Shown piece by piece: positions 1-64,000 of a stretch of 64,000 bases of DNA. The DNA is from Acarospora socialis (Eukaryota; Ascomycota; Lecanoromycetes; Acarosporales; Acarosporaceae): NCBI GenBank assembly GCA_025617375.2, contig JAMYGW020000005.1, positions 2,294,001 through 2,358,000 of the forward strand, given 5' to 3'. The translations under genes were made by a program, and so were the position numbers. The notes under the pieces were generated by a model. The model worked only from the letters and a program-made list of their open reading frames with translations, did not search any database and had not been told where the DNA came from. Position 1 is the stretch's first letter, and each line of letters begins with the position of its first letter.

Positions 1-1
1 C

Positions 2-481
2 CACATATTCCTGCCCATCAATGACTGCCGGAACGTCGAGGTCGCGGAAGGTGGCTCGCACTGGTCGCTTCTCCTCGTCAGCCTGATCGACGGCGTCGCC
101 TTCCACTACGACTCGCTGCGCCCGATGAACGAATCGGAAGCGGCGTTGGCGACGCAGAAGATCGGCCAGCTGCTGGGCAAGGAGCTGCGCTTCCAGGACC
201 TGGAGGATAGCCCGCAGCAGGAGAACAGCAGCGATTGCGGCGTGTTTGTGTGTGTGCAGATGCGGCATCTGTTGGTAAAAAGGCTCTTGCAGGTACAGGC
301 GCGCGACAGGGTGACGATGAGTATGGGTGGGAAGTATGTGGATGCGAAAGGGGGTCGGAAGGAGATGTTGAATATTATCGAGGGGTACAGGAGGGAAGGG
401 GAGAGGAGGCGGTCGTCAGTACTCTCTCTTCTTGTTGTCCTATTGATCGTCCTTGTATCATATACATATATTTCGTCATGA
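2..481 (+). CDS. Den1/SENP8-like Ulp1-family cysteine protease, C-terminal part (5' end outside window)
   Basis: The frame is open from the window edge, so the N-terminus is missing. It shows the end of a C48 (Ulp1-like) protease. The catalytic His lies in HWSLL (codon 16 or so of the visible part), followed by the Asp of HYDSL and, further on, the Gln and Cys of SPQQENSSDCGVF. The spacing and the HWSLL...YDSL pattern are closer to the NEDD8-specific Den1/SENP8 branch than to Ulp1 itself, so removal of NEDD8 from cullins is the likely role; SUMO specificity cannot be excluded. After a basic stretch (RREGERRRR-like) the protein ends in about 18 hydrophobic residues, a possible tail anchor, which I do not know from the family. 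Family membership is seen in the motifs; substrate is inferred. Confidence 0.8.
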   Translation, partial: HIFLPINDCRNVEVAEGGSHWSLLLVSLIDGVAFHYDSLRPMNESEAALATQKIGQLLGKELRFQDLEDSPQQENSSDCGVFVCVQMRHLLVKRLLQVQARDRVTMSMGGKYVDAKGGRKEMLNIIEGYRREGERRRSSVLSLLVVLLIVLVSYTYISS

Positions 482-1663
482 TACGCAATACTATGTTGTT
501 CGTTACTGACCGGCAATCTGCCCAGACGGAGCGCTTCTCCCTTTGGCAAACCAAAAGACCACTCTTCCAAGTCCCCACCTCGGATCGACTGACCTGAACA
601 GTCACAGTCGCCATCACCGTTAACTCACATCAAGCCTTGCTCTACCTACGCTACAATTCCCCACAAGGCGCTTCTCAATGTCGTACGTGGAGTCATCTAG
701 GCGTTTGCTCGCTGGAGAAGAGCCATTCACAATCTACACTTCTGTACAATGCCCGATCGTTATTACATAGACGATCCACGATGTATATAAGGACACAATG
801 CTACGAAATCATGCTCACTGAGCGGTATCTCGTAAATCGGAATAGCTACCACGAGTGAAACCAGCTTAGCTCATCCTCTGGATGATACATGCACAACACC
901 CGCACCACCTTGTCCAATCCATCTCACCCAGTCTTTCCCTCACGTTCCACGCAGTACAGTAACGTAAAGAACAAGGATGCGTGTTCAGGGTGCTAGGGAT
1001 TTGCGGCTATAATTGTGGAGCTAACACAGTACATCCGGGGGAACTGTGTGGCGTGTAAGACGTAGGGTAGGGGCAGGTTAGGGTAACTGTGGTCGTGGGA
1101 CCGCATTGACGAAGGCGCAGGGTCGGCTATGCTGGAGTGCAGCCGGAGCATTTGGATAAGGCTACGACGTGTGACAGAGACACGATGGGCCGAAAAACAC
1201 TGCAGTCATACCCCACCGTACCGAGGCGCCAATTGCACATCCCTATCAGGAGATCGTGTAACGTTACGGTCCACTGAGATGATCGAGAACCGATTCGATT
1301 GCGGTTCTGTTCGCTGAAACCCTAGTACCCTAGCATCGCCCAGTCTACACATATGTACGTGACTTGCACTCCAACCAAGAGCAATCAAGCTTTGTGACTG
1401 CACGAGTTGCAAACCAGGCAATCTCCAACACGACTGAGCGATTCTTAAGACGTCCTATCATCGGGGCCTAGATGCGCCGGAAATCTCCGACCTTCACCCA
1501 CCTTCCTCTTCGGGCCATGGGTTCCAGAGCAGCAGCACGGTCCAGCACCGATTCCCAATCCCTCGGGACTTGATAGATCCTCCTTTCTCATTTTCTGGGC
1601 AACGCTCCTGCATCTCTGTACAACCATTGTCCCCACGTTGTGAAAAGCTGCCCCCGGTGGAAG
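482..1663. other. Intergenic stretch, no gene recognised
   Basis: Only short overlapping frames without recognisable motifs are present on either strand. It should contain the 3' region of the protease gene and the promoter of the transporter gene that starts at 1664. Confidence 0.5.
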
Positions 1664-3203
1664 ATGGAGAAAGATTACCGCTATAACGATGACTACTCTC
1701 CGCCCCCGCTGGAGGCTGGACATGTAGATGGACACGGGACGGGCTATCACGATGTCGACGTCTTCGGTCGGGAAGAGGGTGCCCAGGTCAGTCTACCATG
1801 CTTGCAGACCACAATGCCTAGGAGTTGACTGGATGACTGTCTAGATTCGCTACAAGACGCTGTCATGGCAGATGGTGGCCGTCCTGATGATCGCCGAGAT
1901 TGTCAGCAACGGCATGCTGTCTCTGCCTTCTTCTCTAGCGGTGGTGGGCATCGTTCCCGGTGTGATCCTGATCGTTTTCCTCGGCGTCTTTGCGACTTAT
2001 ACGAGCTATCTACTAATACAGTTCAAGCTCAACCATCCGGAAGGTATGGTTGCTCTCCGCCCGCTCTTGGACTGTTGAACGGAAGCTTACATGCTGCCTG
2101 GTAGTGCACAACATGGGCGATGCAGGGTTCATCCTGTTTGGCCAGTTTGGCCGGGAGCTGCTCAGCCTTGGGACCATCATCTTCGCCGTATTCGCTACCG
2201 GCGGTCAGTTGCTCGCCGGCCAGATCGCCTTGGCCTCACTTTCGGGCAGCAAGCTGTGCTTGATGCTCTACACTGGCATCTTCGCCATCCCGACCTTGTT
2301 ATGCGCTCTGCCGCGTACCTTGGACCGCCTGACTTGGCTCAGTGTCGCCAGTGTCATCTGCATCGTGGTCTCCGGCGTGGTGGGGATGATCGGGGCCGGT
2401 GTCAATCCTACGGAGGGACGAACACTGAGTGTTGTTGTGCCGACGGATTTCGTCACCGCCTTCATCTCCATCACCAATCCCGTGTTCTCTTATGCAGGTG
2501 AGTCACCATCAATGGATTTCTGTCATTTCGTAGGTTACTGACGTCATGGTTCAAAGGTCACTTCATGTTCTTCATCCTCGTCTCCGAAATGCGGCATCCC
2601 GAAACGGCGATGAAGGCAGCGTACACGCTCCAAGGAGTCGCGACGGCCTTTTACGTCATCTTCGCCGTCGTCATGTACGTCTACATCGGCAATTCCGTCG
2701 CCAGCCCGGCCTTCAGCAGCCTGCCATTGACCTGGCAAAAGGCCGCTTACGGCATCGCCATCCCCAACTTCCTGATCGCCGGCTCGCTGTACTCGCACAC
2801 GGCCGCGAAATTGCTCTTCATCCGCTTCTTCCGGGGTACCAACGATCTCCACTCGCACACCGTGCTGGGCTGGTCCTCGTGGATCCTCCTGGTGCTGGTG
2901 ATGAACGGCGCCGCCTTCGTGCTGGCCATCGCCGTTCCCATCTTCTCCTACCTCATCGGCATCGCCGCCGCGCTGTTCGCGTCGTGGTACACGTACGGCC
3001 TCGCGGGTGCCTTTTGGCTGTATGACTCCTATCATCTGCAGGGTGGCCGCCAAGCATGGTCCAGGTACTGGTTCAAGACGACCTTGAACGTCCTGACGCT
3101 TCTGGCAGGCGCCTTCATCTGCGTCGCTGGGACATACGTGACGATCAAGTTGATCGTCGATGCGTACAATAACGGGCTCGTGGGGAAGCCGTTCAGTTGT
3201 TAG
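1664..3203 (+). CDS. Amino-acid transporter, Aa_trans family (Neurospora Mtr-like)
   Basis: Exons 1664-1786, 1845-2043, 2105-2497 and 2557-3203 join with closed phases to give 453 residues. A short polar N-terminus (MEKDYRYNDDYSPPP) leads into about eleven hydrophobic segments, starting with the AEIVSNGMLSLPSSLAVVG segment typical of the first helix of the Aa_trans family (PF01490). The family moves amino acids by proton symport across plasma or vacuolar membrane. The sequence most resembles the fungal neutral/aromatic amino-acid permease group (Mtr), and the plasma membrane is inferred from that. The start was taken at the ATG at 1664 because the reading frame upstream has only non-ATG starts. 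Introns of 58, 61 and 59 nt have standard GT-AG ends. Substrate is not readable from sequence. Confidence 0.88.
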
Positions 3204-5049
3204 ATAGATTTGCAGATGTATACTTTGGTAAATATTATTCAGTGCGACAAATCGTGGCTTCAGACGCGGACTGTGTGCCGATATGTGTACATCCAATGAG
3301 CTCCACTTTGGCTTGGGCGTCTTACCCGTAGACGTAGGCACACGTCTCTTACAGTGCGAAAGTGATGGAGTGCAGAGAAGAGTGGAAAAGTGGAAGTTTC
3401 TTCACGACAAGGGCTGTCGTGATGCCGGACGCCACTAACAACGTTGTCACAACGGGATCGTGAGGGCGAACCGGGCGGTATGGTGCGAACCGTCAAGGAG
3501 ATCGTGAGGCGAACCGGGCTGTGGGTCCGGTTCGCGAACCGTGGGGGTTTGCCTTCTCGGACCGGTCCATTGGACTCTGTTCACCTGCATGATTGCGTCT
3601 TAGGAAGATCATTGGATGCAAGCACTACCCCCACGGTGGCTGGTAGGTAAAGGTAAGATGCTCGAGTAGGGGTAAGTAGGTTCGGATCTGTTGCCGCATG
3701 CATCCAAAATATTCTGGGCCCTATAGGGTCAGTATGCCGGGAGTCGTTACAACTTACAACATACCTGCACCTGCACATAGACTTCGATGGCTTGATACCT
3801 ACCTACAGTACCATAACCTGCCACAACGATCTCTTTCAATATATGACAAGGCTGAGCCCGGCCACCTAAGGTAACCACCTGAGCTCCTTATACCTGACCC
3901 AAACGATCGAAAACGTAAGGTATCGACCAGCATCATCGTTGCGTTCTGGTGTTACCGTATGTGGGCTGCCAATCTTCATCTGCGACATCAACACATAGGT
4001 ATCTTAAGAAATCAGCCAAAACATCATACTTCAAGATGAACATCGTATAGACTCAGTTGTATATTCTTGATCTCAAATTGATTCATGCTGTGCACTCTTT
4101 TATTGGCATCTAAACAGGTAGAATTCATTGAAAAAAGAGTGTATCTATTTGTTGGCCTACGATTTAGGGCAGGTAAACACTAACCGGAAAAGTCGGCCGA
4201 ACGGCCATCTCGTCCCATCTCTGTTTCTGTCAGGACTGGTAGAGTAATTACTGTACGGTCGAATATGCGGGCTGAGTCCAGTACAGCTCAGACGCAAGAA
4301 ATGCCGCACAGCCGGCCCCACTCCGATGGATATCATCATTGTCCTCAGCTTGTTCCCGCAATGATTACCTACCTTACTCTTCTCGTGCACCTAAGCTTTG
4401 TTTCCAACGTGTCCCTACAGTGTGTACCTTACGTACGTCCTTCCCACACCCCCCACGCTGACTTTTACCACCAAATCCAACGATCGGCCATTGCCACCTT
4501 CCGGGACATGATTGGCATCTTGGCATCAGCGGTCCGCCCCCAATGCGGAGACGGTACCGTTTTTACGGAGTGTGTGGGTGGCACAACAGCTAGCCTGACA
4601 GATTACCCCAAATCTAGGGGTTCAGCTGCCTTGGGATAGCACAAGTACGAGCCGTAGTGTACGTCTTCAGTAAGGCAAAAAAGGCAAGCCTGCATGCTAT
4701 CAATTTCCCCAGCATGGCTGTGTTTGAGAAAATTTTTTCTCTAGGCGCGTGGTGGTCACGTCCGGGCCTGCGTCCGGGCTTACGTTTGCATTTAGAGAAG
4801 GGAAGAAAGTGAGGCTTGTTTTCGTCTCTCGTATGCCATCTGCATTGCTCTCGGTTTTACTGGACTGCTGTGACAAGAATCTTGTGAGAAGTATTCCTAC
4901 CAGAACCTTTATATATCCTGCGGAGGCCTTCCTACTTCGTCTATCTTCAGTGCCCTACGAAGTCGTGAGTCCCACATGACTTGCTGCCGTTGCTGCTGCC
5001 ACATCTGCTTCATTCGATTAGACAACCTAGTCGCCCCGGTTCGCCATCG
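3204..5049. other. Intergenic stretch; contains an array of GCGAACCG sites at 3466-3541
   Basis: No gene was recognised in 1.8 kb. The only structure I can support is a compact group of four GCGAACCG octamers and one inverted copy described separately. Short frames such as 4265-4639 have no familiar motif. Confidence 0.5.
3466..3541. promoter_or_regulatory. Array of four GCGAACCG octamers ending in a perfect 14-bp palindrome
   Basis: GCGAACCG occurs at 3466-3473, 3485-3492, 3509-3516 and 3534-3541, at spacings of 19, 24 and 25 bp. The last overlaps its inverted copy CGGTTCGC (3528-3535) to make the palindrome CGGTTCGCGAACCG. The first and third copies sit in a longer direct repeat (ATCGTGAG..GCGAACCGGGC). 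CGG-N8-CCG is the kind of site bound by Zn2Cys6 fungal regulators, but assignment to a factor is inference. It lies about 260 bp downstream of the transporter stop codon. Confidence 0.4.
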
Positions 5050-5919
5050 ATGGACTTGGTGAAGGAATCCGAAGACCCTTCGAACTGCACCAGTCCGAGG
5101 GAGTCCGAGAGACCTCCACCACCACCAAGACCATCATCCACACGCGGCCTCAGTGACCCCAGCCCCGATAGCTGTAACCATACCTTCACCTCCCGTGGGC
5201 GGTCAGTCGAACAGTCTTGCCAATATTGTGGGCTCGACAGGGGATATGCTGAAGGCGACAACGTTTCGGGTCCAGTAGTAAATGGCCAAAATGGTAAGTT
5301 GTCTGAGGGGCATGCCACCCGTATACCGAAATAACGCACGTTAGCAGGACTACCTCTGTCACGAGAACAACGCGCCGCCTCAAGCAATGACGACAGCCAT
5401 GATATCTGGGATGCTGACTTCGGTGGGTCCTCCTTCCGTGGCCGACCTCAGGGGCCCGGACTGTAGTGACAGACTGGGTGAGCAGGTACGGGTCCCATCA
5501 ACGGCTATACCCGTTCCACCACACTTCCCACAAGAAGTACAGCTTCTAGAACGATGATTGTCAGCCATATCGACGAGAGTGAGGGGAACTCTGTCGACAT
5601 GCTCGTCGGTGACTCCAGCCAACCCAACGAGAGTCTGGGGCACTCCGTCGACATGCCCGTCGATGACTCCAGCCAATCACTACTGGCTGCCTATCGCCCA
5701 CGGCAGCTTCCACCCTCCGCTACCGTGACATCGCATGGCTTAGACAACTTTCGTTACCAGCCACTGTCGCAGGGGCCTTCTCCTTGGTCGCCATATCATC
5801 TGTATAGAGCCGACGTAGCACGACGTGCATTAGAGAATGTCGAGTTGCATCAACTTTCAGAAGACCCCAGAGGCGGAGAAATGCCTGGGCCGGAGCATGA
5901 TCTCGATCTTGGCGATTGA
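5050..5919 (+). CDS. Hypothetical disordered protein with an 18-residue duplication
   Basis: I do not recognise this protein. Exons 5050-5293, 5348-5422 and 5486-5919 join in phase to give 250 residues. The two introns (54 and 63 nt) have GTAAGT and GTGGGT donors and CAG acceptors, and both contain stops, so splicing is needed and the three-exon fit is unlikely to be chance. The product is polar and rich in Pro, Ser and Asp, with a PPPPPRPSS run near residue 20, one CQYC motif near residue 60, and two adjacent copies of an 18-residue unit (pattern ESxGxSVDMxVxDSSQ) encoded by a 54-bp tandem duplication. There is no signal peptide or membrane segment. It could be a lineage-specific gene; it could also be a chance assembly. 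Confidence 0.45.
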
Positions 5920-6592
5920 TCAATTCCTGACACCTTAGTGAATACAGAATGCATGATCTTGTTACTCGTTGACCGCGCATTGTCCGTTTGACAGTAGAAA
6001 AGGCCATGGGAGCTTCGCAAAGCATCTCGAACTCCTTATCGGCGAACTATCCTCATCCAAAACATTGTTTCCTGTTCAGCCTTAATGCCCCTCTCCAGTT
6101 CGGATATTCTCCACGTGTCAGAAGAGCCATGAGCCGGTATCCTTGCTTCAAGACCAGCAAGTGTGGACGGTGTTATTATACATTAGGTAGTCAGACACGG
6201 CTCTTCGCTGCCATTCCATTATTAGCATACCTAGGTACAGTAGGTGTGGCGGACGGTGAATTATTACTCGTTCATTGCGGGGAAGCCCGGCGGCCGTCTC
6301 GGTCCCCGACGGTTGAGTCATCCAGTTAAGGTGCCGGCTTAAAGCACTTAACTCGGACCGTCGTCTGATAAAATCGTGATGCATAAGAATTGTGACCACG
6401 CCCTTCGTCGATACTAGATCATTTGAGGCGGTGCGCTCTTAAAGCCCAGTACGGAGGCCTTTCAACTCGTTATTGGATTTCAGAGAGCATTTTCAAGCCC
6501 GCTGCAGCAGCTCAGCATAGCTCAATTGCCTACACTCAAATATCCACTGTCGTGGAACATGTCGGTCAGTACCGCAGCCTCTGTTCTATGGC
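5920..6592. other. Intergenic stretch upstream of the DAHP synthase gene
   Basis: No gene recognised. It contains one TGAGTCA palindrome (6314-6320), listed separately, and should hold the promoter of the aromatic-pathway gene. Confidence 0.45.
6314..6320. promoter_or_regulatory. TGAGTCA site (Gcn4/Cpc1-type) upstream of DAHP synthase
   Basis: A TGAGTCA heptamer lies 273 bp upstream of the DAHP synthase ATG. In fungi this is the core site of the bZIP activator Gcn4/Cpc1 (cross-pathway control), which controls aromatic amino-acid genes. The match and its position are seen; function is inferred from the gene next to it. One heptamer can occur by chance. Confidence 0.4.
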
Positions 6593-7897
<1,305 letters not shown>

Positions 7898-8312
7898 AAC
7901 GGGCACCTATGGCCTGACAATGTTACTACTAGTAGACTTCCATGTATAAGGGCAAGGTGCATTCTCATAACTCCACAGTTGACGGGATATTCATTTTAGA
8001 TAGTCCGAGACCTAATGTTGCGGCCCACGGAGGGTTTACTTCGAGATATTATTACTTTTCTGAGGCCGTAGGCAACATACCAAAATCCGCATAACCTAAA
8101 AGAGTTCTGGAGTTGCAGCTACTTTACGGTATTATTCACTCTCGACCAATCAGCGTCGCTCTCGGCAAATACAAACCGCAGTCGATCCCCAATCCCTTCC
8201 GGCTCACATCCTCATAACCCACTCTGCAGTACAGACTCAATCCTACCACAAACCCAACGGGGCGTTCCTTTGTCGTCTTCCGTTGCCCAAATAACGGTGG
8301 CACCCGAGCAGG
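7898..8312. other. Intergenic stretch, promoter region of cytochrome c1
   Basis: No gene recognised. It carries a CCAATCA element at 8146-8152. Confidence 0.5.
8146..8152 (+). promoter_or_regulatory. CCAAT box upstream of cytochrome c1
   Basis: CCAATCA lies 167 bp upstream of the cytochrome c1 start codon. CCAAT is the site of the Hap2/3/5 (CBC) complex, which controls respiratory-chain genes in fungi, so the position fits the neighbour's role. The match is seen; binding is inferred. Confidence 0.45.
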
Positions 8313-9691
8313 ATGCTGGCGAGATCGGCTTTGCGCACCTCGCACCCGATCGCAAGGGTGCGAAATGCCGCGACTAGGACAGCTACGGTACGCTTCACTT
8401 ATCTCCAAGGCATTGTCCGAGCTCGGTCGAATTCACGGCCCTTATGATCTCTCGATTACACGACTGTAGCTAATATCGATGAGTTCCAGCGGTCCGCTTC
8501 CTCTTCAACCTCCTCAAGCTCTAGACCAGTATCGTCACCTTTTCGGTTAACGCTTGCAGAATCAGCTGCTACTGCCGTTGCGGTTGGGTCGATCGCATGG
8601 TATTATCATCTATACGGGCGTGATGTTTATGCGATGACACCTGCAGAGGAAGGGTAAGTTCGGACAGCCCCGGGTTGGGCAGTAGAGGGGTCCTAGCCGA
8701 ACTGGCAGGGCGTCGAACTAAGACGCATCTCGATTGCTGGTGTGCTTAAAGTTGTGTGCTGTCGGCGGATATCAGAAAAGCAATTGAGTGTGGCTGACAA
8801 TACTGAATCCAAAGGTTGCACCCAACTAGCTACCCGTGGGAGCATACGCAGTGGAGGAAGACGTTCGATCATCAAACGTGAGGCACCATGCACCTTTCGC
8901 AGCGGACTTTAACTGACGACATGCAGGCTCCGTCGTGGTTTCCAAGTATACCGAGAAGTATGCGCATCCTGCCACTCCCTCAAACGAATTGCGTGGCGAA
9001 CACTGGTCGGCACTACCCATACCGTTGATGAGGCGAAGGCCATGGCCGAGGAGAATGAATACGACGCCGAACCCAACGACGAAGGAGACATTGAAAAGCG
9101 CCCTGGCAAACTCTCTGACTACATCCCCAGTCCCTACAAAAACGACGAGGCGGCGCGAGCGGCCAACAACGGCGCTCTCCCTCCGGACCTGAGTCTGATG
9201 GTCAAAGCGAGGCATGGAGGATGTGATTACATTTTCAGTTTGCTGACCGGTTACCCCGAGGAACCCCCTCCAGGGGCGGTCGTTCCGGCTGGATTGAATT
9301 TCAACCCGTACTTCCCAGGTACAGGTAAGGGAGCACGCGCTGGTTTCGTTGTTAAAGATATCTAAGGAGTGACTAGGTATCGCCATGGCTCGCGTTCTGT
9401 ATGATGGCCTAGTCGAATACGAAGATGGCACGCCCGCTACGACTTCTCAAATGGCCAAGGACGTTGTGGAATTCCTGAACTGGTCTGCGGAGCCGGAGAT
9501 GGACAACCGGAAGAAGATGGGGTGGAAGGTGGTAATAGTCTCATCGGTGCTGTACCTGATGAGTGTTTGGGTCAAACGGTACGTTTCCACACCAGATATT
9601 CAACTGCGATTCTAATACCTTCGACGTCAGGTACAAGTGGGCACCCATCAAGAACAGAAAGATCGTGTACAACCCTCCCGGGGCACGTTAG
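8313..9691 (+). CDS. CYT1: Cytochrome c1, heme subunit of the mitochondrial cytochrome bc1 complex
   Basis: Cytochrome c1 carries electrons from the Rieske protein to cytochrome c in complex III of the inner mitochondrial membrane. Six exons (8313-8387, 8490-8653, 8815-8877, 8927-9324, 9377-9578, 9631-9691) join in phase to 320 residues, the family length. The first exon encodes a typical presequence ([23 protein letters not shown]), followed by a bipartite Ala-rich hydrophobic sorting segment and AMTPAEEG at mature start. Heme is attached at CASCH in the fourth exon. The conserved [27 protein letters not shown] and [18 protein letters not shown] blocks follow, then the single C-terminal membrane anchor and the tail RKIVYNPP. 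The third codon block after CASCH reads LKRIAWRTL rather than the common LSRVPYRAL form. The second intron is unusually long (161 nt). Confidence 0.95.
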
Positions 9692-10786
9692 CGTTGAATC
9701 TGCGGTCTTTTCTTTCCATACGCCTTTGTACTAGAATCATATCGTGTACAGTTCGAGCAGAATGCATCGTTAGATTCAACGAGGTTTTCCGTCTAGGTTT
9801 CCAATCGGCAACTCGTAGCAGTCCACTTGCTATACTATCCGGTCATATCTTGAAACCGTCTCTACTGAATGTATGAACAACCTAGGTACCAGGTACAGGA
9901 AAGTCATGCGACGAGCCAACAGACGGGAGTTATCCGAGTCGGCTCAAAATGGAAGCTATCGTTGAATGGTCAAAAGAACGACGAGCTGGTCAATTCAAGT
10001 AGCTTGCAGCGGGCGAGCTTAGTGGGAGACAGCACATAATGGCGAGCGGAAGTGACTGGCTAACTGCTCGCTGCAGTTGAGAGTGAAACGCGACAGTGGA
10101 AGACCGACAGCGAGAAGTGATAACTGAGAATTCGCCTGTAGCGACGGTGGGGTCCAGCAGCCAGGAAATCTGTTTCAATGAGTGTCGTGGTGCTCCAAGA
10201 TCAAGAGCTGAACGACCGTCGAGCTGAGCTGGTGAGTGCGTACCCGAATCGTTTCAGGCCATCAATGAAGGTGAGCGTTAGAGAAAGGCGGTGGCGAGGC
10301 GGCCAGACGTTGGTGCGTCAAAGTCCGGAGCAAACTTCAGGAGAGGAAGCAAAGCAGAACAAAAGTGAGCACAGTGATGCGGAGCGGATAGGAGCTGAAG
10401 GGTGTTGCATGCACGCGCATCGTCGTCATGGGCGCGATGTCTTGCAGTAGGGACTGTTGCCGGCACCGTGTTGTTTCAACCATTTCATGCCATCGTTTGT
10501 GAGCTTTGTGGTACGTTCCCATACCTTCAGCACACTCGATCGATGTGGTTGCAAATGGTGATTCTGGCTCGTGCAGATATGCCGTTCTTCGAACCGGCGC
10601 GGGAAGGACCAGAATTTACGACGAAGGGCGTCAGGCGAATAGTGCTAGGGGCAGCAAAAAGTGTATTGTGTTTGGCTATGGAAGAGATCCAAAATGATGA
10701 ACTGATGAAGGTAAAGATGTCCCCGTGGAAAGAAGCAGGTCTGATTTCGGAAAACTCGTGAAGAAACCGAGGGTTATTGATGCTAT
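9692..10786. other. Stretch without a supported gene
   Basis: Overlapping frames such as 10402-10761 (+, 119 codons) are present, and a plausible intron could be placed near 10510-10578, but no motif is recognisable and I could not build a convincing model. Confidence 0.4.
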
Positions 10787-11611
10787 CTAGAGCTCCTCTT
10801 CCGTTGCGTCCGTGATCCAGTTCGGGATAATGGATGGATCGTGAAGCAGACCCTTCGGTAACCACGGATTCTCATCAGACGATGGCGAGTCCAGATAGCG
10901 CCGGACGGACTCAGGAAGATTTTGCAAATTGGGCGGAACAGCCTTTCTCTTATGGAGCCGATAGGGTCTCTCTGCAGCCTTATTGTGGCGGTCTCCTTGG
11001 CTTCCGAGGCCCGGTGCGGTAGCTTTCTTGCGACACGTTTCGCAACGACACTCGGTACTCGAGCATCTCTTCACTGCCGTAGGCGATTCCTTGTTCTGCT
11101 TCCCGATGTTATCACGACTCTTGTAGTCACCGTTTTCGCAGGAGGTGCTGTCGCACGTTTCCTTCAGGGCTGCCGCTTCACAGTCTTTATCCGCCGTGGT
11201 CTCATCTGCTTTGGATATGGCAGCAGAGGAGCTGAAGGAAACCGCAGCTGCGTCGCTGGGTGTCAGTCCATCGTTTCAAACAGCACCCTATATGTCGTGG
11301 TTAGGGGGACACTTACAACCAATATCGATCCGCGATCTTTCATCCGTCACTGTGCCCACTTCAACAGTAGTCGAAGCTAATACCTGTCAACAGAGTTCCG
11401 GAACAGATCTGTATTGACGTATACCTGGAGTTGGCTCGTTCGCTGCCGTTTGTGCTGGACCAGCATCGTTCTCAATACGCTCAAGGTCCTGATTGGTCTC
11501 CTTTAGAGGGATACTTAGGGCTTGATCGACTTCGGGGATATAGCTTACACTATTATCAAGCCATTCAGCAAAGCAGCCAGCACCAAGCTGACCACCGTTC
11601 TGATCGTTCAT
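10787..11611 (-). CDS. Doubtful hypothetical protein, Cys-rich, exon structure unresolved
   Basis: Reading on the minus strand, an open stretch from about 11275 down to 10787 encodes an acidic, Ser/Ala-rich segment with closely spaced cysteines (CRCETCRKK and ETCDSTSC) and the tail NPWLPKGLLHDPSIIPNWITDATEEEL-like end. A second open frame on the same strand (ATG at 11611, to about 11390) could be an upstream exon, and a GTAAGT donor near 11315 with a CTAAC-like branch sequence suggests an intron between them. I could not close the phase across the whole gene. No family is recognised. Composition and the well-formed C-terminus favour a real gene over chance. Confidence 0.25.
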
Positions 11612-14600
11612 CTCAGGGCTAACGGTACTCTCAGATGGGGAAGCGATGGCAAACCGGTGCCACCGTGTTGCCCAACCGGATGTAGTTCGAGTATCGGTGC
11701 ATTAGGACTTGGGTGGAGGAGTCACTGAGTGGAAGTAGGGCTTTATTTGTCTCCTATCAGCCATAGTCCATTCTCGAAGGTCCTTGAGCCGCTACACGGA
11801 TAGGCAAGGATTTCGCTCCCTTCCGAATGGGTAACTTGAACCTCACGATGTGTGACCCTAAGGCGGTGAAGGGTCTCATGGATGTCGACCCACTCCCTCC
11901 ATTCTCGTTAAACGGCACTTATCAGAGCAGTGTTTGGTAACACCTGAAACTAAGAGAAGCAGCTAAGGAAATGGTACTCGCTGAGAAGTATTAATAACTT
12001 GTACCTAACGGAGTCGGTGTTGCCTTGGAGTACTCACTCCCCATCGATTGGCTTAGAGCTACGACCGCCCTGGTGGGACGGTCCGCATTTTGCTAAGTAC
12101 GAGAATCGCCTTGCCAATAGCGTCCCATGTTGGGGCTGGCTTATGCAGCTGGACGCATCCGGACAGGGTGGTTTAGGGAGGCTTGACACTTATACATAGC
12201 TTGTCTCGCGAATCATCAACCTCGAGGCGTGTTGAGATGAGCAGAAGGCGAGAACATTTGCAGTTTGCTCTATCCTGATCTGCGGAAGGGACGAGAAGTC
12301 GGCTACAGATGCTCAGCGGGAGCAGTACTACCGACCTGCTTTCTCTAGACACCGAGGATACGCTTTTGGTATTATGGGGCTTGCCATGCTGCGGACGCGT
12401 ACACAGCATGATCGTCTCCACGTTACCCACACTCGATGCACTCGACTGTAGCATTAGCTTCTGCCCGCGCACGCCTGTGTTGTGCCTTGAGGTGACCAGA
12501 GAGGACCCTCAAAGTTCGAGCATGTTGAACCTCAATAGAAAGAGTCTCCGCGTGATGTATTCGGGTCCCGTTCCGATAATGCTCACCGCGCAATGCCGCC
12601 GGTTCCCAGCTCAGTCTACATCACATTCACACTACATCATCCTGCAGTCCAACCGCCGTCACATACCCTGACAGCCAAAACCCGCACGACCCTCTGGACT
12701 GCCTCCACTAAGCCTCATCCCTTGGCAGTCTAATTCGGAACCTCAATTCTGGCAAAAGCAATCATCCAGGTACTTGTGCGCTACTAGTACCTTGACACGG
12801 CAAGTCAGGCTCGAAGCACCTCCGCTAACCCTACCTTGGACTCGATTGGGCACTGGAATGACGCTAGAGTTTCGTTGCCGAATCACGGCCCGAAAAGGGG
12901 CATCTCTGCTTCACTGGACGGACGGTAATGATTCGACAGTGACGAACGTGTACTTCGGTATACCGTGCTTGGGCTCTCGGCTCGATCCGGAACAAACCCT
13001 GCGTGGATCAGTTAAACGACTATTTAACGGACCCAGGTTCCAATTGCCTTTTTCAAGCCTTCGATCCTTTCGCGTTTTGAGCCGCACATAGGAGTACCTG
13101 TACCAAGCGTCCTCTGTACCTTGAGCACGGACCTCTGACACCCTCCTTCATATTAGATCCAACTCGACGATGGGACCGCATCTACAAGGACTCGTACCTT
13201 GCCATCATTTGACACTTGACCATTCAGCCATGTCCTAACTCACCGCCTTACTCGAGGCCACACCCTCTTTCATCTCGACCCCTTTTCCTACCCTCCTTCC
13301 GACCGAGACGGTGAAACCGGACGTAGCCTAAATCCTTGCTGCCCATCAACGTCACGACCCCTCCTTATCCTCTCCCGCCCCCCTCGTTCCCAACAGGCAC
13401 GCACATCTGCATTGACTGCCAGTCATGTGCCATGCAAGAATGACACCGTTCCACGATGTGTTTCACACACGGCCTTGCCTCTCAACAAAACAGGTACCAC
13501 TCTATGTACGTACCGTGCAGACACTGGTACCAAGAGGGGGGGGTGCAAAACGCCGTTCCCAACAAAGTGTTGCCTACCTTCCTATCTCCTAGCTTCTTCG
13601 ACACCAGGACCCGTACACTACGACAGCTAGGCAGTAAACAGTGTCATGGTCTGCTGACGTTGAACAACACCACATAATGTCATCCATACATGATTATCAT
13701 CCATCTAGGGTACAATGGTATGAAAACGTACCAAAAACCGTCCGACTACCTAAACAATACCTCAGTTGCAACCATGCTCACTCCTTCCTTACTTCGTGCC
13801 TCGATGTTCATGACTCTCCTACTCTTCTCAACCTGATGAGGGAGGGTATAGCTCTGTCATTCTTGACCAGGATGTCCCTCTCAACATTGGCATCCACATC
13901 ATTATCTCGTTCCTCACCATGCTGCCCCAACTTGACAGCACCTTACCTCTCAACTGATCAAAGGACAGAGCTTTTGTGTCAGTCTATCCAACTCATACGT
14001 TACCTCTTCCACGTCAGAGCATCATCTACTGCGACTTATCTGCGGTCTGATATACAGTTCACGACGTCTCAATTTCCAAAGCATCGACCTCTCTGCGGCA
14101 GCGATGTCAGCTTGTTGTCAAGCTTCGCTGGTGACGATACTCGGAGCTATAACCGCTTGAGTGGCCTCGGCAACTACTGCCAGTGCTCAGACAACAGCTG
14201 CTGGGAAATCACCGCTGCAACCCCACATCCAACGTGCAGATTAATCCCTGCCCGGTGGGGTTCCAGGCTATGATGGCATAGTCCAGAGTCCGTTGACGCA
14301 AGTTGTGCAAGGTGGTACGGGCGGCTAAATGTTAAAGGTTGGCGAGTGAAATGTGAGATGACAGGGAGAGTGGTCTCAACACATCAATGATGCGGTGTGA
14401 AGGTGTTTTTAAAGCGCCAGTCTAAAAGGGGTGAGCGGAAGCACAAAAGGCAGATCTTAACCTTGTGCATACTCACCTCCACGTGCCTCCTCCGCGTGCT
14501 TGCGGCCGGTGCTTTACATCTCAACTTATTTATCGCACATAGTCTTGGATCCGATGTCTCATAGGCTTAGTAGATCTAGAGGTGGAAGGTTGGGGCTCAA

Positions 14601-15333
14601 CCCTCGCGCCCTGACGCGCCCGGCGCTCGGGGTATTCTCACTGCATCCCTTATGTAATGCGCGGCACTGTGGCTAAAGGTACGAGAGCAAACGATCAGAA
14701 TTCTCACTCCACTCTCCAGACTTGCTGCTCAGCTTCTAGAGATGTACTTATGATACCGGAATGCTATTGGTCTGGAAGCAAAAGAGTCAATAAGGCAGGG
14801 TGTCAAATTCATGACCGACTTTATATGCAGATTTGAAATATGTAATCGGCCACGAGTTTTGCAGCCTGCCCTCAAGAAGCGTCCACTTTGCCCCATCATC
14901 GGATTTCGTAGGACACTCCAGGAAATCAGGACTGAGACATCTGCAATCTTTGGGTGATCAGTATATATCAAATCCACAAGCTGACACATTTAATGCCAGA
15001 CCTTTTTGAGTCTATAAAACTTTGACATTTATACAGTACATAGAAAGATCGTGGAACGTTTGATGTAACACGGGCCTATGTTGACTCTCGTACTTGGCTA
15101 CACTGTGCCACCACAGCCTGGAGCTATATTCTCCGCCAACTCGACCAAAGGGTCGATGAACAGCGAATTCTTCAATTACCACAACTCACATCACAAAAGC
15201 ACGCGACCCAGAAACTCCTGACGCTCCAGGGCGGTGCTCGTAGTCTGCACTACGGTTCCAGAGTCAATCCCAGCCTGTGTCTACATCCGAGGTTTAAAAG
15301 TTCATTCCAAGATCATTCGAGCATACAAGTCCT
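11612..15333. other. Long stretch without a supported gene
   Basis: No domain or motif is recognised in 3.7 kb. A 210-codon plus-strand frame (13641-14273) is the longest, but its first part overlaps a noncoding repeat shared with 16651-16810 and its Ser/Leu-rich composition looks random. The stretch should contain the promoter of the phosphatidylinositol synthase gene. Confidence 0.45.
13573..13739 (+). repeat. Diverged direct repeat, copy 1 (about 165 bp)
   Basis: This segment is similar to 16651-16810 in the same orientation. Shared blocks in the same order are CCTTCCT, TCGACACCAGGA, CTAGGCAG, CTGCTGACGT, ATGGTATGAAA and AACGTACCA. No open frame is shared. The two copies flank the phosphatidylinositol synthase gene. 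Confidence 0.7.
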
Positions 15334-16434
15334 ATGCCTCTGGATTCAAACGCAATAGCTACGAACACAAGACGACAGCTAAGTGGGGCTAACGGCCCCG
15401 TTAAAGTCATTGGCGTGAATGGCATAAATGGGATCCATGGCACATCAAAGAGATCGGCATCTCCTTCGTCACCACAGGAGAATATCTTCCTTTTCATCCC
15501 CAACCTCATTGGTGAGACAGGAACCTGTCCTCATTGGCTATATCGATTGTGCTAACATGGTTCAGGATACTTGCGCATTGCTCTCGCCATAGCTTCTCTC
15601 TACTACATGCCCCTTCACCCGCGGACATGCTCCCTCCTTTACAGCATTTTCTGTCTCCTCGACGCTATGGATGGCGCGGCAGCGCGGAAATTTGAACAAT
15701 CAACCCGATTTGGGGCCGTGCTGGACATGGTCACCGATCGTTGTACAACCTCTTGCTTATTAGTATTCCTGGCAAGCGCATTTCCGAGATGGAGTGTTGT
15801 CTTTCAAGGTCTTATCAGCTTGGACTTTGCCAGCCACTACATCCACATGTACGCTACTCTGGCAATGGGCGGCAGCTCTCAGAGCCATAAGACGATGGAT
15901 GAGAACCGGCCTTGGGTCATGAGGATATACTACTCGAATATTGTGGGTGAAGCTGCGGAAGTCTGCAAGGTCGCCCTGACATGATCGCAGAGCGTCCTTT
16001 TCACGGTCTGTGCTCTGAACGAGCTCTTTTTCATTGCGCTGTACCTCCTTTCCTTCACCTCGCCCCTCCTCATGCCGGCCTTGATCCAACCAGGTGGCGA
16101 AATGAGCTCGATGCAGCCTGGAATCCCTGTCGCTCCTTCACTGATCTGGACTACACCTTGGAGCGCCGGCGCCATGGAGATGGCTAGGTATGTTTCGGGG
16201 AGCGCTATTGGTCGCCGCAAGGCATTTCAGCCTTTTTGCTGACGTTTAACCTATAGAGCCAACAAGATGGACAGCGTTGCTCCTTGGATTCTCCTCTGTG
16301 TCTCGTTTCTTTTCATGCTCTTCAAGCAGTACATTAACGTCGTCCAAATGATCGAGGCCAGCAAATGGCTCGCGGAGGGTGATATTGAGATGAGGAAGAA
16401 GGCTGGCCTGCCTCGACGACGAAAGTGCTACTGA
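15334..16434 (+). CDS. PIS1: Phosphatidylinositol synthase (CDP-diacylglycerol-inositol 3-phosphatidyltransferase)
   Basis: The enzyme makes phosphatidylinositol from CDP-diacylglycerol and myo-inositol in the ER membrane and is essential in yeast. Exons 15334-15511, 15566-15942, 15991-16187 and 16257-16434 join in phase to 309 residues. The CDP-alcohol phosphatidyltransferase signature D-G-x2-A-R-x8-G-x3-D-x3-D is complete (DAMDGAAARKFEQSTRFG then AVLDMVTDR). Membrane segments follow, with the ALNELFFIALYLLSF helix at the start of exon 3. The product is longer than yeast Pis1 (220 residues) because of a polar N-terminal extension of about 50 residues and a loop after NELFF. The C-terminus is basic (LPRRRKCY). 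All introns are short (48-69 nt). Confidence 0.93.
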
Positions 16435-17607
16435 AAATCCAAACAACCTCAATTACATGCAACCCCCACCACGGCGAGACTGCGCATTGGTACCAGGATC
16501 GCTCCGTCTCTCCTGCGATGGATGATGTGGTGGGTTGCTGAACGTTCAGCCCGATATTCACAGCTGGCGGTTGTTGCAGCAATCAACAGAGTCAACTGAT
16601 AGACCAAACTATTTCTTTATCGTACGACAAACTTCATGTAGTTTTGCAGCGCTTACCTTCCTCTCCCACAACTCCTCGACACCAGGACCGTACAACACCT
16701 AGGCAGCCACTAAACATTACCATGGCCTGCTGACGTCAATCTTGCCTGACTATATATCCGTCTAGGATAAGATGGTATGAAAGGTAATGTAAACGTACCA
16801 AACACCAACCACTCGATACTATACCCAATTCTACGATACTCCAGTAGTTGTACTTTCCTTCGCTTCCCCTTCCCCTCTCCTCTCCCCCCTGCCATTTCCC
16901 CGTCCACCTGCCTACTCATCCCTACAACCCATCCACGCAAGCCACCACCACACCCTCCATCGTCCCGTATACACCCTCCCCCACCCGAGTCCCGAAATGC
17001 AAAGCCCACTCTAAAGCCCGCGCTCCGTACCTGAACAATATATCCCAAGTCGTAAGCATTCATACCAAGAGATTTGGTCGAAACTATACAAGTGTGACCG
17101 GGAAAGAGACGGCGGCTAGAATACGCGGCTGTAGAGATTCAATTTCCCATTTTCGTACCTATCTGTACATGATTACCTCAAGCGCCTGGATACTTACTCC
17201 GACTACCGTGGTACCTAGAGTAAACCGGTAGCGTGCCGCCCACACTTCTATCTCCTTCCCTTTCCGCTTTCCTTTTGACGCGCATATGGCACTAATCGGG
17301 GCTGAGGGCGGCTTGCGATTCGGGCAGTATATTTTCAGCTGGGCGTTTTTAGTGGGCGTCACGTCAGGGCGTGAAGGGGCTTGATTAGGGGCTTCCGGGG
17401 TTCGGGAGAAGCCGACGGACGGTTTTGGTAGAGGTTTCCCGTTGGGAGGTGCGCTGTTCTAGCGGTCTGGTCTATTCTATGCTCTTCTAGTCTAAGCTCT
17501 GCTGTGATGCGCTATCTACAAGATTGCTGCTGGTGTCTAGGGCAAACGAAGCAAGTGAAACGCGCCGAGCAGGCTCTGGGCCCCCTGTTGCTGTGCCTCA
17601 CTCGACT
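16435..17607. other. Intergenic stretch between convergent genes
   Basis: No gene recognised. It contains the second copy of the direct repeat (16651-16810) and a pyrimidine-rich tract near 16850-16990. Confidence 0.5.
16651..16810 (+). repeat. Diverged direct repeat, copy 2 (about 160 bp)
   Basis: Partner of 13573-13739, lying about 220 bp downstream of the phosphatidylinositol synthase stop codon. The two copies differ by many substitutions and small indels, so the duplication is old or under loose constraint. Confidence 0.7.
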
Positions 17608-20600
17608 TTATTCTATGGATAACTCGCTGGCATCGTGAAACAAATCGATCAGGCAGCCGGCCGACCAGGCTTGGGTGGGAGACTCCACGACAATTCCGTC
17701 AGCATCCAAGCTATAGCGGAATACGAGATGTGGAAACTTACGGAATCAGCACAATACGCCCCGTTCTTATTCGTCAACTCCGCCAGACCCGCCCAGGGGC
17801 TCTCGGCGATGGCCTTCTTGCACCCGGCCAATCGCCTCGTGACCTGCTGGAAGGCTTCCGTCCGCTCTTCGGCCGTTTCTCGTCTCATGAGGTCGAACTT
17901 GAGCAGAGCGCGCAAGAAGAAGCCCGTCGGCCAGAGCCATTCGGGACCTTGGTGGTAGTTGCGACCCTTGGAGGTGGTGAAGTCGGTCGAGTCTTCGGCG
18001 TTGTTGTAGTAGGGCCGGTATTTCAGGTCGCTGGGGTCGAGCGTGGCCATCCCGGTGGGACCGCGGAGGACGGAGTCTGCGATGGTGAGGGCGCCGAATG
18101 CCTTTGAGGGAGTGAAAAGTTGGGGCGCGACGGTCATGGCGATGGGAAAATTGGGGCGCAGTTGGTAGTCTTCGTACTCTTTGCCGGACCTGTAGAGGTC
18201 CTTGTAGATTCCTCGCCGGTTCACCACGGCACTGTTCACATCGTACTGACTATCGTCTCTGGGATTTGTAGGTACGTAATAACATCGCTCGAAATTCTCT
18301 TCGATCCGCGAGGCCCATTCTGAGAAGGTGATGTCCTTTCCGCTACTGGTTTTGACGCCTGGGTATCGGTAGCTGCCTAGCTTGTGTAGGTTAGCGACCC
18401 ACACCAGGGTGCTGTACGCTAGACCGGTGATCTCGATGGCAGCACCGTCTCGCGGAGTCCCTGGGACACCTTTGCTCCCAGCCTTTTCGCTTTCGCCCAT
18501 CTTATCCATCCAAGTGCCGCAGTTGAACTGATTGCCGCCAAAGATGAGACCGGTTTCCCAGTCAACCTTCACATCGATTCGGAAGCCCTCTGGCTTCATC
18601 TGGCTGTCCAACTCCGGACCGGCGTTGGCTTCTACAAAGGAGAGACCAGTGGCATGTCGCTGCAGGGCTTCTTGAATAATGTCCTCGATAGTCGTGCTTG
18701 TCGAGTACGCTCGAGCGTCGTCGTGCGGAAACCAAGTGTCATCATATGGCAAGAAGCGCCTCGACACCTTCTCTTGAAGGAGATTCATGCCGTTCGGCAC
18801 CATCTTGGTGTAATCCTGAATGTTCTGCAGGAAGAACCAGATCGAGTCCCTTGAGTTGTATCGCGGCAACTTGCCACCGTTCAACAGGTTGGGAATCATC
18901 CCATGCTTCAGCACGCTTGCGAATGCGAGAATATGCTCCCTGGCATCAGCATACCTACCGGTACCCAAGAACAAACCTCTCAGGGAGATGAAAATATCTC
19001 GACCCCAGCATCGTGCCCAACTGGATGTGAAGTGGGGAAGACCGGCTGCCATGCTCGGAGCACTTTTGACAGGCCACAGAGAGGCGGAATCCATATAGCC
19101 GGTCATCTGGACGCTGGCCATGGCTAAGCTATGCAAAAACCCCTGTCCGTTTCGAACGTTAACGTCCATGAGCTCGATTCCTCGATCCCATGCAGCCTTG
19201 TATGCAGTTTGGATGACCAAAGCAAAATATCTCGGCAAGAGGAAATTTGGAAGCTTTCTGATGGCATCAAACCGCTTTTTCAGCCAGACCGCTGGTTCGT
19301 CTAGACGCTGAAACCTTTCGCGCTCGGATATGCGCTCCAGTCGACCTGTGATGTAGTCTAAGGCCCATTGCCCATCTCTCAGGTGGTTACACAGCGGGTG
19401 CCCGAGGTCGTTTTCCTGAATGATCTTTTTGAGAACGCTCCACCAGCCTTGAAGCCCGGCGTATACGAGAGGTCCATGACCCGGAATGTTATAAACACCG
19501 TCTTCGCCATTGCTTAGATCCCTCTCCTCGGGTTCACAGCGGTACAAGAGAGAGTTAAGATCAACAAGATCCAGATTCCCGAAAGACTCTTTCGCCCCAG
19601 TTGTCACAAATATATCCAGCCCTTCCGAGTGCTCTGCGCCTGGGATCCATGTTTCGAACAAAGCGATGCTACCTGGAGGGAAGTGATCGGGAACCGCGAT
19701 CGTAGACTCGTCTGCTTTGACATCCAGTTTGACGCCAATCAATTCTACAACACGACTTGGAAGCCCCTTCAGATGCTCCTTGTCATCAAGTGCAGCAGCC
19801 TTAGCCCCGTTACTGGCATCGACTTCCAATTTCCAGCTCCCGAGCAGCTTAGCCTTGGTTCCAGTAAGATGGACGGGACTTAGCCCACCATTGCCGCTGC
19901 CATAACCGGGAAACGCCGTGTGAGCAATAAGAAAGAAGCCTTTTCGCGACCTGCGATGAACTCTATGGACCGTTACGTATTCCCCTTCATGGTGAATGTG
20001 GGTCTCATCGTAGTCGTCCTTGCCCATCGTCGTGTGTATTTGGTTCAACAGTTTCTTGATGCCGCCAATGCCTCCTTCGCCACCTCCAATCTTGACGTCT
20101 TGCTCTGAAAATGTGGATGTATAGAGTCGCTTCTCGTGAACAAGGTCGACGAGCTTAGGGTAGACCTCATCATACCCCATCACACTACCGGTAGCAGATG
20201 CACACATGTTGACGAGTGCAGCGTTCGGGAGAGTGTCTCGAGCATCGCGCTTCTGAGCCGGTACCTCGTTGTCATGAGTGCAGTCCATAAACAGAGCGTG
20301 TACAGGGCTTTGCTTGATACGTCGAATGGCTTCCCGCTTAGTTGTGGTGTTACCGTTTGTGAGTTCGCTTGCTGACCATTGCTGTTTCTCGTCGCCGAAC
20401 ACCTCATCAACCTCGAAGCTGCCTATCGGCCGGCCACCGTGGCGGTGTACCAACCTGCTAAGCTCACCAGTCCCCCATGCCTGCATTGCCTCACGGATGA
20501 GAGCACTGAGACCAAGTCTTTCGACGAAGACAAAATCCATCTCTTCAGAACCGGTGAACAGCTCTGCGAAGACGGCCAGGTTCGGTCTGACTTTTCGGGC

Positions 20601-22378
20601 CTCGTCCAGCAAGTATTCGGCAACTACCAGAGGTGTCGAATGGCAATTATCAATTCGGAATCCGGCAAAGTACTTGGCCATCAACCGCGTATACCGCGCC
20701 ATATACTCCCACAGGAAGGGATTGTCCGCCGGTGAATTGCCGTATCGTAGCTTGACACAGTCACCCCAGACGATTACTTCTCGTCGCAGGTATGCTCTTG
20801 AGTCTGGTCCGGCATTATCCCGCATGGCGTCTGCGTTCCAGACCCAGCCATTATTTACAAGCGCCAAGCTCTTCAAAGCATGTTTCTCTGTGGTTGCGTT
20901 AATGGGCAACCTAGTGAAGTAGCTCTCGATAAGCGGACTTTTGGCATTTATGAGACCGCGTTTCGGCCCGTGATCGTCTAGCCTAAGGTATTTGACGCGG
21001 TTGAAGATTTGCTCAAGGATTTCCGCAGTGTCTGTGTCGTATTCACGATAGAATGATAGGTTGAGTTCGTCCAGCACTTTGGTCATCGTATTGTACGCCG
21101 CAGCCTGATTCGGTGCACCCTGGTCTTTCGCATCGAATCGGCCAAACATAGCAGTAAGAAGGCCAGCCCCAACTTGAGGGTCTATCGCCCGGTGAAATCT
21201 CGCACCAAGCTCATGGACACCCACAAAGTCTCCTTGAAGGAGGAACTCGGACTGTCGCTTGAGGGGCCAATCTTTAACACGGTCGATTCCACCGGCACCA
21301 AATCCACCTTCTGGGAACGTAATTCTGCCAGCAACCCAAGCCTCCGTTGCCGCCTTCGCGTCGCGTACGACATCCACAACATAGAACTCCCACAGTCGTA
21401 TGCCGCTAATAACATTTTTCTTGATGCCATCCATAATCTGCAACAAATCCAAGACGTTGTTCAACTTGGTTGGAAAGCCAAGCGCGCCAAGGTCATTGCT
21501 GAACTTCAAAAGTGCATCGTCGAGTTCCAAAGCCGATTCGAGCCATGGTGCAGTTTCAGGGCTGTAACCGGCTTCCGGATGGTCTTGTAGCCACGCGCTA
21601 TTGTTAGCTGTATGGTTCCACACCACATCCGTTAGACCCAGAAGACCATGCTCGTGCTCCATCTTCTCAACCATCTCAGCAACGTCGGTCTCGCCATTCG
21701 GAAAGCAAACGTGATCGAATTGCAGTTGATTATAGATGCTGTACGGCGAATTCGAATGCCCGCGCTCCATCAATGGTGTGAAGTGCACCATGTTGTAGCC
21801 TCTCTGCCCTATACCTCGGAGGTGCTTGTCCCAGTCCGTCGGATACTCGCCCATGAACTTGGATATGACCGAGAAAATAGAAAGCGCATCGAGCGGGAGA
21901 GGCTCCTGGTTGAGTGTCAGCTTAGGGCAGACATCTATATAGTAGGTCGCTGTCTGTGTCGGTGACGGTGGGTTCCCCGAAGTATCGGACAGGTCTGGCA
22001 AGGGGGTGTAGGTCGTGTAGAAAGCGAAAGCGCCAGCCATTACGATCGGGACGTCGATCTCGATTGTACGACTGAAGTCAGGTTTTAACCTGCATATAAT
22101 GCTTAATTTCGTGTAGTGGACGATATCCACATCGCTGAAACTTACTTGAACTCCCGGAACTGGTCTCTTAGGAAAGGCTCCCCGGAGGCGGCAATATTGA
22201 CCCAAAGTCTGCCTTGGCGGCATATGGAACTGGTGCCCTCAATTGCAAAGCGTACCACGTAGGAGGGACTGGATGGCGGAGGGAGGTAGATGTATTGGCC
22301 GGGTACGTCTGGCGCTCCATTGTCGTTCAACGGCAGCAAGTAGACTTCCTGGGGAGACGAAACGCTTTGAGAAGACAT
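17608..22378 (-). CDS. GDB1: Glycogen debranching enzyme (4-alpha-glucanotransferase / amylo-alpha-1,6-glucosidase)
   Basis: This bifunctional cytosolic enzyme removes branches during glycogen breakdown: it first moves a maltotriosyl unit, then hydrolyses the remaining alpha-1,6-linked glucose. Reading on the minus strand, exons 22378-22146, 22089-17742 and 17682-17608 join in phase to 1551 residues, the family length. The first exon gives MSSQSVSSPQEVYLLPLNDNG and the GGRL-like N-terminal domain. The transferase half shows GFRIDNCHSTP (nucleophile Asp), FAELFTGSE (acid/base Glu) and MDCTHDNE. The C-terminal glucosidase half (GH133) shows RCWGRDIFISLRGLFLGTGRY and the catalytic-region GTWMDKMGES and GTPRDGAAIEI. 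The last 59-nt intron must be spliced to give the family's end, SPTQAWSAGCLIDLF; without it the frame ends in an unrelated tail. Confidence 0.95.
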
Positions 22379-22961
22379 CCTAAGAATGTTGTTGTGTGAT
22401 TATAGTAACTATAGAAAGGAACGTGTATGCCGAATTAGAGGATTTAGGGCGACGTAAGGTTATTCAAATGAGTGTTACTTTTGGAAACGTGGATGAGGAC
22501 GTAAGAAGCAGAGCAAAGGCTGATGAAGAAACATCAAGTAGAGAGGGGACGAGAGTATTTATTTACAACGAAGCTCGACGCTGCCATATCAGTAACAGCT
22601 TCCAAAGGAAGGTACCTACAGAGTACAGGCCACATTCAAGAACGAAAACAATCCTGCCCAACCATGACGGAGGGGTCTAGGTATCTAACCTCTTACGGTA
22701 AGAGCGGGCTGAAGACGGGCCGAAGGTGCAGTGACGACCACCAGTCCTCAGCCTTACGAACGTCAACGCTTCAAGTGCCACATTAATAGAACCGCAACTA
22801 CACGTATGGTATCGAAGTTCCACGCCTTGCATGCCACATGAGGTTCGACAAGGGTGAGTTTTGGAGTGGTACCATTTGTATTTGTAGGATGACTATACCG
22901 CTGGTACTGATGTATTTCTCAACAGCGGTCCCTCGCTCTTGCATTCCCGCAGCTCTTTAAA
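22379..22961. other. Divergent intergenic stretch
   Basis: Lies between the debrancher (minus) and the Mutator-type domain gene (plus). No gene recognised. A possible 5'-UTR intron of the plus-strand gene runs from a GTGAGT near 22854 to CTCAACAG ending near 22925; this is only a pattern match. Confidence 0.4.
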
Positions 22962-24038
22962 ATGCCGCCCATCGAACCCGGCCAGGACTTTGCGTCCCTC
23001 GCCACATTCAAGACAGCTCTCCAGGCATGGGCTATCGAGGAGCGCTTCCAACCCAAGATCCTGGACAGCGACAGCAAGCGTGTCCGTGTCGGTTGCCGCA
23101 GTGGACCAAGCTGTCCCTTCCGCATCCGGTGCAACTTCAGTGACAAAACGGGCACAGCCAAGGTTACGACCCTCGATGGTGACCATTGCAACCACATCCC
23201 GCAGGGTCGGAGTCAACCAGTGCGGATAGCACGACCGGAAGCCGGAAAGATGAAGTTCCTTGTCCAAGCTGTACCGAATCTCATGGAGGTTACCAGCGAG
23301 ACTTCCACGAAGGATATCATAGATGCTGTTGCCAGGGCATACGGGCCAGACATCATGCTACGGCAAGCACAGAAGGTGAAGGCCTATCTACTGCGAAAAC
23401 AGAAGCAAAGCACATGTCGGCGGTGCGGTCAGGAGGGACACAACAAACGGAACTGTCCACAGCGGCAGTCACAACAGCGTACAGGATCCGGTCCGTCGTC
23501 GGAGACCATCGACGCGTCCATGCAGAGCGACGTCGACGGAGAAGACGTTTCTACATCTGATTCAAGGGAGCAAGCACCCAGGACGCAGGAGCAGCACTGT
23601 AGGATCTGTCACCAACCTGGCCACAACAGGCGCAATTGCCCGCAAAAGGGCGCCCAATCTGATGCAATCTCAGCGCCAGCACCATTGCCAGTGCCAGTGC
23701 CAACACCAGCCCCACAACGGTCATCCAACAAGCGGACTCGGAACGGAAATGTTCAACGACGCCTACCGGAGCCCGTTCCTCCCGTTACGACAATGACCGA
23801 AGATACACAGTATAGCTACACTGCCCCACCCGACATGTCTGACAGCCAGATTTTCCCCTCTACAGACGTCGTAGTGATGCCTTCTAATACCTCTTCCAGG
23901 CCGCCTCCCGTCGTACATACAAACGTCTTTGCGGCTCAAGAAGCGGCGAGACTGATGCAAGAAGCTGCCCGATTGACCCAGGAGGCGGCTAGGCTGAATC
24001 ACCAGGCGGCTAATCTTATGGCTTCTGTGCTTGGGTGA
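22962..24038 (+). CDS. Mutator-type (MULE/FAR1-like) DNA-binding domain protein with two CCHC zinc knuckles
   Basis: A single intact exon gives 358 residues. Residues 1-85 look like the zinc-binding DNA-binding domain at the start of MuDR/FAR1-class transposases: F.TFKTALQAWAIEE, then Cys pairs in GCRSGPSCPFRIRC and the His pair in DGDHCNH. A linker of the sort that joins this domain to a MULE transposase follows, but the DDE transposase domain itself is absent. Instead there are two CCHC knuckles (CRRCGQEGHNKRNC near 148 and CRICHQPGHNRRNC near 210), a Pro/Ala-rich disordered part, and a C-terminal heptad array of four units like QEAARLM that should form a coiled coil. No terminal inverted repeats were seen. 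The frame has no breaks, which argues for a host gene derived from a DNA transposon. Function is unknown; nucleic-acid binding is inferred. Confidence 0.7.
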   Translation: MPPIEPGQDFASLATFKTALQAWAIEERFQPKILDSDSKRVRVGCRSGPSCPFRIRCNFSDKTGTAKVTTLDGDHCNHIPQGRSQPVRIARPEAGKMKFLVQAVPNLMEVTSETSTKDIIDAVARAYGPDIMLRQAQKVKAYLLRKQKQSTCRRCGQEGHNKRNCPQRQSQQRTGSGPSSETIDASMQSDVDGEDVSTSDSREQAPRTQEQHCRICHQPGHNRRNCPQKGAQSDAISAPAPLPVPVPTPAPQRSSNKRTRNGNVQRRLPEPVPPVTTMTEDTQYSYTAPPDMSDSQIFPSTDVVVMPSNTSSRPPPVVHTNVFAAQEAARLMQEAARLTQEAARLNHQAANLMASVLG

Positions 24039-24819
24039 GACGTGTTGGGCTTGACTGTGTGACTATGTAACAAACAGCATTGATACCGTTACCTGACATG
24101 CCTCGGGGATCGCTGCCCAGTCTGTAGGGACTCCGTCGTCAACACTTCTGCCCCTGGCTGTTGCTAATTACAATCATTTGCGGTCCGCAGAACTGAGCCG
24201 ATAGCGTCTGGGGACAAACACAGAGCAGATCTGTGCACGGGCTTCGTTTCTGACGCCAGAGTGCGAGGAGGTTGATCGAGCCGATGCCGAGATCGCTATG
24301 AGATTAAGCTGAGCGTCGTCAATGCTGTCAACAACAATCGATGCTCGGCTCCGAGTAACGTGGTGTCAACCTACAGAGACTGGCATATTGCCTGATCCTC
24401 TTCCTGTACAAAAGCTACAAGCCCGCTCTACAAACGCGATATTGACGTTGCAACCGCTCAGGACTCTTCTGGGTTGATAGATGTCATTTATCGTCGTAAG
24501 TTATGTAGGAACTATCTACAAAGGCAACCGGCCTCCGCGCTGTGACTCTTCCGTAGTGGAACCTCCACAACATCTATCGAGGATGTGATGCTGATATACG
24601 CGGCTAGAAAGCTATGTTCCTATGGTAGCAACCCGTTACCTGTTCGAAGCGAAATCCCGTGCATTCTCGTGCCAGGCCTACTTACCGGTCTCGACGCACA
24701 ATGGGACAGTCCTAGCCTGAGGCCATCTGAGTCTACTATCCCCCTCGACCGGTCAAATCACCTGTGGTAATATCCTGGAGTGAGGGGGAAAATAGGGATG
24801 AAACCCCTCACAGGATTCA
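24039..24819. other. Intergenic stretch, no gene recognised
   Basis: Only short frames without motifs between two convergent genes. Confidence 0.5.
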
Positions 24820-26320
24820 TCACTCGATAAGATCTGGAAGATCCTGGACCTTGACCTCCCCTTGTAAGATGCCTGCCAAAGCCACCCGTCAGCTGATAGC
24901 GTCTTGGCAAACCAGGAACAGCAACTACTTACGATATACCGATGTGAAGAGGGGGAATTCGTTCTCCAAGCCCTTGCCCTTCAAAAAACTATTCACCTCC
25001 TTCGCCGTCAATGTCCCCTGCAGTTTCTGCCCGTTCAACTCCTTCGCTTCCACCTCCTCGATTCCGACGCCTCTCTGCACACTCAACTTGGCGCAACGGT
25101 GGTTACGACCGCCGGAACAGCTCGTGATGAGATCAGCCACCCCGCAACTCTCTTCGGTGAAGGTGCCTGCGTGCACGGAGCCAGAGAAGAACTCTTTCCC
25201 AAACTTCACCATCTCCAATAAACCTACGCGCATCACAGCAGCCTTCGCGTTGTCTCCCCAGCCAAGACCGTCAACGAAGCCCGCCGCAATTGCGACGATG
25301 TTCTTCAGTGCCCCTCCAAGCGAGACACCAGCGACGTCGGAGATCACGCGGACGTGGAAGTAGGGGCGATGGAAAAGGGCTTTGAGGTTGGAGTGGTCCA
25401 GAGGTGGAAGTTCAGGTGGAAGGGCATGTAATTTGACTTTCGAAGTCGACCCGGAAGAGTCTTTGTGGCTCAACTGCTTGAGATCGACGTGGGAAGACTC
25501 AGGAGTCGCGCTTTTAGGGGTCGGGTTGCGGGAGTCTATTGGCGGAGGGTCGTAAGCGACTGTCGTCTCCGAGAACTTCTCCTGAGCCACCTCGGTCGCG
25601 ATGTTGGCGCCGGAGAGGGCTCCGCAATAGATCCCTAACTGAGCCCCTATTGTCTCGGAGAACAAGCTCACACCGTCCCGGGATACGTTGACGCCCTTGA
25701 TGCATGATATCCCTCGCGCATACGGCAGGATGTGGCCCTTCAGCTGGTCGCAGATCCCTCCGATAAATTGATGTGGCAGATTGAACACCAGTATCGTGGA
25801 ATCCTTGACCGACTCTTGTAGCGAGGGGTTGGCGTACAAGTTGTGCGGCAGGGCGATGTCGGGGAGGTACTTGACATTCTCGTGTAGTCGGTTGATCAAG
25901 GATGTCAGCTTCTGCGGCTTCTTCGATAGCTCTGAGTTGGGGTCGTAGTGTTTGGACGTCTCTGGGATCGTGACATTTTCTTCGTACACCCACATCTGGA
26001 TGTCGGGCTCGAAGAGCTCCGGATGGGCTTGGGTGTTCTCAGCTACCATCTTGGCTATGGCCGATCCCCTTCAAGGTCAACAAGAGTCAGTCAAAGAAGA
26101 GAACATCGTATGTGATAAAGTCGTACCAATTCCCTGACCCCACCACCGTCACCTTGTGCCGTCTCTCGTACGGTCCTAGCATAGCTGCCTTTTGCTTCTG
26201 CGTATCACTGCTGGGCTTTGGAGTATTCGAATCGGAGTTTGCACTCGTACGGAGGGTCCTGGAGAGCTGGGAAAGTCGCCTCGTAGCGACCCTAGCGGAG
26301 TGGTTGGGTCTCGACAGCAT
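24820..26320 (-). CDS. GPD1: NAD-dependent glycerol-3-phosphate dehydrogenase with N-terminal presequence
   Basis: The enzyme reduces dihydroxyacetone phosphate to glycerol 3-phosphate for glycerol and lipid synthesis and osmotic response. Reading on the minus strand, exons 26320-26127, 26068-24933 and 24872-24820 join in phase to 460 residues. The NAD site [17 protein letters not shown] starts near residue 57 and spans the first intron. The substrate/catalytic region [26 protein letters not shown] and [13 protein letters not shown] follows. The Pro/Ser-rich insertion before the [14 protein letters not shown] block is usual in filamentous ascomycetes. The first about 45 residues are basic and Ser/Arg-rich with no acids before residue 31 ([24 protein letters not shown]), like a mitochondrial presequence; an internal Met ([10 protein letters not shown]) would give the usual cytosolic length. 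The last exon encodes only [16 protein letters not shown]. Confidence 0.93.
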
Positions 26321-27375
26321 CAAGAGCGGCCCTGGGTTTGATCGTGACGGCAGGTGCGCCCCTTCAACCTTTGATCTTCACGTGCTATAAGATTTGCAAA
26401 GTTTGGTTACTCTAAGAAAGAGGTATGGTAATGTCACTGGTGTATTTCGTTCTCGGGTTGGAACGGAAAGGAGCTTGTAGGTTATGGGTACTTTCAAAAC
26501 AGGTTGAGCTGCAGCGGCACACCTTCCTGTCGGATGTTGAGCTGTTGAAACCTCCACGTGCCAGGCGTGCATCACGCAGAAGTCTGGGATCAGCCCGGTG
26601 CCCCAGTCAAGGTTTCGGCGCTAGGATCGATTGGGGACATTGCTGCTCAACACCAACACTCTTTCCAAATCAGTCGGAAAATGACAATGCGAGGTCTGGA
26701 GTGTATGCCCTACCAGTTACAATCACGTGATTGTGGACCTTGTGTGGAGGAGCACTGAGAAATGTAATACAATATCTTCGACCAAAGCCCTGCTCAAACG
26801 TTGAATTCTCAAACTAGATCACCCAACAATATCTTAAGCAAGTCGTGAAGATCTGCTATTCATTTGAATCTTAAAATTAGAATTTAAAATTCAGCTTTCT
26901 TCTTTATAGATTCACCATAAATATGTGAGCTATTATGCTTGCTTTAAGCTGTGAGATTATAAAGTAAGATTCATCCAGCAGATCTGCTTCAAGAGATTGC
27001 TATGGTTTGACGACAGCATTTAAGTGGTTAAGATCTGCACGTTGTTGAGACAGAGGAGCAATACCGCCGAACTAGAAGTCTAAAATAGGGCAAGGTTGCT
27101 TCAGAAAAGTACGAAGTAAGTGTCATTCAATGTCGGTTCATCGTCACGGTTGGGTCCCCCTCAAACCTAGCAAATCAGACCCTTTGACGCCAAGCCCGCA
27201 TCTGCTGAGCTTCAAGAGGTGCCAGACTCCAACTCATCGCACCCCGCCTCCAATCATCTACCCAGACCCTCCTTTTCCCTGTTGCGAAGGCCTGCTCCAA
27301 AGCCAGATGTAACATGATCTTGCTTCGAATGGCTCCAACGGAACGTATCCTCCTACCTTGCAATTTCCGTAGTGT
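26321..27375. other. Intergenic stretch with an AT-rich patch at about 26760-27030
   Basis: No gene recognised. The AT-rich patch still contains CpG and non-ACC CC, so it does not share the mutation signature of the retroelement nest. A CCCCT (stress-element-like, minus-strand AGGGG) lies at 26359-26363, about 40 bp upstream of the glycerol-3-phosphate dehydrogenase ATG; weak evidence alone. Confidence 0.4.
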
Positions 27376-27998
27376 CTACGCAGCTCTAAACTCCGGCTTC
27401 TGCTCCATAGTCTGCTGGATGAAGCCCCGGAGTGCCGCCCACCTACTCGACGACGCACCGCCACCGCTCGCAGCTCCCGCAGCTGATCCCTCAACCCCTG
27501 TCGTAGGAGCCGTAGCCGTGCCAGTAACCATCTGCGCCATGTTCTTCCCAAATCGCTCTTTCTCCATCGTCTGCAGCTTCTCCTTACGCTTCATCGCACC
27601 GGGCCTCGACTTCAGACTCCTGTGCCGGATCTTGGCATTGCCTGACTCGACCCCGTCCCCTGTTCCTCCATCCACATCGTCTGGTAGGGCGTTGGCGAGT
27701 GATTCGAGGTCCGCGACTAGCTTCTTCGACGGCCGCCTGCGCTTCTTGGTTGTGGAGTTCGCTTTTTCGATCCGGGAGACGAAGGATGAGTGTTTGATCG
27801 TGCGCTTGTCTTTTTTAGTGGTTTTGAAGGCCTCGACGTTCTCGGTGTGCCGGGGTACGATCCGTGATTTTGGGCTAGGGTTGGATTGTGCCTTGCCTGT
27901 GGGTGTAAGGGTTCTGGGCGTGGCCCCTTTCCCTTTAATTGGGGCCTGCAGGTATGTCAGTGTGCAATGTGATTGTGGGGTTGGAGCGAGTTTACCAT
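27376..27998 (-). CDS. SLX9: Ribosome biogenesis protein Slx9
   Basis: Slx9 is a small nucleolar protein needed for processing of pre-18S rRNA and export of 40S precursors. Reading on the minus strand, the ATG (27998-27996) forms the whole coding part of the first exon; a 50-nt intron (27995-27946, GTAAAC donor, CTGCAG acceptor) follows, then one exon 27945-27376, giving 190 residues. The N-terminus is basic (APIKGKGATPRT, later KKDKRTIKHSSF and STTKKRRRPSKK). The fungal Slx9 signature lies in the C-terminal half: HRSLKSRPGAMKRKEKL, ERFGKNMAQM, then a Gly/Ala/Ser linker and the end block WAALRGFIQQTMEQKPEF. Recognition rests on these blocks as I recall them for ascomycete Slx9. Without the intron no ATG precedes the conserved region in frame. 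Confidence 0.75.
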
Positions 27999-28178
27999 GA
28001 CCCCGTTACACCGATGTGGCAGGTACGAGGGACATGTTGGTTTAGTTGGAACGGATTGGGGTGCAGCACTATTCTTAGCGCGGTGGGATGGAGGGGCTGA
28101 GCTTGAGGTGAAAAGATCGTGGCCCTACGGATATTGAAAGAGGAGTACATTCCATTCACAGCCATCATTGTATTATTT

Positions 28179-29436
28179 CTAGATATAAGTTTGTAACCCG
28201 CCGCGCTCGACGCACTTATCCATGCGACCCTGCAAACTGGAGATCTCCTTGTTGATCTCTTCAATGGTGATCTTATCCCACTCAACCTGAAGCTCCCATT
28301 GCAACTCCTCCTTCGTCGCATCCTTGGGCAACTTGGTCCGCTCCTTCACTAAACGCCAGATAGCCACGTTGGGGTTAAAATCAAAGGAATTTGGAGGGTT
28401 GGTGTAAAAATGCAAGCCGATCTCGTCCTTATACCTCCAGGCCGGATCTCCGAAAGCTCGAGTCCGGTGCAGACCATCGTTCTCCTCTAGCAAGACAAAC
28501 TCTTTGCCATTCGCACGGAAGACACGGTGTCGAGGCTCGACATGCACTTTCAGGATGCCATCCCGATAGAATTCCTCTGAGAAACCGCCTTCCCCCAGAG
28601 GCCTTTCGTAGAAGACCAGTGGCCCTTTATAGTTCCAGGAAATACAGCTCCATACGTGGAACTCGGCCTTCCCGTGCCTGTGTTTCTGCTGCATGCACTC
28701 AATGCAATGACGCTCCTTATCTTCGCAAGAGGCCCATTCTGTAACTCCCCGCTTGCGTTTGTTATAGGTGAAGTGCATCTCATCGCAGTAAAGAACCTGC
28801 AATATCTTTTAGCCGCGAGTACAACACCTCCGAGACCCGACCATATCTTACCTCCTCCCACTTCCATCTGGGGCACGATAGGTAGTCCTTCGCAAACTGA
28901 AGGCGTTGTGCACGGTTCTCGGCTGTCAGATATCCTTTCTGGCATCCTAGGCACTTTTTATATCCATGCTTTTCCATCGCCCGACGGATCGTGTGCTTAT
29001 GAACGTCTTGACCGTACTCTTTACCGAGCTTCTGCCAATCAATGGCATGTTCACTGTTGGGATCGCTGATCTCCTGGATCATCTTCTGTATCAGATCCTG
29101 GCCCACTTTGGGGGGTCGACCGGTGCGACCTGGACCTGGTTTTCGCGGGGGCAAGGTGCTGAGCATCCGTCGACCGGTTCGTGGCGCAGTTCCCGTGCGT
29201 CTGAAGATGTCATTGTGGGATAAATTGGTGTATCGCTTGAGAATGCGAATCTTCATCTCCTGAGGTATTTTCTCTACCTCGATCTCCATATCAGTCTGAG
29301 GCATCGGCTGCTGTTCGGACTCGCCATCTTCGATGTTGACGTCTTGCGAGTGCTCATCTTCCAGTGCGATGTCCTGCGACTGTTCCTCTTCATCCTCGTT
29401 AACGTTGAGGTCGTTGGTTTCGGGCACTGAAGTCAT
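28179..29436 (-). CDS. Tc1/mariner-type transposase gene, intact frame, altered catalytic residues
   Basis: Reading on the minus strand, exons 29436-28852 and 28796-28179 join at a GTAAGA...TTGCAG intron of 55 nt to give 400 residues without a break. An acidic N-terminal extension with a short internal repeat (SQDIALEDEH / SQDVNIEDGE) precedes a helix-turn-helix of Tc3 type (MKIRILKRYTNLSHNDI, GRPPKV) and the ENRAQRLQFAKDY block. The DDE domain begins at VLYCDEMHF (first Asp). The second catalytic Asp position, usually in EDGxxSHGTR or EDNAPxH, reads EENDGLHRTR, so Glu stands at the Asp position. The third, usually SPDLNPIE, reads SFDFNPNV, so the acid is missing. No terminal inverted repeats were seen. 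This could be a dead DNA transposon or a domesticated gene; transposition activity is unlikely. Its start is 193 bp from the divergent UBA4 gene. Confidence 0.75.
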
Positions 29437-29628
29437 TGTTGGCTTCCAGCCGGTATCGTTCGATACGCGAAGGATGAACGGCGTGGCCACAACATCTGAG
29501 GGCGGCAGGGAGCTTGTCAGAACCAGGCCGGTACAACATTGATCCGTCCTTGGTCCATGCTCGCCTTGTTCCGGACTAGGTAGCCCCGAGCCTCAACTTC
29601 GTTCTGGATATACAGTCGCCTGGTCTCC

Positions 29629-31238
29629 ATGGCCAGGAAGGATGAAGAGATCCAAAGCCTACGGAAGGAGATCCTTGATCGCGAAGCTGAACTTGTGCTT
29701 CTGAAGGCTCGGCTCAGGAAGGTGGAATGCCGGCAACTACCTGAGGACAACACCAATACGGTCCCAAACGGGCGCACTGTAACCCCGCCAGACCATGCAG
29801 ATATGACCCCGGGTCAGAATGCGTCCGGGGAGAATGCGAAAACAAGCAGCTGGAGGTGGCCTTTTTCTCAAGAGGAATACAGAAGGTATGGAAGGCAAAT
29901 GATAACGCCTGAGATTGGCCTCGAAGGTTAGTCCACGGCGCTGTTCTAGTGTTACCTGGGATTGACAAAGGCGACAGGTCAATTGAAGCTGAAACGGTCA
30001 TCTATACTAATCGTCGGCGTTGGTGGCTTGGGGTGTCCAGCCGCAGCATACCTTGCCGGAGCGGGCGTCGGGACATTAGGGTTAATCGATGGAGACACGG
30101 TAGAAATATCCAACCTACATCGGCAAATAGTACATAATTCCCGGAAAGTGGGCATGTCAAAGGTTGATAGTGCTGTGGAGTTCTTAAGAGAGTACGTTAA
30201 CGGCTATGAAGGTTTCAACTGCAAGGTCTGACCTATAGGCTCAATCCGAACACCAACTACAAGTTGCACCACGAACATCTCACTCCACAAACCGCCCCTG
30301 GTATCTTTGCTCAGTACAGTCTCGTTCTGGACTGTACAGATCACCCTAGATCGCGGTACCTTATCTCGGATGCAGCCGTGCTCTTGGGCAAGCCCCTCGT
30401 ATCGGCCTCTGCTCTACGCAGCGAAGGGCAACTCATGACTCTGAATAACCCGCCCAAACCAGCTGGAGACCCCACCGGAGGTCCATGTTACAGGTGCATA
30501 TTCCCGAAGCCTCCACCAGCCGAGAGCGTTATCAGCTGCGGCGAAGGAGGCATACTGGGCCCGGTAGTCGGAGTTATGGGCGTTCTGCAGGCACTAGAGG
30601 CAATAAAACTCATCACGGCTAGGGTGCATGTACAACCGGACGTAACGCATCCTGAGTCACCTTCATTACTTCTCTTCTCTGCGTACGGCTTCCCACCGTT
30701 TCGAAGCGTACGCCTTCGTTCAAGACGTCAAAATTGTATAGCCTGCTCGACAACCGCTTCGGTCACCTTGCAATCTCTACTATCAGGGTCGCTCGATTAC
30801 GTTCAATTTTGCGGCGGGACACAGCCTCTTCAACTCCTCCGAGAAGAGGAGCGTATCTCCGCAGAGCATCTCAAAGCACTAACGGAGAAGCCTCAAAGCG
30901 AGTATCTGCTAGTTGACGTGCGAGAGAAAGTGCAGTTTGATATCTGCCACCTGGACGGGAGTGTGAATGTCCCAATCTCGGATCTAACTGCGGGAAAGGC
31001 CTTGCCGCTGGCTTTCGCTGCAGAGCCGAAATTTGCAGGACCAATGCTGCTTTCATCTTGCTACGGTCCGGAAACCCCTATATACGTTCTGTGTCGTTTG
31101 GGCAATGATTCTCAACTGGCTGTGAGAAAGTTCAAAGAGGCAGGACTAGACAACGGGGGAAAGCGGTATATAGGCGATGTTCGGGATGGGTTCAAGGCAT
31201 GGAAAGAGCAGGTCGATCGTGACTGGCCGGAGTATTGA
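29629..31238 (+). CDS. UBA4: Uba4/MOCS3-type adenylyltransferase-sulfurtransferase
   Basis: Uba4 activates the ubiquitin-like sulfur carrier Urm1 for tRNA thiolation and protein urmylation; the homologue in filamentous fungi (cnxF in Aspergillus) also serves molybdopterin synthesis. Exons 29629-29926, 29978-30191 and 30239-31238 join in phase to 503 residues, the family length. A coiled-coil-like N-terminus ([19 protein letters not shown]) is followed by the E1-like domain: [15 protein letters not shown], nucleotide loop [44 protein letters not shown], zinc Cys pairs CYRC and CIAC, and the catalytic Cys in SVISCGEGG. The rhodanese domain (about residues 385-500) has [19 protein letters not shown] and the active-site Cys in [12 protein letters not shown]. 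The second intron uses a GTACGT donor and must be removed to restore FLRELNPN. Confidence 0.94.
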
Positions 31239-31720
31239 GCGCGTACAGACACACGACCTGGTCAACTCTTCTTTGGAAACTAAGTGCAAGACGGGCCGGT
31301 CAACGATTGATGGAAAGACTGTGGCTCCACTTGGTTGCATAATTCGACCTATCGCATAGGCTAGCGGAGAAGCTGTACAAGCAGGCTTCAGTTGGGTCCT
31401 CGAAGCGACCTGCCCTGTCTACAGTGTTACGGAAGACTTGAGATTGGCAAACATGTGCATAAGCCTCATCCGAAGAAGACAAAAGCCTCATGAATTATTG
31501 CTTCAGCACTCAACTCGGAGCTATTGACGACTTATCAATAAACAGTCTAACCCGCTCAAAGTGGTTCAACCCTTGCTCAGATGCTATCAAATAACCCCGT
31601 CGACGCTAGCAGTCATAGCAACGATCTGATGCCCTGAGTCCACCATAGTCCCAAGTCGTCGAAAAAAGCAACAGACTATCGATTCCAGCAACTCAATAAT
31701 CCCTTCCTTGAAAGATGATT
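31239..31720. other. Intergenic stretch between convergent genes
   Basis: No gene recognised between the ends of UBA4 and the chromodomain gene. Confidence 0.5.
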
Positions 31721-33700
31721 TCAATCATCTTCCTGCGTCAAGTCAATGACAATTGCCTTCCCTTTTTGACTGCTCCGCCCTCTCATCTTCCTTAGCGCCC
31801 TATCAACCCGGTAATCTTTCAGCATCGCATCCGCCATGTGCAAGTCTTCCTCGATTTCCCAAGAATTCTGGCTAGCCGGACATCCACGCCACCTAATATG
31901 GTATTGCCGAACAGGCTGCTCCCTAATGCGGACAATCCTATCAGCTAAGATCTGCTCGACTCGCCGGTTGTGATTTGAGACCTATTGATGATGAGCAGGA
32001 ATGTCGCTTGATCAAGGGACAGCCACCTTTACCCATTGCCTTTGGGTATTAATTCCTAGCTCGTCGTCCGATTCAGGCGGGAACAATCTCGCGGAAAATG
32101 TCTGCGATTCTTCATGCCCTATGTTGTCGGACTTAGGCTTGGCCCTTTTCGCCTGAGATGAGCGCTGACCATTTTTAGGGGGGGTAAGGGTCATTGATAG
32201 GCACCGTTTCTTTGTGGGAGTAACATCCGATCTCGATGTTCCAGGTTGCGTTTCAGGTTCAGATGCACCGACGTCTTTGGGATGAGGACTTCGGGTAGAG
32301 ACTGCTTGAACGGCGTAGGAGGTCAGCATTGAGGTGGCGAAGTCTACAATCACAAATTTGTCACCTCTAGTTGAAGCACATCAAAAGTCCTCACATCTCA
32401 ACTCAGTTCAAGAAAAATATCACAAAGCAGACAAAGAAGTTCAAACAATTTAGACACATCACACTTTCTTCAGATTCAATATCTGCTCACTTTTGACACA
32501 ATAATGAAAAGAAAGATTGTATGTGTAGTAATGCTCTAGTCTGATAGTTTTAAGAGTACAAAGTTCTTGCACTTCACTTTCAATCAAGAAGAGTGAGAAA
32601 TTGACTCACTTATCTTGACTTTATTGAGTGGCTTCTGCCGCCGACTCAGACCAAAGTATTGACCTTCTTGAAATTGCCGCAACAAGAGAGCTGCAACATC
32701 ATTATCAGACTCTTCTTCATTCTTCCCAGAATGACTCAGTATAGAAACTGCTGAGAACTGAGTAGCATCTGAAGGACTATCTTCATAATCTGTGACTTTA
32801 GCTTTGTCTCTGTTCCGGTTCCAGGTCTCTGGCCTCGAGATACGCTCTATCAATGAGTCTTGTCGTTGCTGTAAGTTGTGATGAGAGTTCTGGCCTTCAC
32901 GGACACCCATTTCGCTCATAGGTTTCGAACCGCCTGTGGTGGCGCTCGTTCGTCCCTCACCTGAGTCTGCTTGGCTTGAACCCCTACTGCCCCTGAAGTG
33001 CCCGGCACCCCCATGCCCAACTAGTGGAGCCTGCAAAGCACTAATCGCGTCATCCACCCCGCCCTCGTACCCCGCGCTCCTCTCCACAAACCGCGCAACC
33101 GACCCTCCGCTCCGGCCAAGCTTGCATCGTCGATTGCGCTTTGGATTCGCCTTTTGCTCGTCTGCCTCATGTGCTTGTGCGAATTGATCGTTTTCAAAAT
33201 CATGTAGTTCCTGAAGCGAAACGAAATCCAGCAATTCTTTAAGTGCGACTGTAAGTAGTGTGCCAGTGGGCCCACCTCCTACACTTATTGTGAACCGTAC
33301 TTCGCCGTCAGGTAGAAATGAGCGAGATAGAATTGTAGGTGGTTCAGGTTTTTGTGGGCTTAGGGATGGTTGTGTAGCATTTGGCTGCTGAGTGTTTGGT
33401 AGAAGTCGGGTTTTTGGAGCTCGTGTTTGTGTCGTCGGTCGCATCACACGTCCTCGATGGCGTAAAGGTTTTCCATTGAGACTGTGCGTTTTACCATAAA
33501 TTACTACAGGTCCCTTTCGCAAAGATGTCCTTGTGTTTTGTTGCGATGTGCCTTGAACCTCATGTTAAACAATCATCTGGTAAGCCATGATATATGAGTG
33601 TAAAACAAGACTTACTCAGTACTGCATAGTTATCATCACCATATCTTGACCTCTCATTTGTGGTCAGAATAGATGAAGGGTACATTGTCTGAAATGTCAT
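31721..33700 (-). CDS. Chromodomain protein with C-terminal SUMO-interaction-like motif, at the isochore border
   Basis: Reading on the minus strand, exons 33700-33616, 33551-32610, 32343-32027 and 31981-31721 join in phase to 534 residues. The introns are 64, 266 and 45 nt; the long one is AT-rich. Most of the protein is polar and probably disordered, with RKGPVVIYGKTHSLNGKP near residue 40, a basic nuclear-localisation-like stretch (TPTKKRC...SSQAKRAKPK) in exon 3, and a chromodomain at about residues 454-505 (VEQILADR, YHIRWRGCPASQNSWE, IEEDL). The last residues KAIVIDLTQEDD match the consensus of a SUMO-interaction motif: a VIDLT core followed by acids. Chromodomains bind methylated histone H3 tails, but two of the three aromatic-cage positions of HP1 seem to be Arg and Cys here. 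No reverse transcriptase or integrase core is attached, so it is not a retroelement piece as it stands. Its role in heterochromatin is inference. Confidence 0.8.
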
Positions 33701-33938
33701 CTGGTTTGATTTGACAATGACAAGATAATGAAGTAGCAGATGTAAGTTCAAAAGGTGCTTCTGAAGTATTTTATGTATGAGAATGTGTTAGTTAGGTGTG
33801 TCTGTTGAATCAAATTTTGATTTCACTTATTCAGAAAGTGTTGCTGGTTGCAGCCTGATAAGCTAAACTTGAATGTTACTATAAATAGAATATTTGTGTT
33901 GATGAAACATGCTTCTAGCAAATTATGCCAAACTCTTG
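33701..33938. other. AT-rich transition sequence upstream of the chromodomain gene
   Basis: No gene. Should contain the promoter of the minus-strand chromodomain gene. GC content drops here, but non-ACC CC dinucleotides such as GCC near 33852 remain, so this is outside the mutated block. Confidence 0.5.
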
Positions 33939-33946
33939 AATAGATT

Positions 33947-34220
33947 TAGGGTGGCCGTCGGGTCAGGTCAGGGTCGGGTTGGGTCAGTCTTGGTGACCCA
34001 TACATACTAAATATAGTAGATCTAATGCATATTTCTAACAAAAACTTCAGATTGAGGCTCAAAATGAGGCTCTAGGGCTAAATATAGTATATATATTGAC
34101 CTGTGGGTCAATCCGGGTCAGAAGTTCTGACCCGACCCGACCCACAGGTCAAGTCAGCCTCGAAATTTTGGCCCGACCCGCGGGTCAGGCCAGGGTCAGG
34201 CTGACCCGACGGCCACCCTA
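33947..34220. mobile_element. hAT-type miniature inverted-repeat element (274 bp)
   Basis: The ends are perfect 20-bp inverted repeats (TAGGGTGGCCGTCGGGTCAG at the left, its complement at the right). The element is flanked by a perfect 8-bp direct repeat AATAGATT at 33939-33946 and 34221-34228. Eight-bp target duplication and TA(G/A)GG-type ends are the marks of the hAT superfamily. The inside is a series of GGGTC/GACCC motifs that can fold into an inner hairpin centred near 34124. There is no coding capacity, so it would depend on a transposase from elsewhere. It keeps many CpG and CCC/GGG, in contrast to the retroelement nest 400 bp away. Confidence 0.85.
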
Positions 34221-34321
34221 AATAGATTAGTCTCTAGCAATTATGAGTACACTAGACTAATTATATAAGCAGTCTGCTTAGTAAGAAAAGTCTTAGCAAG
34301 AGATTTGCAAAGACATCTTAT

Positions 34322-34553
34322 TGTCATGACTGGGTAATATGGGTGCAAACAGTGGCATGTTACTACACACACAAAAAGCTCAGTTAAGCCTTCCTTAACA
34401 TTTTCCTTACACTATTCATGTCAAAAGTGGGCAACACACTTTAGCCACAGCTATCGTGGGTTATATTTCTAACAATCCAAATGATACTGCGCTGTGTAGG
34501 TAGTGTTGCCGTTGTAAAAGTTGCAAAATCTTTCTACTTACCCAGTCATGACA
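34322..34553. mobile_element. Putative 232-bp miniature element with 16-bp terminal inverted repeats
   Basis: TGTCATGACTGGGTAA at 34322-34337 is matched exactly by its complement at 34538-34553. The outer flanks are CTTAT (34317-34321) and CTTAC (34554-34558), a possible 5-bp target duplication with one mismatch. There is no coding capacity. Superfamily is not clear to me. Confidence 0.5.
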
Positions 34554-34935
34554 CTTACCCTTCCCTGCACTACATCCTATAGTGGTTGTATATCAGGTAG
34601 GGCTAGGCATTTAGCTTATTATTGACATAAAATTGCAATGAACAGTGTGTGTAAAAATAATGATGAAGTAAGTTTCACATGATTCACTTCATAACTAAAA
34701 TGATTCTATCAATATAGATATCTTCATAGAGAAATCTATCACATGCTTCACAAGCAACCTGGTGAGCTTCTAAGGTTGACTGCTCATGAGTAACTCAATA
34801 GCAAGTTCTCTCATACACATCTTTCTCTGACAGAATGTCTGTCAGACTCAGATCTGTCTGAGTATGACAGTAACATGAAGCTAGTTGATACTCTTGATAA
34901 GAAGATAGAATTTGTAAGAAGATTATGATTATAAG

Positions 34936-35578
34936 TGTAATGTTTTCACAGAAGATTTCTCTTGTATAAGAACTAAGAATTGTGTTTATTAATATAAAAG
35001 CTGATCTGAAACAGTTCTGATCTTTAATTCTTAGATTGTTATTTAAGTTGAACACAATTCTTTTCATAAGAAAAATGATCATGATTATATACTGAGTCTG
35101 CTTGCTGATCTCATTACTGAGCTCATTGAACTGACTTATTTATGCAATCTGTTGAGCTTACTTATCAAACTCATCATCAAACATATTGAGATGTCACATA
35201 ACTTCTGTCTTAACAGACAATCTGTTAAATGCTTTTTCTGTGTATAAGTCAGTCTGTATTTCATCTTTTTAAGTATAATTATAACATTATTCTTTTTCTT
35301 TTAGATGCTAATTCTCTAGATCTATATAAGTGAGAATATTCACATTGTTTGTCATCAACAATGATGCTTTCTAAAAATTGCAAAGAAAATTCAGATTGAT
35401 AATGCATTCATTTTGTTCTTTTGTGACTATTGTGTCAGTTGTGACATCAATTATTTTGTAATGAAATCTTGATCAAAATGCAATAAGTGTACTCATCATG
35501 ATCATTCATATATCAATGTGTTGTAAAAGTCTCTTGATAAAACTCATCTTTCAATTCAAAAAAAAATAAGTAAAGTAT
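34936..35578 (-). mobile_element. Element C: Ty3/gypsy fossil, 3' LTR and adjoining internal end
   Basis: An LTR-like unit (34936-35286, TG...CA, minus orientation) resembles the LTRs of elements A and B in its end near 35000 (the block around TCATAAGAAAAATGATC and TTCAACTTAAATAAC). The internal sequence to about 35570 resembles the internal 3' end of element B (58900-59250). The rest of the element is missing here; it stops where the copia LTR of element D begins, so D may have inserted in it. Broken; too short to count breaks. Confidence 0.6.
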
Positions 35579-36158
35579 TGAACCTATTGAAAGATAAAAA
35601 GAATACTTGTGCTATACTGCTAACTAACTGTCTATTTAGTGAAATGTACACTGTCAACTTGACTGTGATCAATGTGAGTTATAAAGATTGTCTATTCACA
35701 TACTCTGTCATGTAGATTATATAGATAATGAGTAACTTTTGATGTTAGTTTCAATTAAGATTATAAAAGCAGCTAAAACATCACACTTCTTAACATTCTC
35801 ACTTGATGACACTGCATCTATTGACTTTCACTAACAGCAAGTTTCAGTTGTTCAACAAAGTGCTCAAAGATTCATTTAAATAAAAACTTAATTAGTTCAT
35901 CAGTCATCATATCTTGACTGAACACAAAGTTCACATCAATTTAATTTCACTTGTGCAGATTACAGATATGATGATAGACAATGTTAATATGTTTTAATTG
36001 CTCATGCACATGTGCATTCTTAATCAAAATCAAGACAATCTAATTGTCTTTCTTGAGCTGAAGAGATAAGATTGCTTGATGAGCTTCATTTTTCTTGATG
36101 TTCACACAGTATAAATTATCTTCAAGATACTTACTCATATTTATGTCTTGCAGTATCT

Positions 36159-36484
36159 TGTAATATTCTAATCTGAGATTTCTTGAGTATGTAGAGCTAA
36201 GAGTTTGTGCTTATTGATATAATGACTGGTCTGAAACAGTTCTGGTCTTTAACTCTTAGATGATTATTTAAGTTGAACACAATCATTTTCATAAGAAAAA
36301 TGACTCTACTATATAGAACTGACACACTCAGCATGTTCAGCACACTCTTGTGTTCATTATTCTGATAGTGCTTCAGCACTATTGCATGCTTTGTTAAGTC
36401 TTGTGTTCATTGTTTCATGTCTGAGTGTTTAGTTTCAATTATACTTCTGAGACTGTTCATACTGAATGCAGTATGATTGTAACA
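36159..36484 (-). repeat. LTR of element A (3' side)
   Basis: 326 bp, TG...CA ends, direct repeat of 41972-42297. Confidence 0.85.
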
Positions 36485-39400
36485 TCATTTTTTTCTTCTC
36501 AGACATTTAGTTTCTAGTGTCTATTTAAGTGAGAGTATATATTCTAATTGCTTGTTCATCACTCAGAATGCTTAACAAATTCAAAAACTGTCTTGTGCTT
36601 GCAAAAGTCATTTCTCAGTGTGGTGTCATTTTCTCACTTGCTTGTGAGTGTTGTTGTCATTGTGACATTCTCTGTGTTTGAATGACAGATGCTTTCAAAT
36701 ATGTAAAGTATACTTGTTGTGATTGTTTCTGTGTTTCAATATCTCTTAAGTTGCTGAACTGAGTTCACAAGAAGTTTGAGTCTCAACTTGATGAGATTGA
36801 GACTGAGCATGCTGCTCAGCTTGAAATTCTTTAAAATTTAAATTTCAAAATTCTGCATCTTCATACAACAATAAAGCAGAATAAGTCTTGAATTTTTCAA
36901 AAGATTCAGTGTGTTGCTGTCAAGCTTGACAGTGATAATGATGAAACAAAAAATGAAACAAATTCTTCAACTGATCAAAACTTAAGTCAGTTTATAAACT
37001 CAGTGTCATCATTCTTCTGAAACTCTATTGATCTTTTTTCTCAAAATATTGAAGTGTTCTTGTGCAGTTCTTGAGATTCTTCTTGAGTTCTCAGATATTT
37101 TCTGAGATATCATAATCTTTTCATTTGATGAGATAATAAACTTTTTCATTAATCATTCTCTTTTCTAAAATGTTCTCAACTTCATATTCTTTATTGAATT
37201 CAACAGACATTTCAATGATTTGAAGTGATATGAACTGATTGCAGTGCTGTAGCATGAATGCATGAAATATCAGATGTATTCTCATTTTCTTAAGTAAGTC
37301 TAGCTTATAGCTTAGTTCTTTAATGTTCTGTATGATCTTGAATGATTTAATGCTTTTGCTTTTCAGCTTTTTGCTTTTTTTCTTAGTTCATATGTTGTTC
37401 ATTCTTAGATATACTCTTTCTTCTTCTTCAAATGATTTTGTCTCTGTCATTTGTTCTGTCTGCTGTTCAATTCATCTCATTAGATCTTAATATAGTTTCT
37501 TTATCTAAGCAATATTCAGAATTATTTTTTGACTCTGTGATCTGTGTTCTTTGAGATCTCATCATATCTTCAAATTGTAGTTATAGTTCATATAGAAAGA
37601 TGTTTCTTTCATGATTTTGTTCTTTGTGTTGTTGTATGCAAACTGTGTCATTAACAACAGTCATACTCAGTTGTTCTGAGTTTTGTTGACATAGTGTCTC
37701 AAGTACATCTTTACTGTCTGATTCATTCATTCACTTTGTTCATTTGTCTGTAAGTGATATGTCATTGACATCTTGTGTTTTATTCTGAGTTCTGCTGTCA
37801 GCATTTTTCAAAACTTGCTTGTAAACAGCTTGTTTCTGTTGGTGATAAACTTCTTTGATAGCTTGTGATTGCTAATCAATTCTTGTAGTATTGTGTATGT
37901 CAATATTGATGCTGTCACAGTTTCTCTGAATGAAATGAACATCATGTATTTGATTAATCTGTTCACTATAATCAATATACTATTGAATCTTATTTTTCAT
38001 GCTGAATCTTTTGATGATGACAATTTTGTAATGAAATTCATGATAACTGACTCTCATGATGCATCTGATGCATTCAGTCATGTTACTTTGTTATATCTTC
38101 TATCTTAATTGATCTTGTTTCTTCAGTATGAGTTGCACATAACAATTATCTTAATGACTCAATTTTTAAAATCACTGACATTGCATCTTCTTCACACTAG
38201 ATTCTCAGTGCATTTGACTTTTAGATGTTCTTTAACTCTGTTGTAATGACACATTTTAATGAGTTCTTTGTTCATCAAGAAAGCTTGTTCTATCTTATAC
38301 ATTGCTGCTAAGTTCTTGATGAGAATTTCTTAATTGTCTTTGTTCAAAATTCTGATGTGTATCATTTGTATACTTTCATGATCAGATTATCTGCTCAAAG
38401 CATTTACTTCATTATTCTTATTACTTTTCTTGTAATGTATCTGAAATTCATAATCTACTAACTACTTTGTTCAATGAATCTGTTGTTGATTGAGTTGCTT
38501 TGTTGTTGTGAAGTTTCTCAGATTCTTGTGATCTGTGTAGATCTGAATTGACTTGTTTATTTTTACAAGATAAGATTTTCAATTTTGCAGTGCTTTCACT
38601 ATTTCAAGAAGCTTTTTATCATGAATCTCATATCTTTTCTTGAGTTCTGATAGCTTTCTAGATTGATATGCTATGAATTTTTGCTGCTCATTCTCAATCT
38701 GATACAAACATGCTTTTATTGTAAAATTCAAAGTGTTGATTTTCAGTGTCTTCTCACATGCTGAATTGAATATTCTTAGATGTGCTGTTTCACTAAAACT
38801 TTTCTTTAATATGTGAAATGCATTCTTCTGTTCTTTATCTCAATGTTATTTTTTACTCTTGTGTGTTAAATGCATCAGCAGTTTCACAATTTTTGCATAG
38901 TTTGATACAAACTTTCAATAATAGTTTGTTAACTCTAGAAAGATCTGTACTTTCTTAATTCTTTTTGACATTAATTAGTTTTTGACTGCTTTTATCTTCT
39001 TTGAATTCTTCTTAATCTGTTCAAATCAAATTACATAGTTTAGAAACTCAACTTTCTTGATTTCAAATCTGTTTTTTGACTTTTTTATGTACAGAGCTCT
39101 CTCTTTGAGTCTTGTTAGTATCTTGTACACATGCTTGTGATACTTCTCAAGATCTTCTGAGTATATCAGAATATTGTTGAGATATGTGATCACAAAATTG
39201 TTGAGATATTCTCTTAATGTGTCATTGATTAATTGTTGAAAGATGACTGAGACATTCTTCAGTTCAAATGACATAACAGTATATTCATAATGTCTGTATT
39301 GTGTTCAGAATGCTGTTTTTCATTTTTCATTTTCTTTCATTCTGACTCAATAGTAGATGTTTTTAAGATTTAAGCTTGTAAATCATTTAGTCTTGCTCAA

Positions 39401-41971
39401 TCAGTCTTGTAATTCTTCTATCAACAATAGAAAATAACTGTCTCAATGAGTTATCTTGTTGAGTTGTCTGTAATCAACACATAGTCATTTTTTGTCATTT
39501 TTTTTTGATATGAACAGAATTGAATATTCTGTTGATGATTTCAATGATTTTATGAATTCTCTCTTGAGATTCTCATCAAGATAAGCTCTTACTTTCTTGA
39601 GTTGATCTTTGCTCATTGAGTACAATGATATTCACTTAGATTGCTTTTTGTTCAATAATGATATTTTGTGATTTCATGACTTATGTTCTGATAAGCTCAT
39701 TTCTGATTGTTTGAGAATCTTATATGTATCTTTGACTGCACATATCTCTTTCATAACTCAATTAATTCTCAGATTCTTTTCATGCAATTAAGACATCTTT
39801 AGTATTGTGTTATATTTGATTGATTTCATAACATTGAATGTTATCTCTTGTGAATTTTCAAGAATTGAGACTTTCACACAGATTTTCTCATCAATTCTTT
39901 CAATGATTTCATTTGTCATTCATATGTTGAATGAACAGTGCACTCACTGTGTCACTAATCTCAACATGTTAACTATTTGTTGACTCATAATGTTGCTGTC
40001 TGCTTCAGAATTCATCAATGTGTTGATTTAATGTTTGTTGATCTCAATCTTGATTCATATTCAACAATCATTGTCTTGTCTTTGAGACACCACTAGCTTC
40101 TTATTCTCTAGTCTTGTCAAGAAAGCATTTCATTTTTTGACTTCTTCAGTTCTTCAGCTCATCTTCAAAGTTCTTAAAATTATCTGAGTTTTCTTTTGAT
40201 CATAAGATTTGCATACTTTAGACTGTGCTGCTCAATGCATCTTTTTGAGTGTAATTGAGATTCATACTGATCATACTTCATCTGCAACTGACTCTCAAAG
40301 ACTTTTACTCTTTGCAGAAATTCAAATGATATATATTCTTCACTGAAGATTCATCTGTCTTCATTCTGCATGATATATTTTTCAGGTAAGTATATTTTAA
40401 TTTTGTGGCTCTTTGTTCTTTACACAAGAAATTTTGACATTGATTTTCACATAGTCATTCATACATCTCTCATTAGTTCATCAAATTCTCTGCATGTCTT
40501 CACTCTCTGAGTTTAAACTCTTTGCTTTTTCTTCTGCATCATCTTGCAGTTTAATGTTATTTCTTTTTGAGCACTTAGATCTTTCTTGATCTTTGTTTGA
40601 TACTTCTTTGAGAACTCTGTCTCAGTATTGTTCAAACTTTCTCTTATAAGTGTATTGTTATTGAAAAATATTCATGATTCATCAATCTGAGATTCATGAT
40701 CATCAGTCTCTTTAATGTCATCTTTGAGAACATTGTCTTCTTTCTCAGCATCAAGAACTTTTTTCTTGATAAGAATAGTTAATTCTTTCTCACAAGTTGA
40801 TTGATCTGTCATGTCATATCTTTCTTTGCATGATTTCTGAGAGTATCATCTGACTTCATCTTTTGCACTCATGTGTACTCTGCACATGTTATTGTAGCAG
40901 ACTGTTTAGCTGAGAGTGTCATGCACTACACATATATTCTTCTTGACTGTCACTGCAATATTTTTTCTCTTCATCTGAGATCTGTTGCATTCTCAGACAA
41001 GATGTTCAGATTTTCTGCAGTTGTAATATATTCACATTTTGTTTCACAGTGTTATCTGAGACTTAGTGAATCACTTCATTTAACATTCAAACTTCACTCA
41101 TCTAGTTTTTTATGATTTCTAATGACACTTCTTGATCATATTAAGATTCATAGAATCTGTTCTTCTATGTTTTATTGATAAAATGTATTACTTTAATTAC
41201 AATCAAAAGCTTTCTTCTTGATCTTTTATCATAGATGATATTCAATATTCTTTTTATTTCATCTGTTGTTCTCACTGATGACTATCAATGTTGATACTTA
41301 GATCAATCATTCTTTGAAGATTGTCTGATTGTTTTGCTTGAACTATTTCATCTTTGATGAATTCTCTCAACTCACAGTAGTATTGATAGATAAGTGCTTC
41401 ATCATTTCATTTAATAAGTGTTGCTAACTGCTGAAACTTAATGATGTATACTGCTGCTGATCTATTCTGTCACAAGATGTGAACTTATTTTTTGACTGCT
41501 CTCTCTTCATCAATCATTCTGAAGACTTTTCTTAGCTTTTTTTTAAATCATTCATAGTCATTGAACATAGACTTCACATCAGTATTATGTTCTTTGTATT
41601 TCTTTTCTAGAAACTCATGCAGCTTGAGATCAACTCAATTAAAGACTGCATTCACAAGATAGATTGTTGCAAACAGTGTTTTTTCTTGATTGATTTGAAA
41701 CTTTAATTGATTGAACTCAATGTACAGATTAAACTTAGTCACAAAGACTCACAGCTTTTCTCATTCTTCATCAAAGATATTTAATATCTGTATCTTAAAT
41801 GCACTCAGAAATAGTTGTATAGTCTGAACTGACATCATCATTAATTGTGTCATCATTCTATCTAAAGTAAATAATAAAGATAAGTTTGTCTGAACTTGTC
41901 TCAGAAACAAGATTGAGATGTTTTTCTGTGTGTCAGACATTGTACTTGTTATATCATAAGAGTGTTCAAAG

Positions 41972-42297
41972 TGTAACATTCTAATCTGAGATTTCTCAAG
42001 TATGTAGAGTTAAGAGTTTGTACTTATTGATATAATAATTGATCTGAAATAGTTCTGATCTTTAACTCTTAGATGATTATTTAAGTTGAATATAATTGTT
42101 TTCATAAGAGAAACAACTCTACTATATAGAACTGACATGTCTAGCATGTTCAGCATGTTCTTGTGCTCATTGTGTCAATAGTGTCTCAGCACTATTGCAT
42201 GCTTTGTTAAGTCTTATACTCATTGTTTCATGTCTGAGTGTTCAGTTTCAATCATACTTCTGAGACTGCTCATATCAAATACAGTATAATTATAACA
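41972..42297 (-). repeat. LTR of element A (5' side)
   Basis: 326 bp, direct repeat of 36159-36484; the gag start lies just inside it on the minus strand. Confidence 0.85.
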
Positions 42298-43058
42298 TAT
42301 TTGTGTAAGTCAGACTTCAGTCTTTGCACATATTGACATAATTATATATTCAATTTCTGTAATTAAGATGACAACAGACTTCTGTTTTCAACTTGTTCAT
42401 GATATTAATTTATCTTCAAGCATGTATACATGTTTTAGAATTAACTTTTGATCTTGTTTGTCTGATGCATAGTTAAAGTTGAAATATTTAAGCATGATTT
42501 GACTCTCACTGAGTCTGTACACAATGTTAAAATTGATAATTAATTTCACATATTGCAGCAATTTCTTAAACACATGTTCATGATGTTCTGTGAGATCACT
42601 AAGATATTAACTTAGTTAATTTAAAGCAAAGATGATGTTCAGTCAAGTATGAATCATCATATACATCAGACTTTCAATTGCATGTTAATATTGTTTTTAA
42701 TCTATTCTTTGATCAGCTGAGCTGATGAGATGAAAAACATTATATTTATTAAGTAAAATTGTTGTGATCTTATGCTTGTCAAATTACATATAAAGATCTT
42801 TCAGCATCTTATTTACATAGTGAGTCTGATTTAGATGTAGAGTTTCTCTCTTGTGATTGTGTGTGACTTGTATATCAAGAATTTTCTGTGTCTTCTTCAA
42901 GTTCTTAACTTTGAATATTTTCACAAGAGCTTTCTTGAATCAGAAAACATGTGTCAGACTTGCTGAAACTACAATTATATTGTTTACATAGAGAAGCAGC
43001 ATGATTCTTTTGATGCTGTTGATGAGAAGACATGAGTTAATGTTGCTTTGATAAAAGT

Positions 43059-43220
43059 TGTTATGAAGCATGATCACTTCACATGAGATCATGCTGATTA
43101 AGCATGCTTATTAAGCATTCTCATCACATATATAGTGATCACAGTTCTTTACTCACTTACTCTCTTAACTTACTTATATATTATATCTTAAATCACATAG
43201 CTTAGATTTACACTTTAACA
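43059..43220. repeat. LTR of element E (left)
   Basis: 162 bp, ends TG...CA, partner at 44902-45063. Confidence 0.85.
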
Positions 43221-44901
43221 ATTGATTGCACCAACTGCACAAATTCTTAATTCTTGATTCTTTGATTAGATCAGTCAAGTTTCTACATTTAGTTTTTATT
43301 TACTAGCAAATTCTCATACAAATTATGACACTCAGTACCTGTCAGATCACTTGAAATGGTTTGAATAACATGATGAATAATGATTTGAATTTGACATCAG
43401 TTATACTCACAAACATTTCAAATAAATATGATGAATCAATGATCTCTGAATTCATAAAGATCACACTTACATCATTTAAATCTTTAATCTGCAATAACAT
43501 CAAAAACATTGTCATACAGATTCTTCAGCAGCTAAACATAGTGTTATAAAGCATCTGAGCAAGGTTCTGAAACATTACAAAATGAATTTTAAAATAAGTC
43601 TTCAAATAAGTCTCAAAACAAGTCTCAATATAAGTACTATAGATTTCAAACTCAGTCAGAATGTTATAGAGTGAAAGAACTAGACTTTTTTGATTTTAGA
43701 TCTATGAAAGATGTCTTAATGTCAGAAAGAAAGTCTATAATTTGTGATGTTTATCTATTTGTCAGTTGAATTTGCAAGATAGTTTTAGTTCATAAACTCA
43801 ATGCAGTTAGAAAGAATCTCAGCATGAATCTTCAAGACAAAACTATGAAGTGATATCTAGCTGAATTAACAGTCATGAAATGTATAAATCTTCATAGTAT
43901 TAAGACATGATGTGATGTTCTGATGTCATAATTTACATTTTTGTTGACTGACACTATGATCTCAATCATACACAAATACTACACTCACAACAACATCATC
44001 AATCATCACAAATCTACAGTGTATTTACAGACTATTATTCATCTTTCAACAACAACACACCTGTCTACCTCATCTGCACTAATGATGATCTATTAAAACA
44101 TCAACTCAAATCTTTATCACAATCTCAAGAAACTTATCTCAATAGAGGTCTTTATTCAGGTCTTAAACTCACAAAAAACTATATAATTTAATCTATATAG
44201 TCACTATTGATGATCTCTGAATCAGTCATCATATAAATTTTTATATTGATTTTTAAATTAGTCTTCAAATCAGTCTTCACATTGATGTTACAAAGATTCT
44301 AATTTGAATAATTCTTCATGAAATGCTTGTGTGATCAAGACTTCTAAACTTATGCATTTTACATTTACAAATGAGTTATAAGTTTACAATGTGGTCACTG
44401 ACAATAACAACAACAATGATGATGATGAAAATGCTGTTTATCATGTTGAATATGATGCTTCTACAAATGTCTATAGATTATATTGTTAAATACTTTGTGT
44501 TTGATGTTATTGAATCTTTAAATCAGACAAAGAGCTACAGCAACACAAGTGACTAGATTATGGTGATTTCTAGTGTTTTTTTGACATCAAAATGCATACA
44601 AATTGATGTCTTTTTGACATGACTTGTTACTAGTCTTTATTCATTCATTTCATTGATTTCAGACTCAATTTCACACTCATTTTTGCACACATTTCTATGA
44701 CTACAATGTGTTTTCATTTACATCAAATTCACACTCAAAAACAGTCTTTCTGCACACACTGTGTTATCATTACAATAACAAGATTATGAAAGTGAATTAT
44801 AATGAATTCTAGAGCAGATGAGACATCAGATGAATATAAAACATGATTATAGATAGTTGTCACAGTGAGAGCACTGTCTTTCAGTTTCAAAGAAGAAAAC
44901 T

Positions 44902-45063
44902 TATTACAGAACATGATCACTTCACATGAGATCATGCTGATTAAGCATGCTTATTAAGCATTCTCACTACATATATAGTGGTCACAGCTCTTTACTCACT
45001 TACTTTTTTAACTTACTTATATATTATATCTTGAATCACATAGCTTAGATTTACATTCTAACA
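44902..45063. repeat. LTR of element E (right)
   Basis: 162 bp, partner at 43059-43220, followed by the AAAGT duplication. Confidence 0.85.
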
Positions 45064-48000
45064 AAAGTCTAGCTTATGCAGATCAGTAACACATCATTTA
45101 TGTTAATCTTGCATGACTTACTTCAGATTATAAAGATTACACAGTATATACAGTGTACAGTTAGATGCAATTTGAACTTTAGAAAAAACTGTCATGTAGA
45201 TGATCTTTTTAAGAAAGAATTTTGTGAAGATGTTGTTGATATTTATCTGATGACATTCAAGATTCTTAAGAGCAACAATGACAAAAAAGACTCAAAGAGT
45301 GTTGAACTTGACTGTAAATGCAAAGATGTTCTCATAATCAATGTTATACATCTGTGAAAAATCTCTCATCATAATTTTTGTTTTAAACTTGTTCAGAAAT
45401 TCATCAGTGTTCAGTTTGAGTTTAAACATCTTTTTGCTGATCACTATATTTACATTTTTTGATGATATAATCTCTTCTTATGTTCTGTTGACTGTTAGAG
45501 TCATTAATTCTGTATAAATAGCATTTTTTTACATCTCTTCTCAAACTGAGTCTTTTATTGCTTCAACATAGATAACAGATGTGAAAATGTCAGATCTGAT
45601 ATTCTCAGTATTTTTTTCATTATCTGCAGTGAGTGCTGTAAATATCAGCATAATTCATAATATTTTAATCATAAACTCATCAAAGTCTTCATCATTATTG
45701 TTCTGTTTTCTCTTTGAAATCTTAACACACAAGAATGTTTTAACTTTCTCAGTTAAAATATTTAATGCTTTGCTGACAGAAACTTCAATGTGTAAAAATT
45801 ATTTAATTTCATTCTGTTTATTTGTCTGTAATCTGTTTAAGTTAATTACAGTTGATCTATTCATCATATAAATGTCTGATGAGAATGTATTGAGATTGTC
45901 TGCAGTTAACTTAAACTTTTTTTTGTCATTTAAACTCATGAGTCTGAGTCTGTAAATTTGCTCAAAAACAATAAACAGAGTTGTAGATGCTGCAGAATCT
46001 GTGATGACTGCATTTTTTCATGATTACTTAACTGATTTCTGTTCAGACAGAATGTTTAGTGTTTATTTTTGCAGTTTGAAATCAACATTGTCTTTCTTCT
46101 CATTCTCAATGAACTTTACAACATAACTTTTAATAATTCACTTAAGATCTGAAACTCAAAGCAGATACTGTTTTGTGATTTTATTCACATAGTTCATGAA
46201 GACTCTCACTCATTCTTAATTCATGAACTTGTTCTGTCTGTTCTTCAGCAATGACTTGAGATCAATATAGAAGTAGTACTTGCAATCTCAGACACAAATA
46301 TAATCAATGAATAGCTGCACATCAGTGAAGATCTTCTTCAAAGTTGTTTATCTGTCATTAATTAAGAAATCAGTTGCTGTTCAATTGTGAAGATAGATGT
46401 CAGTAGTGCAATATTCACAATGAGAAGTTAAGTTCTCAGTAGAGATCTATTGAGCTCAATGCCATATAGTAATTAGTATGTAATGAGAAGTCATGACTAT
46501 CAATGTTAAGTGTATAAGTGAAAGTCTGTTATTATTACACTCTAGCTATGTGTGAAAGTTATATAAGATCTAAGTGAATAGACATGACTGAGCAAGCAGT
46601 CAAATAAGCAAAGCATCTAGAGTATAATCATAACAATAAACATCTATTTGTGCTGTCTTCACTCAGAACTTTATTGAAAGTTCTGTTTTTTTGATCATGA
46701 TGTGCACTGAAGTCTCAATAATACAAATGACTCTTTCAGCAACATTATTCTGAATAGATATGTAGAGCATAGTATACTGCAGTGTGATGTTAAAAAATTT
46801 ACATCAGTCATTCAGAATTGATCTTAACTCTGTAACATTGTCACTCTGTACAGCAAGCATTTTCATATTAATTTGAAGCTCAATTTTTAGTCATCACTCT
46901 TGCAGTTTCTGTAAGACATTATTGCATTACTTCAGCAATATTGTTTATATCTTTCAAAAATAGTTGTTCACAATCTTCAGAAAGTACTGATGTTCAGTAA
47001 ATAACAGAAATAAAAAATCACATATATCAATGAAAATCAGAACAAGAATGTTGATCTTTTTCTTGCTCACATTGTGTTCTTGCTGATTGACAAACTTAAT
47101 GAAAACACAAACTTCACAGATGTTCTTCTTGTCTTTAGCAATGAAAATTGACTGCTCAAAAATCATGACTTTATAAAGATCATGAAGCTTTGCAGAGTTA
47201 AAATAAACAAATTGTTGATGTTATAGCTTGTAAATCTTAATCTTTTCACTTGAAAATGAAGTATCAACAGAAGATGAAGTGTCAGCAGAGCTTAACAAAT
47301 CAGTCTGTATCTGAAAGTTCACATTCAGTACTGTGACTGAAAGAGTTATTTCTAAATTAAGTAATATGTGTATGACAGATAACAGAGTGAACTCATTCAG
47401 TTTTTTTGCAATATATTTAATTATATAGACATCATCTCATTCAGACACTTTTATCATGACATTGTTATGTTTATTTCACATATAAAGACTGTGCTGATCA
47501 AAGCTTTTCTGCAATTTCATTTTACACATTTACTTTTTTGACAGAAGATTGACTTCTAATTTAGACATATAAAATGTTGAATTCAGATTCACAAAGTTTC
47601 TGAATTTATTCTGCATGACTGCAACTTCATAGTAGTGTGAGTATAAGTGTTTTTCTTCAACTTTAATTTATCAACATCATATGCATATTAAGAAGTCACT
47701 GAAGAGTTAATGTTGATTAATTATGTGTGTGAAGCATTTAAAGTTCACAATTTACTCAGAGCTGAGTATCTTACTGACAGCTTTCTTAAACAAAGTAACA
47801 ATCTCATTGTTTTTCTCTGCATCAGACTCAGATGAGAATAAATTACTGTTTTTCTCAGTTTTAACATTAAAAGCTTTATGCTTTCTGTTCTTGTGCTTAA
47901 ATCTTATTTTGTCTTTATGATGTAAGTTGTCTGCAGACAATTTGTCTGACTTTTTGACTGACTTAACTGTGATTAAAATAGATAAAATTCTTAACTTAAC

Positions 48001-48970
48001 ATTTTTGTGAGCAGCAAAAAGATATTTACAGTCTCAAATATAATGAGAACTGCAACAGAGAAGACATTTAACTGATTTATGCTAAGAAGAATGATTGTTG
48101 TCAGAGTTTGACAATTTTCAATAATGATATTTCACATCATACTGATATAAGTGTGTCAGATCTTTCTCTTTGTGTTAATCTGTTTACAAGACAGTCTCAA
48201 CAGTTTTTAATTGTATTTTTTTCTCTTGAAGCTTTTGCAGATCTTTCTTGATGTTTGAGATGTTTTAAATGTTAATTGTGTCATGAATCACTGTGTAGTT
48301 CTCAGATAATGCTTGAAGAAATGTTTGAAATTGTTGCTCAGACTTGAATAAATCAGTTATATCAGACTGAATAATCACAATCTTTCTGTCAAGCTTGCTG
48401 AGATGTGTTTATACTTCATTAATAAATACATTTGTCAACATTCTGTATTCAATAAACTCTGTTAAATATTGTTTTTCAGTGATTTGCAGTTTCTTTCTGT
48501 ATTTGAACTTTAAGATATTTCAAGCATTCTTCACATTAATCTTGTCTGCAATATATTTTTAATTATCTATACTGATATAAATGATGAGTTAGTACAAAGT
48601 CTTTATGTCAGACTTCTGACTTTTGAAGTTAAGATTGTTGAATAAAAAGAAAAAGTTACTGACAGAAGTATCAACTGCTAAGATTTTAATGACATATTAT
48701 AGATCTTTATCTATCAGTCATTTTCTCATGAAAGTGAATTATTGATTGCAGTTCTTGCAACTGAGAATTGAAATGAGTCATTGTTTCATGAAAGAGTCAT
48801 TAAAATTCATGATGTAGCTTTTGATGATAGTTGACACATAATATAAAAAATAAATAAAATGAAGTATTAAGATATACAGAAGAAGATAATGTAAATAAGA
48901 GAAAGAAGAAGTGTGTGTGCTTATTTGCTCAATCATTGAGTATCATATCAAGTTGTCAGTAAGTTTTGTT

Positions 48971-49180
48971 TTGCTCAATCTTAAAGCTTCATATTAAGTG
49001 TCAAGAATGTCATTTTGCTCAATCTTTAAGCTCTGTATTGACAGTCAAGAGTGTTTGTTTTAATCTTGTATTAAGCTGTTAAAAGTGTTGTTTTGTTTAA
49101 TCTTGAAGCTCTGTATTGATGACTGATAATGTTTGTTTTGCTTAATCTTTGAGTTCTCATATTAAGCTGTTGAGACATTA
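48971..49180. repeat. Short tandem repeat in the leader of element D (about five units of 33-44 bp)
   Basis: Units of the form TTGCTCAATCTTAAAGCT...GTCAAGAATGT recur with variation at about 48971, 49015, 49058, 49093 and 49137. They lie between the gag region and the LTR of D. Noncoding by position. Confidence 0.6.
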
Positions 49181-49304
49181 AAACAGTATGCACTTTCTCT
49201 GAAAAGCTTCTTGCTAAGTCAGACTCATAATTTATTGAATTTATTGAAAGATAAAAAGAATATTCATGCTATACTGCTGATTAACTATTTATTTAGTGAA
49301 ATGT

Positions 49305-49498
49305 TGTGAGACTGATCTTGACAGTTACATGATAATGAACTTTAAGAGTTGAGATGCATAGATAGAATTGTTGCTAGTCTTTGCAAAAGAAAAAGTGTGC
49401 ACTTTTATTTCTTTGTGAAGACTGACTTACTAAGCATATTAACTATGTAAGATCTCACAAGAAAGTTCTAACTCTTCATGAATCAGAGTGAGTTTACA
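49305..49498 (-). repeat. LTR of element F (3' side)
   Basis: 194 bp, TGTGAGAC...TTTACA, partner at 63468-63661. Confidence 0.85.
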
Positions 49499-49689
49499 GT
49501 TGTTCTCTTTCTTATGTGTCACATTCTCATGACACATATCTTCAGCTGACTCTCTGTTGAAAAAACTTCTTGATGAGAAGAAAAATAGTGAGTAAGACTT
49601 CTTTAATATTCAAAATTTGTGAGAAAAAAAAGTACTAAGACAGTTCTTCAGTTCATTCTAACTTGACTGATACTTCACAGTTTAGTCTC

Positions 49690-49989
49690 AGTGTTCTGCA
49701 AGCTTGTGTCAATGCTTTGCAAACTTATCTTAATGTTTTGTGAACATTCTCTGATGTCTTATGAACACTATGTCTCACAAATTTTCTTTAATCTTTCATG
49801 AACAGCTTCTGATGTCTTATAATCATCTATAATATTTTGCAGATCTTCTTCAATACTCTATGAACTTACTTTCAGTATTTTATGATCATTCACAATGTTC
49901 TGCAGATTTTCTTCAGTGTTTTATGATTATTTTTAATGTTTTGTGAGTCTTCTTCAGTGTTTTATAATCATTCATGATGTTTCACAAAT
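49690..49989. repeat. Degenerate tandem repeat next to the 39-bp array
   Basis: Variants of AATGTTTTGTGAACTTCTTC and CAGTGTTTTATGATCATTC follow each other through about 300 bp. The period is irregular (near 30 bp) and the units are more diverged than in the neighbouring array. Confidence 0.5.
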
Positions 49990-50393
49990 CTTATCTAACT
50001 ACTATGAATGTCTCTAACATCTCACAAGCTTATCTGACTGTTATGAACATTTCTGACATCTTGCAAGCTTATTTAGCTATCACAAACATCTTTAATATCT
50101 TACAAGCTTATTTAACTGTTACAGATGTCTCTGACATCTCACAAACTTATTTAACTGCTGCAAACATTTCTGATATTTTGTAAGCTTATTCAGCTGTTAC
50201 AAACATCTTTAATATCTTGCAAACTTATTTGACTGTCACAAACATTTCTGATATCTCACAAACTTATTCAGCTGCTGCAAACATCTCTGATATTTTACAA
50301 GCTTATTCAGCTGTCACAAATGTTTCTGATATCTCATGAACTTACTCAGTTGCTGCAAACATTTTTGATATCTTGTGAACTTATTTAACTGTG
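49990..50393 (+). repeat. Tandem array of ten 39-bp units
   Basis: Ten consecutive units of 39 bp start at CTTAT(C/T)(T/C)AACTG and end at CTCACAAG-like sequence, followed by a partial unit. 39 is a multiple of three, and on the plus strand the units read as a 13-residue repeat (pattern AYLTxTNISDILQ). The array lies within element F between the integrase end and the 3' LTR. Confidence 0.85.
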
Positions 50394-53385
50394 CTGAGCA
50401 AGTGAGTGATCTAACTGTGATGAAATGTTAAGACTTTTCACTCACAGTTGAGTAACTTCATCATTATAATCATGATGAAATTTTCATCAAGTCTTTTCAC
50501 TTATAACTGAGTAAGAGTCTCTGAGCAGAATGTGAAAATGTATTAAAAGTGAGTGATTTCAATTTTTTTGCATACAAAATGTGTGTCTTTCTAAACTTTT
50601 TTCTGCATCACAACATTTGCACATACAAAATCAGATCAAATATAGTTGATGAGTAGTTGTGAAGAGATTCTTCTCTGATTTATGCTTGAGATGTCATTAC
50701 TGAGCATGTGTGAATGATTTGTTTTGAACTTTAAATCATGAGTATATTGACTAACACTGTGAGTGTCAGATAACTAAATAATGACTTTTTACTTTGCAAA
50801 TGTTCAGTGATTCTCAGATCTAGTTGTTGATTTAAGTTTTTTTGACTGTATACTGACTAATCACAAGACTGCTTTCAGTGTGCAGTCTCTGTGAATACAG
50901 ACTTCAAAGAATGAGTGTATGTTAAGAAATCAATCTTAACAGCATCAGTACTGAATCACTGATGTTCTGCTGTGTTTTACACACTGTGAACATTATAAAT
51001 AGATTATTTTAATCATCAAAATAAATGTTATTTGTGTTTTAAAATGTGTTGTGTGCACTTCTGACAGTGAAAAGAAGAAGATGTTCACAAAGTGCTATGA
51101 TAATGTCTCAGACTGTATTCAGAAGTGTGTAGATTGTCTTTGAGTTGATTGTTTTTGCATTTTCAGTATTATACTGTTCTCATCTGCTTCTGCACTGCTG
51201 TCATTATTTACTTTTATATTATTATCATCATCATCTGCTCTGTCTGTTCTCACATTACTTTTTATAAATGATACAAAAGAAAAAAGTACTTCTTCAGAGT
51301 TTGATTTGTTTTTTTATCTGATGATGATTATGTACACTAACTCTGATAATATTGTTGTTTCTTTTCTCTGAGTTGTCATCTCTGAATTTGATGTCACTGT
51401 CTTCACTCTTTACATTGTTGTTGTCTGTTTCTGCAAAACTACATATATTGCAGATATTGAACTATCTTATGACAGTTTATAATTGAAAAGAAACTTCATA
51501 AATAATAAAGAATATAAGAATGCTTCAGCAGATCATGATCAAAAGAATAGAGATGTTTCTCATTACTATGATAATTTATTTTCTCTCTCTCTTCTGTAAG
51601 TTTCTTTCATACTGATATAACTTAAAATATCAATCTGAACAATGTCATCAATCAAAAAAAATAAATTAACTTTATTTTCTTCAGCAGAAGAAAATATATT
51701 GATTTTTTCTTTTTTCTGTAAATATTTTCTAATAAATATAATTCAAAGTACTGATCTGAGTAATATCACTTGTGACTGAAGAGAATAGATCTTCTTCTCA
51801 CTTCTCAGTCAGATATGTGCTGACTTCTTTGTTTAATGACATCATTTTCAAATCATTCTTCTCAGTTTTTTGCAAATTTTCTGAGAAGTATGAACAGTGA
51901 GAGTACATTCATTAATACTGCTAGATTTTCATCACAGATCTATTTTGTTAAGCTCTGTTGAGTTCTTTTAATCAGCATCTTAATTTCTTGATAATCTTAT
52001 AGTGCTGACACTTTGAGTAAAAAACACTCATAAAAGTCTGCACTTCTATACAGTGCAAGTGATAAGTAATCTTTGCAGATGAGCACAAGAGTGAAATTAA
52101 GTCAGACTTTAGTTTTCTTGAACTTTGTAAGTGTTGACTTGAGCTTGTTGAGATTTTTCTTGTGAAACTTGTTAATTAGTCTTTGAGCATTCTTTACATT
52201 AACTTTTGATTTTCAGATTAGATCTGTGTATCTTTTTCATGCAATTTGATATTACAATGTTGACTGTGCATCAGAGATTGTTATGATTTGTGAATTTAAA
52301 ATAATGATAATCTCATACTCATGAAAATCTAAGTCTATCACTAAACATAAAGATTCAGGTTCTGAGAATTTGTTGTTTTTGTGAGATCTATGAGTTCAAA
52401 GTAAACTGACATGAAAGACATCATGAATATTAAGAGTCTTTGACAGCTTTAACTTATAAATCTAATTCTCTATCTGATCAATAATTCTATAGAGTTCATA
52501 GTGTAGTCAATTTAGCTTTTGTGAGAATCTCTCTATGAATATGTTCTTAATATGTAGTCAGATCTTTTGTTCAAGCTTAAATGTGATGTTTTATCATCTC
52601 TTATCATAGTACTTCTTCTGATACTCTTGAGCTTTCATGAGAAATCTTTGAGTCTCTTTATAACAGATGCAAAGTTGATCTGCAAGAATTTCAGCTTTTA
52701 TGAAGCTATTCTTTTTCATTGTATACTTAATCATCTTGTTTATGAACAACAGATTGAATCTTGAATGATATTTATAAATCATCTTAAAAGATGTTTTTTG
52801 AGTTGCAGAATGTCTGCTTGCATTGTACACAAATTTTGTTAAGAGCAATAGCACTGCTCAGTCATTTTACTCATAATTGACATAACTCTGCAGATATTGT
52901 TTAAGAATATTATTCTGATGCTCTGTCTGCTCATTAGTTTGTGAATGAAAGACAGTGTTTAGTTATCACTTAATCTTTAAAATATACATCACATTGACTC
53001 AGAATCATAAAATAAACAGTGATTCTTAATCTAACACTATTACAGTCAGAACTCTGTGCAAACAAATTATTTTCTGTACAAAGATCTCTGTGAGATCTTC
53101 TGTGATTATGTTCTTTTAATATGAAATATAGTGACACATCTTCAAGAATTTGTCAATTACATTCAGAATCACATCATAAATATCTTTATAGACTTTGTTC
53201 TCTGACAGATCTGTAATGAAGTTTATTGTGATTATGTCTCAAAGCTGTGTAGAGTATTTCAAGAACTGTAATCACTTCACAGACTTTCTGTGAATCATTC
53301 ATGCTTCTAGACATACAAAACAGAATAAATAATAGTTTCAATTTGTTTTCTCATCTCTGATCATCAGTACTTCTTATAAACTTAC

Positions 53386-53739
53386 TGTTATATAATTAAG
53401 TCAGAATGAACTTGAGATGAACTGATGCATACATGTGAAGAACATATATTTGAAAAATATTTAGACAGCAGTTACATAACATCTTGACATGCTTGACAGT
53501 GAGCTTGATGAGCAAGCTTGATGAGTTGTATGAATGAGTCATCTTGACAGACTTGATGATGAGACTGATGAGCAAGCTCAGTATATAGTCACAATTATTT
53601 TTCTTATGAAAAGAATCATATTCAACTTAAGTAATCATCTAAGAGTTAAAGATCAAAATCATTTCAGATCAGCTGTTATATCAATAAGCACAAATTCTTA
53701 GTTTTACATATCTGAGAAAGCTCAGATTAAAATGTTACA
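53386..53739 (+). repeat. LTR of element B (5' side)
   Basis: 354 bp, TGTTAT...GTTACA; the last 150 bp or so resemble the LTR of element A while the first part does not. Confidence 0.88.
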
Positions 53740-56700
53740 CTTTGAACATTTTTACAATATAATGAGTACAATGTCTGACACACAGAAGAACATCTCAATC
53801 TTGTTCTTGAAACAAGTTCAGACAAACTCATTTCTATTATTTACTTTAAATAGAATGATAGCACAATCAGTGATGATGTCAGTTCAGATGATACAACTAT
53901 CTCTGAGTGCATTTAAGATACAGATACTGAATATCTTTGATGAAGAATGAGAAAAACTGTGAGTCTTTGTGATAAAGCTCAATCTATACATTGAGTTCAA
54001 TCAGTTAAAGTTTCAAATCAATTAAGAAAAGACATTGTTTGCAGTGATCTATCTCATGAACACAGTCTTCAATTGAATCAACTTCAAGCTGCATGAGTTT
54101 CTGAGAAAGAAATATGAAGAATGCAATGCAGATGTAAAGTTCATGTTCAACAACTATGCACAGTTTAAAAAGAAACTAAGAAAAGTCTTCAGAGTAATTG
54201 ACAAAGAGAGAGCAGCAAAGAAACAAGTTTACATCTTATAGTAGAGTGAATCAGCAACAGTATACATCACAGAGTTTCAGTGACTAACAGCACTTATCAA
54301 ATGAAATAATGAAGCACTCATCTACCAGTACTACTGTGAGTTGAGAAAGTTCATTAAAGACAAGATAGCTCAAGCAAAACAATCAAACAATCTTCAGAAA
54401 ATGATCAATCTGAGTATTAATATTAATAGTTGTCAGTAAGAACAACAGATGAAACAGAAAAAATATTGAATGTTATTTATGATAAAAGATCAAGAAGAAA
54501 GCTTCTGACTGTGAATTAAGTAATATATTTTATTAATAAGATATAGAAGAATGAACTCTATAAATCTCAATACAATCAAGAAGCATCATCAGAAATCATA
54601 AAAGACTAGATGAACAGAGTATGAATGTCAGTCAGAGTGATTCACTAAGTTTCAGATGATATTGCAAAACAAGATGTAAATGTATTACAACTGTGAAAAA
54701 TTCAAACATCTTGTCTGAGAGTGTAACAGATCTCAGATGAAAAGAAAAATGTTGCAGTGATGATTAAGAAGAACACACACATAGTGCACAATATTCTCAG
54801 CTGAACAGTCTGCTACAATGACATGTGCAGAGTACACATGAACACAAAAGATAAAGTCAGATGATATCTTCAAAAGTTATATGATAAAGACATTAGAGAC
54901 AGACACAACACAATAGATTGATCAAACTATGAGAAAGAATTAGCTACTTTCACAAAAGAACATATCAAGAAAGATGTTCTTGATATTGAGATTGAAGAGA
55001 TCAATACTTGAAGAACTCAGATAAAAAAAGACTACAGTAATAGCATTTGACAAATACTGAATTCAGATGTGAATTAGAAAGAAATTAACAAATGAGAAGT
55101 CAATATAAGATTAAAGACAGCATATCAGCATTCTGAAAATCAACACTGAGTATTAAAAGAAGAAAAGCTTCAGTTTAAGAAGCAAGAGCTTGAGCAAGAG
55201 GTACAAGCTTGAAAACAGAAAACACAATGTAAGAGTATGAAAGAACAAAAAACATATGATCAGCTAAAGAAGCTGATGATAGTTATTAAAGATGAATGTT
55301 TCAACAGTGATGATGCAGTATTGTCAAAATTTCTTGTTTGACAAACAAAGAGTCACAAGATCAAGATATGCTTACTCAGAGAAGACATCATGCAAAATAA
55401 AGATAGATGAATCTTCAGCAAAGAATATATATCATTTGAATTTCTGCAAAGAGTAAAAGTCTTTGAGAGTCAGTTGCAGATGAAGTACAATCAGTATGAA
55501 TCTCAATTACACTCAAAAAGACACATTGAGCAACATAGTTTAAAGTATGTGAATCTTATGATCAAAAGAGAATCAAAGTGATTTCAAGAACTTTGAAGAT
55601 GAGCTGAACAATCAAGTGAATTAAAAAACAAAAAACTTTCTCAACAAGACTAGAGAGTAAGAAGCTAGCAACATCTCAAAGACAAAACAATGATTATTGA
55701 GTGTGAATCAAGATCACAATCAATGAACATCATATTGACACATTGATGAATTCTGAAGCAAACAGTAATATTATGAATCAGAAAACAGTCAATATGTTAA
55801 AATTAGAAACATGGTGAGCACACTGTTCATTTAACATATAAATGACAAATGAAGTCATTGAAAGAATTGATGAGAAAGTTTGTGTGAAAGTCTCAATTCT
55901 TGAAAACTCACAAGAAATAACATTCAATGTTATAAGATCAATCAGATACAATACAGTGCTAAAAATGTTCTGATTGTGCAGAAGAAATCTAAAAATTGAC
56001 TGAAGTATGAAAGAAATGTGTGCAATCAAAAACACATATAAGATTCTCAAACAATTAAAGAAGAACTTACTGAAGCATAAGTCATGAAATCACAAAATAT
56101 CACTATTGAACAGAAAGCAATCTAAGTGAATGTCATTGTACTCAATGAGTGAAAATCAACTCAAGAAAGTTAGAACTTACCTTGACAAGAATCTAAAGAG
56201 AGAATTCATAAAATCATCAAAGTCATCAGCAGAATATCTGATTCTGTTTGTATCAAAGAAGAATGACAAAAAATGACTATGTGTTGACTACAGACAACTC
56301 AACAAGATAACTCATCAAAATAATTATTCTCTATCTTTGATAGAAGAGTTGCAAGATCAATTAAACAAGACTAAGTGATTTACAAACTTAGATCTTAAAA
56401 ACACCTATTATCAAGTCAGAATGAAAGAAGATAAAAAATGAAAGACAGCATTCTGAATGAGATATGAACATTATAAATATATTATTATGTCATTTGAATT
56501 GAAAAATGCATCAGTCATCTTTCAGAGATTGATCAACAATATGTTGAGAAAATATCTCAATGATTTTGTGATCACATATCTTAATAATATTCTGATATAC
56601 TCAGAAGATCTTGAGAAGCATTGCAGATATATGTGCAAGATATTAACAAAGCTCAATGAGAGAGCTTTGTACATGAAAAAGTCAAAAAGCAGATTTAAAA

Positions 56701-59259
56701 TCAAGAAAGTTGAGTTTCTAGACTATGTGATTTGATCTAAACAGATCAAGAAGAATTTAAAGAAAATGAAAGCAGTCAGAAACTAATCAACATCAAAATG
56801 ACTCAAGAAAGTACAGATCTTTCTAGAATTGATGAACTATTATTGAAAGTTTGTATCAAACTACACAAGAATTGCAAAATCACTAACACATTTAACACAC
56901 AAAAGCAAAAAATAACACTGAAATCAAGAACAGAAGAATGCATTTCACATATTAAAGAAAAGTTTTAGCAGAACAGCACATCTGAGAATACTCAATTCAG
57001 CATGTGAAAAGACACTGAAAACTGATGCTTCAGATTTTGCAGTAAAAGCATGTTTATATCAGATTGAGAATGAGCAACAGAGATTTATAGCATATCAATT
57101 TAGAAAACTATCAGAACTCAAGAAAAAATATGAGATTCATGATAAGAAACTTCTCACAATAGTGAAAGCACTACAAGACTGAAGATCTTATCTCACAAAA
57201 ACAAACAAATCAATTCAGATCTATACAGATCACAGAAATCTGAGAAACTTTGCAATAACAAAGCAACTCAACTGACAACAGATTCATTGAGTGAAGCAGT
57301 TGATAGATTATGAATTTCAAATTCATTACAAGAAAAATAATGAGAATGATGAAGCAGATGTCTTGAGTAAACAATTTGATCATGAAGATGTACAGACAAT
57401 ACATGTTGAAATTCTGAGCAAAGACAACAAAGAAGTTCTCATAAAAGACTTAGCAGCAATGTACAAGATAAAGCAAGCTTTCTTGATGAACAAAGAACTC
57501 ATTAAAATGTGTCACTACAGCAGAGTCAGTGAATATCTAGAAATCAAGTACACTGAGAATTTAGTGTGAAGAAGATGCAACATTAGTGATTTTAGAAATT
57601 GAGTCATCAAGATGATCACTGTGTGCAACTCATGCTGAAGAAATAAGATCAGCTGAAATAGATAATATGACAAAGTAATGCAACTAGATGCATCAAGTGC
57701 ATCATGAAAATTGATTATCATAGACTTCATTATGAAGCTATCACTGTCAAAGAACTCAGCATGAAAGATGAAGTTCAATAACATATTAATCATAGTGAAC
57801 AAATTAATCAAGTACATGATGTTCATTGCATTCAAAGAAATCATGACAGCATCAGTATTGATGTACATCATACTGCAAGAATTGATTAACAATCACAGAA
57901 TATCAAAGAAGTTTATTACTGACAGAGACAAACTGTTTATAAGTAAGTTTTGAAAAATATTCACAGCAGAACTCAGAATAAAACACAAGATGTTGACAAC
58001 ATATCATTCACAAACAGACAGACAGAGTAAATGAATGAATCAAACAGTAAAAACATACTTGAAACACTATGTCAACAAGAATCAAGACAACTGAGTACAG
58101 TTGCTACTAACAGCACAGTTTGTGTACAATAATGCAAGAAACAAAATCATGAAAGAGATGTCTTTCTATGTGAACTATGACTACAACTCAGAAATATGAT
58201 GAGATTCTAAAGAACATGAATCACAAAGTCAAAAAATGATTTTGAATATTGCTCAGATGAAGAAACTGCATCAAGATTTAACAAAACAGATCAAACAGCA
58301 GACAGAATGAACAATAAAGACAAGATCATTTGAAGAAGAAGAAAGAGTATATCTAAGAATGAACAACATATAAACTAAGAGAAAAAGCAAGAAGCTGAAG
58401 AACAAGAACATTGAATCATTCAAGATCATATGAAATTTTAAAGAGTTAAGTTATGAGCTAGACTTATTCAAGAAAATGAGAATACACTCAGTATTTCATG
58501 CATTCATGTTACAGCATTACAATCAGTTCATATCACTTCAAATCATCAAAACATCTGTCAAACTCAAAGAAGAATATGAGATCAAGAACATTTTAGAGAA
58601 GAGAATGATTAGTGAGAAAGTTCACTATCTCATAAAATGAAAAGATTACAATATCTCAGAAAATATCTGAGAACTCAAAGAGAATCTCAAGAACTGCACA
58701 AGAACACTTCAATGTTTTAAAAAAAGAAGTCAATATTAGTTCAGAAGAATGACAACATTGAGTTAATGAGTTATGATATTGTTTGAGAATCTTCATTCTC
58801 AATTTCATCATTATCACTATTAAGTTCAACAACAAGACAGTTAATCTTCTGCAAAGCACAACAGTTCATCTGATTCAGTGTTTTCTGAAGATGTACAACT
58901 TTTGAGAAAAGTGCAGCAAGCTCAGTGTGCTTGACTGTCAGTTCATCATTTGCTTTACTGATTTTCTTTTGAAGTGAAAGATGAGTTTTATTGAGAGACT
59001 TTCACAATACACTGACACATGAATGATCATGATGAGTACACTTATCACATTTTGATTAAGATTTCATTACAAAACAGTTGATGCTGCAATGAGCACAATA
59101 GTCACAAGAAAATGAGACAGACACATCACTGATTTGAATTTTCTTTGTGATTCTTAGGTGATTTGAATTTTTAGAAAGCATCATTGCTGATAACAAACAA
59201 TATGAATACTCTTACTTATATAGATTCTAGAGAACTAACATCTGAGAAGAAAAAAATAA

Positions 59260-59611
59260 TGTTATGATCAAGTCAGAATGAGCTTGAGACAGACTGATGC
59301 ATACATGTGAAGAATGTATATCTGAAGAATATTTAGACAGCAGTCATGTGAGATCTCAACATGCTTGATGATGAGCTTGATGAGCAAGCTCAATGAGTTG
59401 CATGAATGAGCTGTCTTGATGAGCTTGACAACAAGACTGAAGAGCAAGCTCAGTATATAGTCACAATCATTTTTTTTATGAAAAGAATCATATTCAACTT
59501 AAGTAATCATCTAAGAGTTAAAGACCAGAATCATTTCAGACCAGTCATTATATCAATAAGCACAAACTCTTAGCTCTACATACTTGAGAAAGCTCAGATT
59601 AGAACATTACA
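59260..59611 (+). repeat. LTR of element B (3' side)
   Basis: 352 bp, partner at 53386-53739, followed by the CTTAC duplication. Confidence 0.88.
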
Positions 59612-62600
59612 CTTACACATAGATTCAATTTGTGATCAGATGTTTCACAAGAAAGTCATTGTGATGCTTCTACAATATCTTATTGTGCAAAGCTTTCACA
59701 TGCAGAATATACATCACATCATTGACATAGAGAAGATTTTTTATCTGCATTCAGTTGAGATACTGACTCTCTTTTTTCAATGTCTCAACAGTCTTCAGAC
59801 TCTGAATCATCTTATTTGTAAGAGAATCTATCTGAAGATACTCTGATAGACTTTTTAAAAGAATCTTGCTCATATTTTCATATGTGACTTTCTCTGCAGC
59901 AGCTTCACAAACTTATTATCTATAATCTTTATTCTTTTGATCTGTGCAGTCTGCACTTAGCAGCTGTCTAACTTGCATACAAGTTTGAATGTGCACTTTA
60001 CAGATTACACTTACATTTTGTTCATTCTCTGCAGCAGTTATTGCTGTTGAGAACAGAATTTCTTTTAGTGTTGAGTGATGCTTCATGATAGCATTCTTTG
60101 TTTCAATTTCTCATTGATAATTGACTCTTCAAGATGACTCATTCACAGAATTCATAGTTTTCTTGCAGTACATCATACAGAAGTCATATGCTGATAGCTG
60201 CAGAGTTTATTTCACATGTCTTTGCAACAGCTTATGAAATGATTTTACTATCTAATGCAGATTGTCATGATTGTAAGAATCTTAACTGTGTGTTTCATTT
60301 CTTTGAGATAATGTTGTCAGTGATGAACACTCTCAACTATAACAAGCAGCTTTTCATCATCAGTTTCATAGTTTCTCTTTGCAGATATCATCTTTTGCAA
60401 GTAATATGTGACTGATCTTCAGTCATTGTGTTTTTGCATTAAAATGTCAGATATAACAAATTCTGAGATGTCTGTCTCTACTTGAATTTCTTTCTTTGAA
60501 TCAAAGTGTCTCAGAAAAGATGCTGTTGTAAAAATCTTAATTAATTTGCAAAAAGAATGTGCAGTCTCTGAGATCAGAAATTCTGATATTTGCAAGATTA
60601 ACTTTTTCTTTAAAATGTCTTCACTGTCTTTCAGCATGCTTATAAGTTTCACAGCAATGTGAGAAAATTCATTTATGAATTTTCTATAGAAGTTCATGAA
60701 GTCTATAAAGCTTTGAATTTTAAAAATACTTTTTGACTCTGATCAGTTGAGAATCATGACAATGTAATCTTCTTTCATCTTCACTTCTTTGTCTGTAATG
60801 ATAAATTTCACAAAAAATATTCTTTTCACAGAGAACTGACATTTACTGAGCTTCACATACAGTTCTGCTTTTAAAAGTGCTTCTAAAATGATGTGAATAT
60901 ATTGTTTATATTTATTTTTAATCTTGAAATAAATCAGAATGTCATTCAGAAATATTATTACAAAGATGTTTAGATACTTGTGAAGTATCTTATGAATGTA
61001 TGACTGAAAGATTGTTGATGCATTGATTAACTCAAAAAACATTATCAAGTACTCATACAGTCTGTACTGAGTGCAGAAGACTGTCTTTTCTTTGTTATTT
61101 TTGTAGATGCAAATTCAGTAGTAAATATTCTTTATATCAATCTTCATGAAGATCTTGATCTCATTTATGTAATTCATGATCTTCTCAATTAAAAGTAAAA
61201 AATAATGATTCTTTACAGTAACTGCATTGAGTCTGCAGTAATTGACACATAATTGCAGCTTACTGTTGAACTTAAATGCAAATAGCATTGATGTTCTCAC
61301 AGAAGACTGTGAAAATCAAATAAAATTATTTTTTAAATTTTCATTCAGATATCTCTGAAGCTCTGTGAGCTTCTTTTCTGAGAGATTATAGATAGAGTTG
61401 AAGAGTGAAGTCTATTCATTAATTAAGTCAATAATGTAATTCTGCTCACAGTGCAGAGACAAATTAATAGTTTTACTTTCTGAAAACATCTTCACAAGAT
61501 CACAGTACAGCTTTAAAATTTTTACTTGAGTTACATTATTCTGATTCTTTGTGTGTTCTATACAGACTTGATATATTTGATTTGAATCTTTGAACTCTAG
61601 CTTCTTCATGAGAACTTTAAGATCTAATTCATCACTATTTTCTGACTCTGTGAGATCTTTTACATTCTTTCTTTAAGTGAGAGTTTGCTGAAAGTAACTT
61701 ATTACTGAATTTCTTCAAGTTAATCAGATCACTTCAAGTATCATATCAGATTCTATCTTTGTGATTGTAAGAAGTTTGTGATGTTTGTAAATCTTCTTAT
61801 TGTCATTGTGAATGAAGATCTGTTCATGATACACATTATATGTAATCATTAATTGTTAATTAATATTAACAGCATCTCTCACAGAGAACAGAAATACTAA
61901 ATTTAAAGTTATGACTATGTTCAGATGCAGAAAGTTGATATTATTCTTGCTGTTTATCATTGTTCATAGTTTCTGCTTTGTGAGATATATCATAACTCAT
62001 AGAACTTTTTTTTTGAGAAGATTCAACTGAGAAAATTCATATATCTTGTGTATAATCTCTTTCTTAAAAGACTCTGTTTTTGCAGACTTTTTCTTTGTCT
62101 TTTCAGTGATATTATTCTTCTTTGAGAATTCATATGCTCTGTGAAAGCTCTGTAAGCTTTTTTTGTTTGTGATATTCACAGAAGTTTTATTCTTCTTGAT
62201 GCTTCAGCAGTTTTTTGTGAGATGATTGATCTTGTTACAATTGAAGCACTTAATAGATTGATTTCTATCATTCTGAGAGACTTTTTTCTCAGATCTTGTT
62301 GCAGACTTACTGTTAATTTTTTGAAAAAACTCAAACTTCTTTTGATAAAGTGATGCTTTCTTTTGCTTGTGAAAGAATAGATTGAGTTATAATTTCTTTG
62401 TGAGAATTATCATGTTTTCTTTAATATTAAACAGCTCTGATTATTTACAAATCTTCTTGTGCATGAGTTTGTTCAGACTGCAATAGAAGAGTATGACTTA
62501 AATCTTGTTTGTTTTGTTTACTTTGCTCTTTATCTGAAATTGAAGTTCATTATAATGATGAAGATATTTCTCATCTGACTTCTCATCTCTTTTACTTGCT

Positions 62601-63467
62601 CACAATCACTTTATTCAGATATTATGAGTTCAATTTGTCTTATCTTCTAATAAATTCTTCAAAAATTTCTTCAAGAATTCTCATTCTTCTGCAAGCTCTT
62701 TCTCTTTACAATACATCTTTCATTGATTTATGATAAAGTAGTGTAGATAACAGATCATCTCTGAATACTAAGTCTTCTTTGACATGTTCTCTGTACTGAT
62801 ATTCATCTGATGACAAAAATCACAGTAATGACTGTAGATACTGTTCTTATAAAGATCTGCATTCAAAAGTATCTTTATGAACTGAGTTCATTTAACTTCA
62901 CAATCTATCTTTAGATTCACAGATTCAGAGCAATTATGTTTAATTTGTGCATAAAGTTGCAGATTTGTATGCTCTTACTCTGCAAGCTGAATTCTTAACT
63001 TTAATTTGTGAATTACAATATTTTCTGAGAACTTCTCAGATTCTGATGTCTCTGTGAAAGTGTTTACTATTTTGTGAAGAAATTCTTTGCTTTTTTGCAA
63101 AGTATATCTGATCTCACAAACAACTTCTTTAAGTTTGCAAACTTACTTGTTGATCTCACAGAATATGATTTGTGTCTTATGAACTTTGAGTTTATTCTTT
63201 TTTTTTTTTTCTTCTTCATCATTTGATATTTGTGATATGAAGTTCTCATTACTTTCAAGTTTGTCAGTAACTAATTCATGAACATCTTCAGTGAAATCAT
63301 TCACAGAGACTTCAAACTTCTTTAGATGCTCAAATTTCTTTTACATTACAGAATTTTTTGATTTCACTTCTTTCACTTACATGATTCTTTCTGTTCTTCA
63401 CAAGAATTGTTTTGATTTTGAAGTCATTACTGAGTAACTGCTTTACAATAAATTAAAGTGACAATAC

Positions 63468-63661
63468 TGTGAGACTGATCTTGACAGTTATGTGATAATG
63501 AACTTTAAGAGTTGAGATGCATAAATAGAATTGTTGCTAGTATTTGCAAAAGAAAAAGTGTGCACTTTTATCTCTTTGCAAAGACTGACTTATTAAGCAT
63601 ACTAACTACACAAGATCTCACAAGAAAGTTCTAGCTCTTCACAAACTGAAGTGAGCTTACA
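63468..63661 (-). repeat. LTR of element F (5' side)
   Basis: 194 bp, partner at 49305-49498. Directly abuts element G at 63662. Confidence 0.85.
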
Positions 63662-64000
63662 TGAAGTCTATAAAGCTTTGAATTTTGAAAATACTTTCTG
63701 ACTCTGATCAGTTAAAAACTGTGATGATGTGATCTTCTTTCATTTTCACTTCTTTATTTATAATGATAAACTTCACAAAAAATATTCTTTTCACAGAAAA
63801 CTGACACTTGCTGAGCTTCACATACAGTTTTACTTCTAAGAGCACTTTTAAAATGATGTGAACATGTTATTCATGTTTATTCTCATTCTTGAAATAAATC
63901 AGAATGTCATTCAGAAATATTATCACAAAGATGTTTAAATACTCACAAAGTATCTTGTGAATATATGACTGAAAGATTGCTGATGCATTAATTAACTCAA
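63662..64000 (-). mobile_element. Element G: Ty3/gypsy reverse-transcriptase fragment, runs off the window
   Basis: Closely similar, in the same orientation, to 60696-61034 of element F (reverse transcriptase and start of RNase H region), so it is a second copy of the same family. It starts abruptly at the LTR end. Broken. Confidence 0.75.

Follow-up and report, generated by a model that had tools for sequence, protein, structure and literature searches.

In Neurospora and in most of the ascomycetes studied, repeat-induced point mutation (RIP) prefers cytosine in the dinucleotide CpA (PMC2621366, PMC7862722), and an explanation for the cause of the dinucleotide preference of RIP was not found in those parts of the literature that we examined. 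For Uncinocarpus reesii, the predicted RIP site is CpG rather than CpA (PMC4165359), with a gain of CA and TG (PMC7862722), and for Coccidioides, mutation of CpG in association with repeats has been mentioned (PMC4014442). In Rhizoctonia solani AG8, CpC is the commonest class of C-to-T single nucleotide polymorphisms (SNPs), with one SNP every 214 bp genome-wide and every 301 bp in repeats, while the respective spacings amount to 370 and 583 bp for CpG, 422 and 490 bp for CpA, and 491 and 539 bp for CpT, all of them uncorrected for dinucleotide abundance (Table 2 in PMC4014442). The authors of that study call the process CpG-biased; it is partial and affects genes and repeats alike (PMC4014442). 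A system with CpC as the main target of RIP was not found in the portion of the literature searched.

The locus presented here lies in a 64-kb window, i.e., the whole stretch of DNA that was analyzed, and our observations rest on this one locus (Table 1). Reading by eye had led to the original prediction that CpG is absent across 29 kb, and counting confirmed this: the interval 34610–64000 (29,391 bases) contains not a single CpG, with ~1836 expected at the density of the left flank, the gene DNA of which serves as a proxy for the ancestral composition of the elements in all figures for expected sites. CC and GG occur 32 times in this interval, 13 times as CC (12 ACC and one GCC) and 19 times as GG (18 GGT and one GGC). 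The claim that all of them are ACC or GGT with the exception of one GCC at position 46461 on the plus strand was therefore correct for 30 of the 32 and overlooked a second GCC, present as GGC at position 40407 of the plus strand and thus located on the minus strand. When both strands are compared with the density in the flank, none of ~1036 TCC and none of ~849 CCC, two of ~1003 GCC, and 30 of ~955 ACC remain, such that the fraction of CpC left depends on the preceding base (3.1% for ACC, 0.2% for GCC, and 0% for TCC and CCC). ACG, CCG, GCG, and TCG are all absent from the block, and a T in front of CpG is therefore not required.

CpA and CpT had been described as plentiful, and they are indeed not depleted: their observed/expected (O/E) ratios in the block are 1.59 and 1.27, next to 1.54 for TpG, 1.03 for GpC, and 0.02 for CC, while in the flank (1–33600) the values for CpG and CC are 0.92 and 0.95. 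The GC content is 29.7% in the block versus 52.2% in the flank. For comparison, GC-poor tracts in Blastomyces average 29.6 and 31.0% and the GC-rich part has ~46% GC (PMC4595289), versus the 52% of the flank reported here. Base composition alone fails as an explanation, because 200 single-base shuffles of the block contained 650 CpG on average and never fewer than 596, and CC plus GG averaged 1291 with a minimum of 1213, compared with 0 and 32 in the actual sequence. The depletion is present in each of six sub-intervals counted in 34608–64000, among them two different reverse transcriptase sequences, which excludes the ancestral composition of a single family. In the comparison with positions 1–33600, CpG as well as TCC, GCC, and CCC are thus near zero, just as anticipated, whereas the anticipated survival of ACC near expectation was not found, as only ~3% is left. 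The rule proposed at the outset, that C is lost before G and before C unless A precedes, accordingly holds for its main part, but ACC is lost slowly and not spared.

Table 1. Coordinates of the saturated block, its border and flank, and the elements recognized within the block.
Feature	Position	Strand	Characteristics
Gene-rich flank	1–33560		Control and stand-in for the unmutated state; 52% GC in 1–33600
Border part 1 (outer)	33561–33947		CpG 0, TCC 0, GCC 3, CCC 1, ACC 9 (~12.5 expected at gene-side density)
Border part 2 (inner)	34223–34607		3 CpG, ACC 8, CCC 8, GCC 6, TCC 5 (both strands); less depleted than part 1
Saturated block	34608–64000		0 CpG, 2 GCC, 0 TCC, 0 CCC, 30 ACC (both strands); continues past the right end of the window
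Ty3/gypsy element A1, broken	36159–42302	-	LTR-like ends 36159–36490 and 41972–42302, 86% identical; reverse transcriptase and RNase H in 36900–39900, minus strand
Unit with the least diverged LTR-like ends	43053–45064		Ends 43053–43221 and 44896–45064, 91% identical; 11 of the 30 surviving ACC/GGT
Depleted sequence without firm assignment	45065–53390		Includes 39-bp tandem array at ~49948–50415
Ty3/gypsy element A2, broken, inverted copy of A1	53391–59614	+	LTR-like ends 53391–53742 and 59263–59614
Gypsy-type sequence B, broken	60600–63000	-	Reverse transcriptase; zinc-knuckle match below Pfam cut-off

Comparison of the window with itself and matches to protein domains identified the block as an assembly of nested, broken Ty3/gypsy elements. 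The elements A1 and A2 are each 6.1–6.2 kb long, their interiors are 82% identical, and direct terminal repeats of 332 and 352 nt are located ~5.8 kb apart, as is typical of the LTRs of Ty3/gypsy elements. Domain searches with translated pieces in which stops had been set to X yielded RVT_1 (9.1e-18), RT_RNaseH (7.4e-18), and RT_RNaseH_2 (7.4e-16) for a piece of A1 and RVT_1 (1.8e-13) for element B, the latter of which did not match A1 or A2 in the self-comparison of the window. Judging by its ends, the unit at 43053–45064 may be the youngest insertion. The tandem array within the depleted block consists of about ten units of 39 bp. Relatives of the reverse transcriptase were not found among viral contigs, and three were found among plasmid records. 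Two of these, NZ_CP065944.1 (10855–11163) and NZ_CP065945.1, are labeled as Bacillus licheniformis plasmids, encode a gypsy-like reverse transcriptase, and look like eukaryotic contamination; CpS depletion, i.e., depletion of C before G or C, is absent from both (O/E of 1.13 and 0.92 for CpG and of 0.80 and 1.13 for CC). The third, a gypsy-like reverse transcriptase with 32.5% identity at 1737–2189 of NZ_CP087956.1, a 5.3-kb record labeled as a Wolbachia plasmid, is possibly an insect retroelement. Searches of the window gave neither matches to Rfam at gathering scores nor tRNAs.

The flank encodes an amino-acid transporter, DAHP synthase, glycerol-3-phosphate dehydrogenase, a Uba4-like protein that matches PDB entry 6yub, which we take to be Uba4 from Chaetomium, and a glycogen debranching enzyme in a single frame of 1524 codons, two relatives of which are present in phage records. 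Judged by eye, the genes have short introns, and together with the PDB matches this points to a filamentous ascomycete. Pieces of a Tc1/mariner-like transposase reside in two frames at 28182–29592 on the minus strand (HTH_Tnp_Tc3_2 at 3e-10, DDE_3 below cut-off) and are unmutated (O/E of 0.94 for CpG and 0.96 for CC), and so is an open frame of 375 codons for a MuDR-type DNA-binding domain and CCHC zinc knuckles at 22911–24035 on the plus strand. Repeat copies fill the block and the composition of the flank is normal, and yet these Tc1-like and Mu-like sequences at a distance of ~5–12 kb from the block, which may or may not be repeated, imply that the mutation left some mobile elements untouched.

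Full depletion begins at ~34608, in good agreement with the start at 34610 given in the original prediction, but to its left lies a border with partial depletion that had not been recognized. This border comprises 772 bases in total and is interrupted by an unmutated insert. The latter (33945–34222) resembles a MITE, its inverted ends match over 22 bases, its CpG and CC are at normal levels, and it looks as if it either arrived after the mutation had taken place or was too short to be targeted. The ratio of ACC to CpG in the whole border is 17:3 versus 387:749 in 20000–32000 (Fisher p = 5e-6, each CpG counted once). In the unit at 43053–45064, 11 of the 30 surviving ACC/GGT are concentrated in 2.0 kb where 2.1 would be expected (binomial p = 2.5e-6 for an interval picked after the cluster had been seen). 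Intermediate stages are thus visible in the border and in this unit, and they suggest that loss likely proceeded from CpG and TCC to GCC and CCC, with ACC coming last, an order that is based on small counts. The outer part of the border is more depleted than the inner part (0 versus 3 CpG sites), a pattern not predicted by a simple leak from the block, and the four CC classes are alike in the inner part (8, 8, 6, and 5).

The direction of change was deduced from comparisons between copies. Eight aligned and partly overlapping pairs contain 1089 transition columns, made up of 165 TG/CA pairs that contribute two columns each plus 260, 11, 341, and 147 further columns, versus 121 transversions, in accordance with the C:G to T:A transitions that characterize RIP. 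LTR pairs are identical at insertion, and the 107 transition columns and six transversions in the 852 aligned columns of the three LTR pairs must therefore have arisen in place. Transversions account for 65 of the ~630 differences in the larger interior, and most of the divergence between A1 and A2 is, according to the simulation described below, explained by the CpS mutation process. TG/CA alternatives between copies mark ancestral CpG and occur 330 times when both strands are counted. CTG/TCA makes up 55 of these (0.167), which points to ancestral CCG in which both CpC and CpG were targets; the corresponding share in simulations is 0.158 for a CpS target and 0.04 for CpG only. CTG/CCA was seen twice and TTG/CCA once, the latter adding little because it needs a surviving CC. 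The loss per copy over the eight pairs is 0.13–0.15 for CpA and 0.17–0.23 for CpT, with 0.04–0.14 in the three LTR pairs. Two codons of the reverse transcriptase, which we take to specify tryptophan on the basis of known motifs, are TGA in A1 as well as in A2 (GG to GA), whereas TAG would be expected from RIP of the CpA type; the residues at these positions are different in element B, which is uninformative in this respect. In-frame stops are TGA in 32, TAA in eight, and TAG in three cases in A1 and in 15, six, and two cases, respectively, in B, compared with 2380, 1584, and 536 when all frames of the block are counted.

Six models with hand-set rates were run starting from the sequence of the flank; the models were not matched for GC. 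The block was reproduced best with rates of 0.2 for CpS, 0.08 for ACC (0.4x), and 0.005 for CpW (0.025x) over 40 rounds, a setting that, as the best of the six hand-set models, reached a cosine of 0.997 over the 64 triplets at a total variation of 0.036, a GC content of 0.294 versus 0.297 in the block, a copy identity of 0.832 versus 0.82 for the interiors, and 20.6 TG/CA per kb versus 23.7 observed. Among the five earlier models, CpS alone gave a cosine of 0.950 and CpS plus weak CpW one of 0.996. Full exemption of ACC was rejected (cosine 0.984), as it leaves 394 ACC on one strand of 33.6 kb versus 12 observed in 29.4 kb, and so was a target restricted to CpG (0.930), which leaves 1403 CC in 33.6 kb. 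A model in which CpG is lost fast on top of an elevated uniform rate (0.848), one with C-to-T change at a uniform rate (0.920), and one with a Neurospora-like order, likewise not GC-matched (0.681), were also discarded. Methylation of the CHG type was dismissed, as CCA and CCT are nearly gone as well, whereas CpA and CpT survive. The rule is that C before G or C is lost, that a preceding A slows the loss of CpC, and that CpA and CpT are weak targets. The original idea of a C-to-T process that acts on repeats in an unusual context and does not prefer CpA is thereby backed by counts, copy comparisons, and simulation.

With the excess of transitions, the hierarchy of contexts, the saturation, and the partly hit border established by counting, we consider it probable that the block is a nest of retrotransposons destroyed by RIP-like, active C-to-T mutation of repeats with CpS as the target, a preference more or less opposite to that of Neurospora. 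Such a process would change C:G to T:A on both strands of repeats at cytosines preceding G or C, it would be slowed at CpC by a preceding A, it would hit CpA and CpT at least ~30-fold more weakly, and it would have run until its targets were nearly exhausted. It would presumably be enzymatic and triggered by repeats; the candidate catalyst is a RID/Masc1- or DIM-2-type cytosine methyltransferase with altered target preference, and the sexual cycle, as in Neurospora, would be the probable stage of action. RIP in Neurospora stops once copies have diverged, and the exhaustion of targets is therefore unusual for RIP.

In the whole block, none of ~1885 expected TCC and CCC remains, which is equivalent to a hazard above 6.4. 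The ratio of CpS loss to transversions, calculated with a block-wide hazard and with the flank standing in for the ancestor, is ~1829 for the LTR pairs (~840 if their transversions are set to 13, the upper Poisson bound), while the two interiors yield 710 and 996 and the I3 pair yields 276. Passive deamination of 5-methylcytosine typically elevates C-to-T changes tens of fold above other changes, and because the observed ratios exceed this range, they favor active mutagenesis. Prolonged methylation at CpG and CpC by an enzyme of the DIM-2, DNMT1, or DNMT5 type, followed by spontaneous deamination of 5-methylcytosine and with no premeiotic mutagenesis involved, would easily explain the exhaustion of targets through its continuing action, and the border could then reflect spreading of methylation; Tuber keeps CpG-preferring methylation of transposable elements with no signs of RIP (PMC4165359). 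Still, such passive decay is unlikely in our view, given that CpS loss exceeds the transversion rate ~276- to 1829-fold in the various pairs, with the LTR figure derived from six transversions, and that CpC is lost as fully as CpG, which is unexpected for a CpG maintenance enzyme.

We find it distinctly improbable that two processes were at work, namely RIP directed at CpG, of the type reported for Uncinocarpus, and an additional activity on CpC exerted by a second methyltransferase or a deaminase. All CpG is lost from border part 1 while nine of ~12.5 expected ACC persist, and the loss of CpC is graded by the preceding base, as two activities might produce; but TCC and CpG vanish together in that same part (0 each), a single CpS rate fits the statistics of the pairs, and a CpG offers a target on each strand and can hence disappear faster even when no second enzyme is present. 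Although the AT-rich sequence is contiguous and stems from one locus, an artefact of AT-rich ancestry or of assembly or sequencing bias is hardly credible, as stop-riddled frames still match reverse transcriptase families, copies differ by TG/CA and CTG/TCA alternatives, shuffles keep at least 596 CpG, and GpC is at expectation.

Active, CpS-directed mutation of repeats as the preferred reading allows a further, more tentative step: it is quite possible, though we would not yet rely on it, that the machinery with which a filamentous ascomycete lineage mutates its repeats has shifted its target from CpA to CpS, in a near inversion of the order in Neurospora and so efficiently that all CpG and nearly all CpC not preceded by A were consumed. 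If this were true, sequence data would reveal that the specificity of RID had been exchanged in nature, or that RID had been replaced, and genomes of this type would have escaped surveys of RIP that rely on the standard CpA indices. The TpA/ApT index is 0.66 in the block versus 0.75 in the gene flank and (CpA+TpG)/(ApC+GpT) is 1.60 versus 1.15; both standard indices thus rate the destroyed block as less affected by RIP than healthy genes and point away from RIP, and surveys using them may undercount mutation of the CpS type. Enzymes of the RID and DIM-2 types from a species whose preference is clean, saturated, and almost the opposite would offer a direct test of what sets the dinucleotide choice of RIP.

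The novelty of the pattern is limited by the CpC-led SNP table for R. solani AG8 and by Stagonospora nodorum, in the repeats of which CpC and CpG are likewise depleted, but next to a dominant depletion of CpA and a gain of TpA (PMC2621366). Basidiomycete hypermutation as in Microbotryum and AG8 resembles the process described here in converting CpG to TpG, and AG8 also leans toward CpC and CpG genome-wide; in AG8, however, mutation is partial and hits both genes and repeats, whereas depletion of the block is near complete and the gene flank is normal. Pucciniomycotina prefer TpCpG (PMC4014442), whereas here every NCG is gone and the genes look ascomycete. MIP in Ascobolus immersus (Masc1) shares the repeat-triggered targeting of cytosine; it is methylation without obligatory mutation (PMC4165359), whereas mutation is near complete in the block. 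The CpG-directed RIP of Onygenales is similar in that CpG is absent and CpA and TpG are gained. In our own reading, it is a CpG-only target that leaves CpC near expectation, unlike the O/E of 0.02 for CC found here, and the part of the literature examined yielded neither loss of CpC nor slow ACC for Onygenales, in which CpC may nevertheless be lost. With classical, RID-dependent RIP of Neurospora crassa, the process has in common that C:G is changed to T:A on both strands of repeats and that AT-rich blocks of dead transposons lie beside normal genes. It is RIP-like and falls outside classical RIP on account of CpA: the block retains most of its CpA and CpT, and it is CpG and CpC that are exhausted.
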